The notes below the pieces were generated by a model, which was not told the DNA's origin, ran no database searches, and was given only the letters and a program-made list of their open reading frames with translations. 64,000 nt of DNA, taken from NCBI GenBank assembly GCA_025517525.1, contig JAOPJZ010000001.1, forward strand, positions 1-64,000, written 5' to 3'. The position numbers and the translations under genes are program-made. Below are positions 1 through 64,000 of this stretch, piece by piece. How positions within the stretch are numbered: position 1 is the stretch's first letter; each line of letters begins with the position of its first letter. Source of the stretch: Natronosalvus hydrolyticus. GTDB taxonomy: Archaea > Halobacteriota > Halobacteria > Halobacteriales > Natrialbaceae.

Positions 1-38
1 GACGATTCTAGCTCGGCCTCTCCAGGTGCCTCGATGCG

Positions 39-455
39 CTAAACTAGAACGGATGGCGCATCCTCACAACAGGTCTGGCATTGACTAAACGCTTCGCGGT
101 CTGCAAATCGCATCTCGAAATTCCAGCCTTCCGGTGATCCAGTCGCACCCAGTATCTGCCCGTCGTGTTCCAATATACACTGAAAAAGGTGATCCTGACT
201 CGCATCCCAGTCGAGCCTGAGCAGCGTCCGGTCGTCGAACACGTCCACCTCCGTGACGCTATTAACCGTTGGATAGCGCTCGACCGTATCGAAAAAGCCG
301 TTTCCGACCGGTTCGTAGACCCAGAAGAGCGGCACGGTGACGTCCCCACTCGGGACGAGCGTTTCGAGTTCGATTGCCGACGCATCCTCTATACTGAGAA
401 TTTGCCCGAGTTCAAAAGCATCGGATGGGATGCGAATCTCCGTTATTACACTCAT
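39..455 (-). CDS. truncated HTH_10 (bacterio-opsin activator-like) regulator, N-terminal domain only
   Basis: The 138-residue product aligns end to end with the N-terminal sensory domain of the divergent neighbour at 647-1291; both begin M-x-V-[IM]-E and share the spacing of the LGS/LGQ, PHE/PSG and FWV motifs. The HTH_10 DNA-binding domain is absent because the frame ends at a TAG (39-41). Read past this stop, the same frame continues with protein-like sequence (RIEAPGEAELES) to the window edge, which suggests a nonsense mutation in a once full-length regulator. The start at 455 is chosen by alignment with the neighbour. The ligand is unknown. Truncation by mutation is inference, since the rest lies outside the window. 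Confidence 0.6.
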   Translation of the reverse strand: MSVITEIRIPSDAFELGQILSIEDASAIELETLVPSGDVTVPLFWVYEPVGNGFFDTVERYPTVNSVTEVDVFDDRTLLRLDWDASQDHLFQCILEHDGQILGATGSPEGWNFEMRFADREAFSQCQTCCEDAPSVLV

Positions 456-646
456 GCTCGCTTGTTCGACTAGATTGCCCGGTCGTACAAAAGGAGATGA
501 CATGGTGTACCATGGATTCCCGGGTATCAAACGGCCTCCCCGCTCGCAGCATACACTATCCCGGCCAACAACTGTGCGTTGTCTCGTCTCGAAGCCATGA
601 TACACCACCCATGCCGGTTATTTGTCTGCTAGACGAAGGGTTTCGC
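456..646. promoter_or_regulatory. divergent promoter region between two related HTH_10 genes
   Basis: This 191-bp spacer separates two head-to-head paralogous regulator genes and must hold both promoters. It contains the short near-palindrome CATGGTGTACCATGG at about 502-516. I see no other clear operator. Open frames running through it come from start codons upstream of the aligned starts and are probably not translated. Confidence 0.4.
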
Positions 647-1291
647 ATGGCGACTGTGATGGAGTTTACGAGTCCGACAGCGGAGTTCCCACTGGGGAGT
701 GTGTTCGAGAACTTGCCGGGTGTGACAGTCGAACTGGAGCGGCTGATTCCACACGAGACGCTGATTATCCCGTACTTCTGGGTACGCGATGTGGAAACGG
801 AGGATATCGAAGCTGAGTTCGAACAACACGCCGGCGTGAGCAACATCCAAGTGGTCGATAACGTCGAAGACGAGTATCTCATGCGTGCCGAGTGGGAACA
901 GGAGTACTTCGGCATCCTGAGTGCGTTGGCAAAGGCCAACGTCGTCGTGCTCTCTGGAATCGGTACGAAAGACGAGTGGCGATTCGAGGTGCGCGGGGAG
1001 AGTCAGGAGACAATCGGCGAGTTTCGGGATTACTGTCAGGAAAACGATATCCCGATAACAATCACCGCCGTCCACGCAATGCTTCCGATCCAGGGCGAGG
1101 GCTACGAGTTGACTGAGACCCAACGCGAGGCACTGATATTGGCCTACGAGCGGGGCTACTTCAATACCCCACGCGAAGCGTCGCTTGAAGAAATCGCCGA
1201 CGAGCTCGACATCACCCAGCAATCACTTTCTTCACGCCTGCGACGCGGGCATCGACGCCTCATTGGAGCGACGCTCAGCAGTTCGGTGTGA
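647..1291 (+). CDS. HTH_10 family (bacterio-opsin activator-like) transcriptional regulator
   Basis: This 214-residue haloarchaeal regulator has an N-terminal sensory-like domain (about 1-145) followed by an HTH_10 helix-turn-helix (about 155-206: LTETQREAL, then EIADELDITQQSLSSRLRRG). It resembles the C-terminal part of Bat-type activators but lacks PAS or GAF domains. The start at 647 is chosen because its first residues align with the paralogue at 39-455; the longer upstream frame is not conserved. It probably acts as a DNA-binding regulator. The target is not visible, but the divergent paralogue suggests a duplicated pair. The family assignment is firm; the ligand and regulon are unknown. 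Confidence 0.85.
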   Translation: MATVMEFTSPTAEFPLGSVFENLPGVTVELERLIPHETLIIPYFWVRDVETEDIEAEFEQHAGVSNIQVVDNVEDEYLMRAEWEQEYFGILSALAKANVVVLSGIGTKDEWRFEVRGESQETIGEFRDYCQENDIPITITAVHAMLPIQGEGYELTETQREALILAYERGYFNTPREASLEEIADELDITQQSLSSRLRRGHRRLIGATLSSSV

Positions 1292-1375
1292 TCGTTCGGA
1301 GTGTGACTTACTTATAAACCTGCTGTATTATCAGTACTCCTGTTGAACCGACTCAGACGGCTAGAATCAGGCTAG

Positions 1376-1726
1376 ATGGGTACAACGATATCTGGGGTTG
1401 GAGTCGAAGCGGTTGAGTACGCTCAGGAATCTGGGACTGTTCGCACCCAGTTCGATCAGGAGAAGACACCAGCGAGTCTGGCTGTTATCGCAACGCTGGC
1501 CGACGTAATGGATACTGATCCTGTAGAACTCGACCCGCTCCATTCCACTGTTGACGCCGACGAATTAGATGCGCTCGTCTGCGTTCGCAACGGGGCAAAC
1601 GGGGATACCCACGCTGCATTCACGCACGAGGGGCACGCAATAACCGTACACAGCTACGGTGTGGTCACTATCACACCAGAACATGAACTCACAGTGGAGA
1701 AACCAAAAGGTGGGGCGGGAAGATGA
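1376..1726 (+). CDS. HalOD1 output-domain protein
   Basis: The 116-residue product carries the haloarchaeal output domain HalOD1: a central block around residues 32-68 (SLAVIATLADVMDTDPVEL, then D-x-DELDALV) and a C-terminal beta segment ending HAITVHSYGVVTITP. HalOD1 proteins are small and stand-alone, and are thought to act in signalling or regulation; no activity is established. An in-frame TAG lies directly before the ATG, which fixes the start. The stop overlaps the start of the next gene (ATGA), so the two are probably translationally coupled. Confidence 0.75.
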   Translation: MGTTISGVGVEAVEYAQESGTVRTQFDQEKTPASLAVIATLADVMDTDPVELDPLHSTVDADELDALVCVRNGANGDTHAAFTHEGHAITVHSYGVVTITPEHELTVEKPKGGAGR

Positions 1727-1908
1727 CGTCTGAGGAGACCTCGCTTGCGTCGAAGGAAGAATTAAACGCGGAGCTGAAAGCCCTCCTTCGCAGGGCCTAC
1801 GAGAGTGGAATCGATGTGGAAGGCGGATTCGAATGTCGGAATGGGGTCGAACATCCTGACTGGGACGTGATCGTCACAGAAGTCGAAAAGAACGAGCATT
1901 CGGAGTGA
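1723..1908 (+). CDS. small haloarchaeal protein coupled to the HalOD1 gene
   Basis: This 61-residue acidic protein starts in a 4-bp ATGA overlap with the HalOD1 gene, typical of a two-gene operon. It begins with a charged helical region (EELNAELKALLRRAYESGIDVEGG) and ends with a motif built around the tripeptide HPDWDV. Similar short proteins accompany HalOD1 or regulator genes in haloarchaea. I do not recognise a function. Confidence 0.6.
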   Translation: MTSEETSLASKEELNAELKALLRRAYESGIDVEGGFECRNGVEHPDWDVIVTEVEKNEHSE

Positions 1909-1950
1909 ACGACTTCGAGTGTGGCCGGATCGGTAGCAACTACTTGACCT

Positions 1951-2232
1951 GTGAGTGACGAACGCGGTAACCGAGATCGCATCAAACGGGTACTCTCAGC
2001 GCAACAGCGGCGAGTATTACGTGCGCTCCTCGACGAGAGTTCGATATCTGCTGACCCGATTCTTCGTAAGGGAGATACTCTCAACTCCGGGGAGTACCTC
2101 ACAATTTGTTACGAACTCCATCACGTCCTACTTCCCGAATTATCGGATGAAGGGTTCATCGAGTTCGACAGGTTCGAAGACAAGGTACGGCGAGGAATGA
2201 AATTCGACGAGGTACGTCGGTTTCTTGAATAG
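1951..2232 (+). CDS. DUF7344-like winged-helix small protein, possibly shortened
   Basis: The 93-residue product uses a GTG start at 1951. The core (about 15-80) has the LSAQQRRVLRALLDE helix and the LHHVLLPELSDEGFIEFD wing typical of haloarchaeal DUF7344 winged-helix proteins, which may bind DNA. The frame stops at TAG 2230-2232. The same frame then reads IDDDYDE to a TAA at 2254-2256, so the natural end may have been seven codons further on. It lies 42 bp after the preceding small gene and could belong to the same transcript. The domain call is moderately sure; no target is known. Confidence 0.6.
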   Translation: MSDERGNRDRIKRVLSAQQRRVLRALLDESSISADPILRKGDTLNSGEYLTICYELHHVLLPELSDEGFIEFDRFEDKVRRGMKFDEVRRFLE

Positions 2233-2553
2233 ATCGATGACGACTATGACGAGTAACCTGGTCCTGTAATCGATTTGCTGCTGAATGCGCGCTTTGGGCT
2301 TGCACGACTACTTGAACAACTATCAGAACTGGTAGAACCCTCTGCGATCGATACGCACGCATACATAACGGATTCTTCGTCGTTGAGTGTCTGAAACGAA
2401 CAGTGTTCGGCTGCTGCATCCACACTCTGTATGTAGCAGGCAGCTTTTGGCATATTCCGGATAGATGGCCCCTTCGGTAACTGATTACTCTATACTAACC
2501 GTTTATCCGTGGCCGTATTGTGGGTATGAGAACTATTCTATGACACCCTCATC
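2233..2553. other. intergenic region without a convincing gene
   Basis: These 321 bp lie between converging genes. In the frame of the upstream gene, about 2257-2391 encodes a protein-like stretch (IDLLLNARFGLARLLEQLS) without an ATG or GTG, bounded by stops; it could be a decayed coding remnant. A minus-strand frame at 2244-2453 is poor in typical haloarchaeal composition and was not accepted. Base composition is more AT-rich than the surrounding genes, especially 2460-2540. Confidence 0.3.
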
Positions 2554-3576
2554 TCAGCCGGTAAACTCGACGGCTTTCACGTCGTCGATCCCTGCTCGTC
2601 GTACCACCGCCCGAACCGGGTCACGAACGCCCTCGAGGTTCGGCGACTCGCCATCGAGCACCAGGACGCGAGCCGCCTTGCCCGCCTCGAGCGAGCCGTA
2701 CTCGAGGTCGAGCAGGTCGGCTCCGTTGACAGTTGCCATCTTAAGGACTTCTCGCGCGGGAACGTCGCTCAATTTTGCGAGGAACTCCATCTCGCGGAAC
2801 ATCGACGGCGAGTTCAACATCACGTTGTCGGTACCCAGCGCGAGTGTCGTTCGCTCGAGGAGGTCCGAAACCGGGGGGAACCCGACCCCAGTCACCAGGT
2901 TCGAACGAGGACAGAGCACCACTGGGACGCCTTGCTCCTCGATTCGCTCGAGGTGGTGGGCTTCGGGATGGACGACGTGAATCAGAAACGCCGGGTCGAG
3001 GTCCAACGCCGGGTCGAGGTCGCTCGGGTCGCCTTCGCCGGCGTGGATGGCGAACGGTTTGCCAGCCTCCCGGGTCGCCGCTCGCTCGCGGTCGAAGGTA
3101 TCGTCGTTGGCCCCGCTGGCTCCGAATCCGTCGCCGGCTTCCATCGCTTCGAGTGACTCGCGAGCGAACGCGTGGGCGTCGATCGATCGTCCAGCGGCCG
3201 CCTCACGGAGGGTTTCGACGCCTGCAACGCCCCCCTCGCGAAAGTCGAAACAGGCTGCCGTCCCGCCGCGTTCCATGTACTCGAGGGAGGTCCCCATCGC
3301 CGACACCAACTCCTCGTGACTGGCAGCGCGAAGCAAGCGATGTTTCAGGCCGTCGGGTGGGGCGACCAGCTCCTCGAGCGAGAGGCCGCCACCGGCTTCC
3401 TTGGCAATCGAGTCGCCGATGTGCGTGTGGGCGTTGATGAACGCCGGAAGAACGATGTCGTCGCTGTCGACCGGCGTCTCTTCGATTGCCTCGATGCGAC
3501 CGTCATCGCCGATAACGAGCCGTCCCTCGCATGGCTCGAGGCTCGGCCCCTGCAGGATGGTTCCGGTGTACTCCAT
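2554..3576 (-). CDS. amidohydrolase family protein
   Basis: This 340-residue metal-dependent hydrolase has the amidohydrolase TIM-barrel signature: HTH at 50-52 in the FINAHTHIGDS motif, a later metal His in FAIHAGEG (H178), histidines near 200-203, and the conserved Asp in LALGTDN (D250). The N- and C-terminal strands form the usual beta-sandwich (C-terminal GKAARVLVLD). The family includes cytosine/guanine deaminases and chlorohydrolases such as MtaD. At 340 residues it is shorter than typical deaminases (about 430), so the substrate cannot be named. It is transcribed alone, 109 bp from the HD-domain gene on the same strand. Confidence 0.8.
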   Translation of the reverse strand: MEYTGTILQGPSLEPCEGRLVIGDDGRIEAIEETPVDSDDIVLPAFINAHTHIGDSIAKEAGGGLSLEELVAPPDGLKHRLLRAASHEELVSAMGTSLEYMERGGTAACFDFREGGVAGVETLREAAAGRSIDAHAFARESLEAMEAGDGFGASGANDDTFDRERAATREAGKPFAIHAGEGDPSDLDPALDLDPAFLIHVVHPEAHHLERIEEQGVPVVLCPRSNLVTGVGFPPVSDLLERTTLALGTDNVMLNSPSMFREMEFLAKLSDVPAREVLKMATVNGADLLDLEYGSLEAGKAARVLVLDGESPNLEGVRDPVRAVVRRAGIDDVKAVEFTG

Positions 3577-3685
3577 ACCCAGCGTTTGTGACTCGAGGGC
3601 TTGAACGTTGGTCGTTTGTATTCGAGGCTGGCACGACCGCGCTCGAAACGCTCCACAATCGTGCTCGAGACCACGACCGTCCCTA

Positions 3686-4912
3686 TCAATCGCTGAACTG
3701 ATCGAGCGTTGCGTACAATCCGTCCCGAACCTCGGTGACGAGTGGCCCGTCGATGTCGAGTCCCAGCACGTCGACGGCAGCGTTCCCGACGGCCTTGGTG
3801 ACGGAGGCTGGAGAGTACACGCCGAGTCGCCACTGGGAGTACTGAGCGGAGCGGAGGGCGTCGACTAGCGGGGATTGGCGACCGAGTTGGCGCACCTCGC
3901 CGTTAACCAGTACGCGCGTCGTCGACTCCTTCATCGACGGGCGGGAGGGCACGTCGATGATCACGTCGGTTTCATCGACCCCGGCGTCCGCGGCGATTTC
4001 ACGTTCGAACTCGCGAATATTCGCGTGGTCGGCCTCGATAATTCCGCCGGGAACGTCGTCAATTTCGGCCCAGACGGCACGCTTGTACAGGTTTCGGTGA
4101 TCGAGCCGTTCGGAAAACTCGGCGGTGGCCTCACTCGAGCGTAACGCCGCAATCAGGTCGTGGTCGTCCATCCGCTGGAGGTCCCTTGCATCGGCAATCT
4201 CGGCCTCGAGTAGCTGTTCGCCGGCTCGCCGCAACATGGCTTTGCTGATGCGGGCGACGCTGTGGCTGTAGACGGTAGGATTCATCAATGCACGCGCGAC
4301 GAGCAGGCTTTCGGCGGTCTGGACGTTGCCCTCGGCGAGGACGAGTTCGCCGTCGACGAATCGGAGTTCGCGCACGAGTCGCCCGTGGTCGATGGTGCCG
4401 TAGGGAACGCCGGTGTGGTGGGCGTCGCGCACGAGGTAATCCATCCGGTCGACGTCGAGTTCGCCCGAAACGATCTGTCCAAAACGGCCCTCGCCGGCGA
4501 CGATGTTGGCGACCCTGTCTGGATCGAGGTCGTGATCGCGGAGGACGTCCCCGACGTCGCCTGTCGCCAGCAGGTCGTGGACGTCGTCGTGATACCGGCC
4601 GGTTTTTCGGTGGGTGAGCTCTTCGAGGTTGTGGCTAAAGGGGCCGTGGCCGACGTCGTGGAGCAACGCGGCGGCCTGGATGCGTTTGGCCTCGCGACCC
4701 TCGATACCGAGGTGTTCGAGTGCCTGGCAGGCCAGGTGATAGACGCCGAGGCTGTGTTCGAAACGGGTGTGATTCGCGGAGGGGTAGACCAGCGAGACGG
4801 TTCCCAACTGGGCGATGTGGCGCAATCGCTGGACGGCAGGCGTATCGAGGAGATCTCGTGCGACGCCGTCGACCACGATGTGGTCGTGGACGCTATCCTT
4901 GATGGTTTTCAT
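3686..4912 (-). CDS. HD-domain phosphohydrolase, SAMHD1/dGTPase-like
   Basis: The 408-residue protein has an HD domain with the metal-binding set H53 (TRFEHSLG), H85-D86 (LLHDVGHGPFSH) and a downstream Asp in DVDRMDYLVRDAHHTG. This arrangement is typical of the SAMHD1/dGTP triphosphohydrolase-like group (COG1078). The C-terminal third is an accessory region. Members hydrolyse dNTPs or other nucleotides; the substrate here is not determined. The start MKTIKDSVHDHI matches the family N-terminus. It is probably transcribed from its own promoter. Confidence 0.85.
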   Translation of the reverse strand: MKTIKDSVHDHIVVDGVARDLLDTPAVQRLRHIAQLGTVSLVYPSANHTRFEHSLGVYHLACQALEHLGIEGREAKRIQAAALLHDVGHGPFSHNLEELTHRKTGRYHDDVHDLLATGDVGDVLRDHDLDPDRVANIVAGEGRFGQIVSGELDVDRMDYLVRDAHHTGVPYGTIDHGRLVRELRFVDGELVLAEGNVQTAESLLVARALMNPTVYSHSVARISKAMLRRAGEQLLEAEIADARDLQRMDDHDLIAALRSSEATAEFSERLDHRNLYKRAVWAEIDDVPGGIIEADHANIREFEREIAADAGVDETDVIIDVPSRPSMKESTTRVLVNGEVRQLGRQSPLVDALRSAQYSQWRLGVYSPASVTKAVGNAAVDVLGLDIDGPLVTEVRDGLYATLDQFSD

Positions 4913-4994
4913 ACCCGCGAATTTGTCGTTATGCTACAAAAAGCGTCGGACCCTGTTCGCGTCTCCGGCGGACCCGACTCGCCTCTTCGGCCGA

Positions 4995-5204
4995 TCAGGA
5001 TTCGTCGCCTTCGACGGCCATCTCGAGGATTTTCGGCGTGACGATGGCGTCGAGGACGGCGATACCGAGGACGATGTACATCAGCATTCCCTCGAGGAAG
5101 AATACGGCGATGAAGACGAGAAGTGCGGCACCGCCGATGCCGACGCCGTGGCGCACCATCGGATTCTCGAGCGGCGAGTCCTGAGCTGATCGCGTCTGTG
5201 ACAT
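4995..5204 (-). CDS. small two-helix membrane protein
   Basis: This 69-residue protein has hydrophobic segments around residues 20-37 and 38-55 (GGAALLVFIAVFFLEGM, then LMYIVLGIAVLDAIVTP), likely a helical hairpin in the membrane. A longer upstream frame exists, but MSQTRSAQ at 5204 is the more natural start. It lies between the HD-domain gene and divergent purL. It looks like a conserved haloarchaeal protein of unknown function. Confidence 0.6.
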   Translation of the reverse strand: MSQTRSAQDSPLENPMVRHGVGIGGAALLVFIAVFFLEGMLMYIVLGIAVLDAIVTPKILEMAVEGDES

Positions 5205-5361
5205 TATCCAAAACTGATCGTAAGGTGAATAAAATAGTGTCGATAAATCGTACAGAAGCCGGTGCATTCATCCTGGAAGCAGCCACAGTGCAGCCGGGTT
5301 TCTGGCTCGAGGGTGTATCGGTCACTCCCTCGAGTATTCACAAACGTGCATATAGAAACCC

Positions 5362-5392
5362 CTTTTAGGCCCGGCTTTCACCACTTAGGTGA
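5362..5392 (+). promoter_or_regulatory. purL promoter: TATA-like box and GGTGA before the start
   Basis: A TTTTAGG element at 5363-5369 sits about 25-30 nt before the purL ATG, the spacing expected for a near-leaderless haloarchaeal transcript. A second AT-rich element (CATATAGA, about 5349-5356) lies further upstream. GGTGA directly before the ATG could also pair with 16S rRNA. Confidence 0.4.
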
Positions 5393-7609
5393 ATGAGTGA
5401 AGCCGATTCGGACCACGAACTGATCGTCGCGGAACTGGGGCGTGAGCCAACCCCGGCCGAGGCGGCGCTGTTCGAGAACCTCTGGAGCGAACACTGTGCG
5501 TATCGGTCCTCGAGACCCCTGCTGTCTGCCTTCGAGAGCGAGGGCGAACAGGTCGTTGTCGGACCAGGTGACGATGCGGCGGTCGTCGCGCTCCCATCGT
5601 ACGATGACACGAGTGCGGGAGACCGCGATATTCCCGAAGCGGGCAGCAACTCGGATGTCTACATTACGCTGGGTATCGAGAGCCACAACCACCCATCCTA
5701 CGTCGACCCGTTCGACGGGGCGGCAACGGGCGTTGGCGGTATCGTCCGGGACACCCTCTCGATGGGCGCGTATCCGATTGCGCTCACCGACAGCCTCTAT
5801 TTCGGCTCGTTCGACCGCGAACACTCCCGATACCTGTTCGAGGGCGTCGTCGACGGTATCAGCCACTACGGCAACTGCATCGGCGTGCCGACGGTTGGCG
5901 GGAGCGTGGACTTCCACCCTGACTACGAGGGGAACCCGCTGGTGAACGTCGCCTGTGTCGGCCTGTTGAACGAGGATCGACTCGTCACCGCCGTTGCCCA
6001 GGAGCCGGGCAACAAACTCGTGCTCGTGGGCAACGCGACCGGTCGGGACGGCCTCGGAGGGGCGAGTTTCGCGAGCGAAGACCTGGCCGAAGACGCCGAA
6101 ACCGAAGACCGTCCGGCCGTGCAGGTGGGCGACCCGTACGCCGAAAAGCTGCTGATCGAGGCCAACGAGCAACTGATCGACGAGGGCCTGATCGAGTCGG
6201 CTCGCGACCTCGGGGCTGCGGGCCTCGGCGGTGCCTCGAGCGAACTCGTCGCCAAAGGCGGTCTCGGTGCCCACATCGAACTCGAGCGAGTTCACCAGCG
6301 CGAGCCGAATATGACGCCCCTCGAGATTCTGCTGGCCGAATCCCAGGAACGGATGTGTTACGAGGTCGAACCCGACAACGTCGACCGCGTCCGGGAAATC
6401 GCCGACCGCTTCGATCTGGGCTGTTCGGTTATCGGCGACGTGACCGACGGGAACTACGTCTGTACGTTCAAGGAGGACGAGCAAGACGAAAGCGAACGCC
6501 AAACCGTCGTCGACGTCGACGCGGAGTTCCTCGGCGAGGGTGCGCCGATGAACGACTTGCCCTGGAACGAGCCCGCCGAAGCCGGCACCGAGTTGCCGGA
6601 GTTCGACCTCGAGACGGCTTTCGACGCCGTCGTTGGCTCGCCGAACACCGCCTCGAAACGCTGGGTCTACCGGCAATACGACCACGAAGTCGGCGTGCGA
6701 ACGAGCGTCCCGCCTGGCGACGACGCCGCGCTCATTGCAATCCGAGAGGCGGAGTGCGGCCTCGCGATCGCTGCGGGCGCAGCACCCAACTGGACCGCGG
6801 CGAACCCGGAAGCCGGTGCTCGTGCCGTTGCGCTCGAGAACGCGACGAACCTGGCCGTGAAGGGGGCGACACCGCTGGCTGCCGTGGACTGTCTCAACGG
6901 TGGAAATCCCGAAAAGCCGGACGTGTACGGCGGCTTCAAAGGCATCGTAGACGGCCTTGCCGGGATGTGTGCGGAGCTGTCGGTTCCCATCGTCGGCGGG
7001 AACGTCTCGCTGTACAACGACTCGGTGAGTGGCCCGATTCCGCCGACGCCGACCCTCGCGATGGTCGGAACGAAAGCCAGCTACGAAGCTCCACCGCTTG
7101 CCGCGACGGCAGACGAGGATGCGACGCTCTTGCTCGTTGGCGACGACGCCCTCGAGGCCGATTCGTTCGCCCTCGGTGGCTCGGAGTACCTGGTCCAGCA
7201 GGATGGGACCGACCGGTTCCCGACGCTTCCCGAGAACGCACCGGCCCGACTCGAGGCACTCGAAACGGTCGCCAACGACGACTCGACGCTCGCGACTCAC
7301 GACGTCAGCCACGGCGGGTTGGCGGTTTCACTCGCCGAGATGGTGACCGAGACGGCCGGACTCGCCGTTTCTATCGAGACCGACAGCCCCGCTGGGGCAC
7401 TGTTCCACGAGACGCCCGGACGTGCGCTCGTGCTGACGACCGATCCCGAGTCCGTTCGAGCGACGTTTGACGGCGTTGCTCCAGTCGCGTCGATCGGTGC
7501 GACGACGACGGACGGCACGCTATCGGTCACGGTCGGGGAGGACACACTCGAGCGAACTGCGGGGGAAATTTCCGAGCGCCGGTCGGTCATCGAAGCCGAA
7601 CTCGAGTAG
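5393..7609 (+). CDS. purL: phosphoribosylformylglycinamidine synthase subunit PurL
   Basis: This 738-residue protein is the small type of PurL. It catalyses ATP-dependent amination of FGAR to FGAM in purine synthesis, working with PurQ and PurS, which are not in the window. Visible features are the N-terminal [15 protein letters not shown] block, the [20 protein letters not shown] active-site segment, and two AIRS-like halves; the second half begins near residue 420 ([10 protein letters not shown]). Length and motifs match archaeal and Bacillus-type PurL. It is monocistronic here. Confidence 0.95.
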
Positions 7610-7740
7610 CGCGTTCGCTCGTCACTCGTTCGAGTCCACGTCTTGGCGAGATGAACTTTTTACAACGGTAAAATCGCCCGATATCTTCATATGGCTTCGT
7701 GAGAACGAATCTGTTACCAGAGTATACTGGGGAAGCCCTA

Positions 7741-8325
7741 ATGTCTACGGATCTACATGTACTAGTCGTCGAAGACGAACCCGATCTGGCGAATCTATAC
7801 GCCGCCTGGCTGGACAGCCGCTGCTCGGTCGAGACGGTCTATGACGGGAACGAAGCGCTCGAATCGATCGACGAATCGATCGACATCGTCCTTCTCGACC
7901 GTCGAATGCCGGGCCTATCGGGTGATACGGTGCTCGGAACTATTCGCGAACGCAACCTCGATTGCCGGGTTGCGATGGTGACCGCTGTCGAACCGGATTT
8001 CGATATTATCGGTATGGGATTCGACGACTATCTGGTCAAACCCGTCTCGAAAGACGAACTGACGACGATTATCGACCAGTTACTGTTGCGTTCGACCTAC
8101 GACGAGCAACTCCAGGAGTTCTTCGCACTCGCGTCGAAAAAGGCGCTGCTCGACGCCCAGAAAACACAGGCCGAACGCAACTCGAGCCAGGAGTACGCCG
8201 TCCTCGAGGATCGTCTGGCTGTCCTACGAAGCCAGGTCGACGAAACGATGACCGAACTGCTCGATCAGGACGTGTATCATCGACTCTGTCAGGACATTAC
8301 CCGCGAATCTATTTTTTCGAAATAG
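7741..8325 (+). CDS. response regulator with HalX domain
   Basis: The 194-residue protein has a receiver domain (about 5-115) with acidic pocket E11-D12, phospho-acceptor D53 (IVLLDRRMPG) and K100 (DDYLVKPVS), then a C-terminal HalX domain (about 125-190) of helical, Glu-rich sequence. HalX regulators are common orphan regulators in haloarchaea and normally receive phosphate from histidine kinases; the kinase at 45134 is not adjacent, so the partner is unknown. The start at 7741 is chosen because it directly precedes the first beta strand (LHVLVVEDE). The 3' end overlaps the convergent DUF3054 gene by 17 bp. Confidence 0.88.
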   Translation: MSTDLHVLVVEDEPDLANLYAAWLDSRCSVETVYDGNEALESIDESIDIVLLDRRMPGLSGDTVLGTIRERNLDCRVAMVTAVEPDFDIIGMGFDDYLVKPVSKDELTTIIDQLLLRSTYDEQLQEFFALASKKALLDAQKTQAERNSSQEYAVLEDRLAVLRSQVDETMTELLDQDVYHRLCQDITRESIFSK

Positions 8326-8707
8326 CGGTATTCACCAGTCGCCAGGCGACGAGGACGACCAGTCCGGTTCCGGTCATCACCAGCGGGAACGGCCACGCGG
8401 TGCCGCCCGTAAAGAACGGAGCCGAGCGAACGAGCAGTCCGACGTTTGCAGCGGCGAGCCAGGCCACGAGCGTTACTCGAGCGGCCGCTCGGGGCGACGT
8501 GAGCGTGTTTCGAGCGTACGCGCCGGCCGGAATCGAGAGCAAGAGCCAGCCGAGGAGGAACGGAATCGCGGTCTCGATGGTCTCGAGTGGCTGGCCGAGG
8601 ATCGGGTAGCCGTGGTGGGCACGCCCGGCGATTGCCAGCGCTGCGATGAGCAGTCCGTCGACGGCGGCGACCAGCAGGCGGTCGGTGTCTTCGGTGAATC
8701 GACCCAT
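8309..8707 (-). CDS. DUF3054 family membrane protein
   Basis: The 132-residue protein has about four transmembrane helices (segments near 10-30, 45-65, 75-95 and 108-128). It carries features of DUF3054: the AVDGLLIAALAIAGRAHHG start, ETAIPFLLGWLL in the middle and a GLLVRSAPFF motif. It is an integral membrane protein of unknown role found in actinobacteria and haloarchaea. The start is placed at MGRFTED; an upstream ATG would add ten residues. Confidence 0.7.
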   Translation of the reverse strand: MGRFTEDTDRLLVAAVDGLLIAALAIAGRAHHGYPILGQPLETIETAIPFLLGWLLLSIPAGAYARNTLTSPRAAARVTLVAWLAAANVGLLVRSAPFFTGGTAWPFPLVMTGTGLVVLVAWRLVNTAISKK

Positions 8708-8868
8708 ACTCGTTGCGAGCCCGATGAGTGTGACCATGTTCGCCCATTTGTGGCGGTTGTAAAAGCGTTGTATATTGGATTCGGGACGTGGCGCTGGTGC
8801 CTTCCGGCTGCCACTTTGATACTCCGGAGGGGAGGACTAATATAGGTCGAATACGAACGCATTGACAG

Positions 8869-9552
8869 ATGGCTGTGGCTGACGAACGTCGCGAGCGATG
8901 TGACGGGTGTGGGAAAACCGTCGTGCTCGAGAATCTGACGACGGTGACGATGCCGGATGGGGAACGGCTCGCCTGTTGTCCGACCTGTGCACAACACGCT
9001 CGAGACGTCGCCGAGAAACTCGGTTCTATCGACCAGTCCCGAGGCACCTGTGACGGCTGTAACTCGACGTTTCCGACCAGCAGCCTCGAAGATATCGTTC
9101 TGACCGATGGGACGGTGCTCACCTGTTGTTCGAGTTGTCTTGAGGATGCCCCCGGTTACGGTGGTGGCGAGTCGAAAAACGAGGACGGCGTCGATGCGGA
9201 TACCGAGGGCACACAGGCAGCCGAAACCACCGAAATTGCCACCCGTCGGCAACTCTGTAGTCAGTGTCACGAGTGGGTCACGGAGGAACTCTACCACGTG
9301 ACGACAATCGACGGCCGAACCGAAGAGATGTGTACGGACTGTAAGGCACTGGCCGAGGAGAAAGGCGTCGTCAACCGTGTGAAGATGCGGCGTGCGGAAG
9401 CCCGAGAGATCCTCCGCGTGGACGAGGATGCGACGACCGCCGAAATCCGGCAGGCGTTTCTCACGCAGATCAAACACGCACACCCGGACAAGAAAAGTGG
9501 TAGCGAATCCGCGTTCAAGTTAGTCAAAGAGGCCTACGACCGGCTTCGATAA
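8869..9552 (+). CDS. J-domain protein with three zinc-ribbon repeats
   Basis: The 227-residue protein has three related CxxC...CxxC modules (cysteines 11/14/37/40, 61/64/87/90 and 130/133/155/158), each roughly 30 residues with a central DG turn, then a C-terminal J domain (about 176-227) with HPD at 205-207 in IKHAHPDKKSG. The J domain should stimulate an Hsp70 (DnaK) ATPase; the zinc modules probably bind client protein or nucleic acid. This is not the classic DnaJ order, which has the J domain first. It is transcribed alone and its partner genes are not nearby. Architecture is seen directly; chaperone function is inferred. Confidence 0.8.
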   Translation: MAVADERRERCDGCGKTVVLENLTTVTMPDGERLACCPTCAQHARDVAEKLGSIDQSRGTCDGCNSTFPTSSLEDIVLTDGTVLTCCSSCLEDAPGYGGGESKNEDGVDADTEGTQAAETTEIATRRQLCSQCHEWVTEELYHVTTIDGRTEEMCTDCKALAEEKGVVNRVKMRRAEAREILRVDEDATTAEIRQAFLTQIKHAHPDKKSGSESAFKLVKEAYDRLR

Positions 9553-9659
9553 CACACTCGAGAAGCGATCAGTTGGTTGTGATAATCTGGAGTAACGACT
9601 GTTTGGAGTCTGATTTTCTCGAGCAGGATGTTCGCATACGCGAGCGGGCTGAAGTTCGA

Positions 9660-10280
9660 TCACTCAGAACGTTGAATACCGTCTTCACGGCCACGGAAAC
9701 CGATCGTTGCCGGATCGAAGTAATATTTCGATCCACAGATGTCACACGTCGCCGTCAGCTGTTGGCCGTGTTGGTGGAGTTTCCAGAGCTTCGTCTGTCC
9801 CTGGGTAATGTCAAGCGTGACCGGATGGCCACAGTCCGGAATCGTACAGGGGAATCGAATGTACCAGTTCGGCACCGACATCGCTCCCAACGGCGCCAAC
9901 TCGCCGCGGAGCCGACAGAGCAGATTAAATATCGTAAACGATGGGTTCTCTCGGTCGATTTTGACGCCTTCAACGTCGTTAACGAAACCGCCACGCAGGT
10001 CTTCGGTCTCGTACAGCGGCAACACCGGAATCCCCTTGGCGAGCGCGTAGCCGATCTCCTGGTTGATCCACCGGCTTCCGGCTGAACGGTTCGTCAGGAC
10101 GGCAACCACTATGTCGCTGTTAGCGAGTCGTCCCTCGAGTCGTTTTCGCGATCGACCGGAGCCGACCTCCTCGAGCACGATATGCACGCCGAATGGAAAA
10201 TTCTTGACCGTGGAGAACAGTTCCTGTACGAGTTCCAGGTCGGATGGCGCGTGTGAGACGAATACCTGTTCTCCGGTCAT
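9660..10280 (-). CDS. TIR-domain protein with C-terminal zinc ribbon
   Basis: The 206-residue protein begins with a TIR fold: VFVSHAPSDLELVQELF as strand A and helix, SDIVVAVLTNRSAGSRWINQEIGYALAKG as the central core, and IPVLPLY as a later strand. E75 in WINQEIG sits at the position of the catalytic glutamate of NAD-cleaving TIR enzymes. Residues 140-190 form a zinc ribbon (C145, C150, C179, C182). Prokaryotic TIR proteins often act in antiviral defence through NAD turnover, but no ThsA-like or other partner is adjacent, so a defence role is inference. A small unknown gene lies upstream on the same strand. Confidence 0.75.
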   Translation of the reverse strand: MTGEQVFVSHAPSDLELVQELFSTVKNFPFGVHIVLEEVGSGRSRKRLEGRLANSDIVVAVLTNRSAGSRWINQEIGYALAKGIPVLPLYETEDLRGGFVNDVEGVKIDRENPSFTIFNLLCRLRGELAPLGAMSVPNWYIRFPCTIPDCGHPVTLDITQGQTKLWKLHQHGQQLTATCDICGSKYYFDPATIGFRGREDGIQRSE

Positions 10281-10324
10281 TAGTCACTCTACAGGGACGA
10301 TGAAGGTAAACATTATTACTCTTT

Positions 10325-10693
10325 CTAATTTCCACCGGAATCGTGACTAATTGTGTCCAGAACGAGCTGCGAAAATCCACTTTCGGATATCGTTTCGTGC
10401 AACTCCTTGACCCACTGGGGGTCGATGCGCCAGGTACCACGTCGGTTGCCATCTGTCGATCGGGAGACGACCTCGAGGCCTCCCAACTCCCAATCGTCCC
10501 GTTCCTCGTCGAGTTTGAGGGCGGTGCGAACGACGGTACCAACTTCGTGTGGCGTCACGGTTGCGGTGTCGTAGACGACCTCGTATTCGAGGCGGTCGTA
10601 CTCGTCGTCGCCCGTCTCGAAGTCCGTCACGTAGACGCCCTGGCTCATCAACTGGTTCTCGAGAGCGACCTCGATTGGGTGTGAATCGGTCAT
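10325..10693 (-). CDS. conserved haloarchaeal protein of unknown function
   Basis: This 122-residue acidic protein has alternating strands and helices (VYVTDFETGDDEYDRLEYEV, then a basic segment with WRIDPQWVKELH). It has no signal peptide or membrane helix. It resembles small haloarchaeal conserved proteins, but I do not recognise a function. It lies 44 bp upstream of the TIR gene on the same strand, so co-transcription is possible, and 24 bp after tpiA. Confidence 0.6.
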   Translation of the reverse strand: MTDSHPIEVALENQLMSQGVYVTDFETGDDEYDRLEYEVVYDTATVTPHEVGTVVRTALKLDEERDDWELGGLEVVSRSTDGNRRGTWRIDPQWVKELHETISESGFSQLVLDTISHDSGGN

Positions 10694-10717
10694 GGATCCG
10701 GTGAGTGCTATGGCGGG

Positions 10718-11362
10718 TTAGAGGGGTTCGACGAGGTCGGCCAGTGCGGCAGCAGGGTCGTCGGCTTTTGCGACGCCGCTGGCGAGCAAGACACCTTTCG
10801 AGCCGAGTTCGCCGGCGGCTACCACGTCGTCGCCGGTGCTGATACCGGCTCCACAGAGGACGGTCACGTCGGAATCCACGGCTGCGGCTGCTTCGACGGC
10901 ATCGCTCACGATATCCGGGTCGGCCTGGCTGACTGGGGTCCCGCTGCCGATAAGTTCCGGTGGCTCGACTGCGACGGCATCGGGGCCGAGCGCTGCAGCG
11001 GCACCGATCTGGGCCGGATTGTTCGCACAAACGACGGTCTCGAGGCCGGCCCGTTCGGCGGCCCGGACGGAACCGTCGATGGCGTCGAGCGTGAGGCGGT
11101 GTTCAGAGTGGTTGATCAACGTTCCAGCGGCACCGGCGTCGGCGACGGATTCGGCGAGCGTGTGACCCGTGTTAGAGCCGTACTCGATGGGGTCGACGTG
11201 CTGGGCCCAGGTTTCGACGCCGGTCTCGGCGACGGCCTCGAGGTGGGCAGCCTGGGGTGCAACGGCGATACGGGCGTCTGTCGTTTCGTCGACCTCGGCG
11301 GCCGCCTGCGCGACGGCGACCGAGTCACACGGGTACGTCTTCAGGTTGACCAGTACGAACAT
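10718..11362 (-). CDS. tpiA: triose-phosphate isomerase
   Basis: The 214-residue enzyme interconverts glyceraldehyde-3-phosphate and dihydroxyacetone phosphate in glycolysis and gluconeogenesis. It is the short archaeal form. Catalytic positions are visible: N6 and K8 in LVNLKTYP, H85 in LINHSEHR, and E133 in AVEPPELIG; the phosphate-binding GAGIS loop is near the C-terminus. The start is unambiguous. The upstream spacer contains an AT-rich stretch. Confidence 0.95.
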
Positions 11363-11623
11363 ACCTGAACCGGAGCGTCGTGGCTACTAAATCCTTTGTG
11401 CAACGGCGGTTTTCCAACGGCTCGAGCGCCCCGGCACAGAGTGCCTGCTATTAGTATAATAACAAAAGTAACCCAAATAATGATACTAATATGCTATTGA
11501 TATAATATCAAGCACTCTCTCCTCGAGGTGAACCCTCGCAAATCGTGGCACACACTCGAGGGAGGGAACTGGAGGGACAAACTCGATCAAAAATGCCAGT
11601 CTGTAACAGCCCTGAGTCAGCGG
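11363..11623. other. AT-rich intergenic spacer
   Basis: This 261-bp region lies between mbf1 and tpiA, both on the minus strand, and holds the tpiA promoter plus the 3' end of mbf1. About 11448-11510 is unusually AT-rich (repeated ATTAGTATAATA/ATGATACTAATA-type motifs), in sharp contrast to its surroundings. No gene or clear terminator is seen. Confidence 0.4.
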
Positions 11624-12172
11624 TCAGTCTTTTCGCTTGACGACGTCGCCGAGGGTGTAACTGCCGCTCGATTTGCCGCCGTCCCAGTCGGTGTCGTCTG
11701 CCGTTCCGCCACCGCCGGACAGCGAAATGTCGAGGAAGTTCTCGAGTTTTTGCTGGACGCTGTCACTTGGCAGGGTGTCACCGCGCTCGAGTTTGCGGAT
11801 CAGGCTGGCCTTCTCGTTGAGCTCGTTCGCCAGGTCGGACTGGCTGAGATCTTTCCCCTCTCGTGCGCGACGGATTCGGTCGTCGTAGTCAGTGACGATC
11901 TCGTCCATGTCGTCGAACATATCCCGTCGGCGTGAGCCCGAGGAGCCGCTCGAGCGGCCGCCGGTCCCACCCGACCCGCTCGAGGCGCTTCCAGAACCTG
12001 AGCCGGAGCCGGAACTGGTCGAGTATTTGGTCGACGTACTCGAACTCGAGCCGGGTTGTTTCACCTCGGTTCCAAAGCTGGTACAGTTCGAACATACGTC
12101 CAGCTTCGCGCCCTCGACTTTGATGGTCTTCGGGGACGACGTCTCGGCGCCACACATCTCGCACTGAACCAT
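11624..12172 (-). CDS. multiprotein bridging factor type 1 (MBF1) homologue
   Basis: The 182-residue protein has an N-terminal zinc ribbon (C4, C7, C27, C30), a Ser/Gly-rich linker (about 42-82) and a C-terminal HTH_3/Cro-type helix-turn-helix (about 95-150: DLSQSDLANELNEKASLIRKLE). This order is typical of archaeal MBF1, a coactivator-like protein conserved across archaea and eukaryotes. The start at 12172 fits the conserved MVQCEMCGAE N-terminus; the longer upstream frame is not conserved. The low-complexity linker is longer than in many homologues. Confidence 0.88.
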   Translation of the reverse strand: MVQCEMCGAETSSPKTIKVEGAKLDVCSNCTSFGTEVKQPGSSSSTSTKYSTSSGSGSGSGSASSGSGGTGGRSSGSSGSRRRDMFDDMDEIVTDYDDRIRRAREGKDLSQSDLANELNEKASLIRKLERGDTLPSDSVQQKLENFLDISLSGGGGTADDTDWDGGKSSGSYTLGDVVKRKD

Positions 12173-12324
12173 GTCCGACCCTAACGCGTCACGCGGTATA
12201 AAGGATACGGCGCGGACACCGGGCCGTACCGTCGGGTACCGAGCCGAGCTGACGGTGTCTGTCCTGGCGTAGCGCGAGTAACCGTCCCATCGCGTAAAAC
12301 CCCATCTCGGCGCCGACACACTCG

Positions 12325-12945
12325 TTACTTGGCGACCAGTGCCTTTCTGGCATAGGTAAACCGCTGGAGTGCGGTCACGTGACCGACAACGGCCAGAAAG
12401 AGCAATAAGAGGCCGATGGGGCCGTACCCACCGAGTTCGAACGACTCGAGCGGGTAGGCCAGAAAGCCGACGATACCGATGATCGCCAGTCGGTCGGCCC
12501 GGCCGACGAGGCCGCCGTAGACCCGGTCGAGACCGACGGCCTGTGCCTGGGTGCCGAGATAGGAGGTCATCACGACGCCAGTGACGGCCAGAAAACCGAG
12601 CCAGTAATCGCCAATCCCGGCTGCCAGTCCGCCGATCATGACGATGTCGGCGTATCTGTCGAGGACGTGATCCAGCAGGTCACCCGCTGGAGAGGAGACG
12701 CCCTGTTCGCGTGCCAGTGCGCCGTCGACGATATCGAGCCAGCCGTTCAAAAACACGAGAAAGCCAGCGCCGACGTACCAGACCGGCGAGGCTATCCCGC
12801 CGAGATAGAACGCGACACCCGCAGCGATGGCCATGATCCCAGCGATGACGCTGACGCCGTCGGGGCCCATACCGAGACGGTCGAACGTACGCACGAACGG
12901 GTCGAGGAACCCGGAGATGTACGGACGAAGCGAATCCAGGGTCAT
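12325..12945 (-). CDS. CDP-alcohol phosphatidyltransferase family protein
   Basis: This 206-residue membrane enzyme carries the CDP-alcohol transferase motif DG-x2-AR-x8-G-x3-D-x3-D (WLDIVDGALAREQG through DHVLDRYAD) and several hydrophobic helices. It should transfer a polar alcohol to a CDP-activated archaeal lipid, for example making archaetidylinositol phosphate or archaetidylglycerol phosphate; the exact alcohol is not evident. Its ATG overlaps the stop of the upstream kinase (12942-12945), so it is the last gene of the hisC / kinase / transferase operon. Confidence 0.85.
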   Translation of the reverse strand: MTLDSLRPYISGFLDPFVRTFDRLGMGPDGVSVIAGIMAIAAGVAFYLGGIASPVWYVGAGFLVFLNGWLDIVDGALAREQGVSSPAGDLLDHVLDRYADIVMIGGLAAGIGDYWLGFLAVTGVVMTSYLGTQAQAVGLDRVYGGLVGRADRLAIIGIVGFLAYPLESFELGGYGPIGLLLLFLAVVGHVTALQRFTYARKALVAK

Positions 12946-13505
12946 GCCAGGTACCCCACGAAGTCGACGGTGCCGGCACTCGGTTCGCGCTCTCCCGAAA
13001 GCACCGCCTCGAGCGCCGTCGCAACCGCGGCTGGCTCCAGGTCCGTGGTATCGATTTCGTAGACCGACTCGAGGCCGTGTCTGTCGACGGCTTCGGCGAG
13101 GATGACGTCCAGCGCCTCGCTTTCGGCGTTCTCGACTGCCTTCGCTTCGGTTTCGCCCCGCTCGAGCAGCCGGGATTCGAGGGACTCCGGCGCACACCGC
13201 AAGACGGCAACCCGGTCGACCGGCAAGTGGTGTGCCAGATGGGATTCGATAATGACGTCGTCTCGGCCCTCGAGGTGGGCTTTCAGTGCCTCGAGATCGG
13301 CCACTTTGCTGTCCCGATCAGCGTCGACCTCGGTGTACAGGCCTTCGCTCTCGAGTATCTCGTTCAGATGGACGACCTCGAATCCACTGGAGCCCCCGGA
13401 CCCGTCGGACCGTCGTTCCTCTGAGCCGTCCTGGAGTCGGTCCTCGAGCAGCCTCGTTGCCGTCGTTTTGCCCGTTCCTGGCGTCCCGGTGACGGCTATC
13501 CTCAC
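12942..13505 (-). CDS. adenylate kinase family protein (AK6/Fap7-like)
   Basis: The 187-residue P-loop kinase has Walker A GTPGTGKTT at 7-15 and a core matching archaeal AK6/Fap7 (DVIIESHLAHHLPVDRVAVLRC, then a Leu/Arg-rich lid region). Family members have adenylate kinase activity and, as Fap7, take part in small-subunit ribosome maturation. An acidic insertion (about 26-45) follows the P-loop helix. It overlaps hisC by 4 bp upstream and the transferase gene by 4 bp downstream. Confidence 0.85.
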   Translation of the reverse strand: MRIAVTGTPGTGKTTATRLLEDRLQDGSEERRSDGSGGSSGFEVVHLNEILESEGLYTEVDADRDSKVADLEALKAHLEGRDDVIIESHLAHHLPVDRVAVLRCAPESLESRLLERGETEAKAVENAESEALDVILAEAVDRHGLESVYEIDTTDLEPAAVATALEAVLSGEREPSAGTVDFVGYLA

Positions 13506-14677
13506 GGATTTGACACCTCGGATTCGTCGGGAGCAGCCGTGTCGCTCGCTCGCTCTTCGAGGACCGTGTTGAGCGTTTCGACGGCTCGATGGGTCTCTTC
13601 TGCGGTGCCACAGGTAATTCTGATGCAGTCGGATAGCCCGAAACTCGTACAGTCACGGACGATGACGCCACGTGTTTGCATGGCTTCAGCCACGGCTGTG
13701 GCTTCGCCGTCGCTATTCGACTGACTCTCCGCTTCGTCCCGTCCGACGTCCACCAGCACGAAGTTCCCCTGACTCGGCCAGACGTGAGCCGTGATGTCGG
13801 CTTCCATTGCGTTGCGAGCGGTTTCGACGACGTCGATGGTTCGGTCGACGTGGGTGGTATCCTCGAGAGCAGCCAGTCCGGCGCGGCAGGCGAGTTCGCT
13901 CGCGGCAAACGGAGTGTTCACGCGGGCGTACGCGTCGGCCCAGGCTTCGGGAACGATGGCGTAACCAAGGCGCAACCCGGCGAGACCGTACGCTTTCGAG
14001 AACGTTCGGAGGACGGCGACATCTTCACGCTGCTCGAAGCCGTTTTCACCCTCGAGTAGTGCGACGGCGCTGTCGACGTCGGCGAATTCGCCGTAGGCTT
14101 CGTCGACCACGACGAGGGTCTCGTCGTCGGTTTCGGTTGCAATCGTTTCGATTGCCTCGAGCGCGATGGTCGACCCCGATGGATTGTGTGGACTCGTCAG
14201 GTAGACAATTCGTTCGCCGTTGTAGGCTTCGAGAACGGTCCGGGCGTCCTGTGTGAAATCATCGTCGCGAGACAGTTCGTACTCGGTGACGTCTCCGTGG
14301 TGAAAGCGGGCACTCATCCCGTAGTAGGCGAATCCGGGTGTTGGTACGAGGATGTCGTCGCCGGGCTCGAGCATCGCCCGCGAGAGGTAATCGATAGCGC
14401 CGTCGCCGCCGTTTGCCAGCCAGACCTGATCGTCCGTGACGCCCCAGCGGTCGGCGAGGGCTGCAGTGAGGTCAGCGTGAGTCGCTTTGGGGTAGGAACT
14501 GACCCCGGAGGCGGCAGACTGGATGGCTTCGACGGCCGCCGGTGCGGGTCCGAGGGCGTTTTCGTTCGAAGCGAGTTTGACGAATTCCGAGGGGTCGCGC
14601 CCGAGTTCTCGAGCGACTTCCTCGATGCCTCGACCCGCCTGGTAGGCGACGTGGTCGGACAGGTCGCGTGGGTGCAT
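13502..14677 (-). CDS. hisC: histidinol-phosphate aminotransferase
   Basis: The 391-residue, fold-type I PLP enzyme catalyses the transamination of imidazole acetol phosphate in histidine synthesis. It has the HisC N-terminus (LASNENALGPAP), the SPHNPSG motif, the PLP-lysine motif RTFSKAYGLAGLRLGYA, and CIRITCGTAEE near the end. Length matches the family. It is the first gene of a three-gene overlapping operon; other his genes are not in the window. Confidence 0.92.
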   Translation of the reverse strand: MHPRDLSDHVAYQAGRGIEEVARELGRDPSEFVKLASNENALGPAPAAVEAIQSAASGVSSYPKATHADLTAALADRWGVTDDQVWLANGGDGAIDYLSRAMLEPGDDILVPTPGFAYYGMSARFHHGDVTEYELSRDDDFTQDARTVLEAYNGERIVYLTSPHNPSGSTIALEAIETIATETDDETLVVVDEAYGEFADVDSAVALLEGENGFEQREDVAVLRTFSKAYGLAGLRLGYAIVPEAWADAYARVNTPFAASELACRAGLAALEDTTHVDRTIDVVETARNAMEADITAHVWPSQGNFVLVDVGRDEAESQSNSDGEATAVAEAMQTRGVIVRDCTSFGLSDCIRITCGTAEETHRAVETLNTVLEERASDTAAPDESEVSNP

Positions 14678-14810
14678 ACTGGATCCTTTTTCTCCCGACG
14701 CTTAAGAATGCTTATCGGTGGCCTCGAGTGACTGTCGTCGAGTTTGGCCTCGAGTGATCGTGCTTCGCCGTTCGTCTCTCTGTCGAACCTCGTTAGCCGC
14801 CGCCGTCCCG

Positions 14811-15278
14811 TCAGCTCTCGTCGGTTTCGGCGTGCTCGCGTTTGAGCGAGAGGACGGTTCGGGTGAACGAACAGACGAGGTCGTCGTCCTGATTGAACAC
14901 CTCGACGTCCATGGTGACGATGCCTCGTTCTCCCTCGCTGGTTTCGCGTTTGTCGGTGACCGTTGAGCGGACGCGAATCGTGTCACCGTGGAACACCGGC
15001 TGTGGGTGTTCGACATCGTCGTAACTCAGATTGGCGACGATCGTTCCGTCAGTTGTCTCGGGAATCGAGATGCCGACGGCGAGTGCCATCGTGTAGATGC
15101 CGTTGACCAGTCGCTCACCGAACTGGGTGTCCGCGGCGAAGGTCTCGTCGAGGTGCAACGGCTGCTGGTTCATCGTCATGTCACAGAAGCGCTGGTTGTC
15201 GCTCTCGGATATCGTCCGCCGCCGTTCGTGTTCGATCGATTCGCCGATCTCGAACTCCTCGTAGTACAGTCCGGGCAT
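14811..15278 (-). CDS. MaoC-like (R)-hydratase / hot-dog protein
   Basis: The 155-residue, single hot-dog-fold protein resembles MaoC-type enoyl-CoA hydratases: FEIGESIEHERRRTISESD at the N-terminus, then NQQPLHLDETFA with the conserved Asp/His region, and ERLVNGIYTMALAVG. Such enzymes hydrate enoyl-CoA esters; the substrate is unknown. It is divergent from a glutamate dehydrogenase and close to a CitE-type lyase, so a role in the same acyl-CoA pathway is possible. It is too short to be a two-domain mesaconyl-CoA hydratase. The start MPGLYYEEF is preferred over an ATG six codons upstream. Confidence 0.78.
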   Translation of the reverse strand: MPGLYYEEFEIGESIEHERRRTISESDNQRFCDMTMNQQPLHLDETFAADTQFGERLVNGIYTMALAVGISIPETTDGTIVANLSYDDVEHPQPVFHGDTIRVRSTVTDKRETSEGERGIVTMDVEVFNQDDDLVCSFTRTVLSLKREHAETDES

Positions 15279-15613
15279 TGGGTGGGTGGTGCGCAAGCCG
15301 AGCGTATAACGACGGTGATTTATGATGGCATAGTGGTCATTGAAACGATCTACACATCTCTCACGACGGCGTCTTACGATAGGATGTGCAATGACTACTA
15401 TAATTCCACCGCTGCTCGAGGACTTTTGACGGTTGCTGTGTGGTCTGTAAGAATTGCCCTATTCAACAGTTAATAGTAAGGGTTAAGAATTCGCCCGAAA
15501 AATCATCACTGACTGCTCCGACGTTCCCCCGAGAATCAAGGGCCGTGCTGTCGGACAGATTTTCCCGAACTTCGTGTCCACGCGGGACGCGATTTCGGGA
15601 GTGACCTACCACT
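15279..15613. promoter_or_regulatory. divergent intergenic region with inverted repeat, MaoC / glutamate dehydrogenase
   Basis: This 335-bp spacer must contain both divergent promoters. Two facing arms, ATAGTGGTCATTG (15330-15342) and CAATGACTACTAT (15389-15401), form a 13-bp inverted repeat with one mismatch, 46 bp apart, and could be an operator. A TATA-like TTAATAGTAAGG lies near 15470-15481, before the dehydrogenase. No gene is apparent. Confidence 0.4.
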
Positions 15614-16894
15614 ATGGCAACCGCAGAATCTACCACTGAACCGGAGTCAGAAGCAGAGTCAGCCGTCGAAACCGCCCGGAGGCAACTCGAGCGTGCCGCT
15701 GCACATCTCGACGTCGACGAGGGCACAATCGAGCGTCTGCGACATCCGGATTCCGTCTACGAGGTTTCGATTCCGCTCAAGCGAGACGATGGAACGGTCG
15801 AAATCCTCACTGGGTACCGCGCGCACCACGACGACGTTCGCGGTCCCTACAAGGGTGGGCTTCGATACCACCCTGCAGTCTCCAGAGAGGAGTGTGTCGC
15901 GCTCTCAATGTGGATGACCTGGAAGTGTGCCGTGATGGACATCCCCTTCGGTGGCGCAAAGGGTGGTGTCGTCATCAACCCGAAAGAGCTCAGCCGGGAC
16001 GAAGAGGAACGACTCACGCGACGTCTCGCACAGGAGCTGCGACCGGTTATCGGACCGATGAAAGATATCCCCGCCCCAGACATGGGAACGAACCCGGCGA
16101 TGATGGCGTGGTTTATGGACGCCTATTCGATGCAAGAAGGTGAAACCCAACCGGGTATCGTCACGGGGAAGCCGCCTGCCGTTGGCGGGAGTTACGGGCG
16201 TGAGGGGGCACCCGGTCGCAGTGTCGGTATCATCGCCGAGAAGGCCATCGACTACTACGGCTGGGACATCGAGGAAACCACCGTCGCCGTCCAGGGATTC
16301 GGGAGTGTCGGTGCCAACGCCGCACGCTATCTCGATAGACACGGTGCCAGTGTGGTCGCCGTCAGCGACGTCGACGGCGCAATTTACGACCCTGACGGTT
16401 TCGACACGAACGACGTACAGGACCACGACGACGTTCCAGGGATGGTTTCGGGGTACGACGCACCGGAGCACTTTTCGAACGCCGAACTCCTCGAACTCGA
16501 TGTCGACGTGTTGATCCCCGGTGCGATTGGGAACGTCCTGACAGGTGAAAACGCCGGCAATGTACAGGCAGACATGATCGTCGAAGGAGCTAACGGTCCG
16601 ACGACCTCGCAGGCCGACACGATCTTCGAACGCCGCGATATTCCGGTCATCCCCGACTTCCTCGCCAATGCCGGTGGTGTCACCGTCTCGTACTTCGAGT
16701 GGCTCCAGAACACCAACCGCCGCGCCTGGTCGCTCGAGCGCGTCCACGAAGAACTCGAGAAGGAGATGCTACAAGCCTGGAACGCTGTTCGCAAAGAACA
16801 CGAGGCACGCGACGTCACCTGGCGGGATGCGGCGTACATTGTTGCCTTACAGCGGATTGCCGAGTCGCACGACGCTCGCGGACTCTGGCCCTGA
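15614..16894 (+). CDS. gdh: Glu/Leu/Phe/Val dehydrogenase, glutamate dehydrogenase type (first paralogue)
   Basis: The 426-residue enzyme should interconvert glutamate and 2-oxoglutarate plus ammonia. It shows [12 protein letters not shown], the catalytic-lysine motif PFGGAKGGV, the nucleotide-binding [15 protein letters not shown], and GANGPTT. NAD or NADP preference cannot be settled by eye. It starts a plus-strand run with a CitE lyase and a second dehydrogenase. The acidic Thr/Glu-rich first 20 residues are typical of haloarchaeal proteins. Confidence 0.9.
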
Positions 16895-17059
16895 TACGGT
16901 CTACTGTACCTGTGTACCGATGCGTGTCGACCCGGTCTGGGGCTCACCGGGAAGCAACGACAGTAAACCGTTTTGCAGTCGAGCGCTCCTTTTTCTCTAC
17001 CCCGCATCCGTGACTATGGATACCGACATTTCTTATTGATTCCACTCGAGCGAGTAGCC

Positions 17060-17941
17060 ATGGCACGTCGTTCCGTCCTGTTTACGCCCGGTGACCGTCC
17101 GGAGATGCTCCGCAAGGCACCCGCGGCGGGTGCTGACGTAATCGTGTTCGACCTCGAGGATGCGGTCTCCCCGGCCCAGAAGGGGACGGCCCGACAATCC
17201 GTCCGCGAGGTCCTCACTGACCCCGAGTTCGATCCCGATTGTACGGTCTGTGTTCGGGTGAACGCACCGTCGACGATGGCGTCTGCTGATCTCGAGGCAC
17301 TTCTTGGAGGAAGTGACTCAAGTGAGGACACAGCAACTTCCCTTCGCCTGGATGCTGTGATGATTCCGAAAGTCGAGGGGGAAAGTGAGGTGGGCGACGT
17401 CGTGGAGGAGCTGCGAGAACGCGACGAAACAGTGCCGATTTTCGCGTTGATCGAAACTGCCGCTGGCGTCCTCGCTGCGCCAGATATCGCTGCCCACCCA
17501 GCCGTCGAAGCGTTGGTGTTCGGTGCCGAGGACCTGTCTGCGGATATCGGGGCGACGCGGACCGACGACGGCCTCGAGGTGCTCTACGCTCGCGAACGAG
17601 TCGTCATCGCCGCCGCGGCTGCCGGGTGTGACGCCATCGATACGGTCTACACCGATTTCGGTGACGAAGCGGGTCTGATCGAAGCGACCGAATTTGCGAT
17701 CCAGTTAGGTTACGACGGCAAGATGGCGATTCACCCCGCACAGGTCGAGCCGATAAACGAGGCGTTCACGCCCAACGAGAGCGAACGCGAGTGGGCGAAA
17801 AACGTGATGGCGGCGAAGGAGGCCGCCGACGCGGAAGGCCGAGGCGTTTTCGAAGTTGACGGCCAGATGATCGATGCCCCACTGATCGCCCAGGCCGAAC
17901 GCATTCTCGAGCGAGCGGCGGCTGCCAACGACGGTTCGTGA
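17060..17941 (+). CDS. HpcH/HpaI-CitE family CoA-ester lyase (malyl/methylmalyl-CoA lyase-like)
   Basis: The 293-residue TIM-barrel protein has the CitE-like start SVLFTPGDRPEML, the VFDLEDAVSPAQK metal-binding motif, ALIETAAGVLAAPDIA and FGAEDLSADIGATR. The family includes citryl-, malyl- and beta-methylmalyl-CoA lyases. In haloarchaea, a lyase of this kind serves the methylaspartate cycle. Placement between two glutamate dehydrogenases fits that pathway, but the key glutamate mutase and methylaspartate ammonia-lyase genes are outside the window. The start at 17060 gives the conserved MARRSVLFTPG N-terminus. Confidence 0.85.
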   Translation: MARRSVLFTPGDRPEMLRKAPAAGADVIVFDLEDAVSPAQKGTARQSVREVLTDPEFDPDCTVCVRVNAPSTMASADLEALLGGSDSSEDTATSLRLDAVMIPKVEGESEVGDVVEELRERDETVPIFALIETAAGVLAAPDIAAHPAVEALVFGAEDLSADIGATRTDDGLEVLYARERVVIAAAAAGCDAIDTVYTDFGDEAGLIEATEFAIQLGYDGKMAIHPAQVEPINEAFTPNESEREWAKNVMAAKEAADAEGRGVFEVDGQMIDAPLIAQAERILERAAAANDGS

Positions 17942-18025
17942 TTCCCATCAGCAGGGGGTTGTCAGTGCTAACCGATGACTTTGCTAAACGAGTCAGATTC
18001 GTACAGTATTTCGGGTATCCGACGC

Positions 18026-18034
18026 CCTTTTAGT
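18026..18034 (+). promoter_or_regulatory. TATA box of the second glutamate dehydrogenase
   Basis: CTTTTAGTA lies about 23-31 nt before the ATG at 18057, the usual place for the TATA box of a haloarchaeal leaderless transcript. This suggests the second dehydrogenase has its own promoter and is not only co-transcribed with the lyase. Confidence 0.45.
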
Positions 18035-18056
18035 ACACTCAAGAGAATAGCGCACC

Positions 18057-19313
18057 ATGTCCGGGAAGGCGAATCCGTTCGAGAGTCTCCAGTCACAAAT
18101 CGACAGCGCTGCTGTCCATCTCGATATCGAATCGGACGTGCTCGACCGTCTCAAACACCCCGAGCGCGTCCTCGAAACGAACCTCTCGATCGAACTCGAT
18201 GACGGGAGACTCGAGCGATTCAAGGCATTTCGCTCCCAGTTCAATGGTGACCGAGGCCCGTACAAGGGGGGAATTCGATACCATCCGGGGGTCACTCGCG
18301 ACGAAGTGAAGGCGCTCTCGGGGTGGATGGTCTACAAATGTGCGGTCGTGAACATCCCCTACGGGGGCGGAAAAGGCGGTATCGTTATCGATCCTGCGGA
18401 ATACTCTGCAAGCGAACTCGAGCGACTGACACGGGCGTTTGCGACTGAGCTGCGGCCATTTATTGGCGAAGATCGGGATATCCCTGCTCCGGACGTCAAC
18501 ACCGGTCAACGGGAGATGAACTGGATCAAAGACACGTACGAACTCCTCGAGAACACGACTGAACCGGGGGTTATCACGGGGAAAGCCATCGAATCCGGTG
18601 GGAGCGAGGGGCGTGTCGAAGCCACGGGGCGCTCGACGATGATCGCCGCTCGAGAGGCGTTCAACTATCTGGACAAACCGATCGAGGGTGCGAGGGTCGC
18701 TGTGCAGGGCTACGGAAACGCTGGCTGGATTGCAGCCAATCTGCTCGAAGAAATCGGGGCGACGGTCGTCGCCGTCTCGGACTCGAGTGGAGCCATCTAC
18801 GCCGAGGATGGCTTCGATACGGCAGCCGTCAAGTCGTTCAAAAACGAAACCGGTACCGTCTCCGACTACGAGGACGCCGACGAGGAGTTCACGAACGAGG
18901 ACCTCCTGACCCTCAATGTCGACCTGCTCGTTCCCGCTGCGCTCGAGAACGCCATCGATGGTGACCTCGCTGAAGATGTCGACGCCGATGTCATCGCCGA
19001 GGCCGCAAACGGTCCGCTGACTCCGGAAGCTGACGAGGTGCTGACCGAACGTGATGTTCACGTCATCCCGGACATTCTGGCCAACGCTGGCGGCGTCACC
19101 GTCTCGTACTTCGAGTGGGTCCAGAACCGACAGCGCTTCTACTGGAGCGAAGAACGCGTCAATGAGGAACTCGAGACGATCATCTGCAATGCCTTCGACG
19201 ACCTTACAAGCACGTACGAAGCCCACGACATCGAGAACTTCCGGACTGCGGCCTACGTCGTGGCGATCCAGCGAGTCGTCAATGCCTTCGAGGAAGGCGG
19301 TACCTTCCCCTGA
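18057..19313 (+). CDS. gdh: Glu/Leu/Phe/Val dehydrogenase, glutamate dehydrogenase type (second paralogue)
   Basis: The 418-residue paralogue of the gene at 15614 keeps [13 protein letters not shown], catalytic-lysine motif PYGGGKGGI, the dinucleotide loop [14 protein letters not shown] and [15 protein letters not shown]. The loop differs from that of the first copy ([10 protein letters not shown]), so cofactor use or direction may differ. It has its own TATA-like box. The gene is followed by an unusual repeat-rich spacer. Confidence 0.9.
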
Positions 19314-19337
19314 GTAATCCGTCACGCATCGACGTAT

Positions 19338-19396
19338 GAGCCGAACCCGACAGCCGCTATCGGCTCTGTTCACACACTCGGGCTTGACGAACCACT
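19338..19396 (+). repeat. dispersed intergenic hairpin repeat, copy A
   Basis: Arms GAGCCGA (19338-19344) and TCGGCTC (19360-19366) flank a core that matches the copy at 46135-46171 at most positions (GAACCCGACA and CGCTATCGG are identical). The following GGCTTGACGAACCACT (19381-19396) is identical to 32515-32530. It lies 24 bp after the dehydrogenase stop codon. Confidence 0.7.
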
Positions 19397-19478
19397 GATA
19401 CGCTCTGTTGTAATTCTTTACCGGTGAGCGCTCGAACGGGGACAGCGCTCACCGGTAAAACGTTACAACGATCCGTAT
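19397..19478. repeat. long imperfect palindrome
   Basis: The core arms 19407-19432 and 19444-19469 pair over about 26 bp with only a short internal mismatched block, including a perfect TTACCGGTGAGCGCT / AGCGCTCACCGGTAA stem, around an 11-nt loop. Pairing extends outward with ATACG/CGTAT. It could be a transcription terminator for the upstream gene, a protein-binding site, or the core of a small mobile element. Confidence 0.75.
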
Positions 19479-19680
19479 GAGTCGGACTGAAAATCGATAT
19501 CGAGATCGATGTTCTCCTGCGTTCGGAGCTTTCGAACCTTCCTCCCTTTCAAACATTAATTGCAAGTGATATTGATACGACTCACACACCTACCGAGCAA
19601 ACAATTCTTCGGGTTGACAGTAGTTCACATGTGTCGACACCCTTTTGCTGTCTCGGGGCACAGATTCGGTCGACATTTAG

Positions 19681-20187
19681 ATGATCCGCGACCGTCTCGC
19701 TCTCTACCGTGATCGCGTTCGACGGGCGTTACTCGCGGCATTTCGAGAAGAACATACTCCACACGAGATTGCGCTGAGTTTTGCGATCGGCATTTTCATC
19801 ACGGCGATGCCCAGCGGTGGCCTCGGTATCGGGTTGTTTTTTCTGTTCGTCTACTGGTGGTCCTGGGTCAGTAAACCGGCAATCTTCGCGTCCGTCGCCG
19901 TCTTGAATCCGCTCATCAAACCATTAGTATATGTTGCGAGCTATCAGGTTGGTGCGTTTCTCTTTGGGACGGAACCGAGAGTTCCCTCGACACACAGTTC
20001 ACTCGAGACGATCATCACTATCGTCCAACTCGTGCTCATCGGCAATCTCATCATCGCACTGGTGCTTTCTGCCCTCAGTTACGTCACCGTCTTGCACCTG
20101 ACTCGTGCGCATCGTCAACAGGTTCACACGGACTCCGCTGGGTCCGCCTGGAGCAGTGTTTTGCTTTTCTTTCGACGACGAAAGTAA
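19681..20187 (+). CDS. DUF2062 family membrane protein
   Basis: The 168-residue integral membrane protein has the DUF2062 pattern: a basic N-terminal helix, then HEIALSFAIGIFITAMPSGGLG, a second hydrophobic pair (VLNPLIKPLVYVASYQVG) and a C-terminal helix pair. The family is widespread but not functionally defined; in bacteria it is sometimes fused to glycosyltransferases. It is followed closely by a convergent small membrane protein. Confidence 0.8.
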   Translation: MIRDRLALYRDRVRRALLAAFREEHTPHEIALSFAIGIFITAMPSGGLGIGLFFLFVYWWSWVSKPAIFASVAVLNPLIKPLVYVASYQVGAFLFGTEPRVPSTHSSLETIITIVQLVLIGNLIIALVLSALSYVTVLHLTRAHRQQVHTDSAGSAWSSVLLFFRRRK

Positions 20188-20191
20188 GTCG

Positions 20192-20407
20192 CTACAGGAC
20201 GGAAAACAGGATCAGTCCGAAGCCGATGAGCGTGATCAGGACACTTGATCCACGCATCACTCGCTCGCGGTCGGCGTCAGTAACCGCGTTATTATCGAGT
20301 GGCATCTTCCCTCGCTCTTTTTGTACTTCGACCATTTTCGGGGCCATCTGCAGGCCAATGACGCCGCTTGCGACCAACAGGGCACCGACGATAGCAAGCA
20401 AGCTCAT
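20192..20407 (-). CDS. small two-helix membrane protein
   Basis: This 71-residue protein has hydrophobic helices at the N-terminus (SLLAIVGALLVASGVIGLQM) and the C-terminus (SSVLITLIGFGLILFSVL) with a short charged loop between them (EVQKERGKMPLDNNAVTDAD). The start MSLLAIVG at 20407 is preferred to an upstream ATG that adds a basic, non-conserved tail. Function is unknown. It is convergent with the DUF2062 gene, with 4 bp between the stops. Confidence 0.6.
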   Translation of the reverse strand: MSLLAIVGALLVASGVIGLQMAPKMVEVQKERGKMPLDNNAVTDADRERVMRGSSVLITLIGFGLILFSVL

Positions 20408-20608
20408 CGTCGTTTCCTCCGCTCGGCGGCACCTCGTGTTCGATGCCGGTTTCCGGACAGCATATGCCATTGTTCTCGGGAGCGTTCAAAGACCTGCCGC
20501 CATCGCTGTCTCGAGGCTCCTGAGCTACAGTTGTCTGGCAAATTCCCTCGAGCGTGGTGGCGGCCGAAAACGGGAGCCATAAGTACGCGCAGCCAAACCC
20601 CTATCTAG

Positions 20609-22033
20609 ATGTCGCAGTCGCCGTTTTTGCCTCCCATCCGGACACGCCCACGGTTCGCAGCCACGTTGACGGCGACCGCACTGGGCGTGTACTTGCTGAT
20701 CATCGTCGGCGCGACAACCTCGATTACGGATGCTGCCGCGGCCTGTGGTACGTGGCCGGGCTGTGCAACACCGACTGCGCTGAGCCAGACCGAACTGGCG
20801 ATAGCGTGGGGACACCGCCTCGCTGCCGTCCTCGTGGGCGTTCTCCTCGTTGGGACGACGGCCATGGCTCTCCTGGGTGAGGTCACGCGTCGCGTAACAC
20901 TGGTTCTAGTCGCCGCTGTCGGCCTGTACACGGTGCAGGTTGGCGTCGGTGCCCTGACCGCACTCGGCGGTCCACAGGCCCTCGTCCCCGGTCTCCACCT
21001 CGCACTCGGCGTGGGTATCTTCACGCTCGTGATTCTCGCACTGGCATGGGACCTCGAGATCGCCACCGGGACCGATGACGACGCTATCGACAGTTCGCCC
21101 GAACCGATCGACCCGACCTCGAACGAAACGGCGCGCGTCGTTCCCGATGGTGGCCTCGAGCGTGCGAAACTCACCGCATTCGCGTATTTCAAAATGATGA
21201 AGCCACGGCTGATGTGGCTGCTGTGTCTGGTCGCCGCCGCGGGCATGGCACTGGCTGCGGGGCCCGACCTGAGTCGGTCGACTATCCTCGCTACTTTGGG
21301 TGGTGGGGTGCTCGCAATCGGTGCCTCGGGCACCTTCAACCACGTCCTCGAGCGAGACGTCGACCAGCGGATGTCCCGTACGGCCGACCGGCCGCTGGCG
21401 ACCGACCTGATTCCTGTCCGAAACGCGTTGCTGTTCGGCCTGTTCCTGACGGGTGCTTCGATGTCGGTGTTCCTGACGATCAACCTGCTTGCGGCCGCCC
21501 TCGGGTTCGTCGCTATCGTCTTTTACAGCGTTATCTACACGCTCGTCCTCAAACCCAACACGGTACAGAACACGGTACTGGGCGGCGCTGCTGGGGCGCT
21601 ACCGGCGCTCATCGGCTGGGCGGCCGTGACAAACGAAATCGGGCTTCCGGGCCTGGCTCTCGCCGCCCTGATCTTCCTCTGGACGCCAGCGCACTTTTAC
21701 AACCTGGCACTGGCCTATCAGGACGACTACGCTCGAGGCGGCTTCCCCATGTTGCCCGTCGTTCGCGGCGAAACCGTCACGCGAAAGCACATCCTGTACT
21801 ACATCGCGGCGACGCTCGTGGGTGCGACCGGGCTGGTCTGGCTCACCGACCTCGGCGCGCTGTATGCGGCCACAGTGGTCCTGTTCGGCGGGATCTTCCT
21901 CTGGTTTGCCGTCGACTTGCACTTCGAACAGACCGAACGCGCTGCGTTCCGTGCGTTCCACGCTTCGAACGCGTTCCTCGGGGCGGTGCTGGTCGCGATT
22001 CTGGTCGACGCACTCGTGCTCGCTGGCGTCTAA
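20609..22033 (+). CDS. ctaB: haem o synthase (protohaem farnesyltransferase) with CtaA/COX15-like N-terminal half
   Basis: The 474-residue polytopic membrane protein has two parts. Residues 1-150 resemble half of a haem A synthase (CtaA/COX15): CGTWPGC, GHRLAAVLVG and HLALG histidines. Residues 190-474 are a UbiA-type prenyltransferase with NHVLERDVDQRMSRTADRPL and the second Asp motif YQDDYARGGFPMLPV, the signature of CtaB. It should farnesylate protohaem to make haem o for terminal oxidases. This fusion is known in haloarchaea. A short linker rich in Asp and Glu joins the halves. Confidence 0.9.
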   Translation: MSQSPFLPPIRTRPRFAATLTATALGVYLLIIVGATTSITDAAAACGTWPGCATPTALSQTELAIAWGHRLAAVLVGVLLVGTTAMALLGEVTRRVTLVLVAAVGLYTVQVGVGALTALGGPQALVPGLHLALGVGIFTLVILALAWDLEIATGTDDDAIDSSPEPIDPTSNETARVVPDGGLERAKLTAFAYFKMMKPRLMWLLCLVAAAGMALAAGPDLSRSTILATLGGGVLAIGASGTFNHVLERDVDQRMSRTADRPLATDLIPVRNALLFGLFLTGASMSVFLTINLLAAALGFVAIVFYSVIYTLVLKPNTVQNTVLGGAAGALPALIGWAAVTNEIGLPGLALAALIFLWTPAHFYNLALAYQDDYARGGFPMLPVVRGETVTRKHILYYIAATLVGATGLVWLTDLGALYAATVVLFGGIFLWFAVDLHFEQTERAAFRAFHASNAFLGAVLVAILVDALVLAGV

Positions 22034-22230
22034 CGGGTTCTCTCTGGTTCGATCGACTTCGTTATCGAGCGTCGTCGATCCGCTTGAACTACGACCGATC
22101 GAGTTCAACGTCTACCGCGCCTACGTTTTCTTCGGCTGGTACGTGGTTCGGGCGCCGACGATGGGTACGCACGCGAATCGATCCTGATCCATAGTACAGG
22201 TCGAGGTACTCGGTGACGAGTCGTCGAGCG
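22034..22230. other. short convergent intergenic region
   Basis: These 197 bp separate ctaB from a convergent oxidoreductase. A stretch near 22078-22187 reads as coding-like in one plus frame (VYRAYVFFGWYVVRAPTMG) but has no ATG, GTG or TTG start, so no gene is called. An inverted repeat around 22210-22234 (CGGTGACG.. with CGTCACCG) may end transcription from one side. Confidence 0.35.
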
Positions 22231-23187
22231 TCACCGAATCTGGGGCAACACCTCTCTTTCGTAGAACTCGAGGGCCGGTTCCTCGTCGGTGCCGATCTGG
22301 TGGACGTAGATGTGATCGAAGCCCGCGTCGACCGCCTGCTGTAGCGAGTCGAGGTGGGCGTCCGGATCCGGATCGGTCACTGTCGAACCGGCTGCGATAT
22401 CTTCTTTCTCGACCAGTTGGGTCGCCTGCTCGAAGTGCGCCGGCGTCGCCAGTTCCTGGCTCAATTCGCCAGGGAGCGCCCCGTTCGGCCACTGTTCGTA
22501 GACGGTGTCGATCGCCTCGTCTTCGGTTTCGGCGTAACAGACGTCCAGTTGGGTGTACGTCGGTCCGTCGCCACCGCTGTCCTGGTAGGGCTCGATGACG
22601 GATTCCTGGGGACCGACGGTCCAGAGCCCATCTCCTTCGGTAGCGGCCATGCGGGCAGTCATCGGACCGAACGCCGAGACGACGATATCCGGAACCGTCT
22701 CGGGGACGGTGAACAGTTTCGCGTTCTCGACCGTGTAATGATTGCCGTGATAGCTTACGTTCTCGCCGGTCCAGAGTTCGCGCATGACGGCCATCGATTC
22801 CTCGAGCATCTCGAGGCGAACGGGGTGTTCAGGCCAGCGCTCGCCGACGACGTGTTCGTTCAGGTTCTCGCCCGTGCCGACCCCGAACGTGAACCGCCCG
22901 TCGGCCATCACCTGTACCGTCGCGACGGCGTGGGCCACGTTAACAGGGTGGATGCGAATGATCGGGCAGGTGACGCCGACGCCGATTTCGATGTCGTCGG
23001 TCGCTCGAGCGATCGCGCCGAGCGTACTCCAGACGAAGGGTGACTCCCCCTGTGCGGAGATCCTGGGGTGGAAGTGATCCGAAATGGAGATGAAGTCGAA
23101 CCCTGCTTCCTCGGCCTGAACCGCGAGGTCGACGAGTCGATTCGGGCCGTGTTCTTCGCTCGAGAGCGTGTAGCCGAATTTGACCAT
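22231..23187 (-). CDS. F420-dependent LLM-class oxidoreductase (TIGR03557-like)
   Basis: The 318-residue protein has the luciferase-like monooxygenase fold of F420-dependent glucose-6-phosphate dehydrogenase relatives: MVKFGYTLSSEEHGPNRLV, FDFISISDHFHPRI, FGVGTGENLNEHVVGERWP and DIVVSAFGPMTARMAA. Archaeal members of TIGR03557 often act on substrates other than sugar phosphate. The cofactor is inferred from family and from haloarchaeal use of F420. It is monocistronic. Confidence 0.85.
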   Translation of the reverse strand: MVKFGYTLSSEEHGPNRLVDLAVQAEEAGFDFISISDHFHPRISAQGESPFVWSTLGAIARATDDIEIGVGVTCPIIRIHPVNVAHAVATVQVMADGRFTFGVGTGENLNEHVVGERWPEHPVRLEMLEESMAVMRELWTGENVSYHGNHYTVENAKLFTVPETVPDIVVSAFGPMTARMAATEGDGLWTVGPQESVIEPYQDSGGDGPTYTQLDVCYAETEDEAIDTVYEQWPNGALPGELSQELATPAHFEQATQLVEKEDIAAGSTVTDPDPDAHLDSLQQAVDAGFDHIYVHQIGTDEEPALEFYEREVLPQIR

Positions 23188-23290
23188 GGGTGATCATCTA
23201 CGGTGACGCGAGTAGTTTGGTGACTTGCATGTGCTACCACGAGACGGAACCGGGCATCGTCTGTGTGACTCCCGTCAAAACGAGGCTCTC

Positions 23291-25069
23291 CTATTCGGCG
23301 TGTTGCCAGACGGCACCTGCGGAACCCGCTAGCACCCAGGTCCCGTCTGCATCGCTTCGTTCGGCACCGTCACCGACGGTGAACAACCGGTCTGCGTCCG
23401 CCTCGAGGGTCAGACTGGACGGCTGCTCGCCGCGGTTGATCGCGACGGTGAGCGTCCGCGTGTTTCCGTTGTCGAGCTCGAACAGCCGTCGATACACGAG
23501 CAGGTCCGCCGTACACTCTTCCTGGACGAATCGACACCGGCCGCGTCTGAGCGCACGGTGATCGTGGCGCAACTGAATGAGTTGCGAGACGAACGCTCGG
23601 AGGTCGCGATTCTGTTTCGTCTCGTCCCAGATCATCGTGCGTCGGCAGTCCGGGTCGTGACCGCCCGTCATGCCGATCTCGTCGCCGTAATAGATACACG
23701 GCGTTCCCGGGGAGGTGAGTTGCAAGAAAAACGCCAGCCGTAGCCGTTGTTCGTCGCCGTCACAGCGATGGAGCATTCGCGGGGTGTCGTGGCTGCTCAA
23801 CAGGTTGAACAGCACTTCGTTGACCTGTTCGGGATACCGCACCTGGAACTGGGTGTTCTTTTCGGCGAAGGTACTGGCGTCGATGTCGTCGGTCGCGAGG
23901 AAGTCGTAGGCGGTGTAGCTGAACGGGTAGTTCATCACCGAATCGAACTGGTCGCCCCGGAGCCAGGCACTCGAGTCGTGCCAGATCTCACCGAGGATGT
24001 ACGCCTCCGGTTTGATCGCTTTGACCGCCTGGCGCATCTCTCGCCAGAACTGGTGGTCGACCTCGTTTGCCACGTCGAGTCGCCAGCCGTCGATGTCTGC
24101 GACCTCGATCCAGTGGGTGGCGACCTCGAGCAAGTAGGATTTTACCTCCGGGTTTTCGGTGTTGAGCTTCGGCATGTAGGGTTCGAACGCGAACGCATCG
24201 TAGCTGGGTTTCGGTTCGAACTCGATGGGGAACTCCCGGATGTGGAACCAGTCGGCGTACTCGGAGTCTTCGCCGTGTTCGAGTACGTCCTGAAACGGCT
24301 CGAACTGCCTGCCACAGTGGTTGAAAACGGCATCGAGCATGACGCGAATGTCACGCTCGTGGGCTGCATCGACCAGCGCTTTGAGGGTTTCTTCGTCGCC
24401 GAAGTGAGGGTCTATGGTGTGATAATCCGTCGTGTTGTACTTGTGATTCGAGGTTGACTCGAAAACGGGCGTCAGATACAGCGCGGTCACGCCGAGATCG
24501 TCAATGTACTCGAGGTTGTCGATGATACCCTGAATATCACCGCCGAAGAAGTTATTTCGTTTTGGTTGGTCGCCCCAGTCTTCGACGTCTTCGGGGTCGA
24601 GGTCGGGATTGCCGTTGGCGAATCGCTCGGGAAAAATCTGATAGAAGACGGCGTCGTTCGCCCATTCGGGTGGATCGTTGATATCGGCGGGATTGACGAA
24701 CGGATACTCGAAAAAGTGTAACGTGCCGTTTTCTTCCCGTTCGGGCACTGAACCAGTTACCGGTTCGAACCCCCACTCGGTGAACCACAGCGATTCGTCT
24801 TCGGCCTCGAGTTCGAACACATAACACAGACGTCGGTAGGGAGGGATTGCCGTTGCTTGCCAGTAATCGAACGTCTCGTCGTGACCGAGACGCTCCATCG
24901 AAACGCGTTTGGCGCTGTCTGGCCAGTCGTACTTGTCGCCGTAGAGCAGCGTCACGTCCTCGAGGTCGCCGCGTTCGGTGCGGAGTCTAACGTGGACGGT
25001 CGACTCGTCGTACGCGTAGGCGTAGTTACTCTTTGGGCGGTGGTGGACGGCTGCTCGAGAGATTGGCAT
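23291..25069 (-). CDS. GH13 glycosidase, cyclomaltodextrinase / neopullulanase type
   Basis: The 592-residue enzyme has an N-terminal carbohydrate-binding-like domain (about 1-120), typical of the maltogenic/cyclomaltodextrinase subfamily, a catalytic barrel and a C-terminal beta domain. The catalytic triad is D332 (DGWRLDVANEV), E361 (YILGEIWHD) and D428 (LSSHDTPR); VMLDAVFNHCG is also present. It lacks a signal peptide, so it should cleave imported maltodextrins in the cytoplasm. It follows malG by 114 bp on the same strand and is part of the malto-oligosaccharide locus. Confidence 0.9.
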   Translation of the reverse strand: MPISRAAVHHRPKSNYAYAYDESTVHVRLRTERGDLEDVTLLYGDKYDWPDSAKRVSMERLGHDETFDYWQATAIPPYRRLCYVFELEAEDESLWFTEWGFEPVTGSVPEREENGTLHFFEYPFVNPADINDPPEWANDAVFYQIFPERFANGNPDLDPEDVEDWGDQPKRNNFFGGDIQGIIDNLEYIDDLGVTALYLTPVFESTSNHKYNTTDYHTIDPHFGDEETLKALVDAAHERDIRVMLDAVFNHCGRQFEPFQDVLEHGEDSEYADWFHIREFPIEFEPKPSYDAFAFEPYMPKLNTENPEVKSYLLEVATHWIEVADIDGWRLDVANEVDHQFWREMRQAVKAIKPEAYILGEIWHDSSAWLRGDQFDSVMNYPFSYTAYDFLATDDIDASTFAEKNTQFQVRYPEQVNEVLFNLLSSHDTPRMLHRCDGDEQRLRLAFFLQLTSPGTPCIYYGDEIGMTGGHDPDCRRTMIWDETKQNRDLRAFVSQLIQLRHDHRALRRGRCRFVQEECTADLLVYRRLFELDNGNTRTLTVAINRGEQPSSLTLEADADRLFTVGDGAERSDADGTWVLAGSAGAVWQHAE

Positions 25070-25183
25070 ATCTAAATCGCACACTACAGACGGGGTTATA
25101 TCTGTTGGCTGTGGCAGGTCAGAAACAGAGAAACCGCACGCTCAACGGTGTGGTTCGATAGAAGAACGCTGGTTTCGAGGCGG

Positions 25184-26257
25184 TTATCCTTCGACGCCGC
25201 CGAAGGAGAGACCGGCCTCGATATAGCGCTGGGCGAACAGGTAGACGAAGACAATCGGTGACGCATACACCAGCGCGAACGCCGAGAACTGCCCCCACGG
25301 CACCGAGTAGGTGTCGACCAGCATGAACAGGCCGACCGGGAGCGTGTAGTTCTCGGGGCGCAACACTAGCTGTGCTACGATGAACTCCATCCAGCCGGTG
25401 AGGAAGATGAAGATGAGGATGGTCGCCAGACCGGGCTTGGCCAGCGGCAAGACGACTTCCCAGGCGACACGGAAGGGGGATGCACCGTCCATAATCGCGG
25501 CCTCTTCGTAAGAGACCGGTATCGAGTCCATATACGTCTTCAACAGCCAGGTGTTAAACGGCACGGCAAGCGCTGCGTAGTAGACCGCAAGCACTAGCCG
25601 GTTGTTCGCGACACCGAAGCTCACGAAGATCGTATACAGGGCGATCAACCCGGCGATACCGAGCCCACCGCCGACCTGCGTAAACAGGATGTAACCGTAC
25701 AACAGCTTCATGCGGCCGGCGAACTGCCGTCGCGAGAGCGCATAGGACGCCGGGATGACGACCGACAGCGCGATGACGACGGTGAAGAAGCCGACAACCA
25801 TGCTGTTGACGAAGTATCGTGGGAAGTTCGACGTCGAATCCACGTACGGACTCGAGTCGAAGAACACGATTCGCGGCCAGGAGAGGAAGAACTCTCCGAG
25901 GAACGGAATGCTGATTCCGACGATCTTCGCGGGGATAGCGATGTCGCCGATCACCCAGATGAAGGCTTCGAAGTTGATCTGGGTCGGAATCAGGCCCGCG
26001 CTGTCGGTCGAGTACAGGGTCGCTCCTTCGCCCTGGAGGGCGATCAGGAGGATCCAGTAGACGGGTAACAACAGCACGAAGACGAACGCGAAGACGGCAA
26101 GCGTCGACAGTGCCGTTTTGGCGACGTCTTTGGGATCGATGATCCCGCGTTGTATCCCCTCGATGGTGTACTCGACTTCCGCGCGCCACTCTCGAGGTTT
26201 GTTGATAGCCGTCGAAAGGTCCTTTTTGAGTTTCTTGCCGACAATATCTCCCAACAT
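25184..26257 (-). CDS. maltodextrin ABC transporter permease (MalG type)
   Basis: The 357-residue inner-membrane permease has about six helices and the cytoplasmic EAA motif EEAAIMDGASPFRVAWEVVLPLAKPG, typical of sugar ABC transporters. An N-terminal soluble extension of about 55 residues and a loop of about 70 residues between the first helices are present. It overlaps malF by one base (TAATG), indicating coupled translation. With the MalF-type permease it should form the channel for the binding protein at 27261. Confidence 0.9.
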   Translation of the reverse strand: MLGDIVGKKLKKDLSTAINKPREWRAEVEYTIEGIQRGIIDPKDVAKTALSTLAVFAFVFVLLLPVYWILLIALQGEGATLYSTDSAGLIPTQINFEAFIWVIGDIAIPAKIVGISIPFLGEFFLSWPRIVFFDSSPYVDSTSNFPRYFVNSMVVGFFTVVIALSVVIPASYALSRRQFAGRMKLLYGYILFTQVGGGLGIAGLIALYTIFVSFGVANNRLVLAVYYAALAVPFNTWLLKTYMDSIPVSYEEAAIMDGASPFRVAWEVVLPLAKPGLATILIFIFLTGWMEFIVAQLVLRPENYTLPVGLFMLVDTYSVPWGQFSAFALVYASPIVFVYLFAQRYIEAGLSFGGVEG

Positions 26258-27249
26258 TAGTTGTTCACCCCTTCTGCGAGTTCGCCTTTCCAGACGGCGA
26301 CCAGCATGAACATCGCGATAAACAGGACTGCTGTCAACATGATCGCGGCACCGGCACCGTACTGGTTGAAGTTGAACGCTTCACGGTAGCCGTACAGGAT
26401 GATGAGTTCGTTATCACGACCTGGTCCCCCTCGGTTGAACACGTAAGGGATCAGGAATTGCTGGAACGACGCGGCAGCAGTCAGGATACCGGCGAACATC
26501 ACTGGTCGCTTGATCGCCGGTGCGGTTACCGCACGGAACCGACTGAAGTAGCCGGCTCCGTCGACTTTTGCGGCGTCGATAAGTTCCTCGGGAACGGCCT
26601 GGAGTGCGCTCACGGTGATGATCACCATGAACGGATACGCCAGCCACATCTCCGTGATGAGATAGGTTGTGAACGCAAGCCATCGGTCGGTAAAGAACGC
26701 CTGTGGGGTGAATCCGAGCCAGATGAGGAACTGGTTCGCCAGGCCGAATCGTGCAGAGCTAAAGACCCCGCTCCAGATCGTGATGGTGAAAATCGGTGGG
26801 AGCGCCCACGGGATGATCACGACAGATCGGAGGTAGCGTTTGCCGCGGATCCGATCGCTCGTTAGTACCATCGCGAGGGCGATACCGAACGCGACTTTCA
26901 GGCCAACACTGGCAACGACGAACAGCCAGGTAACGCCAATCGAGTTCCAGAAGGCCGGATCGGAGAGGACCTCGACGTAGTTGGCAATCGGCAACTGGAG
27001 TCCGAGGACCTCGGTAAAGACGAACTGTTCGTCGCCACGGAGCCCGTCACCGGCGAACACGTTCGTGGGCTGTGCGTTTGTCAACGACAGGTAGAACGTG
27101 TATGCCAGCGGGAAGAACATGAAGATGGAGAACAAAAGCAGGCCCGGCAAGACGAGTAAGCCAGCCCCATTTCGCTCCATCCACTCGTTAACGCGCCCTG
27201 GCAACAGCTCTTCGTAGCGCTTGCGCGATTCGGCTGAAGAAAGACTCAT
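26257..27249 (-). CDS. maltodextrin ABC transporter permease (MalF type)
   Basis: This 330-residue permease has about six helices and the EAA loop EELIDAAKVDGAGYFSRFRAVTAPAIKRP, characteristic of the binding-protein-dependent sugar permease family. It begins 11 bp after the binding protein gene and overlaps malG by one base, so it sits in the middle of a transport operon. The substrate is inferred to be malto-oligosaccharide because of neighbouring GH13 and GH15 genes. Confidence 0.9.
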   Translation of the reverse strand: MSLSSAESRKRYEELLPGRVNEWMERNGAGLLVLPGLLLFSIFMFFPLAYTFYLSLTNAQPTNVFAGDGLRGDEQFVFTEVLGLQLPIANYVEVLSDPAFWNSIGVTWLFVVASVGLKVAFGIALAMVLTSDRIRGKRYLRSVVIIPWALPPIFTITIWSGVFSSARFGLANQFLIWLGFTPQAFFTDRWLAFTTYLITEMWLAYPFMVIITVSALQAVPEELIDAAKVDGAGYFSRFRAVTAPAIKRPVMFAGILTAAASFQQFLIPYVFNRGGPGRDNELIILYGYREAFNFNQYGAGAAIMLTAVLFIAMFMLVAVWKGELAEGVNN

Positions 27250-27260
27250 TGGTTAGGTGT

Positions 27261-28577
27261 CTAGTCCCAGGCGTCTCGGATGCTCGCTTCGGCGTCCTCC
27301 ATCGCATCCTGGGCGGACTTGCTGTCGTTGAGGAACGCGATGAACTCGTCCGTCAGGGGTTCCCAGACCTGGTTCATGTCGGGACTGGCAGGCATCGGGA
27401 TACCCTGTTCGACGGCCTGGGCGAAGCCCTGGACGTTGTCCGGCAGTTCGTCAGCCTCATCGTCGTCCTCGACGAACGCGTTGTGAACCGGGATGTAGCC
27501 GTGCTGGTCGGCCATCTGGGCGACGATTGCGGTGTTCGAGGTGTACCACTCGGCGAACGCGACGGCGGCGTCAGCACGCTCGTCGTCTTCGTCCATTTCC
27601 GACGTGAAATACAGAAGCTGGATGCCGGAGTACGGACTTGGGGTGTGGCCGTCGACTTCAGGCCACGCACCGACACCGACCTCGAAGTCGGTAACGTCGC
27701 CGACGAACCACGGACCGTTGAACGCGAACGGAGCGTTCCCCTCGAGGAACACTGACGCCTGCGCGTCGTACTCGTAGTCGGCTGCCATGTACGGTTCGAA
27801 CAGTTCCTCTTTGATGAACTCGAATCCACGAATACTCTCTTCGTTGGTCAATCCAAGTTCTCCACTGTCGTCGTCGTAGTAGTAGCCACCGAAGCCGTGC
27901 ACCCACGCACTGTAGAAGTACGGATCGAGCGGGTAGGAGAGCCCGTACGTTCCCTCTGCGGGGTCGTGGTGCTCGTCCATGATCTCCTGCATCTCTTCGA
28001 ACGTCTCCGGCGGTTCGTCGACGTAGTCTTTGTTGTAGATCAGGCCGACGGTTTCGGCCGCGTGTGGGAGACCGATCGTTGCGCCGTCGTACTGTGCGGC
28101 GTCGACCGCACCGGGGACGAAGTACTCGTCGAGATCCATGCGGAGACGGTCGCTCTGGTCGCTGAGGAAGCCGGACTCGTAGTCGCGGCCGGCCCAGTCG
28201 TGAGCCCACATGTGCATCTCCGGCCCTTCGCCTGCCGGGATCGAAGCCGTGATTTGCTCTTCGAGTTCGGCGATCTCGTCGGCCGAGATGGTGACTTCGT
28301 AATCTCCGTTGAACTGGTCGATGTTATCTTCCAGGTCGGCCAGCTCGGCTTCCGACAGGGAGTGCCAGATCTCGGCGTTGCCAGAAACTCCTTCGGGCTC
28401 GAGCGTCGGCCAATCTTCGTCTTCTTCGAATTCCTGGGAATCGTCGTCACCGCCGTTCCCTCCATTACCCCCGTTACCGTCGTCGTCGGGGTCTTCGGTA
28501 CTGATACATCCTGCAAGGGCACCGGCTGCTGATGCGCCTGCGAGGTACTTCACCAACGTTCTTCTATCCATTGCCAT
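27261..28577 (-). CDS. maltodextrin-binding lipoprotein (ABC substrate-binding protein)
   Basis: The 438-residue secreted binding protein starts MAMDRRTLVKYL, a twin-arginine-like signal, with the lipobox LAGC (C24), followed by a Gly/Asp-rich linker (about 28-55). The mature part matches extracellular solute-binding family 1: WHSLSEAEL, EMHMWAHDWAGR and FNGPWFVGDV. It should be anchored outside the cell and deliver maltodextrins to MalF/MalG. A symmetric GGTGAA...TTCACC element lies between its TATA-like box and start codon, so it may be directly regulated. Confidence 0.9.
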   Translation of the reverse strand: MAMDRRTLVKYLAGASAAGALAGCISTEDPDDDGNGGNGGNGGDDDSQEFEEDEDWPTLEPEGVSGNAEIWHSLSEAELADLEDNIDQFNGDYEVTISADEIAELEEQITASIPAGEGPEMHMWAHDWAGRDYESGFLSDQSDRLRMDLDEYFVPGAVDAAQYDGATIGLPHAAETVGLIYNKDYVDEPPETFEEMQEIMDEHHDPAEGTYGLSYPLDPYFYSAWVHGFGGYYYDDDSGELGLTNEESIRGFEFIKEELFEPYMAADYEYDAQASVFLEGNAPFAFNGPWFVGDVTDFEVGVGAWPEVDGHTPSPYSGIQLLYFTSEMDEDDERADAAVAFAEWYTSNTAIVAQMADQHGYIPVHNAFVEDDDEADELPDNVQGFAQAVEQGIPMPASPDMNQVWEPLTDEFIAFLNDSKSAQDAMEDAEASIRDAWD

Positions 28578-28607
28578 GGTGAATACGTGATGAATTATGA
28601 CTTCACC
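28578..28607 (-). promoter_or_regulatory. candidate operator before the binding-protein gene
   Basis: GGTGAA (28578-28583) and TTCACC (28602-28607) form a perfect inverted repeat with 18 bp between. It abuts the start codon and lies just downstream of an AT-rich box (CTAAATAGG, minus strand, about 28605-28613). A regulator bound here could block or control transcription. Binding by the local TrmB protein is a guess. Confidence 0.35.
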
Positions 28608-28665
28608 TATTTAGTCCTTTGGATGTGGATGAGAACGCTTGACATGTGTGGGCCGCTCTCGCCCT

Positions 28666-31170
28666 TCAATCGAGCACGATCGTTGCCGTCCGAAGGTCCC
28701 ACAGTGTCGCTCCCGCCTCGAGCGCGACGATCCGAAGTCGGTCCACCTCTTCCGGCACCCCGAGGCTGAACCGACCAGTTTCGTTGACCGCGGTCTCGAG
28801 TGGCGCTTCGTTCGAGTCGGTCTGGACGAGTACGTATTCACCGTCGGTTCGACCCTCGAGGATGCCGTTTTCGAGCGCGACGTCCGCCAGTGTAGGTCCG
28901 TTCACTTCTCGCTCGTCGTCTCTTCCGACGAAAAACTCCTTCACGACGGCCGGCGTCTCGACCGGTTCCCCCGCGTCTATCGAATGCGCGAGCCGAACGT
29001 ACTGTGCACAGCTCCAGGCCAGCGGCGTCGCCGCTGCCGTCCCGCTCCCGAACTCCCAGTCGAACGCCGTCGGGGTCGTCTCATCCCAGACCTGTTCGGG
29101 GAGCATGCGGCCACTGTTCGCGAACTGAGCCATCGTCTCGAGCAAGTCTTCTGGCTCGAGGGCTTCGCCGCGCGCCCGGATTTCGTCTTCGGGTGCGTCG
29201 TCCACTACCTCGGGCGCATCGTTCACTAACAGTTCGTACTCACCGCGCTCGCCGGTGAAGATAGGCCAGAGCCGGCCTTTCCCGGCGTGGGTGAGCGACC
29301 ACGGAGCGCCGTTGCCGTCGGGGTCCGCGGCCGTCTGTTCGCCGTAGCCATCGCCATTGTACCGGTACCAGGCCGGGCCGTGTGGCGTGTCGACGCGAAT
29401 CGTCTCGTCGACCTCGGCGAGCGAACGTCTGATCGTCGGGTCGTTCCAGGGTTTGATACCGAGTCGGACCAATTCGAGGAAGCCCGCATCGAGAATCGCC
29501 CGTTCGTCGAGGGTCGGGCCGCCATTTGCCAGCGTGCGTTCGGTCGGTTCATCGGGGCGACCATCGGCGCTCACGCGAACGTAGTACGGGGTGTTCGTAT
29601 GCTCGTGGGCCCCCGTTTCCGTGACACACCAGCGTTCGACGCCGCGGGCCCAGTCGTCGGCGACCGCGAGATACCGTCGTGCGTCCGCGTCTTCGCCGAC
29701 CGACGTGGCGAACTCGGCGGCACAGACCAGACCGGCGATTTCGGCCGCAATGGTACTCGGTGAGTAGCCGGCCTCCTCTTCCCACCGTTCTTGCTCGCTC
29801 GCCGGGCCACTGCGGACGATGTAGTCGGCGATTCGTCGAATCTCCTCGTATCCGTAGCTCGCTTTCTCGAGGTCGTAGCCGTGGCGTTCGGCGATCTGGG
29901 CGGCCATCACGAGCGGGTAGGAAATATTGTCGAGTTGCTCGCCGTCCCAGCGGACCGTTCCTTCGAGGAACGTATTCTGTGGCAAGAACCCATCGTCCTC
30001 GAGCTGAGACTGAAAGAGGTACTCGGTCGCGTCGATGGCACTCTGGGCGTCACCCATCGCGTCGAAGGCGGTTGCCACCTGATAGAGATCTCGCGACCAG
30101 ACGAAGTTATAGCCGTAGTCATCGGCCTCGACCGCATCGACGCCGGTTCCCCACGGCACCGACGGACTGGCGAGACCAGCACCGGCGAAAGACTTGTCCT
30201 CGACGGCTTTCAACACCATTGCGGCGACGTCGTACTGTACCCGCAGGTCGTGGTCGGCGCGAACGCTTTCGGGCACCGCAATCGATTCGAGGTAGCCCTG
30301 CCAACTGTCGACGTAGCTCGCTCGAACCGAATCGAACGGTCGCTCGAGCGTTTCCCGGGCCTTTGCCCGTGCCAGGTCGACGTCACGGTCAGTGGCGAAG
30401 CCGACGGCAACCGTCGTCTCGAAGTCGCAAACGTCGGTGGCGACCCGTCCACTGATGGAAACGACGCCCATTGCGTGTTCGCACACGTCGTCTCCCTCGA
30501 GTGGCTCCGTGCCGACCGCTCCGTCCTCGGTGATACCTGTCCAGTCGAATCCGTCGGCCGCCTCGAGCGCGAGGGCGATTTCGTAAGTCTCGCCGACTTC
30601 GTCGTGAATTACTGTCTCACCCTTGCCGGTGTCGAAGACCGCGAGTCCGTCTTTGCCATCCGTGGTGACACACTGGGCGTCAGTGTGCGCGGCCCGGCTC
30701 GCGGGCGCGGGCTGGCCGACGACGTACACGTCGTACGCCGCTTTGGCCTCGAACTCGAGTCCACAGCAAAACGAATCGGTTGCTGGATCCGGGACCGTTT
30801 CGACGGTCAGGGTCCAGTCGTGGTCTTCGGCCGTTTCTTCGAATCGGTGTTCGTAGGCGAGGGCGTTCTCGGTCGTGAGAGAAACCGTCCGCTCGAGGCT
30901 GTCGTCGTGTCGCTGTGTCGGCCGATCCGTTCGGCGCACGTAGCCGTCGCCGTCGGTGACGACGAACGACAGGGTGCGAAGGTTCATTACGTCGACGCGG
31001 GGAAACCGCGTCTGGACGATGGCTCCATCGGTCATCGTCACCCAGACGCTTGATTGTGGGTCGTCGAAATCACAGGTCGTGGCGACGCCGTACAGTTCGC
31101 CGCTCGCCCAGTTGACGGCGGGGAATCGATCGCTTCGTTCCGATTCGAATGTTGGTTCGTGTGTCGTCAT
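28666..31170 (-). CDS. GH15 glucoamylase-type glycoside hydrolase (first copy)
   Basis: The 834-residue protein has an N-terminal beta-sandwich (about 1-280) and an (alpha/alpha)6 barrel with GH15 signatures: YNFVWSRDLYQVA, acid motif WEEEAGYSPSTIAAEIAG, and base motif RMLPEQVWDE. A C-terminal beta extension follows. It should release glucose from alpha-glucans or maltodextrins. There is no signal peptide with this start, so it is likely cytoplasmic. The start MTTHEPTF fits the family; an ATG at 31278 would add a basic 36-residue extension and cannot be excluded. Confidence 0.88.
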   Translation of the reverse strand: MTTHEPTFESERSDRFPAVNWASGELYGVATTCDFDDPQSSVWVTMTDGAIVQTRFPRVDVMNLRTLSFVVTDGDGYVRRTDRPTQRHDDSLERTVSLTTENALAYEHRFEETAEDHDWTLTVETVPDPATDSFCCGLEFEAKAAYDVYVVGQPAPASRAAHTDAQCVTTDGKDGLAVFDTGKGETVIHDEVGETYEIALALEAADGFDWTGITEDGAVGTEPLEGDDVCEHAMGVVSISGRVATDVCDFETTVAVGFATDRDVDLARAKARETLERPFDSVRASYVDSWQGYLESIAVPESVRADHDLRVQYDVAAMVLKAVEDKSFAGAGLASPSVPWGTGVDAVEADDYGYNFVWSRDLYQVATAFDAMGDAQSAIDATEYLFQSQLEDDGFLPQNTFLEGTVRWDGEQLDNISYPLVMAAQIAERHGYDLEKASYGYEEIRRIADYIVRSGPASEQERWEEEAGYSPSTIAAEIAGLVCAAEFATSVGEDADARRYLAVADDWARGVERWCVTETGAHEHTNTPYYVRVSADGRPDEPTERTLANGGPTLDERAILDAGFLELVRLGIKPWNDPTIRRSLAEVDETIRVDTPHGPAWYRYNGDGYGEQTAADPDGNGAPWSLTHAGKGRLWPIFTGERGEYELLVNDAPEVVDDAPEDEIRARGEALEPEDLLETMAQFANSGRMLPEQVWDETTPTAFDWEFGSGTAAATPLAWSCAQYVRLAHSIDAGEPVETPAVVKEFFVGRDDEREVNGPTLADVALENGILEGRTDGEYVLVQTDSNEAPLETAVNETGRFSLGVPEEVDRLRIVALEAGATLWDLRTATIVLD

Positions 31171-31284
31171 GAACTCGAACGTCCTGGGGGGTACGCGCCG
31201 GTTTCGTGTCCCGAACATGTGGCGGTTCGGTGTCAGGCCGGCGGTGAGTGGACTATCCAGTGTGTGTCTCTCAAACATAAAAGT

Positions 31285-31334
31285 ACTACGAAATAGTGCA
31301 TCACACGTTCGAAAATGAGGAAAAGAATTATATG
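31285..31334. promoter_or_regulatory. divergent promoter of malK and the first GH15 gene
   Basis: The malK start (31358) is preceded at about 24-31 nt by TTATATG (31328-31334), a TATA box suited to a leaderless transcript; its complement may serve the opposite gene. Upstream, ACTA-CGAAA-TAGT (31285-31297) is a small inverted repeat and a possible operator. Confidence 0.45.
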
Positions 31335-31357
31335 TGCGATTCACCCACACCTAGTAA

Positions 31358-32488
31358 ATGGCGAGTCTGCAAGTTGAAAATCTCCGAAAGGAGTTCGACC
31401 GAGGAACCATCGTCGCCGTCGACGACGTCAATCTCGACGTGAAAGACGGTGAGTTCGTCACTGTCGTCGGCCCCTCCGGCTGTGGGAAGACGACGACGCT
31501 TCGAATGATCGCTGGTCTCGAGAAACCGACTTCCGGCGAGATTTATCTTGACGGGGAAGACGTGACCAAAAAGAGTGCGCGCCAGCGGGACATCGCGATG
31601 GTGTTCCAGAACTACGCGTTGTACCCACACAAAACCGTCTTTCAGAACATGGAATTCGGGCTCCGGATGAGCACGGACCTCACCAAGGACGAACGCGCAG
31701 AAAAGGTCCAGTGGGCAGCCGAGATGATGGGCATCGAGGAGTTGCTCGAACAGAAACCCGACGAACTGTCGGGCGGGCAAAAACAACGCGTTGCGCTCGG
31801 TCGGGCAATCGTCCGAGAGCCCAAACTCTTCTTGTTCGACGAGCCGCTTTCGAACCTCGACGCCAAGTTGCGGACGACGATGCGTGCCGAGATTCAGCGT
31901 CTCCAGGACGAACTCGGTATCACCGCCGTCTACGTCACCCACGACCAGGAAGAGGCGATGACGATGGGTGATAAAATCGTCATCCTCGAGGACGGCGAAC
32001 TCCAGCAGATCGGCGCGCCAACTCACGTCTACGAGAACCCGTCGAACGAGTTCGTCGGTGGCTTCGTCGGCTCGCCGTCGATGAACTTCATGGACGTCGT
32101 CGCCCGTGCCTCGGGCAACTCGCTCGTCTTGACCGACGGTGAAGACTTCCGATACTCGCTCTCTCGAGAATACGCCGATAACATCGTGGTCGAAGACGGT
32201 CAGCAGGTCACTCTCGGGATTCGCCCGGAGGACATTTATCCGGCTGAACCATCCGAAGACGGTATCCAGACCCGCGTCGACGTTCTCGAGCCGGTCGGCA
32301 GCGACAACTACCTCTATCTCGAGATTCGGAATGGGTTCATCGCTCGCGTGAATGCGGACGTAAAACCTGATATCGGCGACCCCATCGAGATTACGTTCGA
32401 CGAATCGAAGATTCGACTGTTCGACGCTGACACGGGCGTCTCGTTGCTCGAGGCTGACGACACTGAAGCGCCAGCACCTGAACCCTGA
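31358..32488 (+). CDS. sugar ABC transporter ATP-binding protein (MalK/UgpC type)
   Basis: The 376-residue ATPase shows Walker A GPSGCGKTT (38-46), signature LSGGQ (137-141), Walker B FLFDEP (158-163), the switch His in VTHDQEEA, and a C-terminal TOBE-like regulatory domain. This is the usual size of MalK/UgpC/MsmX proteins that energise oligosaccharide transporters. It is divergent from the GH15, binding-protein and permease genes and most likely powers MalF/MalG. A MalK of this kind can serve several sugar transporters. Confidence 0.93.
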   Translation: MASLQVENLRKEFDRGTIVAVDDVNLDVKDGEFVTVVGPSGCGKTTTLRMIAGLEKPTSGEIYLDGEDVTKKSARQRDIAMVFQNYALYPHKTVFQNMEFGLRMSTDLTKDERAEKVQWAAEMMGIEELLEQKPDELSGGQKQRVALGRAIVREPKLFLFDEPLSNLDAKLRTTMRAEIQRLQDELGITAVYVTHDQEEAMTMGDKIVILEDGELQQIGAPTHVYENPSNEFVGGFVGSPSMNFMDVVARASGNSLVLTDGEDFRYSLSREYADNIVVEDGQQVTLGIRPEDIYPAEPSEDGIQTRVDVLEPVGSDNYLYLEIRNGFIARVNADVKPDIGDPIEITFDESKIRLFDADTGVSLLEADDTEAPAPEP

Positions 32489-32509
32489 CGCCGTTGGGAA
32501 GGAAGTCCG

Positions 32510-32631
32510 TTCAGGCTTGACGAACCACTCGTCCCCTCCCAGACGTCGACCCCTGCGTGAAACCGGACCACAGCCATCGGTTTCACGCATATGTTCAGGG
32601 TTGGGAAGTCACCAGTGCCGTCCCTCGTTGT
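32510..32631 (+). repeat. dispersed intergenic hairpin repeat, copy B
   Basis: It has perfect 11-bp arms GCGTGAAACCG (32555-32565) and CGGTTTCACGC (32578-32588). Upstream of the stem, 32525-32548 matches 46105-46128 at 22 of 24 positions (CCACTCGT-x-CCCTCCCA-x-ACGTCGAC). Downstream, TTCAGGGTTGGGAAGTCAC (32594-32612) resembles TTCAGGTTTGGGAAGCCAC in copy C. It begins about 20 bp after the malK stop. Confidence 0.7.
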
Positions 32632-32805
32632 TGTTTTCATCCTGCGCGGATGGTTTTCGAGAGGCAAGATACTGGTTCAATCTGACCGACCAATCGCAAC
32701 CGGCTCGGTAACGACTACTAGGGTGCGGTATCGTCTCTTACCGGCCAGCGACGAACCGGCTGTTTGCTGACCGGTATTCAGTGACAAATCGCTTCGAATG
32801 GCTTT

Positions 32806-33178
32806 GACATCCTCCCCGCCCTGAAGGTCGAGGATTCCCACGGCACCGCACCGCTGGGTTGGGATGGTTACGGTTTGTAGACACCCTGGAGGGCGACTAC
32901 TGGCTGTGCCAATCAGCCGTTACTCCTATCCCGACATGGGATTCAGAGATACTTTTTGACTGCACCCCGCTTCTGACACAGAAGGGGTGTCTTCTGCTTG
33001 GAATCGGGAATCGCGATATTGTCCGATTAGGTGGGCGGATAGACCGCCTCGGATGTGTATGCTTACGACCCATAAGTACTTAAAAACATCACCCCGGCAC
33101 CTCGAACACCCCCTGTGGCAGCGTTGTCGGATTCATCCCACGACTAAAGTCGTGGGCTTTCTCCTGTTTCTCTGGTAA
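32806..33178. mobile_element. IS200/IS605-like remnant or transposase-less (PATE/MITE-like) element
   Basis: One end carries CCTCCCCGCCCTGAAGGTCGAGG (32811-32833 region), very like the hairpin end common in haloarchaeal IS200/IS605 elements next to tnpB. The other end carries CCCACGACT-AA-AGTCGTGGG (33137-33156), a perfect 9-bp subterminal palindrome of the kind found in these elements. The roughly 330 bp between contain no tnpA or tnpB reading frame. Exact borders and the parent element cannot be set by eye. Confidence 0.6.
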
Positions 33179-33207
33179 AAACGAGCGTTCAAACAATCTC
33201 CCGAGAG

Positions 33208-35205
33208 TTAGTCGTGAAGAACTTCCGTACCGGTTAGGTTCGGTGTTTCTAACTCGCCGACGGATTCGAGATGGGCGACCGTCGCGAGTCGCAACGCGTG
33301 TGGCCACCCGAGTGGGGTTGCGCTATCGGGTGTTCCATCGTCGAACACCTGTTCGGGCAGGTAGCCGTTCTCGAGACAGAGGCTCCCGTTGGGGAGCAAC
33401 TCGCCGAGCAACTCTCGCGAGCGCTCGTAGTAGGTCTCGTCCTCGAGGAACGTTGCGAGGACGGCCGTCGCGTTGGCACCCCAGGCCGTCGACACGGTCC
33501 AGATCTTCTCGTCGGCCTGCGTTCGCGTTCGCCAGTCGTCGCCCTCGAAGCGGATGAGGCCGGCAACGGCGTCCGTTTCCCGATACAGCCCCTCGAGCGT
33601 CGTATCGACGTGCTGTCGGAGCCGTTCGCGCCGCTCGTCCTCTATCGGTCCGATCTCGGCGTAGGCGACGTGGGCGTCGACCAGCGCGAACGAACTCGAG
33701 TCCAGGCGCGTATCGAGGTTCCCCTCGTGTTCGCGCAGCGCGTAGATGCCGCGGTCGGTATCCCAGAGCTTGTCCAGCGCTTCGTAGACGCGGCGGGCCT
33801 GTTCGGCACTCTGATCGCGCAGATCGGTGTCGAACGGGGCCCGCGCAACTGAGGCATAAGCGTGTAAGAAGGTTGCAGCGGTGTGGACGAATCGGCCGGC
33901 CATGTTTTCCCAGGCGTTCTGGCAGGCGATGGGCAGGCCGTCATCGGCCAGCGTCTCGTCGAGCCCCTCGAGTGCCCGTTCGACAACGGGTTCGACCTCG
34001 TGGCGGCGCTGTTCGCTCGTTTCCGCGTAGGCGGCCAGATACGAGAGGACGCTCGCGGACTGGTCCGCCTGGTAGTCGATGCCGTCACCGCCCAGCCGGT
34101 CGTTCGCCCAGCCGGGGGCGAGGGTGCCGTCGTTCGGCCAGACCCGATGTGGCCAGGTGCCGTCCTCGAGTTGGACGTCGGTGTAGAACGCAGCGCTGTG
34201 TTCGTGCTGGGGCTCGAGGCTCAGGTCGAACTCGGTGTCCGTCTCGAGCAGGAAGCGGGCGATTTCGGCGTCGTCGCGGAACCAGGTGTAGCCATACCCA
34301 CCGGAGTACTCGAAGTGGGGGTCGAAGTCGGGCCCGGCCATGCGACTCCCGCGGGCGCTCGAGAGCAGCGAGAGGACGCGCAGGTCGTCAACGACTGGCA
34401 GACAGTCGATACCCGTCTCGATCCGTGGCGCGATTTCTCGCAGTGTCGCCCCATCGTCGAGTCGAGCAGCCTGATCGGACAGTTCGGCGACGACCGCCGC
34501 GGACTCGGGTCGCTCGGTTACCTGTGAAACGACGGTCGCGCTGCCGTCCTCGAACGGGACGAAGCCGAGTATGTAGCCGCCGAGGCGACCGTCTTCGTAC
34601 TGACCGGTTCCGTCCTCGTTCGGATAGGTTGCCGGGGCATCGTCGAGGATGTCTGCCAGTCGTTCGGGCAACTGTCCGGCGACCGATTCGAACACAGGCG
34701 AACTCGCCAGGAAGTCGTGTTCATCACGGTGGTACACCTCGACGACACCCGGTTGGTTGTAGACGAGTTGGCCGATTCGGTCGTCGCGGCCGCCGGGAGC
34801 AAAGGAGACGAAGGCGGCGAGTGCATCCGGTTCGCCCCCGGTCACCGTGACGTGGGTGACGTGGGTGTCTTCGAGGGTCACGTCCAGTCGCTCGAGTGTG
34901 AACGCCTCGGTTTCGAAGGTCGTCTCGACGATTGCGGTTGCACCCACGTAGCGCTGTGAGCTGGCCGTGACGGTATCGAGCCAGGTGACCTCGCCGTCGA
35001 TGCGAACCCCAAATCGGGAGCGATCGATACCGTACCGTCCAGTGAGTGGATACGAGAAATCACGAAGCGAACCGTCACGGCCGACGTGAACCGTACGGCC
35101 AGCGAGTCCTGAAAACCGGCCCGTCGTCGTCCGACGCTCACCGGGAAAGAGCGTCTCCGAACCCCGGTGTTGTTTGTAGTCGTCCAGCGCAGCGCGGAGT
35201 GTCAT
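33208..35205 (-). CDS. GH15 glucoamylase-type glycoside hydrolase (second copy)
   Basis: The 665-residue protein has an N-terminal beta domain (FSYPLTGRYGIDRSRFGVRIDG) and an (alpha/alpha)6 catalytic domain with GYGYTWFRDDAEIARF, acid motif CQNAWENMAGRFVHTAATF and base-region GYLPEQVFDDG. No signal peptide is seen, so it is probably intracellular. It differs clearly from the first GH15 gene in length and sequence, so they are not recent duplicates; it may prefer other alpha-glucans or trehalose. It is divergent from trmB. Confidence 0.88.
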   Translation of the reverse strand: MTLRAALDDYKQHRGSETLFPGERRTTTGRFSGLAGRTVHVGRDGSLRDFSYPLTGRYGIDRSRFGVRIDGEVTWLDTVTASSQRYVGATAIVETTFETEAFTLERLDVTLEDTHVTHVTVTGGEPDALAAFVSFAPGGRDDRIGQLVYNQPGVVEVYHRDEHDFLASSPVFESVAGQLPERLADILDDAPATYPNEDGTGQYEDGRLGGYILGFVPFEDGSATVVSQVTERPESAAVVAELSDQAARLDDGATLREIAPRIETGIDCLPVVDDLRVLSLLSSARGSRMAGPDFDPHFEYSGGYGYTWFRDDAEIARFLLETDTEFDLSLEPQHEHSAAFYTDVQLEDGTWPHRVWPNDGTLAPGWANDRLGGDGIDYQADQSASVLSYLAAYAETSEQRRHEVEPVVERALEGLDETLADDGLPIACQNAWENMAGRFVHTAATFLHAYASVARAPFDTDLRDQSAEQARRVYEALDKLWDTDRGIYALREHEGNLDTRLDSSSFALVDAHVAYAEIGPIEDERRERLRQHVDTTLEGLYRETDAVAGLIRFEGDDWRTRTQADEKIWTVSTAWGANATAVLATFLEDETYYERSRELLGELLPNGSLCLENGYLPEQVFDDGTPDSATPLGWPHALRLATVAHLESVGELETPNLTGTEVLHD

Positions 35206-35400
35206 TGTCTCTCACCAGGAACGGTGGGTACAAAAATTTGTTGTAAAATTAGTTCACGGTTTGGCATGGTGTAGACTCGAGTGAGCCGTCTGTGTCCACT
35301 CGAGTACCAATCCGTGAGCGCGACGATTACCAGGGTGGTCTGCACGAATTGTCGGCAGCTGGTCCGAACACTCATTGCATCTGAATCATGTACTCATTGT

Positions 35401-36462
35401 ATGGATGATTCGACGCTCTCGGACCGCCTTCGGCAACTCGGGCTGTCCGAAAAGGAGGTGGATACCTATCTCACGATTCTCGAACACGGTGAGGCGAAAG
35501 CGAGCACGGTTGCGGATGACGCCGGCGTCTCGAAACGATACGTCTACAGCGTGAGCGAAAAACTCGACGAACGCGGGTTCGTCGACGTCATCGATCACGC
35601 CGTTCCGACCACGATTCGGGCCAACCCGCCGGATGAAGTTATCGCAGCACTGACGACCGACCTCGAGTCGCTCGAGCCGGAACTCAAGAACCGCTACGGC
35701 AACGTCTCCGAACAGGAGCGCGAGTTCGAGGTGATCAAGACGCGAACGACGATCATGAAGCGGATCACCCAACTGCTCGAGCGAGCCGAGGAGGAAGTGA
35801 CGCTCTCGGTTCCAGCAACCTTACTCGACGAAATCGAGGACGCGCTCGAGACGACGGTCGACCGAGGCGTCATGGTTATCCTGCTGGTGACCGGAGATGA
35901 CTCCCTTCCGGAATCCCGCTTTTCGGGACTGGCGAGTATCGCCCGCAGCTGGGGCGAAAACGCCCCGCTGATCGTGACTGCTGACCAGCACCTCGGACTC
36001 TTCGCGCCGAATGAAATGCTGGTTCGGTCGAACTCCGGTAAACAGGGAATCGCTATTTCACAGGCCCAACTGGTCCCCATCATCGTCGGTTCGTTCTTCG
36101 GGAACTATTGGCCGATGGCCGAGCAGGTGTACGTCACCGAACCGGACGTTCTCCCACGAACCTACACCGATTTCCGTCACAGCGTGCTCCAGTCGACGCT
36201 CCACCTCGAGGCCGGCCACGACGTGATCGTCCGTGCGGAGGCCCGCCCCGTCCGAACCGACGAGTACGCCACCATCGAAGGGCAACTTGTCGGCGTTCGA
36301 CAGAGCCTGCTCGAGCCAACGCGTGACACCTTCGCCGTCGAAAACGCGCTCATCCTCGAACTCGAGAGCGAAGACGACGAAGAAGCAATCGTCACGGTCG
36401 GTGGGAAAGGCGCGTTCGTCGAGGATTACGAGGCGAATTCGGTAACGCTCGAGCGAGTGTGA
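35401..36462 (+). CDS. TrmB family transcriptional regulator
   Basis: The 353-residue regulator has an N-terminal winged helix (about 5-75: LRQLGLSEKEVDTYLTIL, then DAGVSKRYVYSVSEKLDERGFVD), a helical linker and a TrmB sugar-sensing region (about 110-350, with a PLD-like middle domain). In Thermococcus and Halobacterium, TrmB proteins bind sugars and control maltose/trehalose transport or central carbon genes. Its position next to GH15 and the ABC locus suggests it controls them. The start MDDSTLSDRL is preferred because the upstream frame is Cys-rich and not family-like. Confidence 0.88.
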   Translation: MDDSTLSDRLRQLGLSEKEVDTYLTILEHGEAKASTVADDAGVSKRYVYSVSEKLDERGFVDVIDHAVPTTIRANPPDEVIAALTTDLESLEPELKNRYGNVSEQEREFEVIKTRTTIMKRITQLLERAEEEVTLSVPATLLDEIEDALETTVDRGVMVILLVTGDDSLPESRFSGLASIARSWGENAPLIVTADQHLGLFAPNEMLVRSNSGKQGIAISQAQLVPIIVGSFFGNYWPMAEQVYVTEPDVLPRTYTDFRHSVLQSTLHLEAGHDVIVRAEARPVRTDEYATIEGQLVGVRQSLLEPTRDTFAVENALILELESEDDEEAIVTVGGKGAFVEDYEANSVTLERV

Positions 36463-36540
36463 TAGTGATTCGTGGACTATCGAGGCACTCGAACGGTCCC
36501 GTCTCCACTCGAGTGTCTCAGGATTTCCACGAATCGCTAT
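36462..36540 (+). terminator. large hairpin after the trmB gene
   Basis: Arms ATAGTGATTCGTGGA (36462-36476) and TCCACGAATCGCTAT (36526-36540) pair with a single mismatch. An inner pair GGCACTCGA (36484-36492) / TCGAGTGTC (36509-36517) strengthens the fold. It begins at the trmB stop codon. No U-tract follows, so intrinsic termination is not proven; it may protect the mRNA end or bind protein. Confidence 0.45.
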
Positions 36541-36592
36541 AATCGCGTCCGTCGTCCATCACACTTAGGCTCACGGCCGCTGAAATCCACTC

Positions 36593-37243
36593 GTGGTTTC
36601 GACATCCGCCGTCGAATTCGAACTGCTTGGCTGGCCAGCCGACGGGCCGACGCTCCGACTCGATTATCGACGCTTCAGCTACGCCGGTAAGTTCGTCATG
36701 TCGAACACGGGCAAGGCCGTACTCAAACGGGAAGGGAAGCCAGTGCCCTCGAGTACGACTGACTCGACGCCAGTTCAAGAGCTTCCGTACGCGACGGCCG
36801 TGCTGGCCGCGGTGGCGTTCAACGAAGACCGCACCGATGAATCGACGCTGTGGCTCCGTTACGTCACCGTCGACAGCGAGTTTCGGGGCCAGGGACTCGG
36901 ACCGAAACTCATCTCACGCGTGCGCGATCTGGCACTCGAGCGCGGCTACGAAAGCTTACAAATCGCCGTCAACAATCCCTTTGCTTACGACGCCCTCTGG
37001 AAAGCCGGGTTTACCTTCACCGGCGAGACCACGGGGCTGGCCGAACTGATTCTCGTTCATCCCGTACCGACTCCAGCGACGGGCACGGAGCTGTCTCCCT
37101 CAGCCGGGGTCGACGACCGCCTTATCGACCGCTATCGCACCGGGCTCGAGCAGTTTCGATCACAGGACCGCGATCTGTCTCCGGAAGAACGTCGGTTCCT
37201 CGAGCGTCGCCTCGAGAACGGGCCCCCGTCACGTTCGACGTAA
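36593..37243 (+). CDS. GNAT family N-acetyltransferase
   Basis: The 216-residue protein uses a GTG start. Residues about 55-150 form a GNAT fold, with [25 protein letters not shown] as the acetyl-CoA-binding motif A (RGQGLG) and [19 protein letters not shown] as motif B. A C-terminal helical, Arg/Glu-rich tail (about 175-216) is extra. The acetyl acceptor is unknown. It ends 77 bp before the FEN1 gene on the same strand. Confidence 0.8.
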
Positions 37244-37320
37244 TCGGGTGCCCGGAAACGGTCTCACCACGCCAACGGCGAACACAACCTTTCAAATCCT
37301 CTCGCCCCAAGGGACTCCCA

Positions 37321-38298
37321 ATGGGAAACGCAGCACTTCGTGATATCGCCGTCATCGAGGACGTGCCGTTCGCGGATATCGAGGGCGTGGTGGCCGTCGA
37401 CGCCCACAACTGGCTGTATCGCTATCTGACGACGACAGTCAAGTGGACCTCGAGTGAGAAGTACACGACTGACGACGGGACCGAAGTCGCGAACCTCATC
37501 GGGATCATCCAGGGATTGCCGAGGTTCTTCGAACACGACATCGTCCCGGTGATGGTGTTCGACGGCGGCCCTTCGGAGCTGAAAGCCGACGAAATCGCTG
37601 ACCGGCGCGAACAGCGAGAGGTATACAAGGCCCAACTCGAGCGGGCCCGCGAGGAAGGTGACACCGTCGCTATCGCCCAACTCGAATCTCGAACCCAGCG
37701 GCTGACGCCGACGATTCAGGAAACCAGCCGCGAACTGCTCGAACTACTCGACGTGCCGGTGGTCGAAGCGCCCGCGGAAGGCGAGGCGCAGGCGGCACAC
37801 ATGGTCAAACGCGGCGACGCCGACTACGTCGGCTCGGAAGATTACGACGCACTCCTCTTTGGTGCACCGTACACGCTCAGGCAACTGACCAGCAAGGGCG
37901 ACCCCGAACTGATGGACCTCGAGGCGACGCTCACGACTCACGACCTCACGCTCGAGCAACTGATCGACGCCGCCATCCTGATCGGGACGGACTTCAACGA
38001 GGGGATTCGCGGTATCGGACCCAAGACGGCACTTTCTGAAATTGCCGAACACGGCGACCTCTGGAGCGTGCTCGAGGCCCGTGGTGAACACATCGAACAC
38101 GGCGACCGGGTCCGACAACTGTTTCGCGACCCGAACGTGACCGACGAGTACGAGTTCGAAACGACCCTCGAGCCGGACCTCGAGGCGGCCAGAAAGTACG
38201 TCGTCGACGAGTGGGGCGTCGATGCAGGGGAAGTCGAGCGCGGTTTCGAGCGGATCGAGGCGAGCGTCGTGCAGACGGGGCTCGATTCCTGGACCTAA
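37321..38298 (+). CDS. fen: flap endonuclease 1
   Basis: The 325-residue structure-specific 5' nuclease trims flaps in Okazaki fragment processing and repair. It shows the XPG N domain ([29 protein letters not shown]), the I domain ([32 protein letters not shown]) with acidic metal ligands, and the HhH-like [18 protein letters not shown]. The C-terminus QTGLDSWT resembles a PCNA-binding PIP box. The start MGNAALRDI is the normal one. Size and motifs are standard. Confidence 0.93.
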
Positions 38299-38325
38299 GT
38301 TCGGGGAAGGGCCGACTGGGGCGAA

Positions 38326-39537
38326 TTATCGGCCGACGTTCGATGGTTCACACTCTCCCAGTTCGTGCCGTACGAGGTCGACCGCCTCGCGGACGGAGCC
38401 GATCGATGAGAGATAGCCGACGCCGACGGTGGTTTTCAGCGCCTTCGCTGGAGCCCCGGTGAACACCGAGGGGCCAACCTGGGCCACGGCGTCGTCACCG
38501 ACGCTGACCAGCCAGCCGGGCGATTCGAACGTAAAGCTCTCGAGTCGCGGCTCGAACACGCCACCCTGGTGTTCGTACTCGATCAACCGACGAATGCTCT
38601 CGGCGACGACGGTCGCTTCGCGAACCGCGGATTGGGCACTCGCCGGGACGGCTTCGCCATCGGCGTCGATAACCCGCGCTGCGTCGCCGACGACGAACGT
38701 TCGGTCCTCGAGACGCAGGTCGCGATTGACCTGCGGGCGCTCGCCCTCGAGTGCGTCCGGCCCGCGGATGCCGCCGGTCCAGACGAAGACGTCTGCCGGG
38801 AGCGTGCGTTCGATATCCGCGTCCTCGAACTGCGCGGTAACGTGCGTCTCACCGGCTTCGGTTACCGTGGCGTCAGTCCGAACGTCGACGCCGACCCGTT
38901 CGAGGACCTCGCGCGTGGCTTGCTGAAACGACTCGTCGAACCCCGGCGCGACGGTGGGGGCTTGCTCGAAGAGGGTGACAGTCGCCGTCCCCTCGTCGAC
39001 GCGGTCCGGGGCTGATTCCTCGAGGAGCGCGGCCAGTTCGCCAGCAACCTGAATTCCAGAGAGGCCGGCTCCGCCGACGACGATATCGACCGATTCGGCA
39101 TCGCTTTCGAGGGCCCTCTGGACTCGGGATCGAATTGCAGTTGTATCACTGAGACGCTTCAACGGCAGTGCGTGTTCACGGACGGATTCGAGGCCGTAGA
39201 ACGCGGTTTCGGCTCCGAGACAAACCGCACAGTAGTCGTAGGCGAGTGTTCCATCCTCGAGGTGTGTTCCGTCTTCGAGGTGAACGGTTCGCGTCTCGGT
39301 ATCGACCGATTCGACCACGCCGACGTGGACCGTCGCTCGCTCGAGCAGGTCGGTGAGGGGAATCGAAATCTCGTCCGCAACCGATGGTCGACGAATCACG
39401 CGGTGGAGTTCGTGCTGGACGAGGTGTACCGGCGAATCGTTGACCAGGGTCAACTCGATATCGACCGGGAGGTCCCGCTCGAGCGCTCGCATCAGTGTCA
39501 CTCCAGCGTAGCCACCACCGAGGACGACGACGTGCAT
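38326..39537 (-). CDS. NAD(P)/FAD-dependent oxidoreductase (NADH dehydrogenase type II-like)
   Basis: The 403-residue flavoprotein starts with the FAD-binding GGGYAG motif (VVVLGGGYAGVTLM), has a second NAD-binding GGAGLSGI motif near 160, and the late FAD motif FVVGDAARV. The fold matches type II NADH:quinone oxidoreductases; no transmembrane helix is obvious, so it may be peripheral. The start at 39537 gives the usual beta-strand beginning and removes a long basic leader. The electron acceptor is inferred, not seen. It is convergent with fen. Confidence 0.82.
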   Translation of the reverse strand: MHVVVLGGGYAGVTLMRALERDLPVDIELTLVNDSPVHLVQHELHRVIRRPSVADEISIPLTDLLERATVHVGVVESVDTETRTVHLEDGTHLEDGTLAYDYCAVCLGAETAFYGLESVREHALPLKRLSDTTAIRSRVQRALESDAESVDIVVGGAGLSGIQVAGELAALLEESAPDRVDEGTATVTLFEQAPTVAPGFDESFQQATREVLERVGVDVRTDATVTEAGETHVTAQFEDADIERTLPADVFVWTGGIRGPDALEGERPQVNRDLRLEDRTFVVGDAARVIDADGEAVPASAQSAVREATVVAESIRRLIEYEHQGGVFEPRLESFTFESPGWLVSVGDDAVAQVGPSVFTGAPAKALKTTVGVGYLSSIGSVREAVDLVRHELGECEPSNVGR

Positions 39538-39689
39538 ACCCCAAGTTGGGGCTCGAGCAGTATAGGTCTGCTCGAGAGGGGGGCGGTTGCTGGTTCCCCG
39601 GGTGACGACAGTGCGAGGAAGCAAGGCTCCCCGTCGGTACACAACAGGTGACGCAAAATCCGGCTGGGGAGGCGTTCGGTTCTAGAACT

Positions 39690-40676
39690 CTAGAACAGGT
39701 GTTCGTCTTCGCCCTCGAGCAGGCGTGCGGGGCCACCGACGCCCCAGGTGGTCGTCGAGACGCCGGTTTCGGCGATGGCTTCCTCGACCTGTTCGGCGTG
39801 TTCGGCCGTCGTGTTGACGTAGACGCTCGCGCCGGTGTCCGTCGAGAAGTACACGGGGATGTCCTCTTCCTCGCGGAGTTCGCGCACTTTGTTGAAGATG
39901 GCCAGCGTGGCTGGCTGCCAGTAGACCCAGCCCTCGGGGCCGGTCATCGTCGTCGCCGCGAGACTCAGCGAGTCGTGTTCGGCCAGTTCGAACGCGTCCT
40001 CGAACTCGTCGTTTCGCAGCGCGTCGCGCATCTTCGCGATCTGGCCGTGGATGTGGGCGTTTCGGGCCTGGAACATGTGGCTGTCTGCGGCTTCGTCGTG
40101 GGCGTCTTCGGTTTCTTTGTGGTATGGAACCAGCCCGACGACGATCTTGAGTTCTTCGTGTAAGTTACTCGGGACGCGACGGGAGACGCAGTCGTCGTCG
40201 TTCATGCCCGTATACAGCTGCGAGAACGCACCGGTCACCGAGCGGGCGGCCGAGGCCGACCCGACACGGGCGATGGTCGATATCTCTTGCATCGAGGCGT
40301 CGAGGTCGGCCGCCTCGGCGAGCGCTCGAGCGGCTGCGGCGAAACCCGAGGACGAGGATCCGAGCCCGACGTTCGAGGGGAAGCTGTTCTCGCTCTCGAT
40401 GTGAACCGGGTAGACGGTGTGGGCCGCGTCGGACATGCCACGGGCCTTCTCGACGACTGCCTCGAGACGGTCGAACGCCCGTCCCTCGAGTTCTTCGCCG
40501 TCGACGACGTAGGTGTCTTCGTCGTAGTCCATCGAGAACTCGACGGTCGTACGGGTGTGACTCGGTGCCGTACAGACGCTAATGCTGTCGTGGTAGGGCA
40601 GCCGTTCGATGTCGTCTCGCATGCCGTGGTATTTGATGAGCCCCTGAATCGGGTGGGCCATCGCCGTCGCTTTCAT
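39690..40676 (-). CDS. mvaD: phosphomevalonate decarboxylase (haloarchaeal MvaD)
   Basis: The 328-residue GHMP-superfamily enzyme has the kinase-like loop PSNVGLGSSSSGFAA and the decarboxylase motifs SFSQLYTG-like (GAFSQLYTG) and FSTDTGASVYV. The Haloferax homologue was shown to decarboxylate mevalonate 5-phosphate to isopentenyl phosphate, the altered mevalonate route for archaeal lipid isoprenoids. The start MKATAMAHPIQGLIKYHG fits known homologues; the upstream extension is not conserved. It is monocistronic. Confidence 0.9.
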   Translation of the reverse strand: MKATAMAHPIQGLIKYHGMRDDIERLPYHDSISVCTAPSHTRTTVEFSMDYDEDTYVVDGEELEGRAFDRLEAVVEKARGMSDAAHTVYPVHIESENSFPSNVGLGSSSSGFAAAARALAEAADLDASMQEISTIARVGSASAARSVTGAFSQLYTGMNDDDCVSRRVPSNLHEELKIVVGLVPYHKETEDAHDEAADSHMFQARNAHIHGQIAKMRDALRNDEFEDAFELAEHDSLSLAATTMTGPEGWVYWQPATLAIFNKVRELREEEDIPVYFSTDTGASVYVNTTAEHAEQVEEAIAETGVSTTTWGVGGPARLLEGEDEHLF

Positions 40677-40793
40677 ACACTCACACGAGAGTGTTGGCCG
40701 CTTAAAGGTCACGGCATCCCGGGCGCTCGAGTCGGTGACTTGACCTCCTCCGTCGCACACGTTAGTCACTCGACGAAAAATCCGGTTTCGGTA

Positions 40794-41987
40794 CTATTTG
40801 AGCGCTGTCTGTAACTCCTCGCGCCACTCGGCTGCCTCGTCGGTCACCTGCTCGAGCGTCTCGATCCGGTCTTCGATATCGCCCACCTCGCCCTCGAGTT
40901 CGGCCGACAACTCGGCTTCGAGGTCGTCGATTGCCGCCCTGATTTCGTCTGCCGTCTCCCCAAGCCGGTCGCCGAATCGCTCTTCTGTTGTCTCGAGTTC
41001 GGCTTCGAGCCCCTCGAGTTCGTCGGTCGCTTCCTCGAGGCGTTCGTCCGTCCTCGTAAGGTCAGTCTCGAGGGCTTCGGCAGTCTCCTCGAGTGTTCCG
41101 ATATCGTCGTCGTGCGCCTCGAGTTCGTTTTCGAGCGTCTCGAGTTGGTCGCCAATTCGTTCTTCGAGGTCGTCGACATCTCCCTCGAGCACGTCGATTT
41201 CGTTCTCGAGTTCGCTTTCGACGGTTACGACACGGTCGAGAAGGTCGGCTTCGAGCGTCTCGAGTCGGTCGCCGATTCTACCCTCGACCTCCTCGATCTC
41301 GGCTTCGAGTGTTGTCGCCCGCTCGTCGACCCGTGCTTCGAGCGTTTCGAGACGTTCTTCGAGCGTGTCACGGTCCCGTTTCCGTCGCTCCTCGAGGTCG
41401 TCCAGTCGGTCAGTAATCGTTTCGTGGTTGGCTTCGGCCGTATCGACGTGCGCTTCGAAATCATCGCGAACCGTATCGACGGTGGCTCCGATTTCGGCCA
41501 GCGAATCCTCGAGTGAGTCGCGTGCGGCGTCGAAATCGGTTCGAAGCTCGTTGGTTTCGCTTTCGACCGTCGAGAGCGTCGTCTCGAGTGTTTCGAGTTG
41601 CTCGTCGACACTGTCGAGTCGCTCCGCGAGCCGTTCGTCGGTCGAATCGAGATCATCGACGCTTTCCTCGAGTGAGCGGATGTCGGCGGTCGCTGCTTCG
41701 AGCCCGTCCTGTACGTCGGCTAGCACGGTCTCTGCAGTCCCGTTCTCGTCCAGAAACTCGCCGAGTGAATCGGTGTAGGCCTCGAGCTGTGCCAGCGTCG
41801 ATTCGACGTGCTCGAGGCGGACCTCGTTGCTGGTCGTCGTGTCGATGTTCAGTGCGCGACGAAGTGCCTCCCGTTTGGCTCCCCCTTCGTCCGATTTCAG
41901 TTCGATGAGCAACGCATCGAGCAACGCTTCGTCGAATCGGTCGTGCGGTTCGTCAGGCAATGTGAGTGGTTTGTTCTGTGCAGTCAT
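40794..41987 (-). CDS. long coiled-coil acidic protein
   Basis: The 397-residue protein begins with a short folded-like segment (about 1-60, PDEPHDRFDEALLDALLIELK) and is then almost entirely heptad-rich coiled coil (about 65-395) with Leu/Glu/Asp repeats such as LEERLETLEARVDERATTLE. It has no membrane helix and very low aromatic content after the first 80 residues. It could be a structural or chromosome-associated protein; the family is not recognised. The antisense Ser-rich frame is an artefact of its codon pattern. Confidence 0.75.
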   Translation of the reverse strand: MTAQNKPLTLPDEPHDRFDEALLDALLIELKSDEGGAKREALRRALNIDTTTSNEVRLEHVESTLAQLEAYTDSLGEFLDENGTAETVLADVQDGLEAATADIRSLEESVDDLDSTDERLAERLDSVDEQLETLETTLSTVESETNELRTDFDAARDSLEDSLAEIGATVDTVRDDFEAHVDTAEANHETITDRLDDLEERRKRDRDTLEERLETLEARVDERATTLEAEIEEVEGRIGDRLETLEADLLDRVVTVESELENEIDVLEGDVDDLEERIGDQLETLENELEAHDDDIGTLEETAEALETDLTRTDERLEEATDELEGLEAELETTEERFGDRLGETADEIRAAIDDLEAELSAELEGEVGDIEDRIETLEQVTDEAAEWREELQTALK

Positions 41988-42135
41988 GGCTGGTCGTCAG
42001 TGCGGACTCCCCCCAGAGTCACTTCAATACACAAACCTCGAGTGTAATAATAGTATCTTTCTTTCTTCCATATTGAGACCTCCAGACTCGAGCGAACCGA
42101 ATTCCTGAAATGGACTGCCTCGAAAGGGTCGGCCA

Positions 42136-42819
42136 ATGGGAATTCCGCTGGAGGACCGAACGGCGCAGGCGACCGAAGTGATCGAACGACTCGAACACGA
42201 GTATCCCGAATCGACGATTTCACTTCGGTACTCGAACCGCCTCGAGTTGTTGATCGCGGTGATGCTCTCGGCGCAGTGTACGGACGAGCGCGTTAATACC
42301 GAAACCGAAAATCTGTTCGAGACCTATCGAACGCCCGAGGACTACGCGAACGCGCCACAGGAGGAACTCGCCGAGGCTTTGAACTCGATCACCTACTACA
42401 ACAATAAAGCGAAGTACATCCGCAGCGCGTGCCAGACGATCGTCGACGAACACGACGGCGAGGTGCCGGACACGATGGACGAACTGATTGAACTCTCGGG
42501 CGTGGGCCGAAAGACGGCAAACGTCGTCCTCCAGCACGGGCACGATATCGTCGAGGGAATCGTCGTCGATACGCACGTCCAGCGACTCACCCGACGACTC
42601 GGACTGACTGAAGAGCAGCATCCCGACCAGATCGAACAGGACCTGCTCTCAGTTATTCCCGAATCGGCATGGCAGCAATTCACCCATCTCTGTATCGACC
42701 ACGGTCGGGCCGTTTGTTCGGCTCGGTCCGCTGATTGTGGGGCGTGTGTACTTGCGGATATCTGCCCGTCGGAAAAAGGTGATAGCGAAATCGACCTCGC
42801 CTCTAGCGAACCCTGGTAG
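42136..42819 (+). CDS. nth: endonuclease III
   Basis: The 227-residue base-excision repair glycosylase/AP lyase has the helix-hairpin-helix LSGVGRKTANVVL with catalytic K126, catalytic D145 in VDTHVQRLTRRLG, and the 4Fe-4S cluster C194-x6-C201-x2-C204-x5-C210. It should remove oxidised pyrimidines and cut the abasic site. All key residues are present. It is transcribed alone. Confidence 0.95.
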   Translation: MGIPLEDRTAQATEVIERLEHEYPESTISLRYSNRLELLIAVMLSAQCTDERVNTETENLFETYRTPEDYANAPQEELAEALNSITYYNNKAKYIRSACQTIVDEHDGEVPDTMDELIELSGVGRKTANVVLQHGHDIVEGIVVDTHVQRLTRRLGLTEEQHPDQIEQDLLSVIPESAWQQFTHLCIDHGRAVCSARSADCGACVLADICPSEKGDSEIDLASSEPW

Positions 42820-42914
42820 GTTCGGCGGTCACCCTGTCACGTTCGCCACACCCGTGGTTTCCAATGCAAGCCAAGTCCCCTTCACGATTCACCGACACTG
42901 GTGAGTTGGGTACA

Positions 42915-43151
42915 ATGTCCGAAGACACAGAACACGGGCGAGACGTCGAACTGGCCAAAGAAGACCCCGAAGCCGACGAAGAAGAGGACGAGCAACTCAC
43001 CGAAGCGGAGCAGGAGGCTCGAGAGCGCGCGGACGAAGCGGAGCAAAAGGAGGATATCAAACACGGCTCGACCGAACGCGAAACCGACGCCCTCGAGAAC
43101 ACCAACCCGGACCACCACCGGGACGAAGAACCGTACAATAGCTCGAGTTGA
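42915..43151 (+). CDS. small, highly charged acidic protein
   Basis: The 78-residue protein is rich in Glu and Asp (KEDPEADEEEDEQLTEAEQE), predicted helical or disordered, and lacks cysteines and membrane helices. The start MSEDTEHGRD is preferred over an ATG 17 codons upstream. Comparable small acidic proteins are common in haloarchaea. Function is unknown. Confidence 0.55.
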   Translation: MSEDTEHGRDVELAKEDPEADEEEDEQLTEAEQEARERADEAEQKEDIKHGSTERETDALENTNPDHHRDEEPYNSSS

Positions 43152-43192
43152 GCGCGTTGCTGGCTTTGCTGTTCTTTTCTTGCGTGACCGTA

Positions 43193-43339
43193 TCGAGCGA
43201 CGTGCTCACAAAAGCTCGCCCATAGCAGATGCGAGAGTACGCTCTCGCTTGCTCTGGGCTCGCTACACTCGCCCAGAACGACGACGTAATCGCTCCGCGA
43301 TCACTTCGAGCGATGCGCTCGCAAAAGCTCGCACATAGC
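43193..43339 (+). repeat. 34-bp direct repeat with hairpins upstream of ribH
   Basis: Copies at 43193-43226 and 43306-43339 match at 30 of 34 positions (shared core AAAAGCTCGC-x-CATAGC). Between them lie two hairpins: GCGAGAG-TAC-GCTCTCGC (about 43230-43247) and TCTGGGC...GCCCAGA (about 43253-43277). It spans the region just before the lumazine synthase gene and may be regulatory or a remnant of a small repeated element. Confidence 0.55.
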
Positions 43340-43375
43340 GGTACCTCTTTTACCCGCCCACACCACCGCTCGAGT

Positions 43376-43786
43376 ATGACCACGCTCGGTCTGGTGATCG
43401 CGCAATTCAATCGGCCGATTACCGAACAGATGGAAGACGCTGCCCTCGAGGCGGCCACGTCGGCCGGTGCCGAGGTCGCCGAGGTCGTCTCGGTGCCCGG
43501 CGTCTACGATGCACCGCTGGCTGCTGACCGACTCGCCCGACTCGAGGCCATCGATGCTGTCGTCGTTATCGGGACCGTGATCACCGGCGATACCGACCAT
43601 GATCAGGTCATCACCGATGCCGCTGCCGGCCGACTCGCAGATGTGAGCCTCGAGCGTGACACCCCGGTTACCCTCGGCGTCACTGGCCCGGGAATGTCGG
43701 CCGCGGAAGCCCGCGAACGCGTCGATAACGCAGCCAAAGCCGTCGACGGTGCGCTCGACCTCGTCGACGAACTGCCGCCCCCGTAG
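43376..43786 (+). CDS. ribH: 6,7-dimethyl-8-ribityllumazine synthase
   Basis: The 136-residue enzyme joins a ribityl pyrimidine with dihydroxybutanone phosphate to form lumazine, the riboflavin precursor. It shows the N-terminal FN motif (IAQFNRPIT), PGVYDAPLA (the PGA/S-x-E-L-like site) and the catalytic GTVITGDTDHDQVIT with H75. The start at 43376 gives the family N-terminus. The FAD synthase gene lies only 2.4 kb away, so flavin genes are clustered loosely. Confidence 0.9.
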   Translation: MTTLGLVIAQFNRPITEQMEDAALEAATSAGAEVAEVVSVPGVYDAPLAADRLARLEAIDAVVVIGTVITGDTDHDQVITDAAAGRLADVSLERDTPVTLGVTGPGMSAAEARERVDNAAKAVDGALDLVDELPPP

Positions 43787-43900
43787 CCGTTCCTCGAGAA
43801 CGACCGGCGCGAACCACCACACGGCGCGAATCACTACACGGACCGTCGAACACGACGGTCGACACCAACCGCTCGCTGTCCACCGAACCATCACCTGACA

Positions 43901-45049
43901 ATGACCATGGAATTCACCGACCGCGTTTCCCGCGTTGAACCGTCTGCAACCCTGACCATCTCGGCGCTCGCCACCGAACTCGAGGCCGACGGCGTCGACG
44001 TCGTCGATCTCAGTGTCGGCGAACCGGATTTTCCAACCCCACAGAACATCATCGATGCCGGCCAGCAGGCCATGGACGATGGCTACACCGGCTACACGAC
44101 CCCTGCAGGCCACCTCGAGCTTCGAGAGGCGATCAGCGAGAAACTCGCCGCTGACGGCCTCGAGCACGGCCCCGACGAAATCATCGTCACACCGGGAGCG
44201 AAACAGTCCCTCTACGAGATCATCCAGGCGCTGATCCAGGACGGCGACGAAGTCGCCCTCCTCGACCCCGCGTGGGTGTCCTACGAGGCGATGGTCAAAA
44301 TGGCCGGCGGCGACCTCACACGGGTCGACCTCTCTGGGACCGACTTCCAGCTCGAACCGGCGCTCGAGGACCTCGCTGAAGCCGTCTCCGACGACACCGA
44401 ACTCTTGATCGTCAACTCGCCGTCGAACCCCACGGGCGCGGTGTACTCGGATGCCGCGCTCGAGGGCGTTCGCGATCTGGCCGTCGAACACGACATCACC
44501 GTCATCTCCGACGAAATTTACAAGGAGATTACCTACGGCGTCGAACCGACCAGTCTGGGCACCCTCGAGGGGATGGCCGACCGGACAGTGACGGTCAACG
44601 GCTTCTCGAAAGCCTACTCGATGACCGGCTGGCGGCTGGGGTATTTTGCCGGGCCAAAAGACCTGATCGATCAGGCTGGCAAGCTCCACAGCCACTCGGT
44701 GTCCTCAGCGACGAACTTCGTCCAGATGGCCGGTATCGAAGCCCTCGAGCACACCGACGAGGCCGTCGAGGAGATGGTCGAAGCGTTCGCCGACCGTCGC
44801 AACCTGGTCGTCGACTTGCTCGCTGACCACGACGTCGACGTCGCCGTCCCCGAGGGGGCATTTTATATGATGCTCCCAGTAGATGCCGACGATCAGGCCT
44901 GGTGTGAGGGAGCTATCGAGGACGCCCACGTGGCAACGGTTCCCGGAAGCGCGTTCGGGACGCCCGGCTACGCTCGCATTTCGTATGCCGCAAGCGAGGA
45001 ACGACTCCGTGAAGGAATCGAGCGACTCGCTGACGAAGGCTATCTGTAG
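43901..45049 (+). CDS. class I/II aminotransferase (aspartate aminotransferase-like)
   Basis: The 382-residue PLP enzyme has DLSVGEPDFPTP, YTTPAGHLELREAI, NSPSNPTGAVY and the PLP-lysine motif VNGFSKAYSMTGWRLGYF, plus a C-terminal substrate Arg region (YARISYAASEERL). It fits subgroup I-gamma aspartate-type aminotransferases; the amino acid specificity is not fixed by sequence. A second possible ATG lies two codons in. It is transcribed in the same direction as ribH with a 114-bp gap. Confidence 0.9.
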   Translation: MTMEFTDRVSRVEPSATLTISALATELEADGVDVVDLSVGEPDFPTPQNIIDAGQQAMDDGYTGYTTPAGHLELREAISEKLAADGLEHGPDEIIVTPGAKQSLYEIIQALIQDGDEVALLDPAWVSYEAMVKMAGGDLTRVDLSGTDFQLEPALEDLAEAVSDDTELLIVNSPSNPTGAVYSDAALEGVRDLAVEHDITVISDEIYKEITYGVEPTSLGTLEGMADRTVTVNGFSKAYSMTGWRLGYFAGPKDLIDQAGKLHSHSVSSATNFVQMAGIEALEHTDEAVEEMVEAFADRRNLVVDLLADHDVDVAVPEGAFYMMLPVDADDQAWCEGAIEDAHVATVPGSAFGTPGYARISYAASEERLREGIERLADEGYL

Positions 45050-45103
45050 ACCGACGTTCCGACTGTTACTACGCTGGCGACGAATCTCTCATTTTACTGT
45101 GGT

Positions 45104-45110
45104 ATTTATA
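45104..45110 (+). promoter_or_regulatory. TATA box of the histidine kinase gene
   Basis: ATTTATA at about 45104-45110 lies 24-30 nt before the ATG at 45134, as expected for a haloarchaeal leaderless transcript. Confidence 0.45.
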
Positions 45111-45133
45111 GGATTGGTTTCCAATACAGTGTC

Positions 45134-46018
45134 ATGGACCGAGTAGACGAGTCGAGACTGACACCTATTCAGATCGCAGGCATTTACGCGCTCTGTGGCT
45201 CGATCTGGATCGTGATCACCGACCAACTCGTCGAATGGCTGTTGCCATCTGTCGCCACGATGACCTACGCACAAACCGTCAAGGGCCTGCTCTTTGTCGC
45301 TGGCTCGGCGGTGCTGATTTACCTGCTGACCAGACGTAGCACCCGCCAACTCGAGCGGACGAACCGCCGACTCGACCTCACGCTCAGACACTCGAGCGTG
45401 TTACATCGAATTCTCCGACACAATCTGCGAAACTCCTGTAACGTGATTCAGGGAACCGCCGACACGCTGCGAACTGAGGAATCATCGGACAACTCGGACG
45501 CACTTGACCGGATCGATGATGAAGCAGCACAACTCGTCTCCCTTTCGGAAAAGAGTCGGTCGCTCGAGTCGGTTATTGGCCCAGAGCGACAGCGTCACGT
45601 CGAACACGACCTGACTGTGCTCCTCGAATCGCGAGTCGAGCAGTACCGCGAGCGATTTCCGACGGCCACCATCGAGGTGAACGCCACTCCGGATGTGCAG
45701 CTTTCGGCACACCCGAAATTCGAACTCGCCGTCGACGAACTGCTCGAAAACGCGCTGGTTCATACCGACCGAGGGGAACCGACCGTCACCTGTACGCTCG
45801 AGGTCGAAAACGGCCGGATAACACTCGAAATAACCGACGACGGGAGCGGTATGCCACCGATCGAACAGCAAGCAATCAACACTGCAGCCGAGGACCAGCT
45901 CGTTCATTCCGATGGGCTTGGACTCTGGTTGACGAAACTGCTGGTGTTAGAGTCGGGCGGTCGGTTCGAAATAGCAAGTGACGGAACCCGTGGAACGACT
46001 ATCAGAACGGTTTTTTGA
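45134..46018 (+). CDS. membrane sensor histidine kinase
   Basis: The 294-residue kinase has two N-terminal transmembrane helices (about 11-34 and 50-68) with a very short external loop, then an H-box HRILRHNLRNSCNVI (His near 97), and an ATPase domain with N-box DELLENALVHT, G1 DDGSGM and G2 GLGLWL. There is no PAS or GAF sensor and no adjacent regulator, so the signal and partner are unknown. The small size suggests it senses through its membrane helices. Its stop is followed by the hairpin repeat copy C. Confidence 0.88.
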   Translation: MDRVDESRLTPIQIAGIYALCGSIWIVITDQLVEWLLPSVATMTYAQTVKGLLFVAGSAVLIYLLTRRSTRQLERTNRRLDLTLRHSSVLHRILRHNLRNSCNVIQGTADTLRTEESSDNSDALDRIDDEAAQLVSLSEKSRSLESVIGPERQRHVEHDLTVLLESRVEQYRERFPTATIEVNATPDVQLSAHPKFELAVDELLENALVHTDRGEPTVTCTLEVENGRITLEITDDGSGMPPIEQQAINTAAEDQLVHSDGLGLWLTKLLVLESGGRFEIASDGTRGTTIRTVF

Positions 46019-46061
46019 TAGCAAAGTCCATCCTTTCGCGAGATTCCAACCAGCGACTGCT

Positions 46062-46195
46062 GGGTGAAACCATCGGTTTCACTTATCGCTTCAGGTTTGG
46101 GAAGCCACTCGTACCCTCCCAAACGTCGACGGGTGAGCTGAACCCGACAATCGCTATCGGTTCGGTTCAGCCGTTCAGGTTTGGGAAGCCACTAC
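46062..46195 (+). repeat. dispersed intergenic hairpin repeat, copy C (two tandem hairpins)
   Basis: The first stem is GTGAAACC (46064-46071) / GGTTTCAC (46075-46082), the second GCTGAACC (46137-46144) / GGTTCAGC (46164-46171). Each is followed by TTCAGGTTTGGGAAGCCAC. Between them CCACTCGT-x-CCCTCCCA-x-ACGTCGAC matches copy B. The second unit is closely related to copy A. It lies directly after the histidine kinase and its end overlaps the stop codon of convergent ribL. Confidence 0.75.
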
Positions 46196-46653
46196 CCCCG
46201 TCGCCGCAGAATCCGTTCGATGATCAGCCGCGTCGACAGCAGTTCGTCCTCGTACTGTGGTTCCCGAGCCGAAGCGCGCTCGACCCCACACTCGAGCCCT
46301 CGAGCCGCGAGTTCCGCGCGAATCGCCTCGGGGTCGTGGTGCTGGTCGTGACCCAGAGCGATCACGTCCGGCTCGAGACGCTCTATCGGGCGAAAAATAT
46401 CTTCGGTGTCGCCGAGTATCGCCTCGTCGACCACCTCGAGGGCGTCGACCAGTTCGCGTCGCTGGTTGGCCGAACAGATGGGGGCGGCCTTGTGGTCGAC
46501 GTTCGTCGGGCGGGCAACGATGACGACGAGGCGGTCACCCATCGCTGCCGCTTGCTCGAGGTAGTGGACGTGCCCGGGATGCAGAATATCGAAGGTGCCC
46601 TGGGCGACGACGAGCCGATCAGCTTCCGCTTTTGTGTGTGCGTTCTCGCTCAT
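46192..46653 (-). CDS. ribL: FAD synthase (archaeal RibL nucleotidyltransferase)
   Basis: The 153-residue nucleotidyltransferase adenylates FMN to FAD. The core motif [14 protein letters not shown] includes HPGH (25-28), and the later ISSTR-like motif appears as [12 protein letters not shown] near the C-terminus. Archaeal RibL is a stand-alone enzyme unlike bacterial RibF; length fits. It overlaps the JAMM gene by 4 bp, so the two are likely co-transcribed. Confidence 0.88.
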
Positions 46654-47147
46654 CCTCGTAACTCCTCGTCGATATCCGCCTGCGTAAAGTCGAAAAACTC
46701 CTCGCTGTCTGGCAACGCCACGTCGATCACGTCGAGTCGCGTCTGGCGACCCTGTGAATCGAACGCCTTCCAGTCACTCCGCCGATAGGGAGCACCGATG
46801 ATGATGTGGACGCTACCCCGACCGAACGTCTCGAGGTCAGCCTGACTCGGCCGGATAACGCCGTTTGGATGGGAGTGGACGCTCCCGAGCGCTTTCACGT
46901 CGTTCGGTATCGAACTCGTTTTGACGGTCGCGCTCACGCTGTTTGCCTCCGTTCCCGGCACGATCAGGATGTCGGTGATGACCAGGCCGTCACGGTCGAG
47001 CCCGAGTTGTGTCGCTTCGGTCCCGCGCAGGAACCCCATGTACTCGTTGGGGTGGCTGGCTTCGGAGGACTCGAGGGCGAACTCGAGGGTTTCCTCGGCA
47101 ATGCCGAGAATTTCGCTCGAGCGAAACAGCGCATCCAGCAATCCCAT
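46650..47147 (-). CDS. JAMM/Mov34 metalloprotease-like protein
   Basis: The 165-residue protein has the JAMM zinc set E35 (NEYMGFL), H91 and H93 (GSVHSHPNG), S101 and D104. Haloarchaeal JAMM proteases (HvJAMM1 type) remove ubiquitin-like SAMP tags from proteins, so desampylation is likely but not proven. The start [10 protein letters not shown] is natural. It overlaps ribL by 4 bp and is divergent from the DHH nuclease gene, 106 bp away. Confidence 0.85.
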
Positions 47148-47253
47148 ATCACAGCGTCGGTGCCTGACGTTGCTAAACGTTCCGGAAGCGAACCAGCCCG
47201 CCGAAGGTGGGTTAACAAGCGTTATACGCACCGGAACCAAACAACCGATACCG

Positions 47254-49170
47254 ATGACACGTGATTCCGCCGGATGTTCCGGCGAAGACGGAGATGTTTC
47301 CGTCGTCTACGATCTCGCTGCCGAATGTACCGCTTCCGACGTCGAACCCGACACTCCCTACCTCGCCGAAATCAACGGCATCGTCGAATACGGGATTTTC
47401 GTCGACCTCTCAGACACCGTTTCGGGGCTCGTCCACGAGTCCGTCCTCGAGGGAACGTTTGGCGTTGGCCAGGAACTCGTCGTCGAACTCGAAGAAGTTC
47501 GAGATAACGGCGACATGGCGTTTCAGCCCGTCGATATCGACCTCGAGGACGACGAGTACACCCTCGAGCCAGTCGATCACGAGTATCCGCTGACCGGCAC
47601 GGACCGCCTCCAGGCCAACGTCGGCGAACAGATTCACCTCGAAGGCGAAATTGTCCAGGTCAAACAGACCGGCGGCCCGACGATCTTCCACATCGCTGAC
47701 GAGGACGGCGTCGTCCCCTGTGCCGCCTTCGAAGAGGCCGGCGTTCGCGCCTACCCGAGTCTCGAGGTCGGTGACGTCGTTCGCGTGACTGGCACGCCAG
47801 AAAACCGCGAGGGATCGGTCCAGATCGAAGTCGACGGGCTCTCCACGCTCGAAGGTGACGATGCTCGCGACGCCCGTGACCGACTCGATGCCGCCCTCGA
47901 AGAACGTGCACAGCCACACGACATCGAGCCGTTAATCGAGTGGCCCGCCTTCGAGAAACTCCGCGATGACCTGCGGGAGGTTGCAACCCTCCTGCGCCGA
48001 ACCGTTCTCGAGGGGCGACCGATTCGAGTCCGCCATCACGCTGACGGCGACGGCATGTGCGCGGCGGTTCCAGTTCAGCTCGCCCTCGAGAACTTCATCG
48101 CCAAGGTTCACGAGGACACCAACGCACCCGAACACCTGATCAAGCGCCTGCCCGCGAAAGCGCCGTTCTACGAGATGGAAGACGCGACGCGGGATCTCAA
48201 CTTTGCGCTCGAGGATCGGTCACGCCACGGTCAGCAACTGCCGCTTTTGTTGATGCTCGACAACGGGTCGACAGCCGAGGACGTTCCGGCCTACGAGACG
48301 CTCTCACACTACGACATTCCCATCGTCGCTATCGACCACCACCACCCGGATCCGGACGCTGTGGGTGACCTGCTCGATGCTCACGTCAATCCGTACCTCC
48401 ACGACGAGGATTACCGGATTACGACGGGAATGCTCTGTGTCGAACTCGCCCGGATGATCGATCCGGACCTCACAGACGACCTCCGACACATCCCGGCCGT
48501 CGCCGGTGTTTCGGACCGCTCGAAAGCCGACGCAATGGGCCAGTACGTCGAGTTAGCCGCCGAAAACGGCTACGATGAAACCCGTCTCCGAGACGTCAGC
48601 GAAGCGCTCGATTACGCCGCTTTCTGGCTGCGTTACAACTCGGGAGATCACCTGATCGAGGACATCCTGGAACTCTCGGACGCTGACGAGACACGCCATC
48701 GCGACCTCGTGTCGCTCCTCGCTGAGCGTTCTCGTCGTGATGTCGACAGACAACTCGATGACGCGATGGACCACGTCGAACACGAACGACTCGAGAGCGG
48801 GGCACACCTGTATCGGATCGACGTCGAACACTACGCCCACCGGTTCACCTATCCCGCGCCCGGCAAGACGACGGGCGAGATTCACGACCGCAAGATCACC
48901 GAGACGGGCGATCCCGTCATCACCATCGGCTACGGCCCGGACTTCGCCGTCCTTCGCAGTGACGGCGTCCGTCTCGATATCCCGCGTATGGTGTCGGAAC
49001 TCGAGGAAGAACTGCCCGGTGCCGGCGTCTCCGGTGGCGGTCACCTCGTGGTCGGCTCGATCAAGTTCCTCGCTGGCAAACGCGAGGCAGTCATCGACGC
49101 ACTGGTCGAAAAGATGGCTGCAGCGGATCTGGATGAAGCGCTCTCGAGTGCGGCCCCGCTCGAGAACTGA
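47254..49170 (+). CDS. DHH-family nuclease with N-terminal OB folds (RecJ-like)
   Basis: The 638-residue protein contains an S1-like OB fold (about 25-85, NGIVEYGIFVDLSDTVSGLVHESV), a second OB domain (about 110-200, EGEIVQVKQTGGPTIFHIAD), a DHH phosphoesterase core (HHADGDGMCAA, LMLDNGS, AIDHHHPDP) and a C-terminal DHHA1-like region with GGGHLVVGSIKF. The order matches archaeal RecJ-like proteins related to GAN and Cdc45. A role in replication or repair exonuclease activity is inferred. The start MTRDSAGCSG avoids a long upstream frame antisense to the JAMM gene. Confidence 0.85.
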   Translation: MTRDSAGCSGEDGDVSVVYDLAAECTASDVEPDTPYLAEINGIVEYGIFVDLSDTVSGLVHESVLEGTFGVGQELVVELEEVRDNGDMAFQPVDIDLEDDEYTLEPVDHEYPLTGTDRLQANVGEQIHLEGEIVQVKQTGGPTIFHIADEDGVVPCAAFEEAGVRAYPSLEVGDVVRVTGTPENREGSVQIEVDGLSTLEGDDARDARDRLDAALEERAQPHDIEPLIEWPAFEKLRDDLREVATLLRRTVLEGRPIRVRHHADGDGMCAAVPVQLALENFIAKVHEDTNAPEHLIKRLPAKAPFYEMEDATRDLNFALEDRSRHGQQLPLLLMLDNGSTAEDVPAYETLSHYDIPIVAIDHHHPDPDAVGDLLDAHVNPYLHDEDYRITTGMLCVELARMIDPDLTDDLRHIPAVAGVSDRSKADAMGQYVELAAENGYDETRLRDVSEALDYAAFWLRYNSGDHLIEDILELSDADETRHRDLVSLLAERSRRDVDRQLDDAMDHVEHERLESGAHLYRIDVEHYAHRFTYPAPGKTTGEIHDRKITETGDPVITIGYGPDFAVLRSDGVRLDIPRMVSELEEELPGAGVSGGGHLVVGSIKFLAGKREAVIDALVEKMAAADLDEALSSAAPLEN

Positions 49171-49176
49171 TAGGGA

Positions 49177-51147
49177 TTATCGTCGCCAGCCGGGGGTTTC
49201 GAAGCCCGTCCTTCGACGCTGTGTCTCGATTCTTCGCGTGAAAACGATGAACGCGTACTCTATGAAGTAGATACGCTCGTCCTCGATTTGCTCCTCTCGC
49301 GTCGGGTCGAACCGCAGGTGATGCCACCCTAGAAGCACAGCGCCGGCGACGCCGGCACCGACGGCGAAGAGTAACTCGAGTGGGAACGGAAACACGTCTT
49401 CGTCACCCTCGCCCGTCCAGTCGTCGTCGAACACGCGCTCGTAGTAGGCACCGACGTCCTCGCCGTGGAGTGCCAGCACGACCTCGCGGTTGTGTCGCAG
49501 TGAGTTATCGTTCCAGTTCAAACTGCCCACGATAGCGGTTTCGCCGTCGATGACGATTCCTTTGGCATGGATTTTCTCGTGTCGGTCGCTCGACCCGACC
49601 AGTTTCCCCTCGAGCGGGAGGTCGTCGTCCGCGGCAGCCGTCTCGAGGGCCGTGATGACGGCCTGGTTCCCGTCCTCGTGGTACCAGCTATCGTCGAGCA
49701 GAATACGAACTTCGACACCGCGTTTGGCGGCTTCGATTGCGGCCTCGAGCAACGCGAAATCGCTATCAGCGATACTGGCCTGTTTGATAGAGAGAGTATC
49801 CGTAGCACCGTCGATAAGTTCGAGCAGTCGGGGTTCGGCGGTTTCGGGAGCGAGTAGCAGCTCAACCTGCTTGGGATGGAGGCGTGCGGGTTCGTGTTCC
49901 ATCGAAAACGTTGCATGGGCTCGTTCTTCGTCGACGAAGGTGGCGGTCTTTCGATGATCGCTCCAGTTCGTCGTATCCCATCCGTTCGTATCGGCCCGAA
50001 AGACCGACTCGAGCGACGTGGCCAGTTCCGGGTCCTCGACGACGACGCCCCAGCCACGACTCGAGGCACCGCCCAGTCCGGACGGTTTCCAGTTTTCGGA
50101 GGTCACGAGCACACTATCGTCGATGACGGCGTATTTGGGGTGGTGAAACCGGTACCGACTGCCGGGACCGCCGATGGCGGTGACGGTTGCTCCCTGGGAC
50201 TCGAGACGTGACAGAAGCGAGTCGGTCGCCATTGGCGTGCCACCCACGGGCCCCGCCTCCACGAGTAGTTCGACGGTGACGCCGCGGTCGATGGCCTCCT
50301 CGAGCGCCTCGGCGGTGTCGGGTGAAGCGAACGTATACCCACCGATCAGGATCCGTTCCTCCGCTGCCTCGATGTGCTCGAGGGGGACCTCGGGACTGTC
50401 CGGGAGCACAAACGCCGTCGCCGCGTCCGGTTCGGTCACGGTTGACGGGAAGCAACTGCGCTCGCGAGGCCACCAGCGACCGTGGGCGATCATGTCGCTC
50501 CCGTTCGAGACGTTTTTGTATCCGGGTGTCGGCTCACGGTACCAGACTCGAGCCGTCTTGGAACGCTCGTAGCGAACGGTGTCGAGTGTCGTCCCGTTTC
50601 GCTCGAGCGCGAGTTCGTCGCCATCCGCGGCCAGGCGGAGGTGTCCTTCGAGTTCGACGGTCTCGAGGGGTGTCGTCTCGACGGTCACGTCGGGATCCAT
50701 CGTCACCGCGACCGGCCCCGAAATCGTTTCGTTCGGGAACGCTGCCGTGGTGTGGCCGTCGGTGATCGTTAGATCCTCGAGTCGGGTGCCGGCTGGGGCG
50801 TCGAGGACGAAATACTCGCCGACGTTCCCTTCGGTGGTTGGATTCGGATACGTTGCGAGTATCATCGGGTGAGCCGGTATCTCGAGCGACCGGTCTGCGT
50901 ACGGTGGTCCTGTTGGGATGTGGCCGTCTGACCAGCTGGCCCCGACCTGCGTCGGACACCGGTGGGTCGTAGCGGCCGTTGTACCCGCGGCCCGGTTTGG
51001 TATTTCGAGGCCCTGACTCGAGAGCGCATGGTTGCTGCTCTCGGAACCACCAGCGCTGGAGCTGGTGATCGCCACTGCCATTCCGAGCCCGAGAACGATG
51101 ACCCCGAGGGCAACGATGAGGCTTACGACAGCCAGCCCGAATCGCAT
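49177..51147 (-). CDS. secreted phospholipase D-like protein with lamin-tail-like N-terminal domain
   Basis: The 656-residue protein has an N-terminal membrane helix (about 6-28), a lamin-tail-like beta domain (about 90-190), then two PLD modules with HxKx4D motifs (HPKYAVIDDS, HAKGIVIDG followed by SLNWNDNS) and a C-terminal membrane helix near 590-612, followed by a basic tail. It probably cleaves phosphodiesters outside the cell or at the membrane. The substrate is unknown; nuclease or lipase activity are both possible. Confidence 0.82.
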   Translation of the reverse strand: MRFGLAVVSLIVALGVIVLGLGMAVAITSSSAGGSESSNHALSSQGLEIPNRAAGTTAATTHRCPTQVGASWSDGHIPTGPPYADRSLEIPAHPMILATYPNPTTEGNVGEYFVLDAPAGTRLEDLTITDGHTTAAFPNETISGPVAVTMDPDVTVETTPLETVELEGHLRLAADGDELALERNGTTLDTVRYERSKTARVWYREPTPGYKNVSNGSDMIAHGRWWPRERSCFPSTVTEPDAATAFVLPDSPEVPLEHIEAAEERILIGGYTFASPDTAEALEEAIDRGVTVELLVEAGPVGGTPMATDSLLSRLESQGATVTAIGGPGSRYRFHHPKYAVIDDSVLVTSENWKPSGLGGASSRGWGVVVEDPELATSLESVFRADTNGWDTTNWSDHRKTATFVDEERAHATFSMEHEPARLHPKQVELLLAPETAEPRLLELIDGATDTLSIKQASIADSDFALLEAAIEAAKRGVEVRILLDDSWYHEDGNQAVITALETAAADDDLPLEGKLVGSSDRHEKIHAKGIVIDGETAIVGSLNWNDNSLRHNREVVLALHGEDVGAYYERVFDDDWTGEGDEDVFPFPLELLFAVGAGVAGAVLLGWHHLRFDPTREEQIEDERIYFIEYAFIVFTRRIETQRRRTGFETPGWRR

Positions 51148-51192
51148 TGCTGTCGCTGGCCGCTCGTTAGTATATAAATATCGAGCTCGAGT

Positions 51193-52434
51193 TCAGGCCG
51201 CCGGCTCGAGCGCTGGCGCGGCCTTTTCAGCTTCGGCCTGGACGAGGTAGGCGCGGTCGTCGGTGTACTCGGCGACGGCCTCGAGGGCCGCCTCGGTGGC
51301 GATCTGGTTGAGTGCCCAGGCAGCTGATGCGCGGGCGGTATCGTCGTTGTCCTCCGCGAGGACGTCGGCCAGCGGGTCGATTGCTCGGGTGTCGCCGATC
51401 AGTCCGAGCGCGCGGGCGGCACCGCTCCGAATTTCGGCGTTTTCGGCGACGAGCTGGTCGGCAATCGGCTGGACGGCGGCTTCGGTACCGATCTGGCCGA
51501 GGGCTTTGAACGTCACCTTCTGGAGCAGTGGGTTGTTGTCGTTGTCGACGTAGTCGACGAGCGTTTCGACGACTTCCTCGTCTTCGACGCCGGTCTTGCC
51601 GAGAATCCGGATCGCGTCCTGGTCACGACGGCCTGCCCGCTGGAGCATCGGTTCGATTCCGTCCTCGTGGCCCATCCGCTCGAGTGCCTCGAGTGCGTGT
51701 TCTTCCATGAAATCGGAGTCGAAGGTCTCGAGGGCGAGCAAGACCATGTCGATGTTGCCGCGTTTCTCGTGAACTTTCAGCGCATGCCACTCGGGCGGAA
51801 AGTCTTTGACGTGGTCGAGGACGTCGTAGTAGCCCTGGGCCTGTAGCTGCTGGCGAACGGAGAGGTCGTCCCAGGTCTGGGCGTCGTCGACGCCGTCCTG
51901 GAGCGTTTCGGTCGCCTCGAGCAGCGATTCGATGGTGTCGCCGTCCTCGTCCGGGTCGAGGTTGGCATCGTCGATAGCAGCGCCGGTCGCTTCGAGCGTT
52001 GCGAGCAGTTTCTCGGTGAGTTCGTCGTCATCGGCGAGGGACAACGAGGTGCCCAGAATCCCGTTGATCTCCTCGAGTGCGGTTTCGACGACGTTTCGGA
52101 GGGAGGCTTCGCCCTGCTCGGTCCAGGTCTCCTCGTCGATTTCGTCGCTCACCGCCTCGATGTCCTCGAGGACGTCCTCGGCGTAGGGGCCACGGGCCTC
52201 GTCGAGTTCGTCGGCGAGACCACCGAGTTCGTCTTCGAGTTCCTCGGCCTCCTCGTCGTCTTCGTCGTCTTCGAGTGTCGCTTCGACGTCCGACTCGAGG
52301 TCCTCGAGGGCCGCTTCGACCTCGTCGAGGTCGGCTTCGGTTTCGGCGTCCTCGAGCGCTGCTTCGACGGCCTCGAGCCGTTCGCGGAGTGACTCGACGG
52401 TGAGTTCGTCGCCGCCGGTCTCGTCGTCGCTCAT
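51193..52434 (-). CDS. acidic HEAT-repeat protein
   Basis: The 413-residue protein has a very acidic coiled-coil-like N-terminal half (about 1-180; for example LEDDEDDEEAEELEDEL) and HEAT/PBS-lyase repeats from about 215 to 400, with recurrent AARALGLIGDTRAIDPLADVL-type units of about 30 residues. HEAT repeats form a binding solenoid, suggesting a scaffold or adaptor. The ligand is not evident. It is transcribed alone on the minus strand. Confidence 0.8.
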   Translation of the reverse strand: MSDDETGGDELTVESLRERLEAVEAALEDAETEADLDEVEAALEDLESDVEATLEDDEDDEEAEELEDELGGLADELDEARGPYAEDVLEDIEAVSDEIDEETWTEQGEASLRNVVETALEEINGILGTSLSLADDDELTEKLLATLEATGAAIDDANLDPDEDGDTIESLLEATETLQDGVDDAQTWDDLSVRQQLQAQGYYDVLDHVKDFPPEWHALKVHEKRGNIDMVLLALETFDSDFMEEHALEALERMGHEDGIEPMLQRAGRRDQDAIRILGKTGVEDEEVVETLVDYVDNDNNPLLQKVTFKALGQIGTEAAVQPIADQLVAENAEIRSGAARALGLIGDTRAIDPLADVLAEDNDDTARASAAWALNQIATEAALEAVAEYTDDRAYLVQAEAEKAAPALEPAA

Positions 52435-52572
52435 CGGCTCACCCGGCGATCGATCGCCGCTTGGTGACGCAGTCCCGTCTTCATACGAATCTGTCGTGCC
52501 AGGACGCTCCTAAGCGTTTCCATTGTCGACGCTCGAGGAACGAGTCGGGCGAAAACCGCGAGGGCGGCTCCG

Positions 52573-53319
52573 TTATTCAGCCGGGTCTTCGCTACCGATC
52601 GGCCGTTCGTCGGCGGACGGCGCGGCGTCCGGGCGCCAGTAAAACCACGGACTGAGCGCCATGTAGGCGATACCGAGCGTGAGCAGTGCGTATGGGAAGG
52701 TTCGCCCGGCGAAGTTGGGAACGAGAATCGCGAGCGCGTGGATGATGCCCATAATCAGGGCATCTCGAGTCAGTAAATCGGGATACTGGATTGGTGAGAC
52801 CATCAGATAACAGAACGCTCCGGTCACGGCGAGGATCAGCCAGGGGTCGTCGACGGGCGCACCGGCGAGGATGGCCGCGCCCATGATCGTCGCGGCGAGC
52901 GTCGTCTGGATACCTTCGGTGTAGTGGTCTGCGGTGTCGTAGGCCGTGTAGAGGCCGAGACGAGCGACGGCCATCGCGACGAACAGGGCACAGATGGCGG
53001 TGACGAGCCCTAACTCGAGGGTCATCGTTTCAATACCGACGTCAAGCCCGTCGCTGATGACGACGAAAGCGAGCACTGCCGGGGCGATAGCGAAGGAAGC
53101 GACGTCGGCAAGCGAGTCGAGGTAGGGTCCGGCCTCGGTGCCACCATAGTGGCGGGCGACGATGCCATCGAGGCCGTCAGCGATCGCTGCGAGTAAAATG
53201 AGTCGCGCGGCGAGTTCGATATCGACGAACGCGACGACGACGGCGACGAACCCGAGAGCAGCGTTGGCAATCGTTACTGCGTCGGCGAGACCGAGCCGGC
53301 CGACGAAACGGGGCAGCAT
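52573..53319 (-). CDS. pssA: archaetidylserine synthase (CDP-alcohol phosphatidyltransferase, PssA type)
   Basis: The 248-residue membrane enzyme has the CDP-alcohol motif DGLDGIVARHYGG with GPYLDSLADVAS and about eight hydrophobic segments. It resembles the haloarchaeal archaetidylserine synthase associated with archaeosortase-type protein sorting. It should join CDP-archaeol with serine. The start MLPRFVGRLGLADAVTIAN is preferred; the upstream basic extension is probably not translated. It is divergent from a halocyanin-like gene. Confidence 0.85.
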   Translation of the reverse strand: MLPRFVGRLGLADAVTIANAALGFVAVVVAFVDIELAARLILLAAIADGLDGIVARHYGGTEAGPYLDSLADVASFAIAPAVLAFVVISDGLDVGIETMTLELGLVTAICALFVAMAVARLGLYTAYDTADHYTEGIQTTLAATIMGAAILAGAPVDDPWLILAVTGAFCYLMVSPIQYPDLLTRDALIMGIIHALAILVPNFAGRTFPYALLTLGIAYMALSPWFYWRPDAAPSADERPIGSEDPAE

Positions 53320-53383
53320 ACGTCCGGTTTCGATGCGGCGCGGTCTTACGTGTTTCCGTTTGCCGTGCGTTCGCTGTCGCAAC

Positions 53384-53461
53384 CGCACTCGAGCGGACGA
53401 TATTCCTCGCAAACGCACCCGAGCGAACGACATCCCCCCGCTCTCGAGCGAACATATTCGC
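53384..53461. repeat. three direct repeats between pssA and the halocyanin-like gene
   Basis: Three related units of about 23 bp with core CTCGAGCG-(A/G)-AC-x-ATAT/ACAT begin at about 53384, 53414 and 53439, in the 210-bp divergent spacer. Spacing of 30 and 25 bp suggests sites on roughly the same face of the helix. They could be operators, but the CTCGAG core is common in this genome. Confidence 0.45.
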
Positions 53462-53529
53462 TCGGAAAACGGGGGTCATATCGTTCGGAAAATCGGGGCC
53501 GTTATGGTGTCGCTGTTCCAATCTCGAGT

Positions 53530-53964
53530 ATGAACCGACGCGTCTACCTGGCCGCCGTCGGCAGCGCCACGTTGACCGGACTCGCCGGCTGTACGGCTCT
53601 TGGTGACATCGGTGAGCAGGTGTTCGAGACCACCGAGTACGACATCGGGATGAGCCGCAACGAGTACCTTCCTGACGAGTACGAGACGACGGTCGGTGAG
53701 ACGGTCGTCTGGAAAAACACCAGCGAGGCCGACCACACGATTACGGCGGTCGAACGGAGCCTCCCGGAGGGTGCGTCGTACTTTTCGACCGGCGATTATC
53801 CGGACCAGGAAACGGCCGTCGAAGCCTGGCACAACCATCGCGGCGGGCGACTCGGGACTCGAGAGACGTTCGAGCACACCTTCGAGGTACCGGGGACGTA
53901 CCGCTACATCTGCGAACCGCACGTCAAAGGCGGTATGGTCGGGACAGTTATCGTCACTGAATAG
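53530..53964 (+). CDS. halocyanin-like blue copper lipoprotein
   Basis: The 144-residue cupredoxin has an N-terminal signal with twin-Arg-like start (MNRRVYLAAVG) and lipobox LAGC (C21). Copper ligands are H69 (EADHTI), C128, H131 and M136 (YICEPHVKGGM), the type I copper set. It should shuttle electrons at the outer face of the membrane. The start at 53530 is the only one giving a normal signal peptide. Confidence 0.88.
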   Translation: MNRRVYLAAVGSATLTGLAGCTALGDIGEQVFETTEYDIGMSRNEYLPDEYETTVGETVVWKNTSEADHTITAVERSLPEGASYFSTGDYPDQETAVEAWHNHRGGRLGTRETFEHTFEVPGTYRYICEPHVKGGMVGTVIVTE

Positions 53965-53990
53965 CTCGGGGCTGGATCTCGTGTTTCGCC

Positions 53991-54446
53991 TTATTTCTCC
54001 TCGAGCACGTTGCGCATTCGGTCGCTAAAATCCCACCCGTAGACCGTTTTTGGCTCGACTGTGATGACGACCTCCTCGCGAGATTCGTCGAGCAGCGTGT
54101 CTGCCAGTTGTGAATCCGTGCCGCCGAGATACCGCTCGAGCAGGGCCCGCAGGACGGACTTCTCGGGGTCCGGCCTGATCGAGGCGGTCCCGGCACCGCG
54201 GACGCCGACGTAGGGCGGTTGGTTGCTCGAGATTTCGAAGGCGACGGCGGGGTCACCCTCGAGGTACTCGACGACGTTGGCGTCAGCCGCGGTCGCACAC
54301 TCGAGGGCCCCGTCGCGGTAGCGGTACCACAGCGAGAGCATCCAGAGCCCGCCGCTGGGGGTGTGACAGGCGATCCGAACGGGGACCGTCGTCGACGAAA
54401 GATACTCGTCGATTTCCTCGCGAGTCAGTGAGCCACGGATGCGCAT
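53991..54446 (-). CDS. pyridoxamine 5'-phosphate oxidase family (FMN-binding split-barrel) protein
   Basis: The 151-residue protein has the split beta-barrel pattern of the PNPOx-like family: MRIRGSLTREEIDEYL, GLWMLSLWYRYRDGALECAT and the EPKTVYGWDFSDRM end. Members bind FMN, F420 or haem and have many roles, so the reaction is not assigned. A GTG two codons upstream is an alternative start. It is convergent with the halocyanin-like gene. Confidence 0.75.
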   Translation of the reverse strand: MRIRGSLTREEIDEYLSSTTVPVRIACHTPSGGLWMLSLWYRYRDGALECATAADANVVEYLEGDPAVAFEISSNQPPYVGVRGAGTASIRPDPEKSVLRALLERYLGGTDSQLADTLLDESREEVVITVEPKTVYGWDFSDRMRNVLEEK

Positions 54447-54587
54447 ACGCACTCTGTTGCGAGTCGAGAATAAAAAGGCGCTGCCAAACAGCGCGCCGGA
54501 CAGTGTTCGGACTCAATGCGACCGTCTCGGGTGTCCGGCAAACCGGTCTCGCGGAGAAGCCAGTTATCGCAATCGAATGGGAACCGA

Positions 54588-55277
54588 TCAGAACGTCGGT
54601 GTGGGACCCACGGCGAACACCCAGAGCAAGTAGTACAGCGAGACGGCGAGGACAATAGCTCCGGTTCCTCGATTGATGAGCGTCGCGTGTCTGGTGAGGA
54701 TGGTGACGATACGACGCCCGGCCGTTTCGGACAGGAGCGCGAACGCGAGCAGCGGTGCGCCCATCCCGAGACCGAACGCCAGGAAGCCGAGCATGCCGTG
54801 AGCCCAGGTGTCAAAGAGGATGGGGACGCGGGTGAAAAAGAGGGCGATCAGCGCCGGATTGCACGGCAGGACGATCGCACCGAAGAAAAAGCCGTAACCG
54901 AAGGCAGTTAGCGAGGGATAGCGCGTCTGCGGTGGCTCGAGGGTCGGAATTCGACTGAACAGTTTCAGGTCGGCGAGCAGGACGATACCGATCACACCGA
55001 GGAGGGCGAAGGCGACCGGCGAGACCGTTTCGATTACTCGAGTGAGGGACGTCTCGAGGACAGTGGTGAACACGAAGCCGACAAGTGCCATGCAGGCCAG
55101 GACGCCACCGACGACGAGCACGCCGAGCACTGCGGGCGAAAGCGGTCGGCCGTCAGTGCCTTCCGCGGAGGCGAGATACGAGATAAAAGCGGGATACAGC
55201 GGCAGGACACAGACGGCCGTTAGCGGCGTTCCGACGCCGATAACGAACAGTTCGAAGAGGCGAGTAGCGAGACTCAT
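54588..55277 (-). CDS. CcdA/DsbD-type membrane thiol transporter
   Basis: The 229-residue protein has about six transmembrane helices and two conserved Cys-Pro sites, AVCVLPLYPAF and FFGAIVLPCNPALIALFF, the redox pair of CcdA. CcdA passes reducing power across the membrane for cytochrome c maturation or for extracellular thiol proteins. Its neighbour upstream is a TlpA-like secreted thioredoxin, a classic partner. The operon arrangement on the minus strand is consistent. Confidence 0.88.
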   Translation of the reverse strand: MSLATRLFELFVIGVGTPLTAVCVLPLYPAFISYLASAEGTDGRPLSPAVLGVLVVGGVLACMALVGFVFTTVLETSLTRVIETVSPVAFALLGVIGIVLLADLKLFSRIPTLEPPQTRYPSLTAFGYGFFFGAIVLPCNPALIALFFTRVPILFDTWAHGMLGFLAFGLGMGAPLLAFALLSETAGRRIVTILTRHATLINRGTGAIVLAVSLYYLLWVFAVGPTPTF

Positions 55278-55302
55278 ATGCATTGGCCGATTGCAGCCAC
55301 GG

Positions 55303-55995
55303 TTAGCAACCCTCCTCGAGTGCGGCCTCGAGCGTGTCGGCGGATTTCACCCCGTCCTCGAGTCGCCGTGCGGTTCCGTCCGGGCACCGCAAGACGATTG
55401 GGGCACTCGGCGGGTTCGCCATCGACTCGCCGAACTCGTCGACGAGGCTCCGTGTCACTTCGGGCGGTGCGACCGAAAAGTACCAGTCGAAGCCGTGTTC
55501 GTTGGCGTGCTCGCGGACGGCTTCAGCGTCCTCGTTCGGATCGACGTTGAGGCCGACCGTGACAATCTCGTCGCCGGTGCGTTCGTGGAGCGTCGCCGAT
55601 TCGTACTGTTGTTGCCGGCAGGTCGAACACCAGACGGCGAAGGTCTCGAGAAAGACCGGCCGGTCGAAATCCGCGACGGTGAACGACTCGCCAGTCAGGA
55701 CGTCCTCGAGTTCGGTCGTCTCCCAGACCGAACCCGTTCTCGAGTCCTCGTCACTGTTCGACTGGTCGCTGTCGTCTTCGTCACCGTCGGGTTCTTCGGT
55801 GTCGTCAGCACCGTTTCCAGTACCGGACGGCGATGTCTCAGTTCCTTCCGTGTCGTCTGCGTCCGTGTCTGGCCCTCGTTCGTCGTGGTCGTTCTCGTCG
55901 GTTTCTCCCTCACTCGAGTCATCGAGACAGCCGGCTCCAGCGATGGCACCGCTAGCAAGGAGACCGAGGAGGACACGTCGAGATGGTGGTGTCAT
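55303..55995 (-). CDS. TlpA-like thioredoxin-fold lipoprotein
   Basis: The 230-residue protein has a signal peptide with lipobox AGC (C23), an acidic Asp/Glu/Ser-rich linker (about 24-90), and a thioredoxin domain (about 90-230) with the active-site CxxC in VWCSTCRQQQ (C123, C126). It should be membrane-anchored outside the cell and receive electrons from CcdA, the next gene downstream, 25 bp away. The start MTPPSRRVLLGLLAS gives a proper signal peptide. Confidence 0.85.
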   Translation of the reverse strand: MTPPSRRVLLGLLASGAIAGAGCLDDSSEGETDENDHDERGPDTDADDTEGTETSPSGTGNGADDTEEPDGDEDDSDQSNSDEDSRTGSVWETTELEDVLTGESFTVADFDRPVFLETFAVWCSTCRQQQYESATLHERTGDEIVTVGLNVDPNEDAEAVREHANEHGFDWYFSVAPPEVTRSLVDEFGESMANPPSAPIVLRCPDGTARRLEDGVKSADTLEAALEEGC

Positions 55996-56284
55996 CAGTG
56001 GCGGGAACAACGGACCCTTATATATACTGGGTGTGGTCGTGCGTCGATTGTGCACGCCCGTTTCGACGGTAAGCGGCCCCAAAACGGTGGTATCGTCCTC
56101 CTAACGCCAACTGCGTGTCAGAGCGCTTTCCCGAACGGAGAGGTCGACTACCTCTACGAGGATGAACGGGCACGCTCGAGCGAATTCGGTCGTCTCCACC
56201 CGTATAGAGGCTGTTGTAACAATGTGCCGCCGAGCGCCGACCTTGTAGCGAGCGCTTGGCAGTACGTGACTACAACGGTTCCTA

Positions 56285-56887
56285 TCAAACGACGACGATC
56301 CAGGCGAACTCGTAGGCGTAGATGTGATCGAGCATCAGATACGTGACGACGCCCAGAATCAGGCTCAACAGCCACGAGCCAGCGGCAAAGCGACCGACTC
56401 GAGCGTGGGCAGTCTCGCGGAGTTCGGCGGGCGTGTGGGTTAGCCCGAGCAGAAGTGCGTACAGCACCAGCGGGACGGCCAGAATCGAGAGCAGAATGTG
56501 GATCGCGAGCATGGCCAGATACGCGTAAGTGACGAGGTCGGGGCCGACGAACTGTTTGGTCCCACCACCGCCGACCCGAATCAGGTAGACGACCAGAAAT
56601 AACAGAATGAGGGCGAATGCCGTCACCATGGCATACCGATGTTTTTCGACGTCGCCGGCGCGGATGTAGTACCAGCCGGCGGCCAGGAACACGGTCGTCG
56701 TCCCGTTGATGACCGCGATGACACTCGAGAAGACGTTCACCTGTGCGTTGCTCAACTCGGGATAGATGGGGAGGTCGAGAACGAACGTTCCGATGACGAG
56801 ACTGTAGCCAACGACTGTGAGCACGATGGCCGTCTCGAGGGGGTTGTTTCGCACCCGTTGTCGTGCCGTCGCGGTCGCAGGAGTCAT
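56285..56887 (-). CDS. DUF420 family membrane protein
   Basis: The 200-residue protein has about five transmembrane helices and the DUF420 pattern NVFSSVIAVINGTTTVFLAAGWYYI, EKHRYAMVTAFALILLFLVVYL and a histidine-containing AIHILLSILAV. The family often accompanies cytochrome oxidase genes and may help oxidase assembly; function is unproven. The ctaB gene is far away here, so no operon is seen. The start MTPATATARQ is preferred over a long upstream frame. Confidence 0.82.
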   Translation of the reverse strand: MTPATATARQRVRNNPLETAIVLTVVGYSLVIGTFVLDLPIYPELSNAQVNVFSSVIAVINGTTTVFLAAGWYYIRAGDVEKHRYAMVTAFALILLFLVVYLIRVGGGGTKQFVGPDLVTYAYLAMLAIHILLSILAVPLVLYALLLGLTHTPAELRETAHARVGRFAAGSWLLSLILGVVTYLMLDHIYAYEFAWIVVV

Positions 56888-57345
56888 TATTCCAAACCTA
56901 GGGTAACGGGGGTATTTGTCTTGTCGTTCCGGAACGCAGCGGTATCTCCGCGAGGCGTATATCTTATTAGTGAAGCAATTTACTATGTCATTCCTATCAT
57001 CTGCTACTAATAGCATAGTATAATGGGCCGGCGTAATTGCTAGGAGGCGATTCCCTGTATTCGCTCGAGCGCTTGGGCTCGTGGCAACAAGCGTCGGGTT
57101 TGGCCCGCTACGAGAAGTGTCGGGTTGGCCCGCTACGAGAAGTGTCGGGTTGGCCCGCTACGAGAAGTGTCGGGTTGGCCCGCTACGAGAAAGGTTGCGC
57201 CGAACGCCACCTTTTTGCCTGCTGGTCGCTCAGATGGGGTTACATGGTCTCACAGACGATGGATCGAGTTCCGAGTCGTTTCTAAATGCTTTTTCCTACC
57301 CACACGCGCTACACCCGTGAGCGTCCGCGAGGTCGGTGATTGCCG
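56888..57345. other. gene-free region with a 25-bp tandem repeat
   Basis: This 458-bp spacer has an AT-rich stretch (about 56965-57025), then a short tandem repeat (57093-57192, listed separately), then up to the start of the next gene no recognised element. Three overlapping plus-strand frames run through the repeat but are repeat-derived artefacts. Confidence 0.6.
57093..57192 (+). repeat. 25-bp tandem repeat, four copies
   Basis: Four head-to-tail units of GTCGGGTTGGCCCGCTACGA-type sequence begin at 57093, 57119, 57144 and 57169; the middle two are identical and the first has one extra T. Unit length (25 bp) is not a multiple of three, so translation yields shifting frames. No spacers of different sequence occur, so it is not CRISPR. 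Confidence 0.85.
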
Positions 57346-58146
57346 ATGTTGAAAAACGCCGCCACGAATACTCGAGCGACCGCTCCCGAGGCTGCAGGTC
57401 TCGATGCCGTGGCGATCAAGCCGGCGGAGTGTCGGGTTTCCGATGCGGTCGACCTGCCGGTCGAAACGGTTGCAATCGACTACGAGGGGCGCGAACACCT
57501 GCCCGACTTCGACACGCTCGAGGCGCTGGCCGATTCGGGGGAGGTTCGACTGACGACCCCGGTTCGCGCGGACGGGTTCGACCCGCTCGGCGACGATTCG
57601 CTGGTGCCGACGATTCCCGACGGCGTTGATCGGGTGCTCGTGGCCGGTCACGCTGCGTACCTGACCGAAGCCGAGCAGGCCCGGTCGGTCGCGCCCCGGT
57701 TGGGTGCCGCCCTCGAGCGGGCACCCGACGCCTGGGTCGGCACTGAAAGCGTCGAACGGATCGCGATGGCGACCGGTGCAACCCAGTACGACTTGCTGTC
57801 TCGCACCACCGAACGGGAGGTGCGGGCGGTCCGGGCCGCCGGGTTCGACGGCGACATCGTCGTCTACGCACCGACGGTCCTGACGGCCGATGAGGACGCC
57901 GTTCTCGACGCCGTCGGCGCCTACGTCTCGAGACGTCGACCGGTCGCTCGAGCCCTGCCCGAAGGCGCGCCGACGGACGCCTCGGCGACGGGACGCGCAC
58001 GCGAGGTCTTGCTCGCTGCGGCCGACGACTACGCACTCGTTGGGACGGCCGAGGCGGTCGGTGCACAGACGACCGCGTTGCGAGAAGCGGGCGTGACGAC
58101 CGTCGCTAGCTATCCAGCCCGCGGACTCGAGGCGTTCCTCGAGTAG
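57346..58146 (+). CDS. conserved haloarchaeal protein of unknown function
   Basis: The 266-residue protein has alternating strands and helices across its length and no membrane segment. Distinct motifs are ETVAIDYEGREHLPD, VRADGFDPLGDDSL, VLVAGHAAYLTEAEQ and VVYAPTVLTADEDAVLDAVGAY; the pattern suggests a TIM-barrel-like or oxidoreductase-like fold. It resembles a DUF family found in haloarchaea whose number I cannot fix with certainty. The start is ATG at 57346; a TTG two codons upstream is possible. No function is assigned. Confidence 0.7.
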   Translation: MLKNAATNTRATAPEAAGLDAVAIKPAECRVSDAVDLPVETVAIDYEGREHLPDFDTLEALADSGEVRLTTPVRADGFDPLGDDSLVPTIPDGVDRVLVAGHAAYLTEAEQARSVAPRLGAALERAPDAWVGTESVERIAMATGATQYDLLSRTTEREVRAVRAAGFDGDIVVYAPTVLTADEDAVLDAVGAYVSRRRPVARALPEGAPTDASATGRAREVLLAAADDYALVGTAEAVGAQTTALREAGVTTVASYPARGLEAFLE

Positions 58147-58224
58147 GGCTGCACACGTTTCCTCGAATCGCGTTCGATAGTCACGTGAGATGCTATTAAG
58201 TCGATGCCTCACGACCTGTTTTGT

Positions 58225-58716
58225 ATGCCGTTCGATGTCAAAGAAACTGTCCTTCCAGGGGTCGGCAAACGCTACGAACTGTACCTAGATGCGAACCGTA
58301 GCATCGCCATCCTGGTTCGCTCATCGGGGGAACGACAGGTGTACTTTCGGGAACATCCCGACGAGGATTACGAAGAACAGTACGCGTTGACGGACTCGCA
58401 GGCGCGAACGCTGGGGCTCTTTCTGGTCGGGGCGTACTAACAGCCAATCGCTGGACAGCTTTCCGAGGAGACCAGTAGCGGCGAACACATTCGGTGGTAC
58501 TCTGTGACCGATGAGTCTGGTCTCGCCGGGGCTCGCGAAGACGAGGTCGTGATCGAATCGAAAACCGAGACGACGCTGCTTGGTCTCGAACGCGACGGGG
58601 AGGTCAGGTCGGTGATCGAGAACGACGTCGTCTTCGAGGTCGGCGATCGACTCATCGTTATCGGCACGGCGGATGCACACGCGGAACTCGAGCGGTTGTT
58701 GGATAGGATTTCGTAG
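58225..58716 (+). pseudogene. KhtT/TrkA-C-like cation:proton antiporter regulatory subunit, broken by in-frame TAA
   Basis: Reading frame one from 58225 encodes PFDVKETVLPGVGKRYELYL, then TLGLFLVGAY, typical of the N-terminal half of a haloarchaeal KhtT-like regulator. It meets TAA at 58438-58440. The same frame continues with QPIAGQLSEETSSGEHIRWY and a TrkA-C domain (RLIVIGTADAHAELERLL) to 58716. Homologues usually have a residue (often Tyr) where the TAA stands, so this is a single nonsense change. No transporter gene is adjacent. A short product from GTG 58504 is possible. A sequencing error cannot be ruled out. Confidence 0.75.
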
Positions 58717-58802
58717 CGACGTTGGCCCTGCTGGCCATCTCCTCCTTCTTTCGACGCCAGGTCACCGATACTATAAGTGGCCGGCCCGCCCACCGTCTGG
58801 CA

Positions 58803-59567
58803 ATGACTCTGCTCGCCGAACAGACGACGACAGAGGCGGCGACGGCGCTCGAGCGTGCCGACGTCGCCGTCTTGCCGGTCGGAAGCACGGAACAACACGG
58901 CCCAGCGCTCCCGCTGGGGATGGACCACATGGCAGCCGAGGCGTTCGCGAAGACTGCCCAAGAGCGCGATGACGCCGTCGTCTTGCCGACGATACCGGTC
59001 GGCGTCAGCGTCCATCACCGGCAGTTCGATGGCACGCTGTACGTTTCGGAAGGGACGTTCGAAGCCTTCGTTCGGGAGACTCTCGAGAGTCTGGCCGAAC
59101 ACGGATGTCAGAAAGCCGTCCTGGTGAACGGTCACGGCGGGAACTCGAACGCGCTCCGCAGCGTGGCTCGAACGCTCCGTGACGAGGAAACGATGTTCGC
59201 CCCGCCGTGGAACTGGTGGGATAGCGTTGGGGACCTCGCCGACGAGCTGTTCGAGGAGGAGGGCGGGCATGCGGACGCCATGGAATCGAGCGTCCTCTGG
59301 CACGTTCGAGAGGATCTGATTCGACCGACCGAACTCGAGGCCGCCGAGTCGGGAGCTAGCGACGGCTGGGGTGAGTCCATCCACGGGGCCAGTCTGGGAT
59401 TCGACACTATCGACTTCTCCGAGTCCGGTGCCGTCGGGAAGCCGACGCACGCGAGCCCGGATGCAGGTGCGCAACTGTTCGAGGCCGCCCGCGATGAACT
59501 GCACGCGCTGCTCGATTGGCTAGTCGAGCGCCCGCTCGAGGCGTGCTGGCCACGGGGGCACGTATGA
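58803..59567 (+). CDS. creatininase family protein (ArfB-like amidohydrolase)
   Basis: The 254-residue protein has the creatininase metal motif VLPVGSTEQHGPALPLGMDH (E30, H32, D41 region), VNGHGGNS and GGHADAMESS with H156 and E161. In methanogens an ArfB homologue deformylates a riboflavin/F420 precursor, so that role is possible here, but creatinine or other amide hydrolysis cannot be excluded. Its stop overlaps the start of a FAD oxidoreductase (ATGA), so the two are translated together. Confidence 0.82.
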   Translation: MTLLAEQTTTEAATALERADVAVLPVGSTEQHGPALPLGMDHMAAEAFAKTAQERDDAVVLPTIPVGVSVHHRQFDGTLYVSEGTFEAFVRETLESLAEHGCQKAVLVNGHGGNSNALRSVARTLRDEETMFAPPWNWWDSVGDLADELFEEEGGHADAMESSVLWHVREDLIRPTELEAAESGASDGWGESIHGASLGFDTIDFSESGAVGKPTHASPDAGAQLFEAARDELHALLDWLVERPLEACWPRGHV

Positions 59568-60793
59568 GCGGCGGCCCGCTAGAGACCGCTGAGCCCGATG
59601 AGCCGGAGATCGCGGTCGGTTCGGACGCGTTCGTCGACCGTGGTGCCGGCCTCGAGGTGGCCGTCGTCGGTGCCGGCGCGGTCGGCGCAACAGCCGCGTA
59701 CGACCTGGCGAGAGAGGGGGCTTCGGTCACCCTGTACGAGAAAGGAGGAATCGCGAGTGGCTCGAGTGGACGGGCAGCAGGCGTCTGTTACAACGCGTTT
59801 GCCGACGGGCTGGATGCCGATATCGCGACCGACGCCATTGAACGCTTCCGTACACTTTCGGGCGACGACACGTTCCCGTTCACCGAGTGTCCGTACGTCT
59901 GGCTCGTGCGCGAGGGTGACGACCGGCGAGCCGACCTGATCCGCGGCGGCATTCAACAAATGCAAGAAAACGGGGTGGTCGCTCTCGAGGTCGGTCCCGA
60001 CGAACTGGCCGAGCGTTTCCCCGACCTGCGAACCGACGACGTAGCCGTTGCGGGTATCGCTGGGGCGGCCGGCTACACCGATCCCGCGAGATACACCGCC
60101 TGCCTGGCTGCGGCCGCCAGCGGGTACGGGGCCACCATCGAAACGGAGACCCCCGTCGGGGTTCGAACCGACCCGCCGCGCGTCGTGCCGACGGCCGACT
60201 CGAACTCGGTCGACAGTGAACGCGAGTACGACGCCGTCCTCGTCGCGGCCGGCGGCCACACGAAGGCGCTCCTCGCAGCTGCGGACGTCTCAATCGCGAT
60301 GAAGCCCTACCGCGTTCAGGCGCTGACGGCAACCGAAACGATTGCTGAACCGATGTGTTACGACGCCACGGGCGGGTTTTACGTTCGGCCACACGAGACG
60401 GGTCTGCTTGCGGGCAACGGTACGGAGACGGTCGAAACCGATCCCGATTCGTACGAGCGGTCGGCCAACCCCGACTTTGGGTCGTCGCTCGTCGACCGCA
60501 TTAGCCACCGATTTCCTGGACTCGAGGACGGTGAAAACGCGGTCGCTCGAGCCTGGGCGGGCGTCTGTACGGCGACTCCCGATCAGGATCCGCTCGTGGG
60601 CGAGGTGGCTTCAGGAGTGTACGTCGCCACTGGATTCCAGGGACACGGCTTCATGCGTGCTCCGGCTATCGGTGCACGGGTTGCCGATCAGCTACTCGGT
60701 GGCGACGGAATCGACCGATTCGATCCGACACGCTTCGACGGCGACGAATCGTTCGACATCGTCGAAGGGATGGATCTCGACGGCCTCGAGTGA
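59564..60793 (+). CDS. FAD-dependent oxidoreductase (DAO family)
   Basis: The 409-residue flavoenzyme has the FAD motif VAVVGAGAVGATAAYDLAR near residue 27, the GGIASGSSGRAAGVCYN flavin loop, and a C-terminal YVATGFQGHGFMRAPAIG. It belongs to the D-amino-acid oxidase/sarcosine oxidase group. Coupling to the creatininase-like gene by ATGA overlap suggests a joint pathway, for example amine or N-methyl amino acid use. The substrate is unknown. Confidence 0.85.
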   Translation: MSGGPLETAEPDEPEIAVGSDAFVDRGAGLEVAVVGAGAVGATAAYDLAREGASVTLYEKGGIASGSSGRAAGVCYNAFADGLDADIATDAIERFRTLSGDDTFPFTECPYVWLVREGDDRRADLIRGGIQQMQENGVVALEVGPDELAERFPDLRTDDVAVAGIAGAAGYTDPARYTACLAAAASGYGATIETETPVGVRTDPPRVVPTADSNSVDSEREYDAVLVAAGGHTKALLAAADVSIAMKPYRVQALTATETIAEPMCYDATGGFYVRPHETGLLAGNGTETVETDPDSYERSANPDFGSSLVDRISHRFPGLEDGENAVARAWAGVCTATPDQDPLVGEVASGVYVATGFQGHGFMRAPAIGARVADQLLGGDGIDRFDPTRFDGDESFDIVEGMDLDGLE

Positions 60794-61044
60794 CGGACCG
60801 CCACACGATCACGCCGACCTTTCTGAACCTCGAGGCGTCGTCGACACTCGAAGTTGGTTCGCGTGGAGAAACTGGGCAGACGCTCGCGTTGGAAACCGAG
60901 CGAGGGGGACGAGTTACGATACGGGTACTCGAGTCAGCCCCACTCTCTCATAGGGACCGTCGTATTTTTCCGGACAACGACGGAGTGATGCGGTCACTGA
61001 CCGGTAATCAGTTTCCACCAATTACCGTCAATCGTCGGTGTTAA
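60790..61044 (+). CDS. possible small protein overlapping the oxidoreductase gene
   Basis: An 84-residue frame starts at a GTG that overlaps the preceding stop (GTGA). Its N-terminal half (LEASSTLEVGSRGETGQTL) is protein-like and acidic, but the C-terminal half is irregular and it overlaps the convergent Hsp20 gene by 17 bp. Translational coupling makes it plausible, but codon usage is weak. It may be spurious or a decayed remnant. Confidence 0.3.
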   Translation: MTDRHTITPTFLNLEASSTLEVGSRGETGQTLALETERGGRVTIRVLESAPLSHRDRRIFPDNDGVMRSLTGNQFPPITVNRRC

Positions 61045-61540
61045 CGGCCGCTTCGGAATCCGTTTCGTCGCTGATGCCGGATTCGGTCGTCGGTGTCTCG
61101 TCTTTCGTGTCGTGTCGTCCTTCTTCCGTTGGGGCTGACGAATCTTCGTCGCCGTCCTCCCTCGAGTCCTCTTTTGGAATCGTTATCTGGAGGGTGCCGC
61201 TGTCGGTCAACTTCGCGGTGCCGGCATCCGGGTCGACGACGGCGTCGTCTGGGAGGACTGCTTCCCCGTCGAGGGCCATCCCTCGGCCGGGAAATCGCAT
61301 CTCGAAGCCGTCGTGATACGACCGAAATCGGTCGATTCGAATCTTTACGTTCCCGTCGAGATACCGAACTTGCAGGTCTTCGGGTTCCGTGCCCGGGGCG
61401 TCGAAAACGACCAGATAGGAGGACTCGTTCTCGAGGATGTCGACGGGAAGGGATCGGTGCTCCTGGACGTGACTGCTGGCGCGACCGACCTGCCGGTAGA
61501 GCGCGTCACCGACGGTCTCTCGCCACGATTTGAAATTCAC
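61028..61540 (-). CDS. Hsp20/alpha-crystallin-like small heat-shock protein
   Basis: The 170-residue protein has an alpha-crystallin-like core (about 28-100): LPVDILENESSYLVVFDAPG, VRYLDGNVKIRID and TLQITIPKED. The I-x-I/V type ending motif of classical Hsp20 is reduced, and an acidic, disordered tail of about 65 residues follows. It should act as a holdase chaperone in the cytoplasm. Its promoter region lies at 61541-61709. Confidence 0.8.
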   Translation of the reverse strand: MNFKSWRETVGDALYRQVGRASSHVQEHRSLPVDILENESSYLVVFDAPGTEPEDLQVRYLDGNVKIRIDRFRSYHDGFEMRFPGRGMALDGEAVLPDDAVVDPDAGTAKLTDSGTLQITIPKEDSREDGDEDSSAPTEEGRHDTKDETPTTESGISDETDSEAAVNTDD

Positions 61541-61654
61541 TTACGTTCACCTCACGGGGACGGCCTTCAGGGAAGCCATCCGGGGCGTGTTCCCCACCTA
61601 CATAGCTGTATGCTGTCCCAGTTGTTATTCTTTTTGGGTGTGCTAAATAAACGT

Positions 61655-61670
61655 CAGACGATTTCGTCTG
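61655..61670. promoter_or_regulatory. 16-bp palindrome upstream of hsp20
   Basis: CAGACGATTTCGTCTG pairs over 7 bp with a 2-bp centre. It lies about 115 bp before the Hsp20 start and 40 bp after the end of the small zinc protein gene on the same strand. It could be an operator for the heat-shock gene or a short terminator stem. Confidence 0.35.
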
Positions 61671-61709
61671 GATTCGCCTCGAGTCCGTTTCGAGCGTCCC
61701 TCCTGTGGA

Positions 61710-61868
61710 TTAAACGTTGATGGCGACGAGACAATCCGTCCCGCCACAGACCGGACACTGCAGGTCCGAGACGCCGTAGTCGTCCGGCACGTCGTAGGTG
61801 TAGTGATTTTCGAACATATCGAGGAAGCACTCGTCGTTGGTACACTCGATTTCCTGGGTTGGTGGCAT
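61710..61868 (-). CDS. small zinc-ribbon protein
   Basis: The 52-residue protein has a probable zinc ribbon: cysteines in IECTNDECFLDMF and DLQCPVCGGTDCL. It resembles a family of about 50-residue haloarchaeal proteins that begin MPPT and carry CFLDMFENHYTYDVPDD. The start at 61868 is chosen for that N-terminus. Function is unknown; binding to nucleic acid or protein is likely. Confidence 0.65.
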   Translation of the reverse strand: MPPTQEIECTNDECFLDMFENHYTYDVPDDYGVSDLQCPVCGGTDCLVAINV

Positions 61869-62102
61869 GGGAGGGGATTGTGCGAGCAACGGTATCAAAG
61901 CACGGTTCGCGGCACTCGCCGCGTGGACTCGAGAGGGGACGACGTCGTCTCGAGTGTGGGTAAACCGCTTTCACCGAGCGTCCGACGCCCTTCTTCGAGG
62001 CCGATGACCGCCGATTGGGGCGACCGAGGCTCCAATCACCGATAGCGACCATGAAGGCTCCAGACAGTCACGGTTTTACCGCTCGAGGGGCTAGCCCGAG
62101 CC

Positions 62103-63836
62103 ATGACTGACCCCGAAACGCTTTCGGTGACGATTGTCGACGGCTACGTCGACGAGCCAGCCCACTTCGGGGTGCCGCCGTACGTGTCGACGTATCCGCG
62201 CTATACCGCGGGCGCGCTGGTAGATGCGGGCGTCCCACGCGAAGCGATTACTTACCACACTATCGACGGCCTCCGGGACGAGCCAAACCGGTGGCAGGAC
62301 GTCGACGAGGCCGATCTCTTGATCTATCTCGGCGGGATGACCGTCCCCGGAAAGTACGTCGGGGGCACGCCTGCCGAACCCGACGAAGTTCGAAAGCTCG
62401 CCTGGACGGCGGGCGGCACGAGCCTGATGGGGGGTCCCGTCAAGTTCGGCGTCGGTGACGCCAACGAGGGTGCGACCGAAACCGAACGCCAGGACCTGGA
62501 CTTCGATTTCGTCGCCAAAGGTGACGTCGAAGCCGCCGTCTACGATCTGGTCGAAAGCGGCCTCGAGGGTTTCAACAACCGAATGCGCGACGTCGAGGAG
62601 GCCAGCCGCTGGGCCCGAGCGGGCGCGTTCGTCGTCGAGCAACACCCGAACCATCCAGCGTACCTGATCTGTGAACTCGAGACCGGTCGCGGGTGTGCCT
62701 ACCGATGTTCGTTCTGTACGGAACCGCTGTATGGCAACCCCTCGTTTCGGCCGCCGTCGTCGGTGATCGACGAGGTGGACGCGCTTTCCGACCACGGCGT
62801 CACTAACTTCCGGATCGGTCGACAGGCCGATATTCTGGCGTACGGTGGCGACGGGGAAGCGCCCAACCCCGATGCACTCCGGGAACTGTACGAAGGTATC
62901 AGAGCGGTTGCACCGGGCCTCGAAACGCTGCATCTCGACAATATGAACCCGATCACCATCGCGAAGTGGCCCGAACAATCTTGCGAGGGGATTCGGATCA
63001 TCGCCGAACACAATACGCCGGGTGATACCGCCGCGTTCGGCCTCGAGTCGGCCGATCCGATCGTTCAACAGGCGAACAACCTCAACGTCTCCGCCGAGGA
63101 GTGTCTCGAGGCCGTTCGCATCGTCAACGAGGCCGGCGGCTGGCGTCCGGGCGAGAAACCGGGGACGGGGCCGTCGACCGGGCCGGATGCCCCGGCGCGA
63201 CTGCCGAAGTTGCTTCCCGGGATCAACCTCTTGCACGGCCTGATGGACGAACGCGAGGAAACCTACGAGCACAACCTCGAGTTCCTCCAGCAGGTGTACG
63301 ACGAGGGGTTGTTGCTCCGCCGTGTCAACATTCGGCAGGTGATGGCCTTTTCGGGGACCGAGATGGCAGATACCGGCGCGAGTATCGCCCACGCACACAA
63401 GAAACTGTTCAAGAAATACAAACGCGAGGTACGCGAGCGAATCGACAACCCGATGTTACAGCGACTCGCCCCGGCGGGGACCGTCCTCGAGGACGTCCAC
63501 CTCGAATACCACCAGGACGGAAAGACGTTCGGTCGGCAGCTCGGGACGTATCCACTGCTGGTGGGTATTCCAGGTGAACGGCCGCTCGGAACGAACCTCG
63601 ACATCGCCATCATCGATCACGGCTACCGATCGGTGACCGGCGTTCCCTACCCACTCGACCTCAACGCGGCGTCGATGGACGAACTCACGGCGATTCCGGG
63701 TGTCGGAAAGCGACGAGCGGGAGACGTCATCGTCAATCGCCCTCACGAAACGGTTCGGGCGGTGAACGCTGACCTCGAGACATCGGTCGATCTTTCGTCG
63801 TTTGCGACGGTTTCACAGCCGACGACGCTCGAGTAA
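62103..63836 (+). CDS. radical SAM protein with C-terminal helix-hairpin-helix
   Basis: The 577-residue protein has the radical SAM cluster motif C198-x3-C202-x2-C205 (GRGCAYRCSFCTEP). An N-terminal domain (1-185) resembles a B12-binding-like or MiaB-like scaffold with FGVPPYVSTYPRYTAG, and residues about 525-560 form a helix-hairpin-helix (LTAIPGVGKRRAGDVI). It belongs to an archaeal group (COG1031) of uncharacterised Fe-S enzymes. Modification of RNA or another macromolecule is suggested by the HhH, but this is inference. It is monocistronic. Confidence 0.85.
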   Translation: MTDPETLSVTIVDGYVDEPAHFGVPPYVSTYPRYTAGALVDAGVPREAITYHTIDGLRDEPNRWQDVDEADLLIYLGGMTVPGKYVGGTPAEPDEVRKLAWTAGGTSLMGGPVKFGVGDANEGATETERQDLDFDFVAKGDVEAAVYDLVESGLEGFNNRMRDVEEASRWARAGAFVVEQHPNHPAYLICELETGRGCAYRCSFCTEPLYGNPSFRPPSSVIDEVDALSDHGVTNFRIGRQADILAYGGDGEAPNPDALRELYEGIRAVAPGLETLHLDNMNPITIAKWPEQSCEGIRIIAEHNTPGDTAAFGLESADPIVQQANNLNVSAEECLEAVRIVNEAGGWRPGEKPGTGPSTGPDAPARLPKLLPGINLLHGLMDEREETYEHNLEFLQQVYDEGLLLRRVNIRQVMAFSGTEMADTGASIAHAHKKLFKKYKREVRERIDNPMLQRLAPAGTVLEDVHLEYHQDGKTFGRQLGTYPLLVGIPGERPLGTNLDIAIIDHGYRSVTGVPYPLDLNAASMDELTAIPGVGKRRAGDVIVNRPHETVRAVNADLETSVDLSSFATVSQPTTLE

Positions 63837-64000
63837 GCCGGTAGGGTTGATTTTACTCGGGGGTCCGCGTCGCGTTCGGCGCGGAGGGGATCTGGGTAAC
63901 TGGCTCCGGAGTAACCGGCTCCAAAACGGCTAACAGAAGCCGGAAATCGATGGCTGCGGTCGGTAGTTCTATTACGTGTGGGATTCTGACTGATAACTGA
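63837..64000. other. unannotated window end
   Basis: These 164 bp follow the radical SAM gene. I see a short inverted repeat-like GGCTCCGGAG...CCGGCTCC near 63903-63926, and no gene. Confidence 0.4.

Follow-up and report, generated by a model that had tools for sequence, protein, structure and literature searches.

A hairpin repeat at CT(N)AG sites of Natronosalvus hydrolyticus with the features of a non-autonomous mobile element

Hairpin units at three loci of the window

The window analysed here is a 64,000-nucleotide stretch of the Natronosalvus hydrolyticus genome (contig JAOPJZ010000001.1, positions 1 to 64,000). It contains three loci at which hairpin repeats lie close to gene ends, and all three hold members of one family, whose unit is a single long imperfect hairpin with an 80-nt core and arms of about 34 nt. 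At the first locus unit A (19315-19394, plus strand), which has a type I basal stem, scores 78.2 bits in cmsearch and is row A1 of the alignment, is directly preceded by CTGAG (19310-19314, plus strand), the left copy of its target, and the gene at 18057-19313 terminates within that copy at TGA. Unit B (32532-32611, plus strand; cmsearch 86 bits) has a type II basal stem and stands in tandem behind the remains of a type I unit, its right half (32509-32529, plus strand), identified from the sequence and a half-motif scan. The third locus comprises two units arranged head-to-tail with their cores 4 bp apart: the short and decayed C1 (46039-46107, plus strand), which scored 47.9 bits in the whole-genome model search, and C2 (46112-46191, plus strand; cmsearch 95.6 bits), which combines a type II basal stem with an apical stem of type I-like character. 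The minus-strand stop codon of a cytidylyltransferase-like gene (46192-46194), read from the sequence, abuts C2.

The preliminary description had recognised these loci, but its boundaries require revision, as unit A begins at 19315, locus B consists of a full unit plus the preceding remnant, and locus C holds two tandem units. The segments it reported as common to the copies and its four pairing stems are present in the sequence as written. Copies B and C do share the segment it singled out, although the match is closer in the named letters than its count of 22 of 24 implied: all 24 named letters are identical and the two unspecified positions differ (24 of 26). Its statement that each copy lies within about 45 bp of a plus-strand stop codon stands, since the distances are 1, 43 and 20 bp for A, B and C, respectively. 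A covariance model matched the three loci at 19310-19402 (E 1.3e-21), 32527-32619 (E 4.9e-24) and 46107-46199 (E 5.3e-27); these values are not independent evidence, because the copies are among the 39 rows on which the model was trained. Support independent of the model comes from BLAST with copy B as the sole query against the genome; it returned 57 match rows (E up to 1, some being the two strands of one place), the best non-self match having an E value of 4.4e-27.

Copy number and insertion sites

The family is not confined to the three loci. A genome-wide search with the covariance model identified at least 137 copies in N. hydrolyticus (146 rows minus nine opposite-strand duplicates), a lower bound because just 150 candidates were scored. 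Across its taxonomic family, 57 of 125 genomes (N. hydrolyticus included), representing 21 of 29 genera, have matches. In an order-wide sample 44 of 392 genomes matched, 41 of them within the family, and 348 were without a match at E 1e-6. One plasmid record, from Natronosalvus amylolyticus, matched at seven places, and phage sequences yielded none at E 1e-3. Annotation was inspected in a single record, where no protein gene, the sole kind listed in its table, overlaps the match. A recent burst is evident in the genome designated G122, where 14 left half-motifs without mismatch and 14 right half-motifs with one identical mismatch are all spaced 64 bp apart; ten fetched units of this subfamily, from different places, are 98.8-100% identical.

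The flanks of the units carry a consistent signature. The same CTAG or CTNAG is present on both sides of 42 of the 45 N. hydrolyticus copies at which both sides were recognised (92 of the 137 have at least one side that is not recognisable), compared with 15.5 on average, and never more than 27, over 10,000 shuffles. A sample from other genomes gave 69 of 70 such copies out of 99; of 150 aligned matches (205 tabulated) the first 108 were taken and 99 kept once repeated places were removed, with locus L078 left out of one step of the comparison, and the sample represents the best hits per genome rather than a random draw. The two flanks agree in the presence or absence of N in 53 of 54 cases in N. 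hydrolyticus (among the 109 of 137 units scoring at least 55 bits) and in 73 of 74 elsewhere (of 99). N is found on both sides of 27 N. hydrolyticus units and is the identical letter in 22. Because closely similar units occupy CTAG, CTCAG and CTTAG, the N letter seems to derive from the target and not from the lineage of the element. Counting the whole target gives a duplication of 4-5 bp, and assigning AG...CT to the element gives 0-1 bp; conservation favours the shorter count, the letters alone being compatible with both.

Comparison with related genomes revealed one empty site, a single CTCAG at 36517-36521 of the window. The equivalent position in genome G111 is occupied by a truncated type I unit with CTCAG on its right and CTGGAG, a changed repeat, on its left. 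Six further aligned element-free sites are without CT(N)AG: a TAA stop codon in G081 and in G082, a TGA stop codon in G039, CTGAT in G111 at the place of copy A, GTAG in the window at the place of a G111 unit, and CTGAA near window position 9640. Later change could explain these six, which do not themselves demonstrate that the target was present beforehand.

The targets frequently coincide with the ends of genes. A gene stop codon lies within the target of 44 of the 137 copies in N. hydrolyticus, compared with 43 of 353 free non-coding sites (P 7e-7), and in 43 of the 99 copies from other genomes, against 22 of 160 (P 1.5e-7). With the background counted without overlapping stretches, these shares are 2.6 to 3.2 times those of the free sites.

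Arm covariation and alternative explanations

The claim that the stems are kept despite sequence change is borne out by strong covariation. Across 40 units the covariation score is 0.414, compared with 0.170 for shuffled and at most 0.105 for slid arms, and 19 of 26 pairs have changed on both sides; RNAalifold, applied to 39 units, reported covariation in 13 of 18 pairs. Within subfamilies, where 88 of the 137 units (those without gaps) were considered and 83 grouped, 320 changes are one-sided and 81 two-sided. Of the latter 54 restore a pair, which is more than expected by chance, as independence predicts 51 two-sided changes of any kind; the pair-restoring changes look like inherited sub-lineages.

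The preliminary description had offered a folded RNA maintained by selection as one reading of this pairing. A structured RNA or 3'-end element, such as a terminator or stability hairpin, kept by selection after genes would be consistent with the pair-restoring changes, with stems that are less variable than tips in two of three subfamilies, and with the position of the copies near gene ends, 48 of the 137 lying between convergent and 20 between divergent genes. It would also fit the side on which in-target stop codons fall in N. hydrolyticus (32 right, 12 left; P 0.004), but this bias is absent in the other genomes (22 on the right alone, 17 on the left alone and 4 on both sides), and in the third subfamily the stems are more variable than the tips. 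Within subfamilies G-U pairs arise in 83 of the 320 one-sided changes, about as the 54% share of transitions predicts. As one-sided changes yield wobble pairs no more often than chance, selection preserving an RNA locus by locus is unlikely. Rfam gave no match in the window at gathering scores, no tRNA lies within the window, and the many genomes of the order without a match likewise argue against this explanation, which we regard as highly improbable. The covariation is better read as a requirement of a moving element than as the mark of a selected RNA.

Matching arms might instead reflect correction by template switching, which palindromes are known to undergo, rather than any need in movement. 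The frequent two-sided changes and the scarcity of wobble pairs between subfamilies are consistent with such correction. It should, however, erase differences between left and right, yet GTCGAC versus CTGAAC (other strand) persist in the subfamilies seen, and decayed copies change mostly on one side; the process is thus an unlikely source of the pairing. Site-specific recombination between a circle with a CTAG junction and a chromosomal CTAG, by a tyrosine, serine or IS110-like recombinase, would account for the same core on both flanks and for head-to-tail units that abut as though CTAG were the circle junction. The occurrence of near-alike units in CTAG, CTCAG and CTTAG speaks against it and makes this route very unlikely.

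A further alternative is that the hairpin, as a REPIN-like element, is itself the substrate of an HUH tyrosine transposase (RAYT or IS200 TnpA) that moves it as single-stranded DNA. The unit is a long hairpin of comparable size with covarying arms, is mostly intergenic, and occurs both in tandem and in inverted stacks: the ten pairs of N. hydrolyticus units within 40 bp of one another all have 4 or 5 bp between cores and are oriented head-to-tail or tail-to-tail. REPINs, which are hairpin doublets, also display compensatory changes, and GTAG REPs often provide a TAG stop codon (PMC3116915, PMC3733652). Here, by contrast, the arms are not individually palindromic (by inspection), the tag is CT(N)AG and not of the GTAG type, and the host is an archaeon. 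Joining of a single strand at CT^NAG would, moreover, place N on one side only; IS605-like single-strand insertion is disfavoured because N is duplicated, and we consider a REPIN-like origin quite unlikely. The earlier suggestion of a recently spread REP-like element is upheld with respect to spread, by the copy number, the matching flanks, the empty site and the ten nearly identical copies, whereas the arms and the target tag set the family apart from bacterial REPs.

The explanation that probably holds is a non-autonomous, MITE- or SMR-like mobile hairpin of about 80-84 bp that inserts at CT(N)AG through a double-strand cut made by a putative enzyme acting in trans. The palindromic target would be cut symmetrically on both strands and the gap filled, leaving the target duplicated. 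The enzyme, most likely a DDE-type transposase with no family assigned, would recognise both ends, so that the two arms would have to match and change together, and unpaired fixed marks (left: TAC and GTCGAC; right: GTTCAG and CCA) may tell the ends apart. The use of two target lengths, CTAG and CTNAG, is unusual for one DDE enzyme and counts against that assignment. As a whole stop codon fits within CT(N)AG (C-TAG, C-TGA-G or C-TAA-G) and insertion copies the target, an element landing exactly where a gene ends would leave that gene intact, and the insertion would be kept.

Of the 124 PF01609 (DDE_1) loci in seven genomes, the 30 examined, some of them cut by contig ends, include no autonomous copy: none is framed by CT(N)AG repeats together with ends that match the hairpin, and the sole candidate, L322, matches at 11 of 18 letters and is not credible. 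The ends of one subfamily likewise revealed no autonomous copy in G122, where the halves without a partner number one left and one right. The two cases of lone half-units that were followed up, in L210 and L211, are truncated units, and inspection of that stretch by eye showed no element large enough for a transposase that closes with a matching right half. Around the out-of-family matches in G145, G190 and G210 (four of the eight fetched), no transposase was seen by eye among the neighbours.

Related elements and significance

The closest kinds of element are the short mobile repeats of Haloquadratum, bacterial REPINs and MITEs, each of which the family resembles in part. MITEs are short, non-autonomous sequences of high copy number with inverted repeats and a duplicated target (PMC10969869). 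The hairpin units likewise have terminal inverted repeats, are under about 600 bp, lack coding capacity (as judged by size) and are flanked by a duplicated target, albeit one of ambiguous length. They differ from MITEs in that no parent was found in the 30 PF01609 loci examined or with the G122 subfamily ends, and in that covariation extends over most of each arm, whereas MITEs keep one fixed terminal sequence. SMR-A of Haloquadratum walsbyi, as described (PMC3119063), is about 110 bp long with prominent inverted repeats and up to 54 copies per genome, lacks similarity to transposons, and inserts with strong target preference in PATE/IS605 palindromes without target duplication, by a mobilisation termed enigmatic. 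Compared by description only, both families are haloarchaeal, short and numerous with prominent inverted repeats, but the target of the present family is CT(N)AG, frequently at a stop codon, and 0-1 or 4-5 bp of it are duplicated depending on where the ends are placed.

Elements of the IS5 group have a CTAG-like target (YTAR) with a fixed length of 4 bp, and thus share CTAG with the hairpin family, which uses CTNAG too. Integron attC sites, whose boxes are RYYYAAC and GTTRRRY, were also considered and rejected, as type I units have no AAC/GTT at the stem end (by inspection). Among the best literature matches, screened by titles and abstract openings with subscription journals thinly covered, no prior description of the hairpin family was found. 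It is doubtful, although conceivable, that the family constitutes a new class of archaeal mobile hairpin aimed at stop codons, in which a putative enzyme cuts both strands of CT(N)AG immediately 3' of CT and recognises the hairpin by shape and fixed mismatches, not by stem sequence. Such an enzyme would allow subfamilies to exchange entire stems without losing mobility.

Haloarchaeal genomes are poor in CTAG, and most haloarchaea have an orphan CTAG methyltransferase; two reports describe the reasons as open (PMC5867850, PMC6471742). If the mobile-hairpin interpretation is right, at least this genome carries a mobile sequence of more than 100 copies, a genomic parasite that lives on the ends of genes without breaking them, and an element seated between two copies of CT(N)AG would make part of the haloarchaeal CTAG question testable.

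The hairpin family and its members

The three copies singled out in the preliminary description are members of one imperfect-hairpin family, and the stems and common segments reported for them are present in the sequence as described. Full units, as placed by the covariance model, lie at 19310-19402 (copy A), 32527-32619 (copy B, preceded by a half unit) and 46107-46199 (copy C, preceded by a short, decayed unit). The upstream genes encode a Glu/Leu/Phe/Val dehydrogenase, an ABC-transporter ATPase and a histidine-kinase-like protein, respectively, products with no evident commonality.

The proposed copy-number search showed that copies are not confined to these loci. BLAST with copy B against the host genome, G000 (4.54 Mb, 67 contigs), gave 57 match rows, and a covariance model built from 39 units identified at least 137 copies (146 model rows minus opposite-strand duplicates), a lower bound as only 150 candidates were scored. 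Matches occurred in 57 of the 125 Natrialbaceae genomes (G000 included) and in 44 of 392 genomes sampled from the order Halobacteriales, 41 of these in the family. Within the genus, the left-half pattern (two mismatches or fewer) was found at 118 places in G000 and 109 in G111, its nearest relative among the genomes compared, against 2-10 in six other genomes (reversed-pattern control, 0 or 1), pointing to an expansion particular to these two genomes.

The sequence of a typical unit is TACCCTCCCAAACGTCGACCGATGCGTGAAACCG ... CGGTTTCACGCATCCGTTCAGGTTTGGGAAGCCA, bounded on either side by CTAG. In type I units, CCGTCA(A/C)GC lies in the basal stem and GAGCCGAACC in the apical one; type II units carry TCCCAAAC with GTTTGGGA and GTGAAACC; mixed units join the basal stem of one type to the apical stem of the other, and some units are ∼10 letters shorter at the tip. 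Fixed unpaired marks, TAC and GTCGAC on the left and GTTCAG and CCA on the right, recur in both alignments.

Several other features were observed around the units. A second palindromic repeat (19394-19482; 39-nt arms, 79% complementary) adjoins copy A, and its relatives, with ends near CTGATACGG...CCGTATGAG, gave 18 BLAST rows in other G000 stretches, some of them both-strand or overlapping. A third motif, TTTCACTGGCTACTAT, occurs 19 times, counted over both strands, in the window and overlapping G000 stretches, and part of it directly adjoins several units (for example, the flanks of C45:75057, C7:1200 and C2:81666). At the place of copy A, G111 has ∼580 bp of different, repeat-like DNA after the same gene (L118:3424-4004). 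The histidine-kinase-like (HATPase) gene at 45134-46018 is missing from the corresponding place in G111, where the aminotransferase gene that comes before has a unit on its stop codon instead. A stretch at ∼32810-33180 is also absent from the same place in G111; its ends resemble IS605-type termini, and it is perhaps a PATE.

Pairing and covariation of the stems

The stems covary, in line with the preliminary description's view that pairing is kept despite sequence change. Of 26 named pairs, 19 changed on both sides in 40 units chosen from many genomes, and 87.6% of cells pair. The covariation score was 0.414, against 0.170 when shuffled and at most 0.105 when slid, although the slid control is biased in favour of the structure, which was drawn by eye from the same 40 units. 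RNAalifold, applied to the 39 model units, returned 18 pairs, 13 with two-sided change.

Within three G000 subfamilies (40, 22 and 21 units), 54 of 81 two-sided stem changes restore the pair; as 51 two-sided changes of any kind are expected by independence, these changes keep pairing more than chance would. One-sided changes comprised 237 mismatches and 83 G-U pairs, a G-U share close to that predicted from 54% transitions alone, indicating that wobble intermediates are not favoured. The pair-keeping changes are read as inherited sub-lineages. Stem variation lies below tip variation in types IIa and IIb, and above it in type I. In another genome, G122, the left halves of 14 units from one subfamily are identical, with the right half always at the same distance; ten that were compared are 98.8-100% identical, occupy different locations and are mostly flanked by CTAG on either side.

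Target sites, stop codons and probable mobility

The same CTAG or CTNAG flanked the unit on both sides in 42 of the 45 G000 copies with both flanks recognisable (of 137; 15.5 expected from shuffling), and in 69 of 70 elsewhere (of 99). Where both flanks are CTNAG, N is identical in 22/27 cases in G000 and 4/4 elsewhere; the presence of N at both flanks favours a double-strand cut, since insertion of a single strand into CTNAG would place it at just one of them. Outside G000 the inner letters are steadier (AG before the unit, 95/99; CT after, 94/99) than the outer (CT, 82/99; AG, 86/99), a contrast that is weaker in G000 (inner AG 79/109 and CT 98/109; outer 75/109 and 81/109). The data lean towards a unit of 84 bp that runs from AG to CT, with a duplication of 0-1 bp, although a 4-5 bp duplication would fit the same letters. 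In ten tandem pairs, the cores of the two units are 4 or 5 bp apart. CTAG is strongly depleted in the window (30 occurrences against 226 expected from base composition).

Comparison with G111 at three places with matches revealed one empty site, CTCAG at 36517-36521, opposite a truncated G111 unit; at the other two the flanks were too divergent. At one of these, near 9640, the window has CTGAA where G111 has CTGAG. CT(N)AG is likewise missing from further aligned places that have no unit.

With stop codons placed by a simple purpose-written gene caller, the target contains one in 44/137 G000 copies (32 right, 12 left) and 43/99 elsewhere (22 right only, 17 left only, 4 both), exceeding free non-coding CT(N)AG sites (43/353, P=7e-7, and 22/160, P=1.5e-7, respectively). 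As gene-breaking insertions are lost, this excess can reflect survival and need not reflect aim. Two genomes, G084 and G080, carry units of different subfamilies on the same stop codon; G081 and G082 have no unit there, and the gene ends in TAA. The coincidence has a precedent in bacterial GTAG REPs, described as often providing a TAG stop codon (PMC3733652).

No element combining these ends with a transposase was found at the 30 of 124 PF01609 loci examined in seven genomes, or for one subfamily in G122. As this search was partial, the enzyme that would move the units is inferred. The family is close in kind to the short mobile repeats of Haloquadratum, the mobilisation of which is described as enigmatic (PMC3119063). 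Overall, the hairpin repeats form a real, large family showing marks of mobility; its target rule is clear, its arms are linked and it tends strongly to sit on stop codons.
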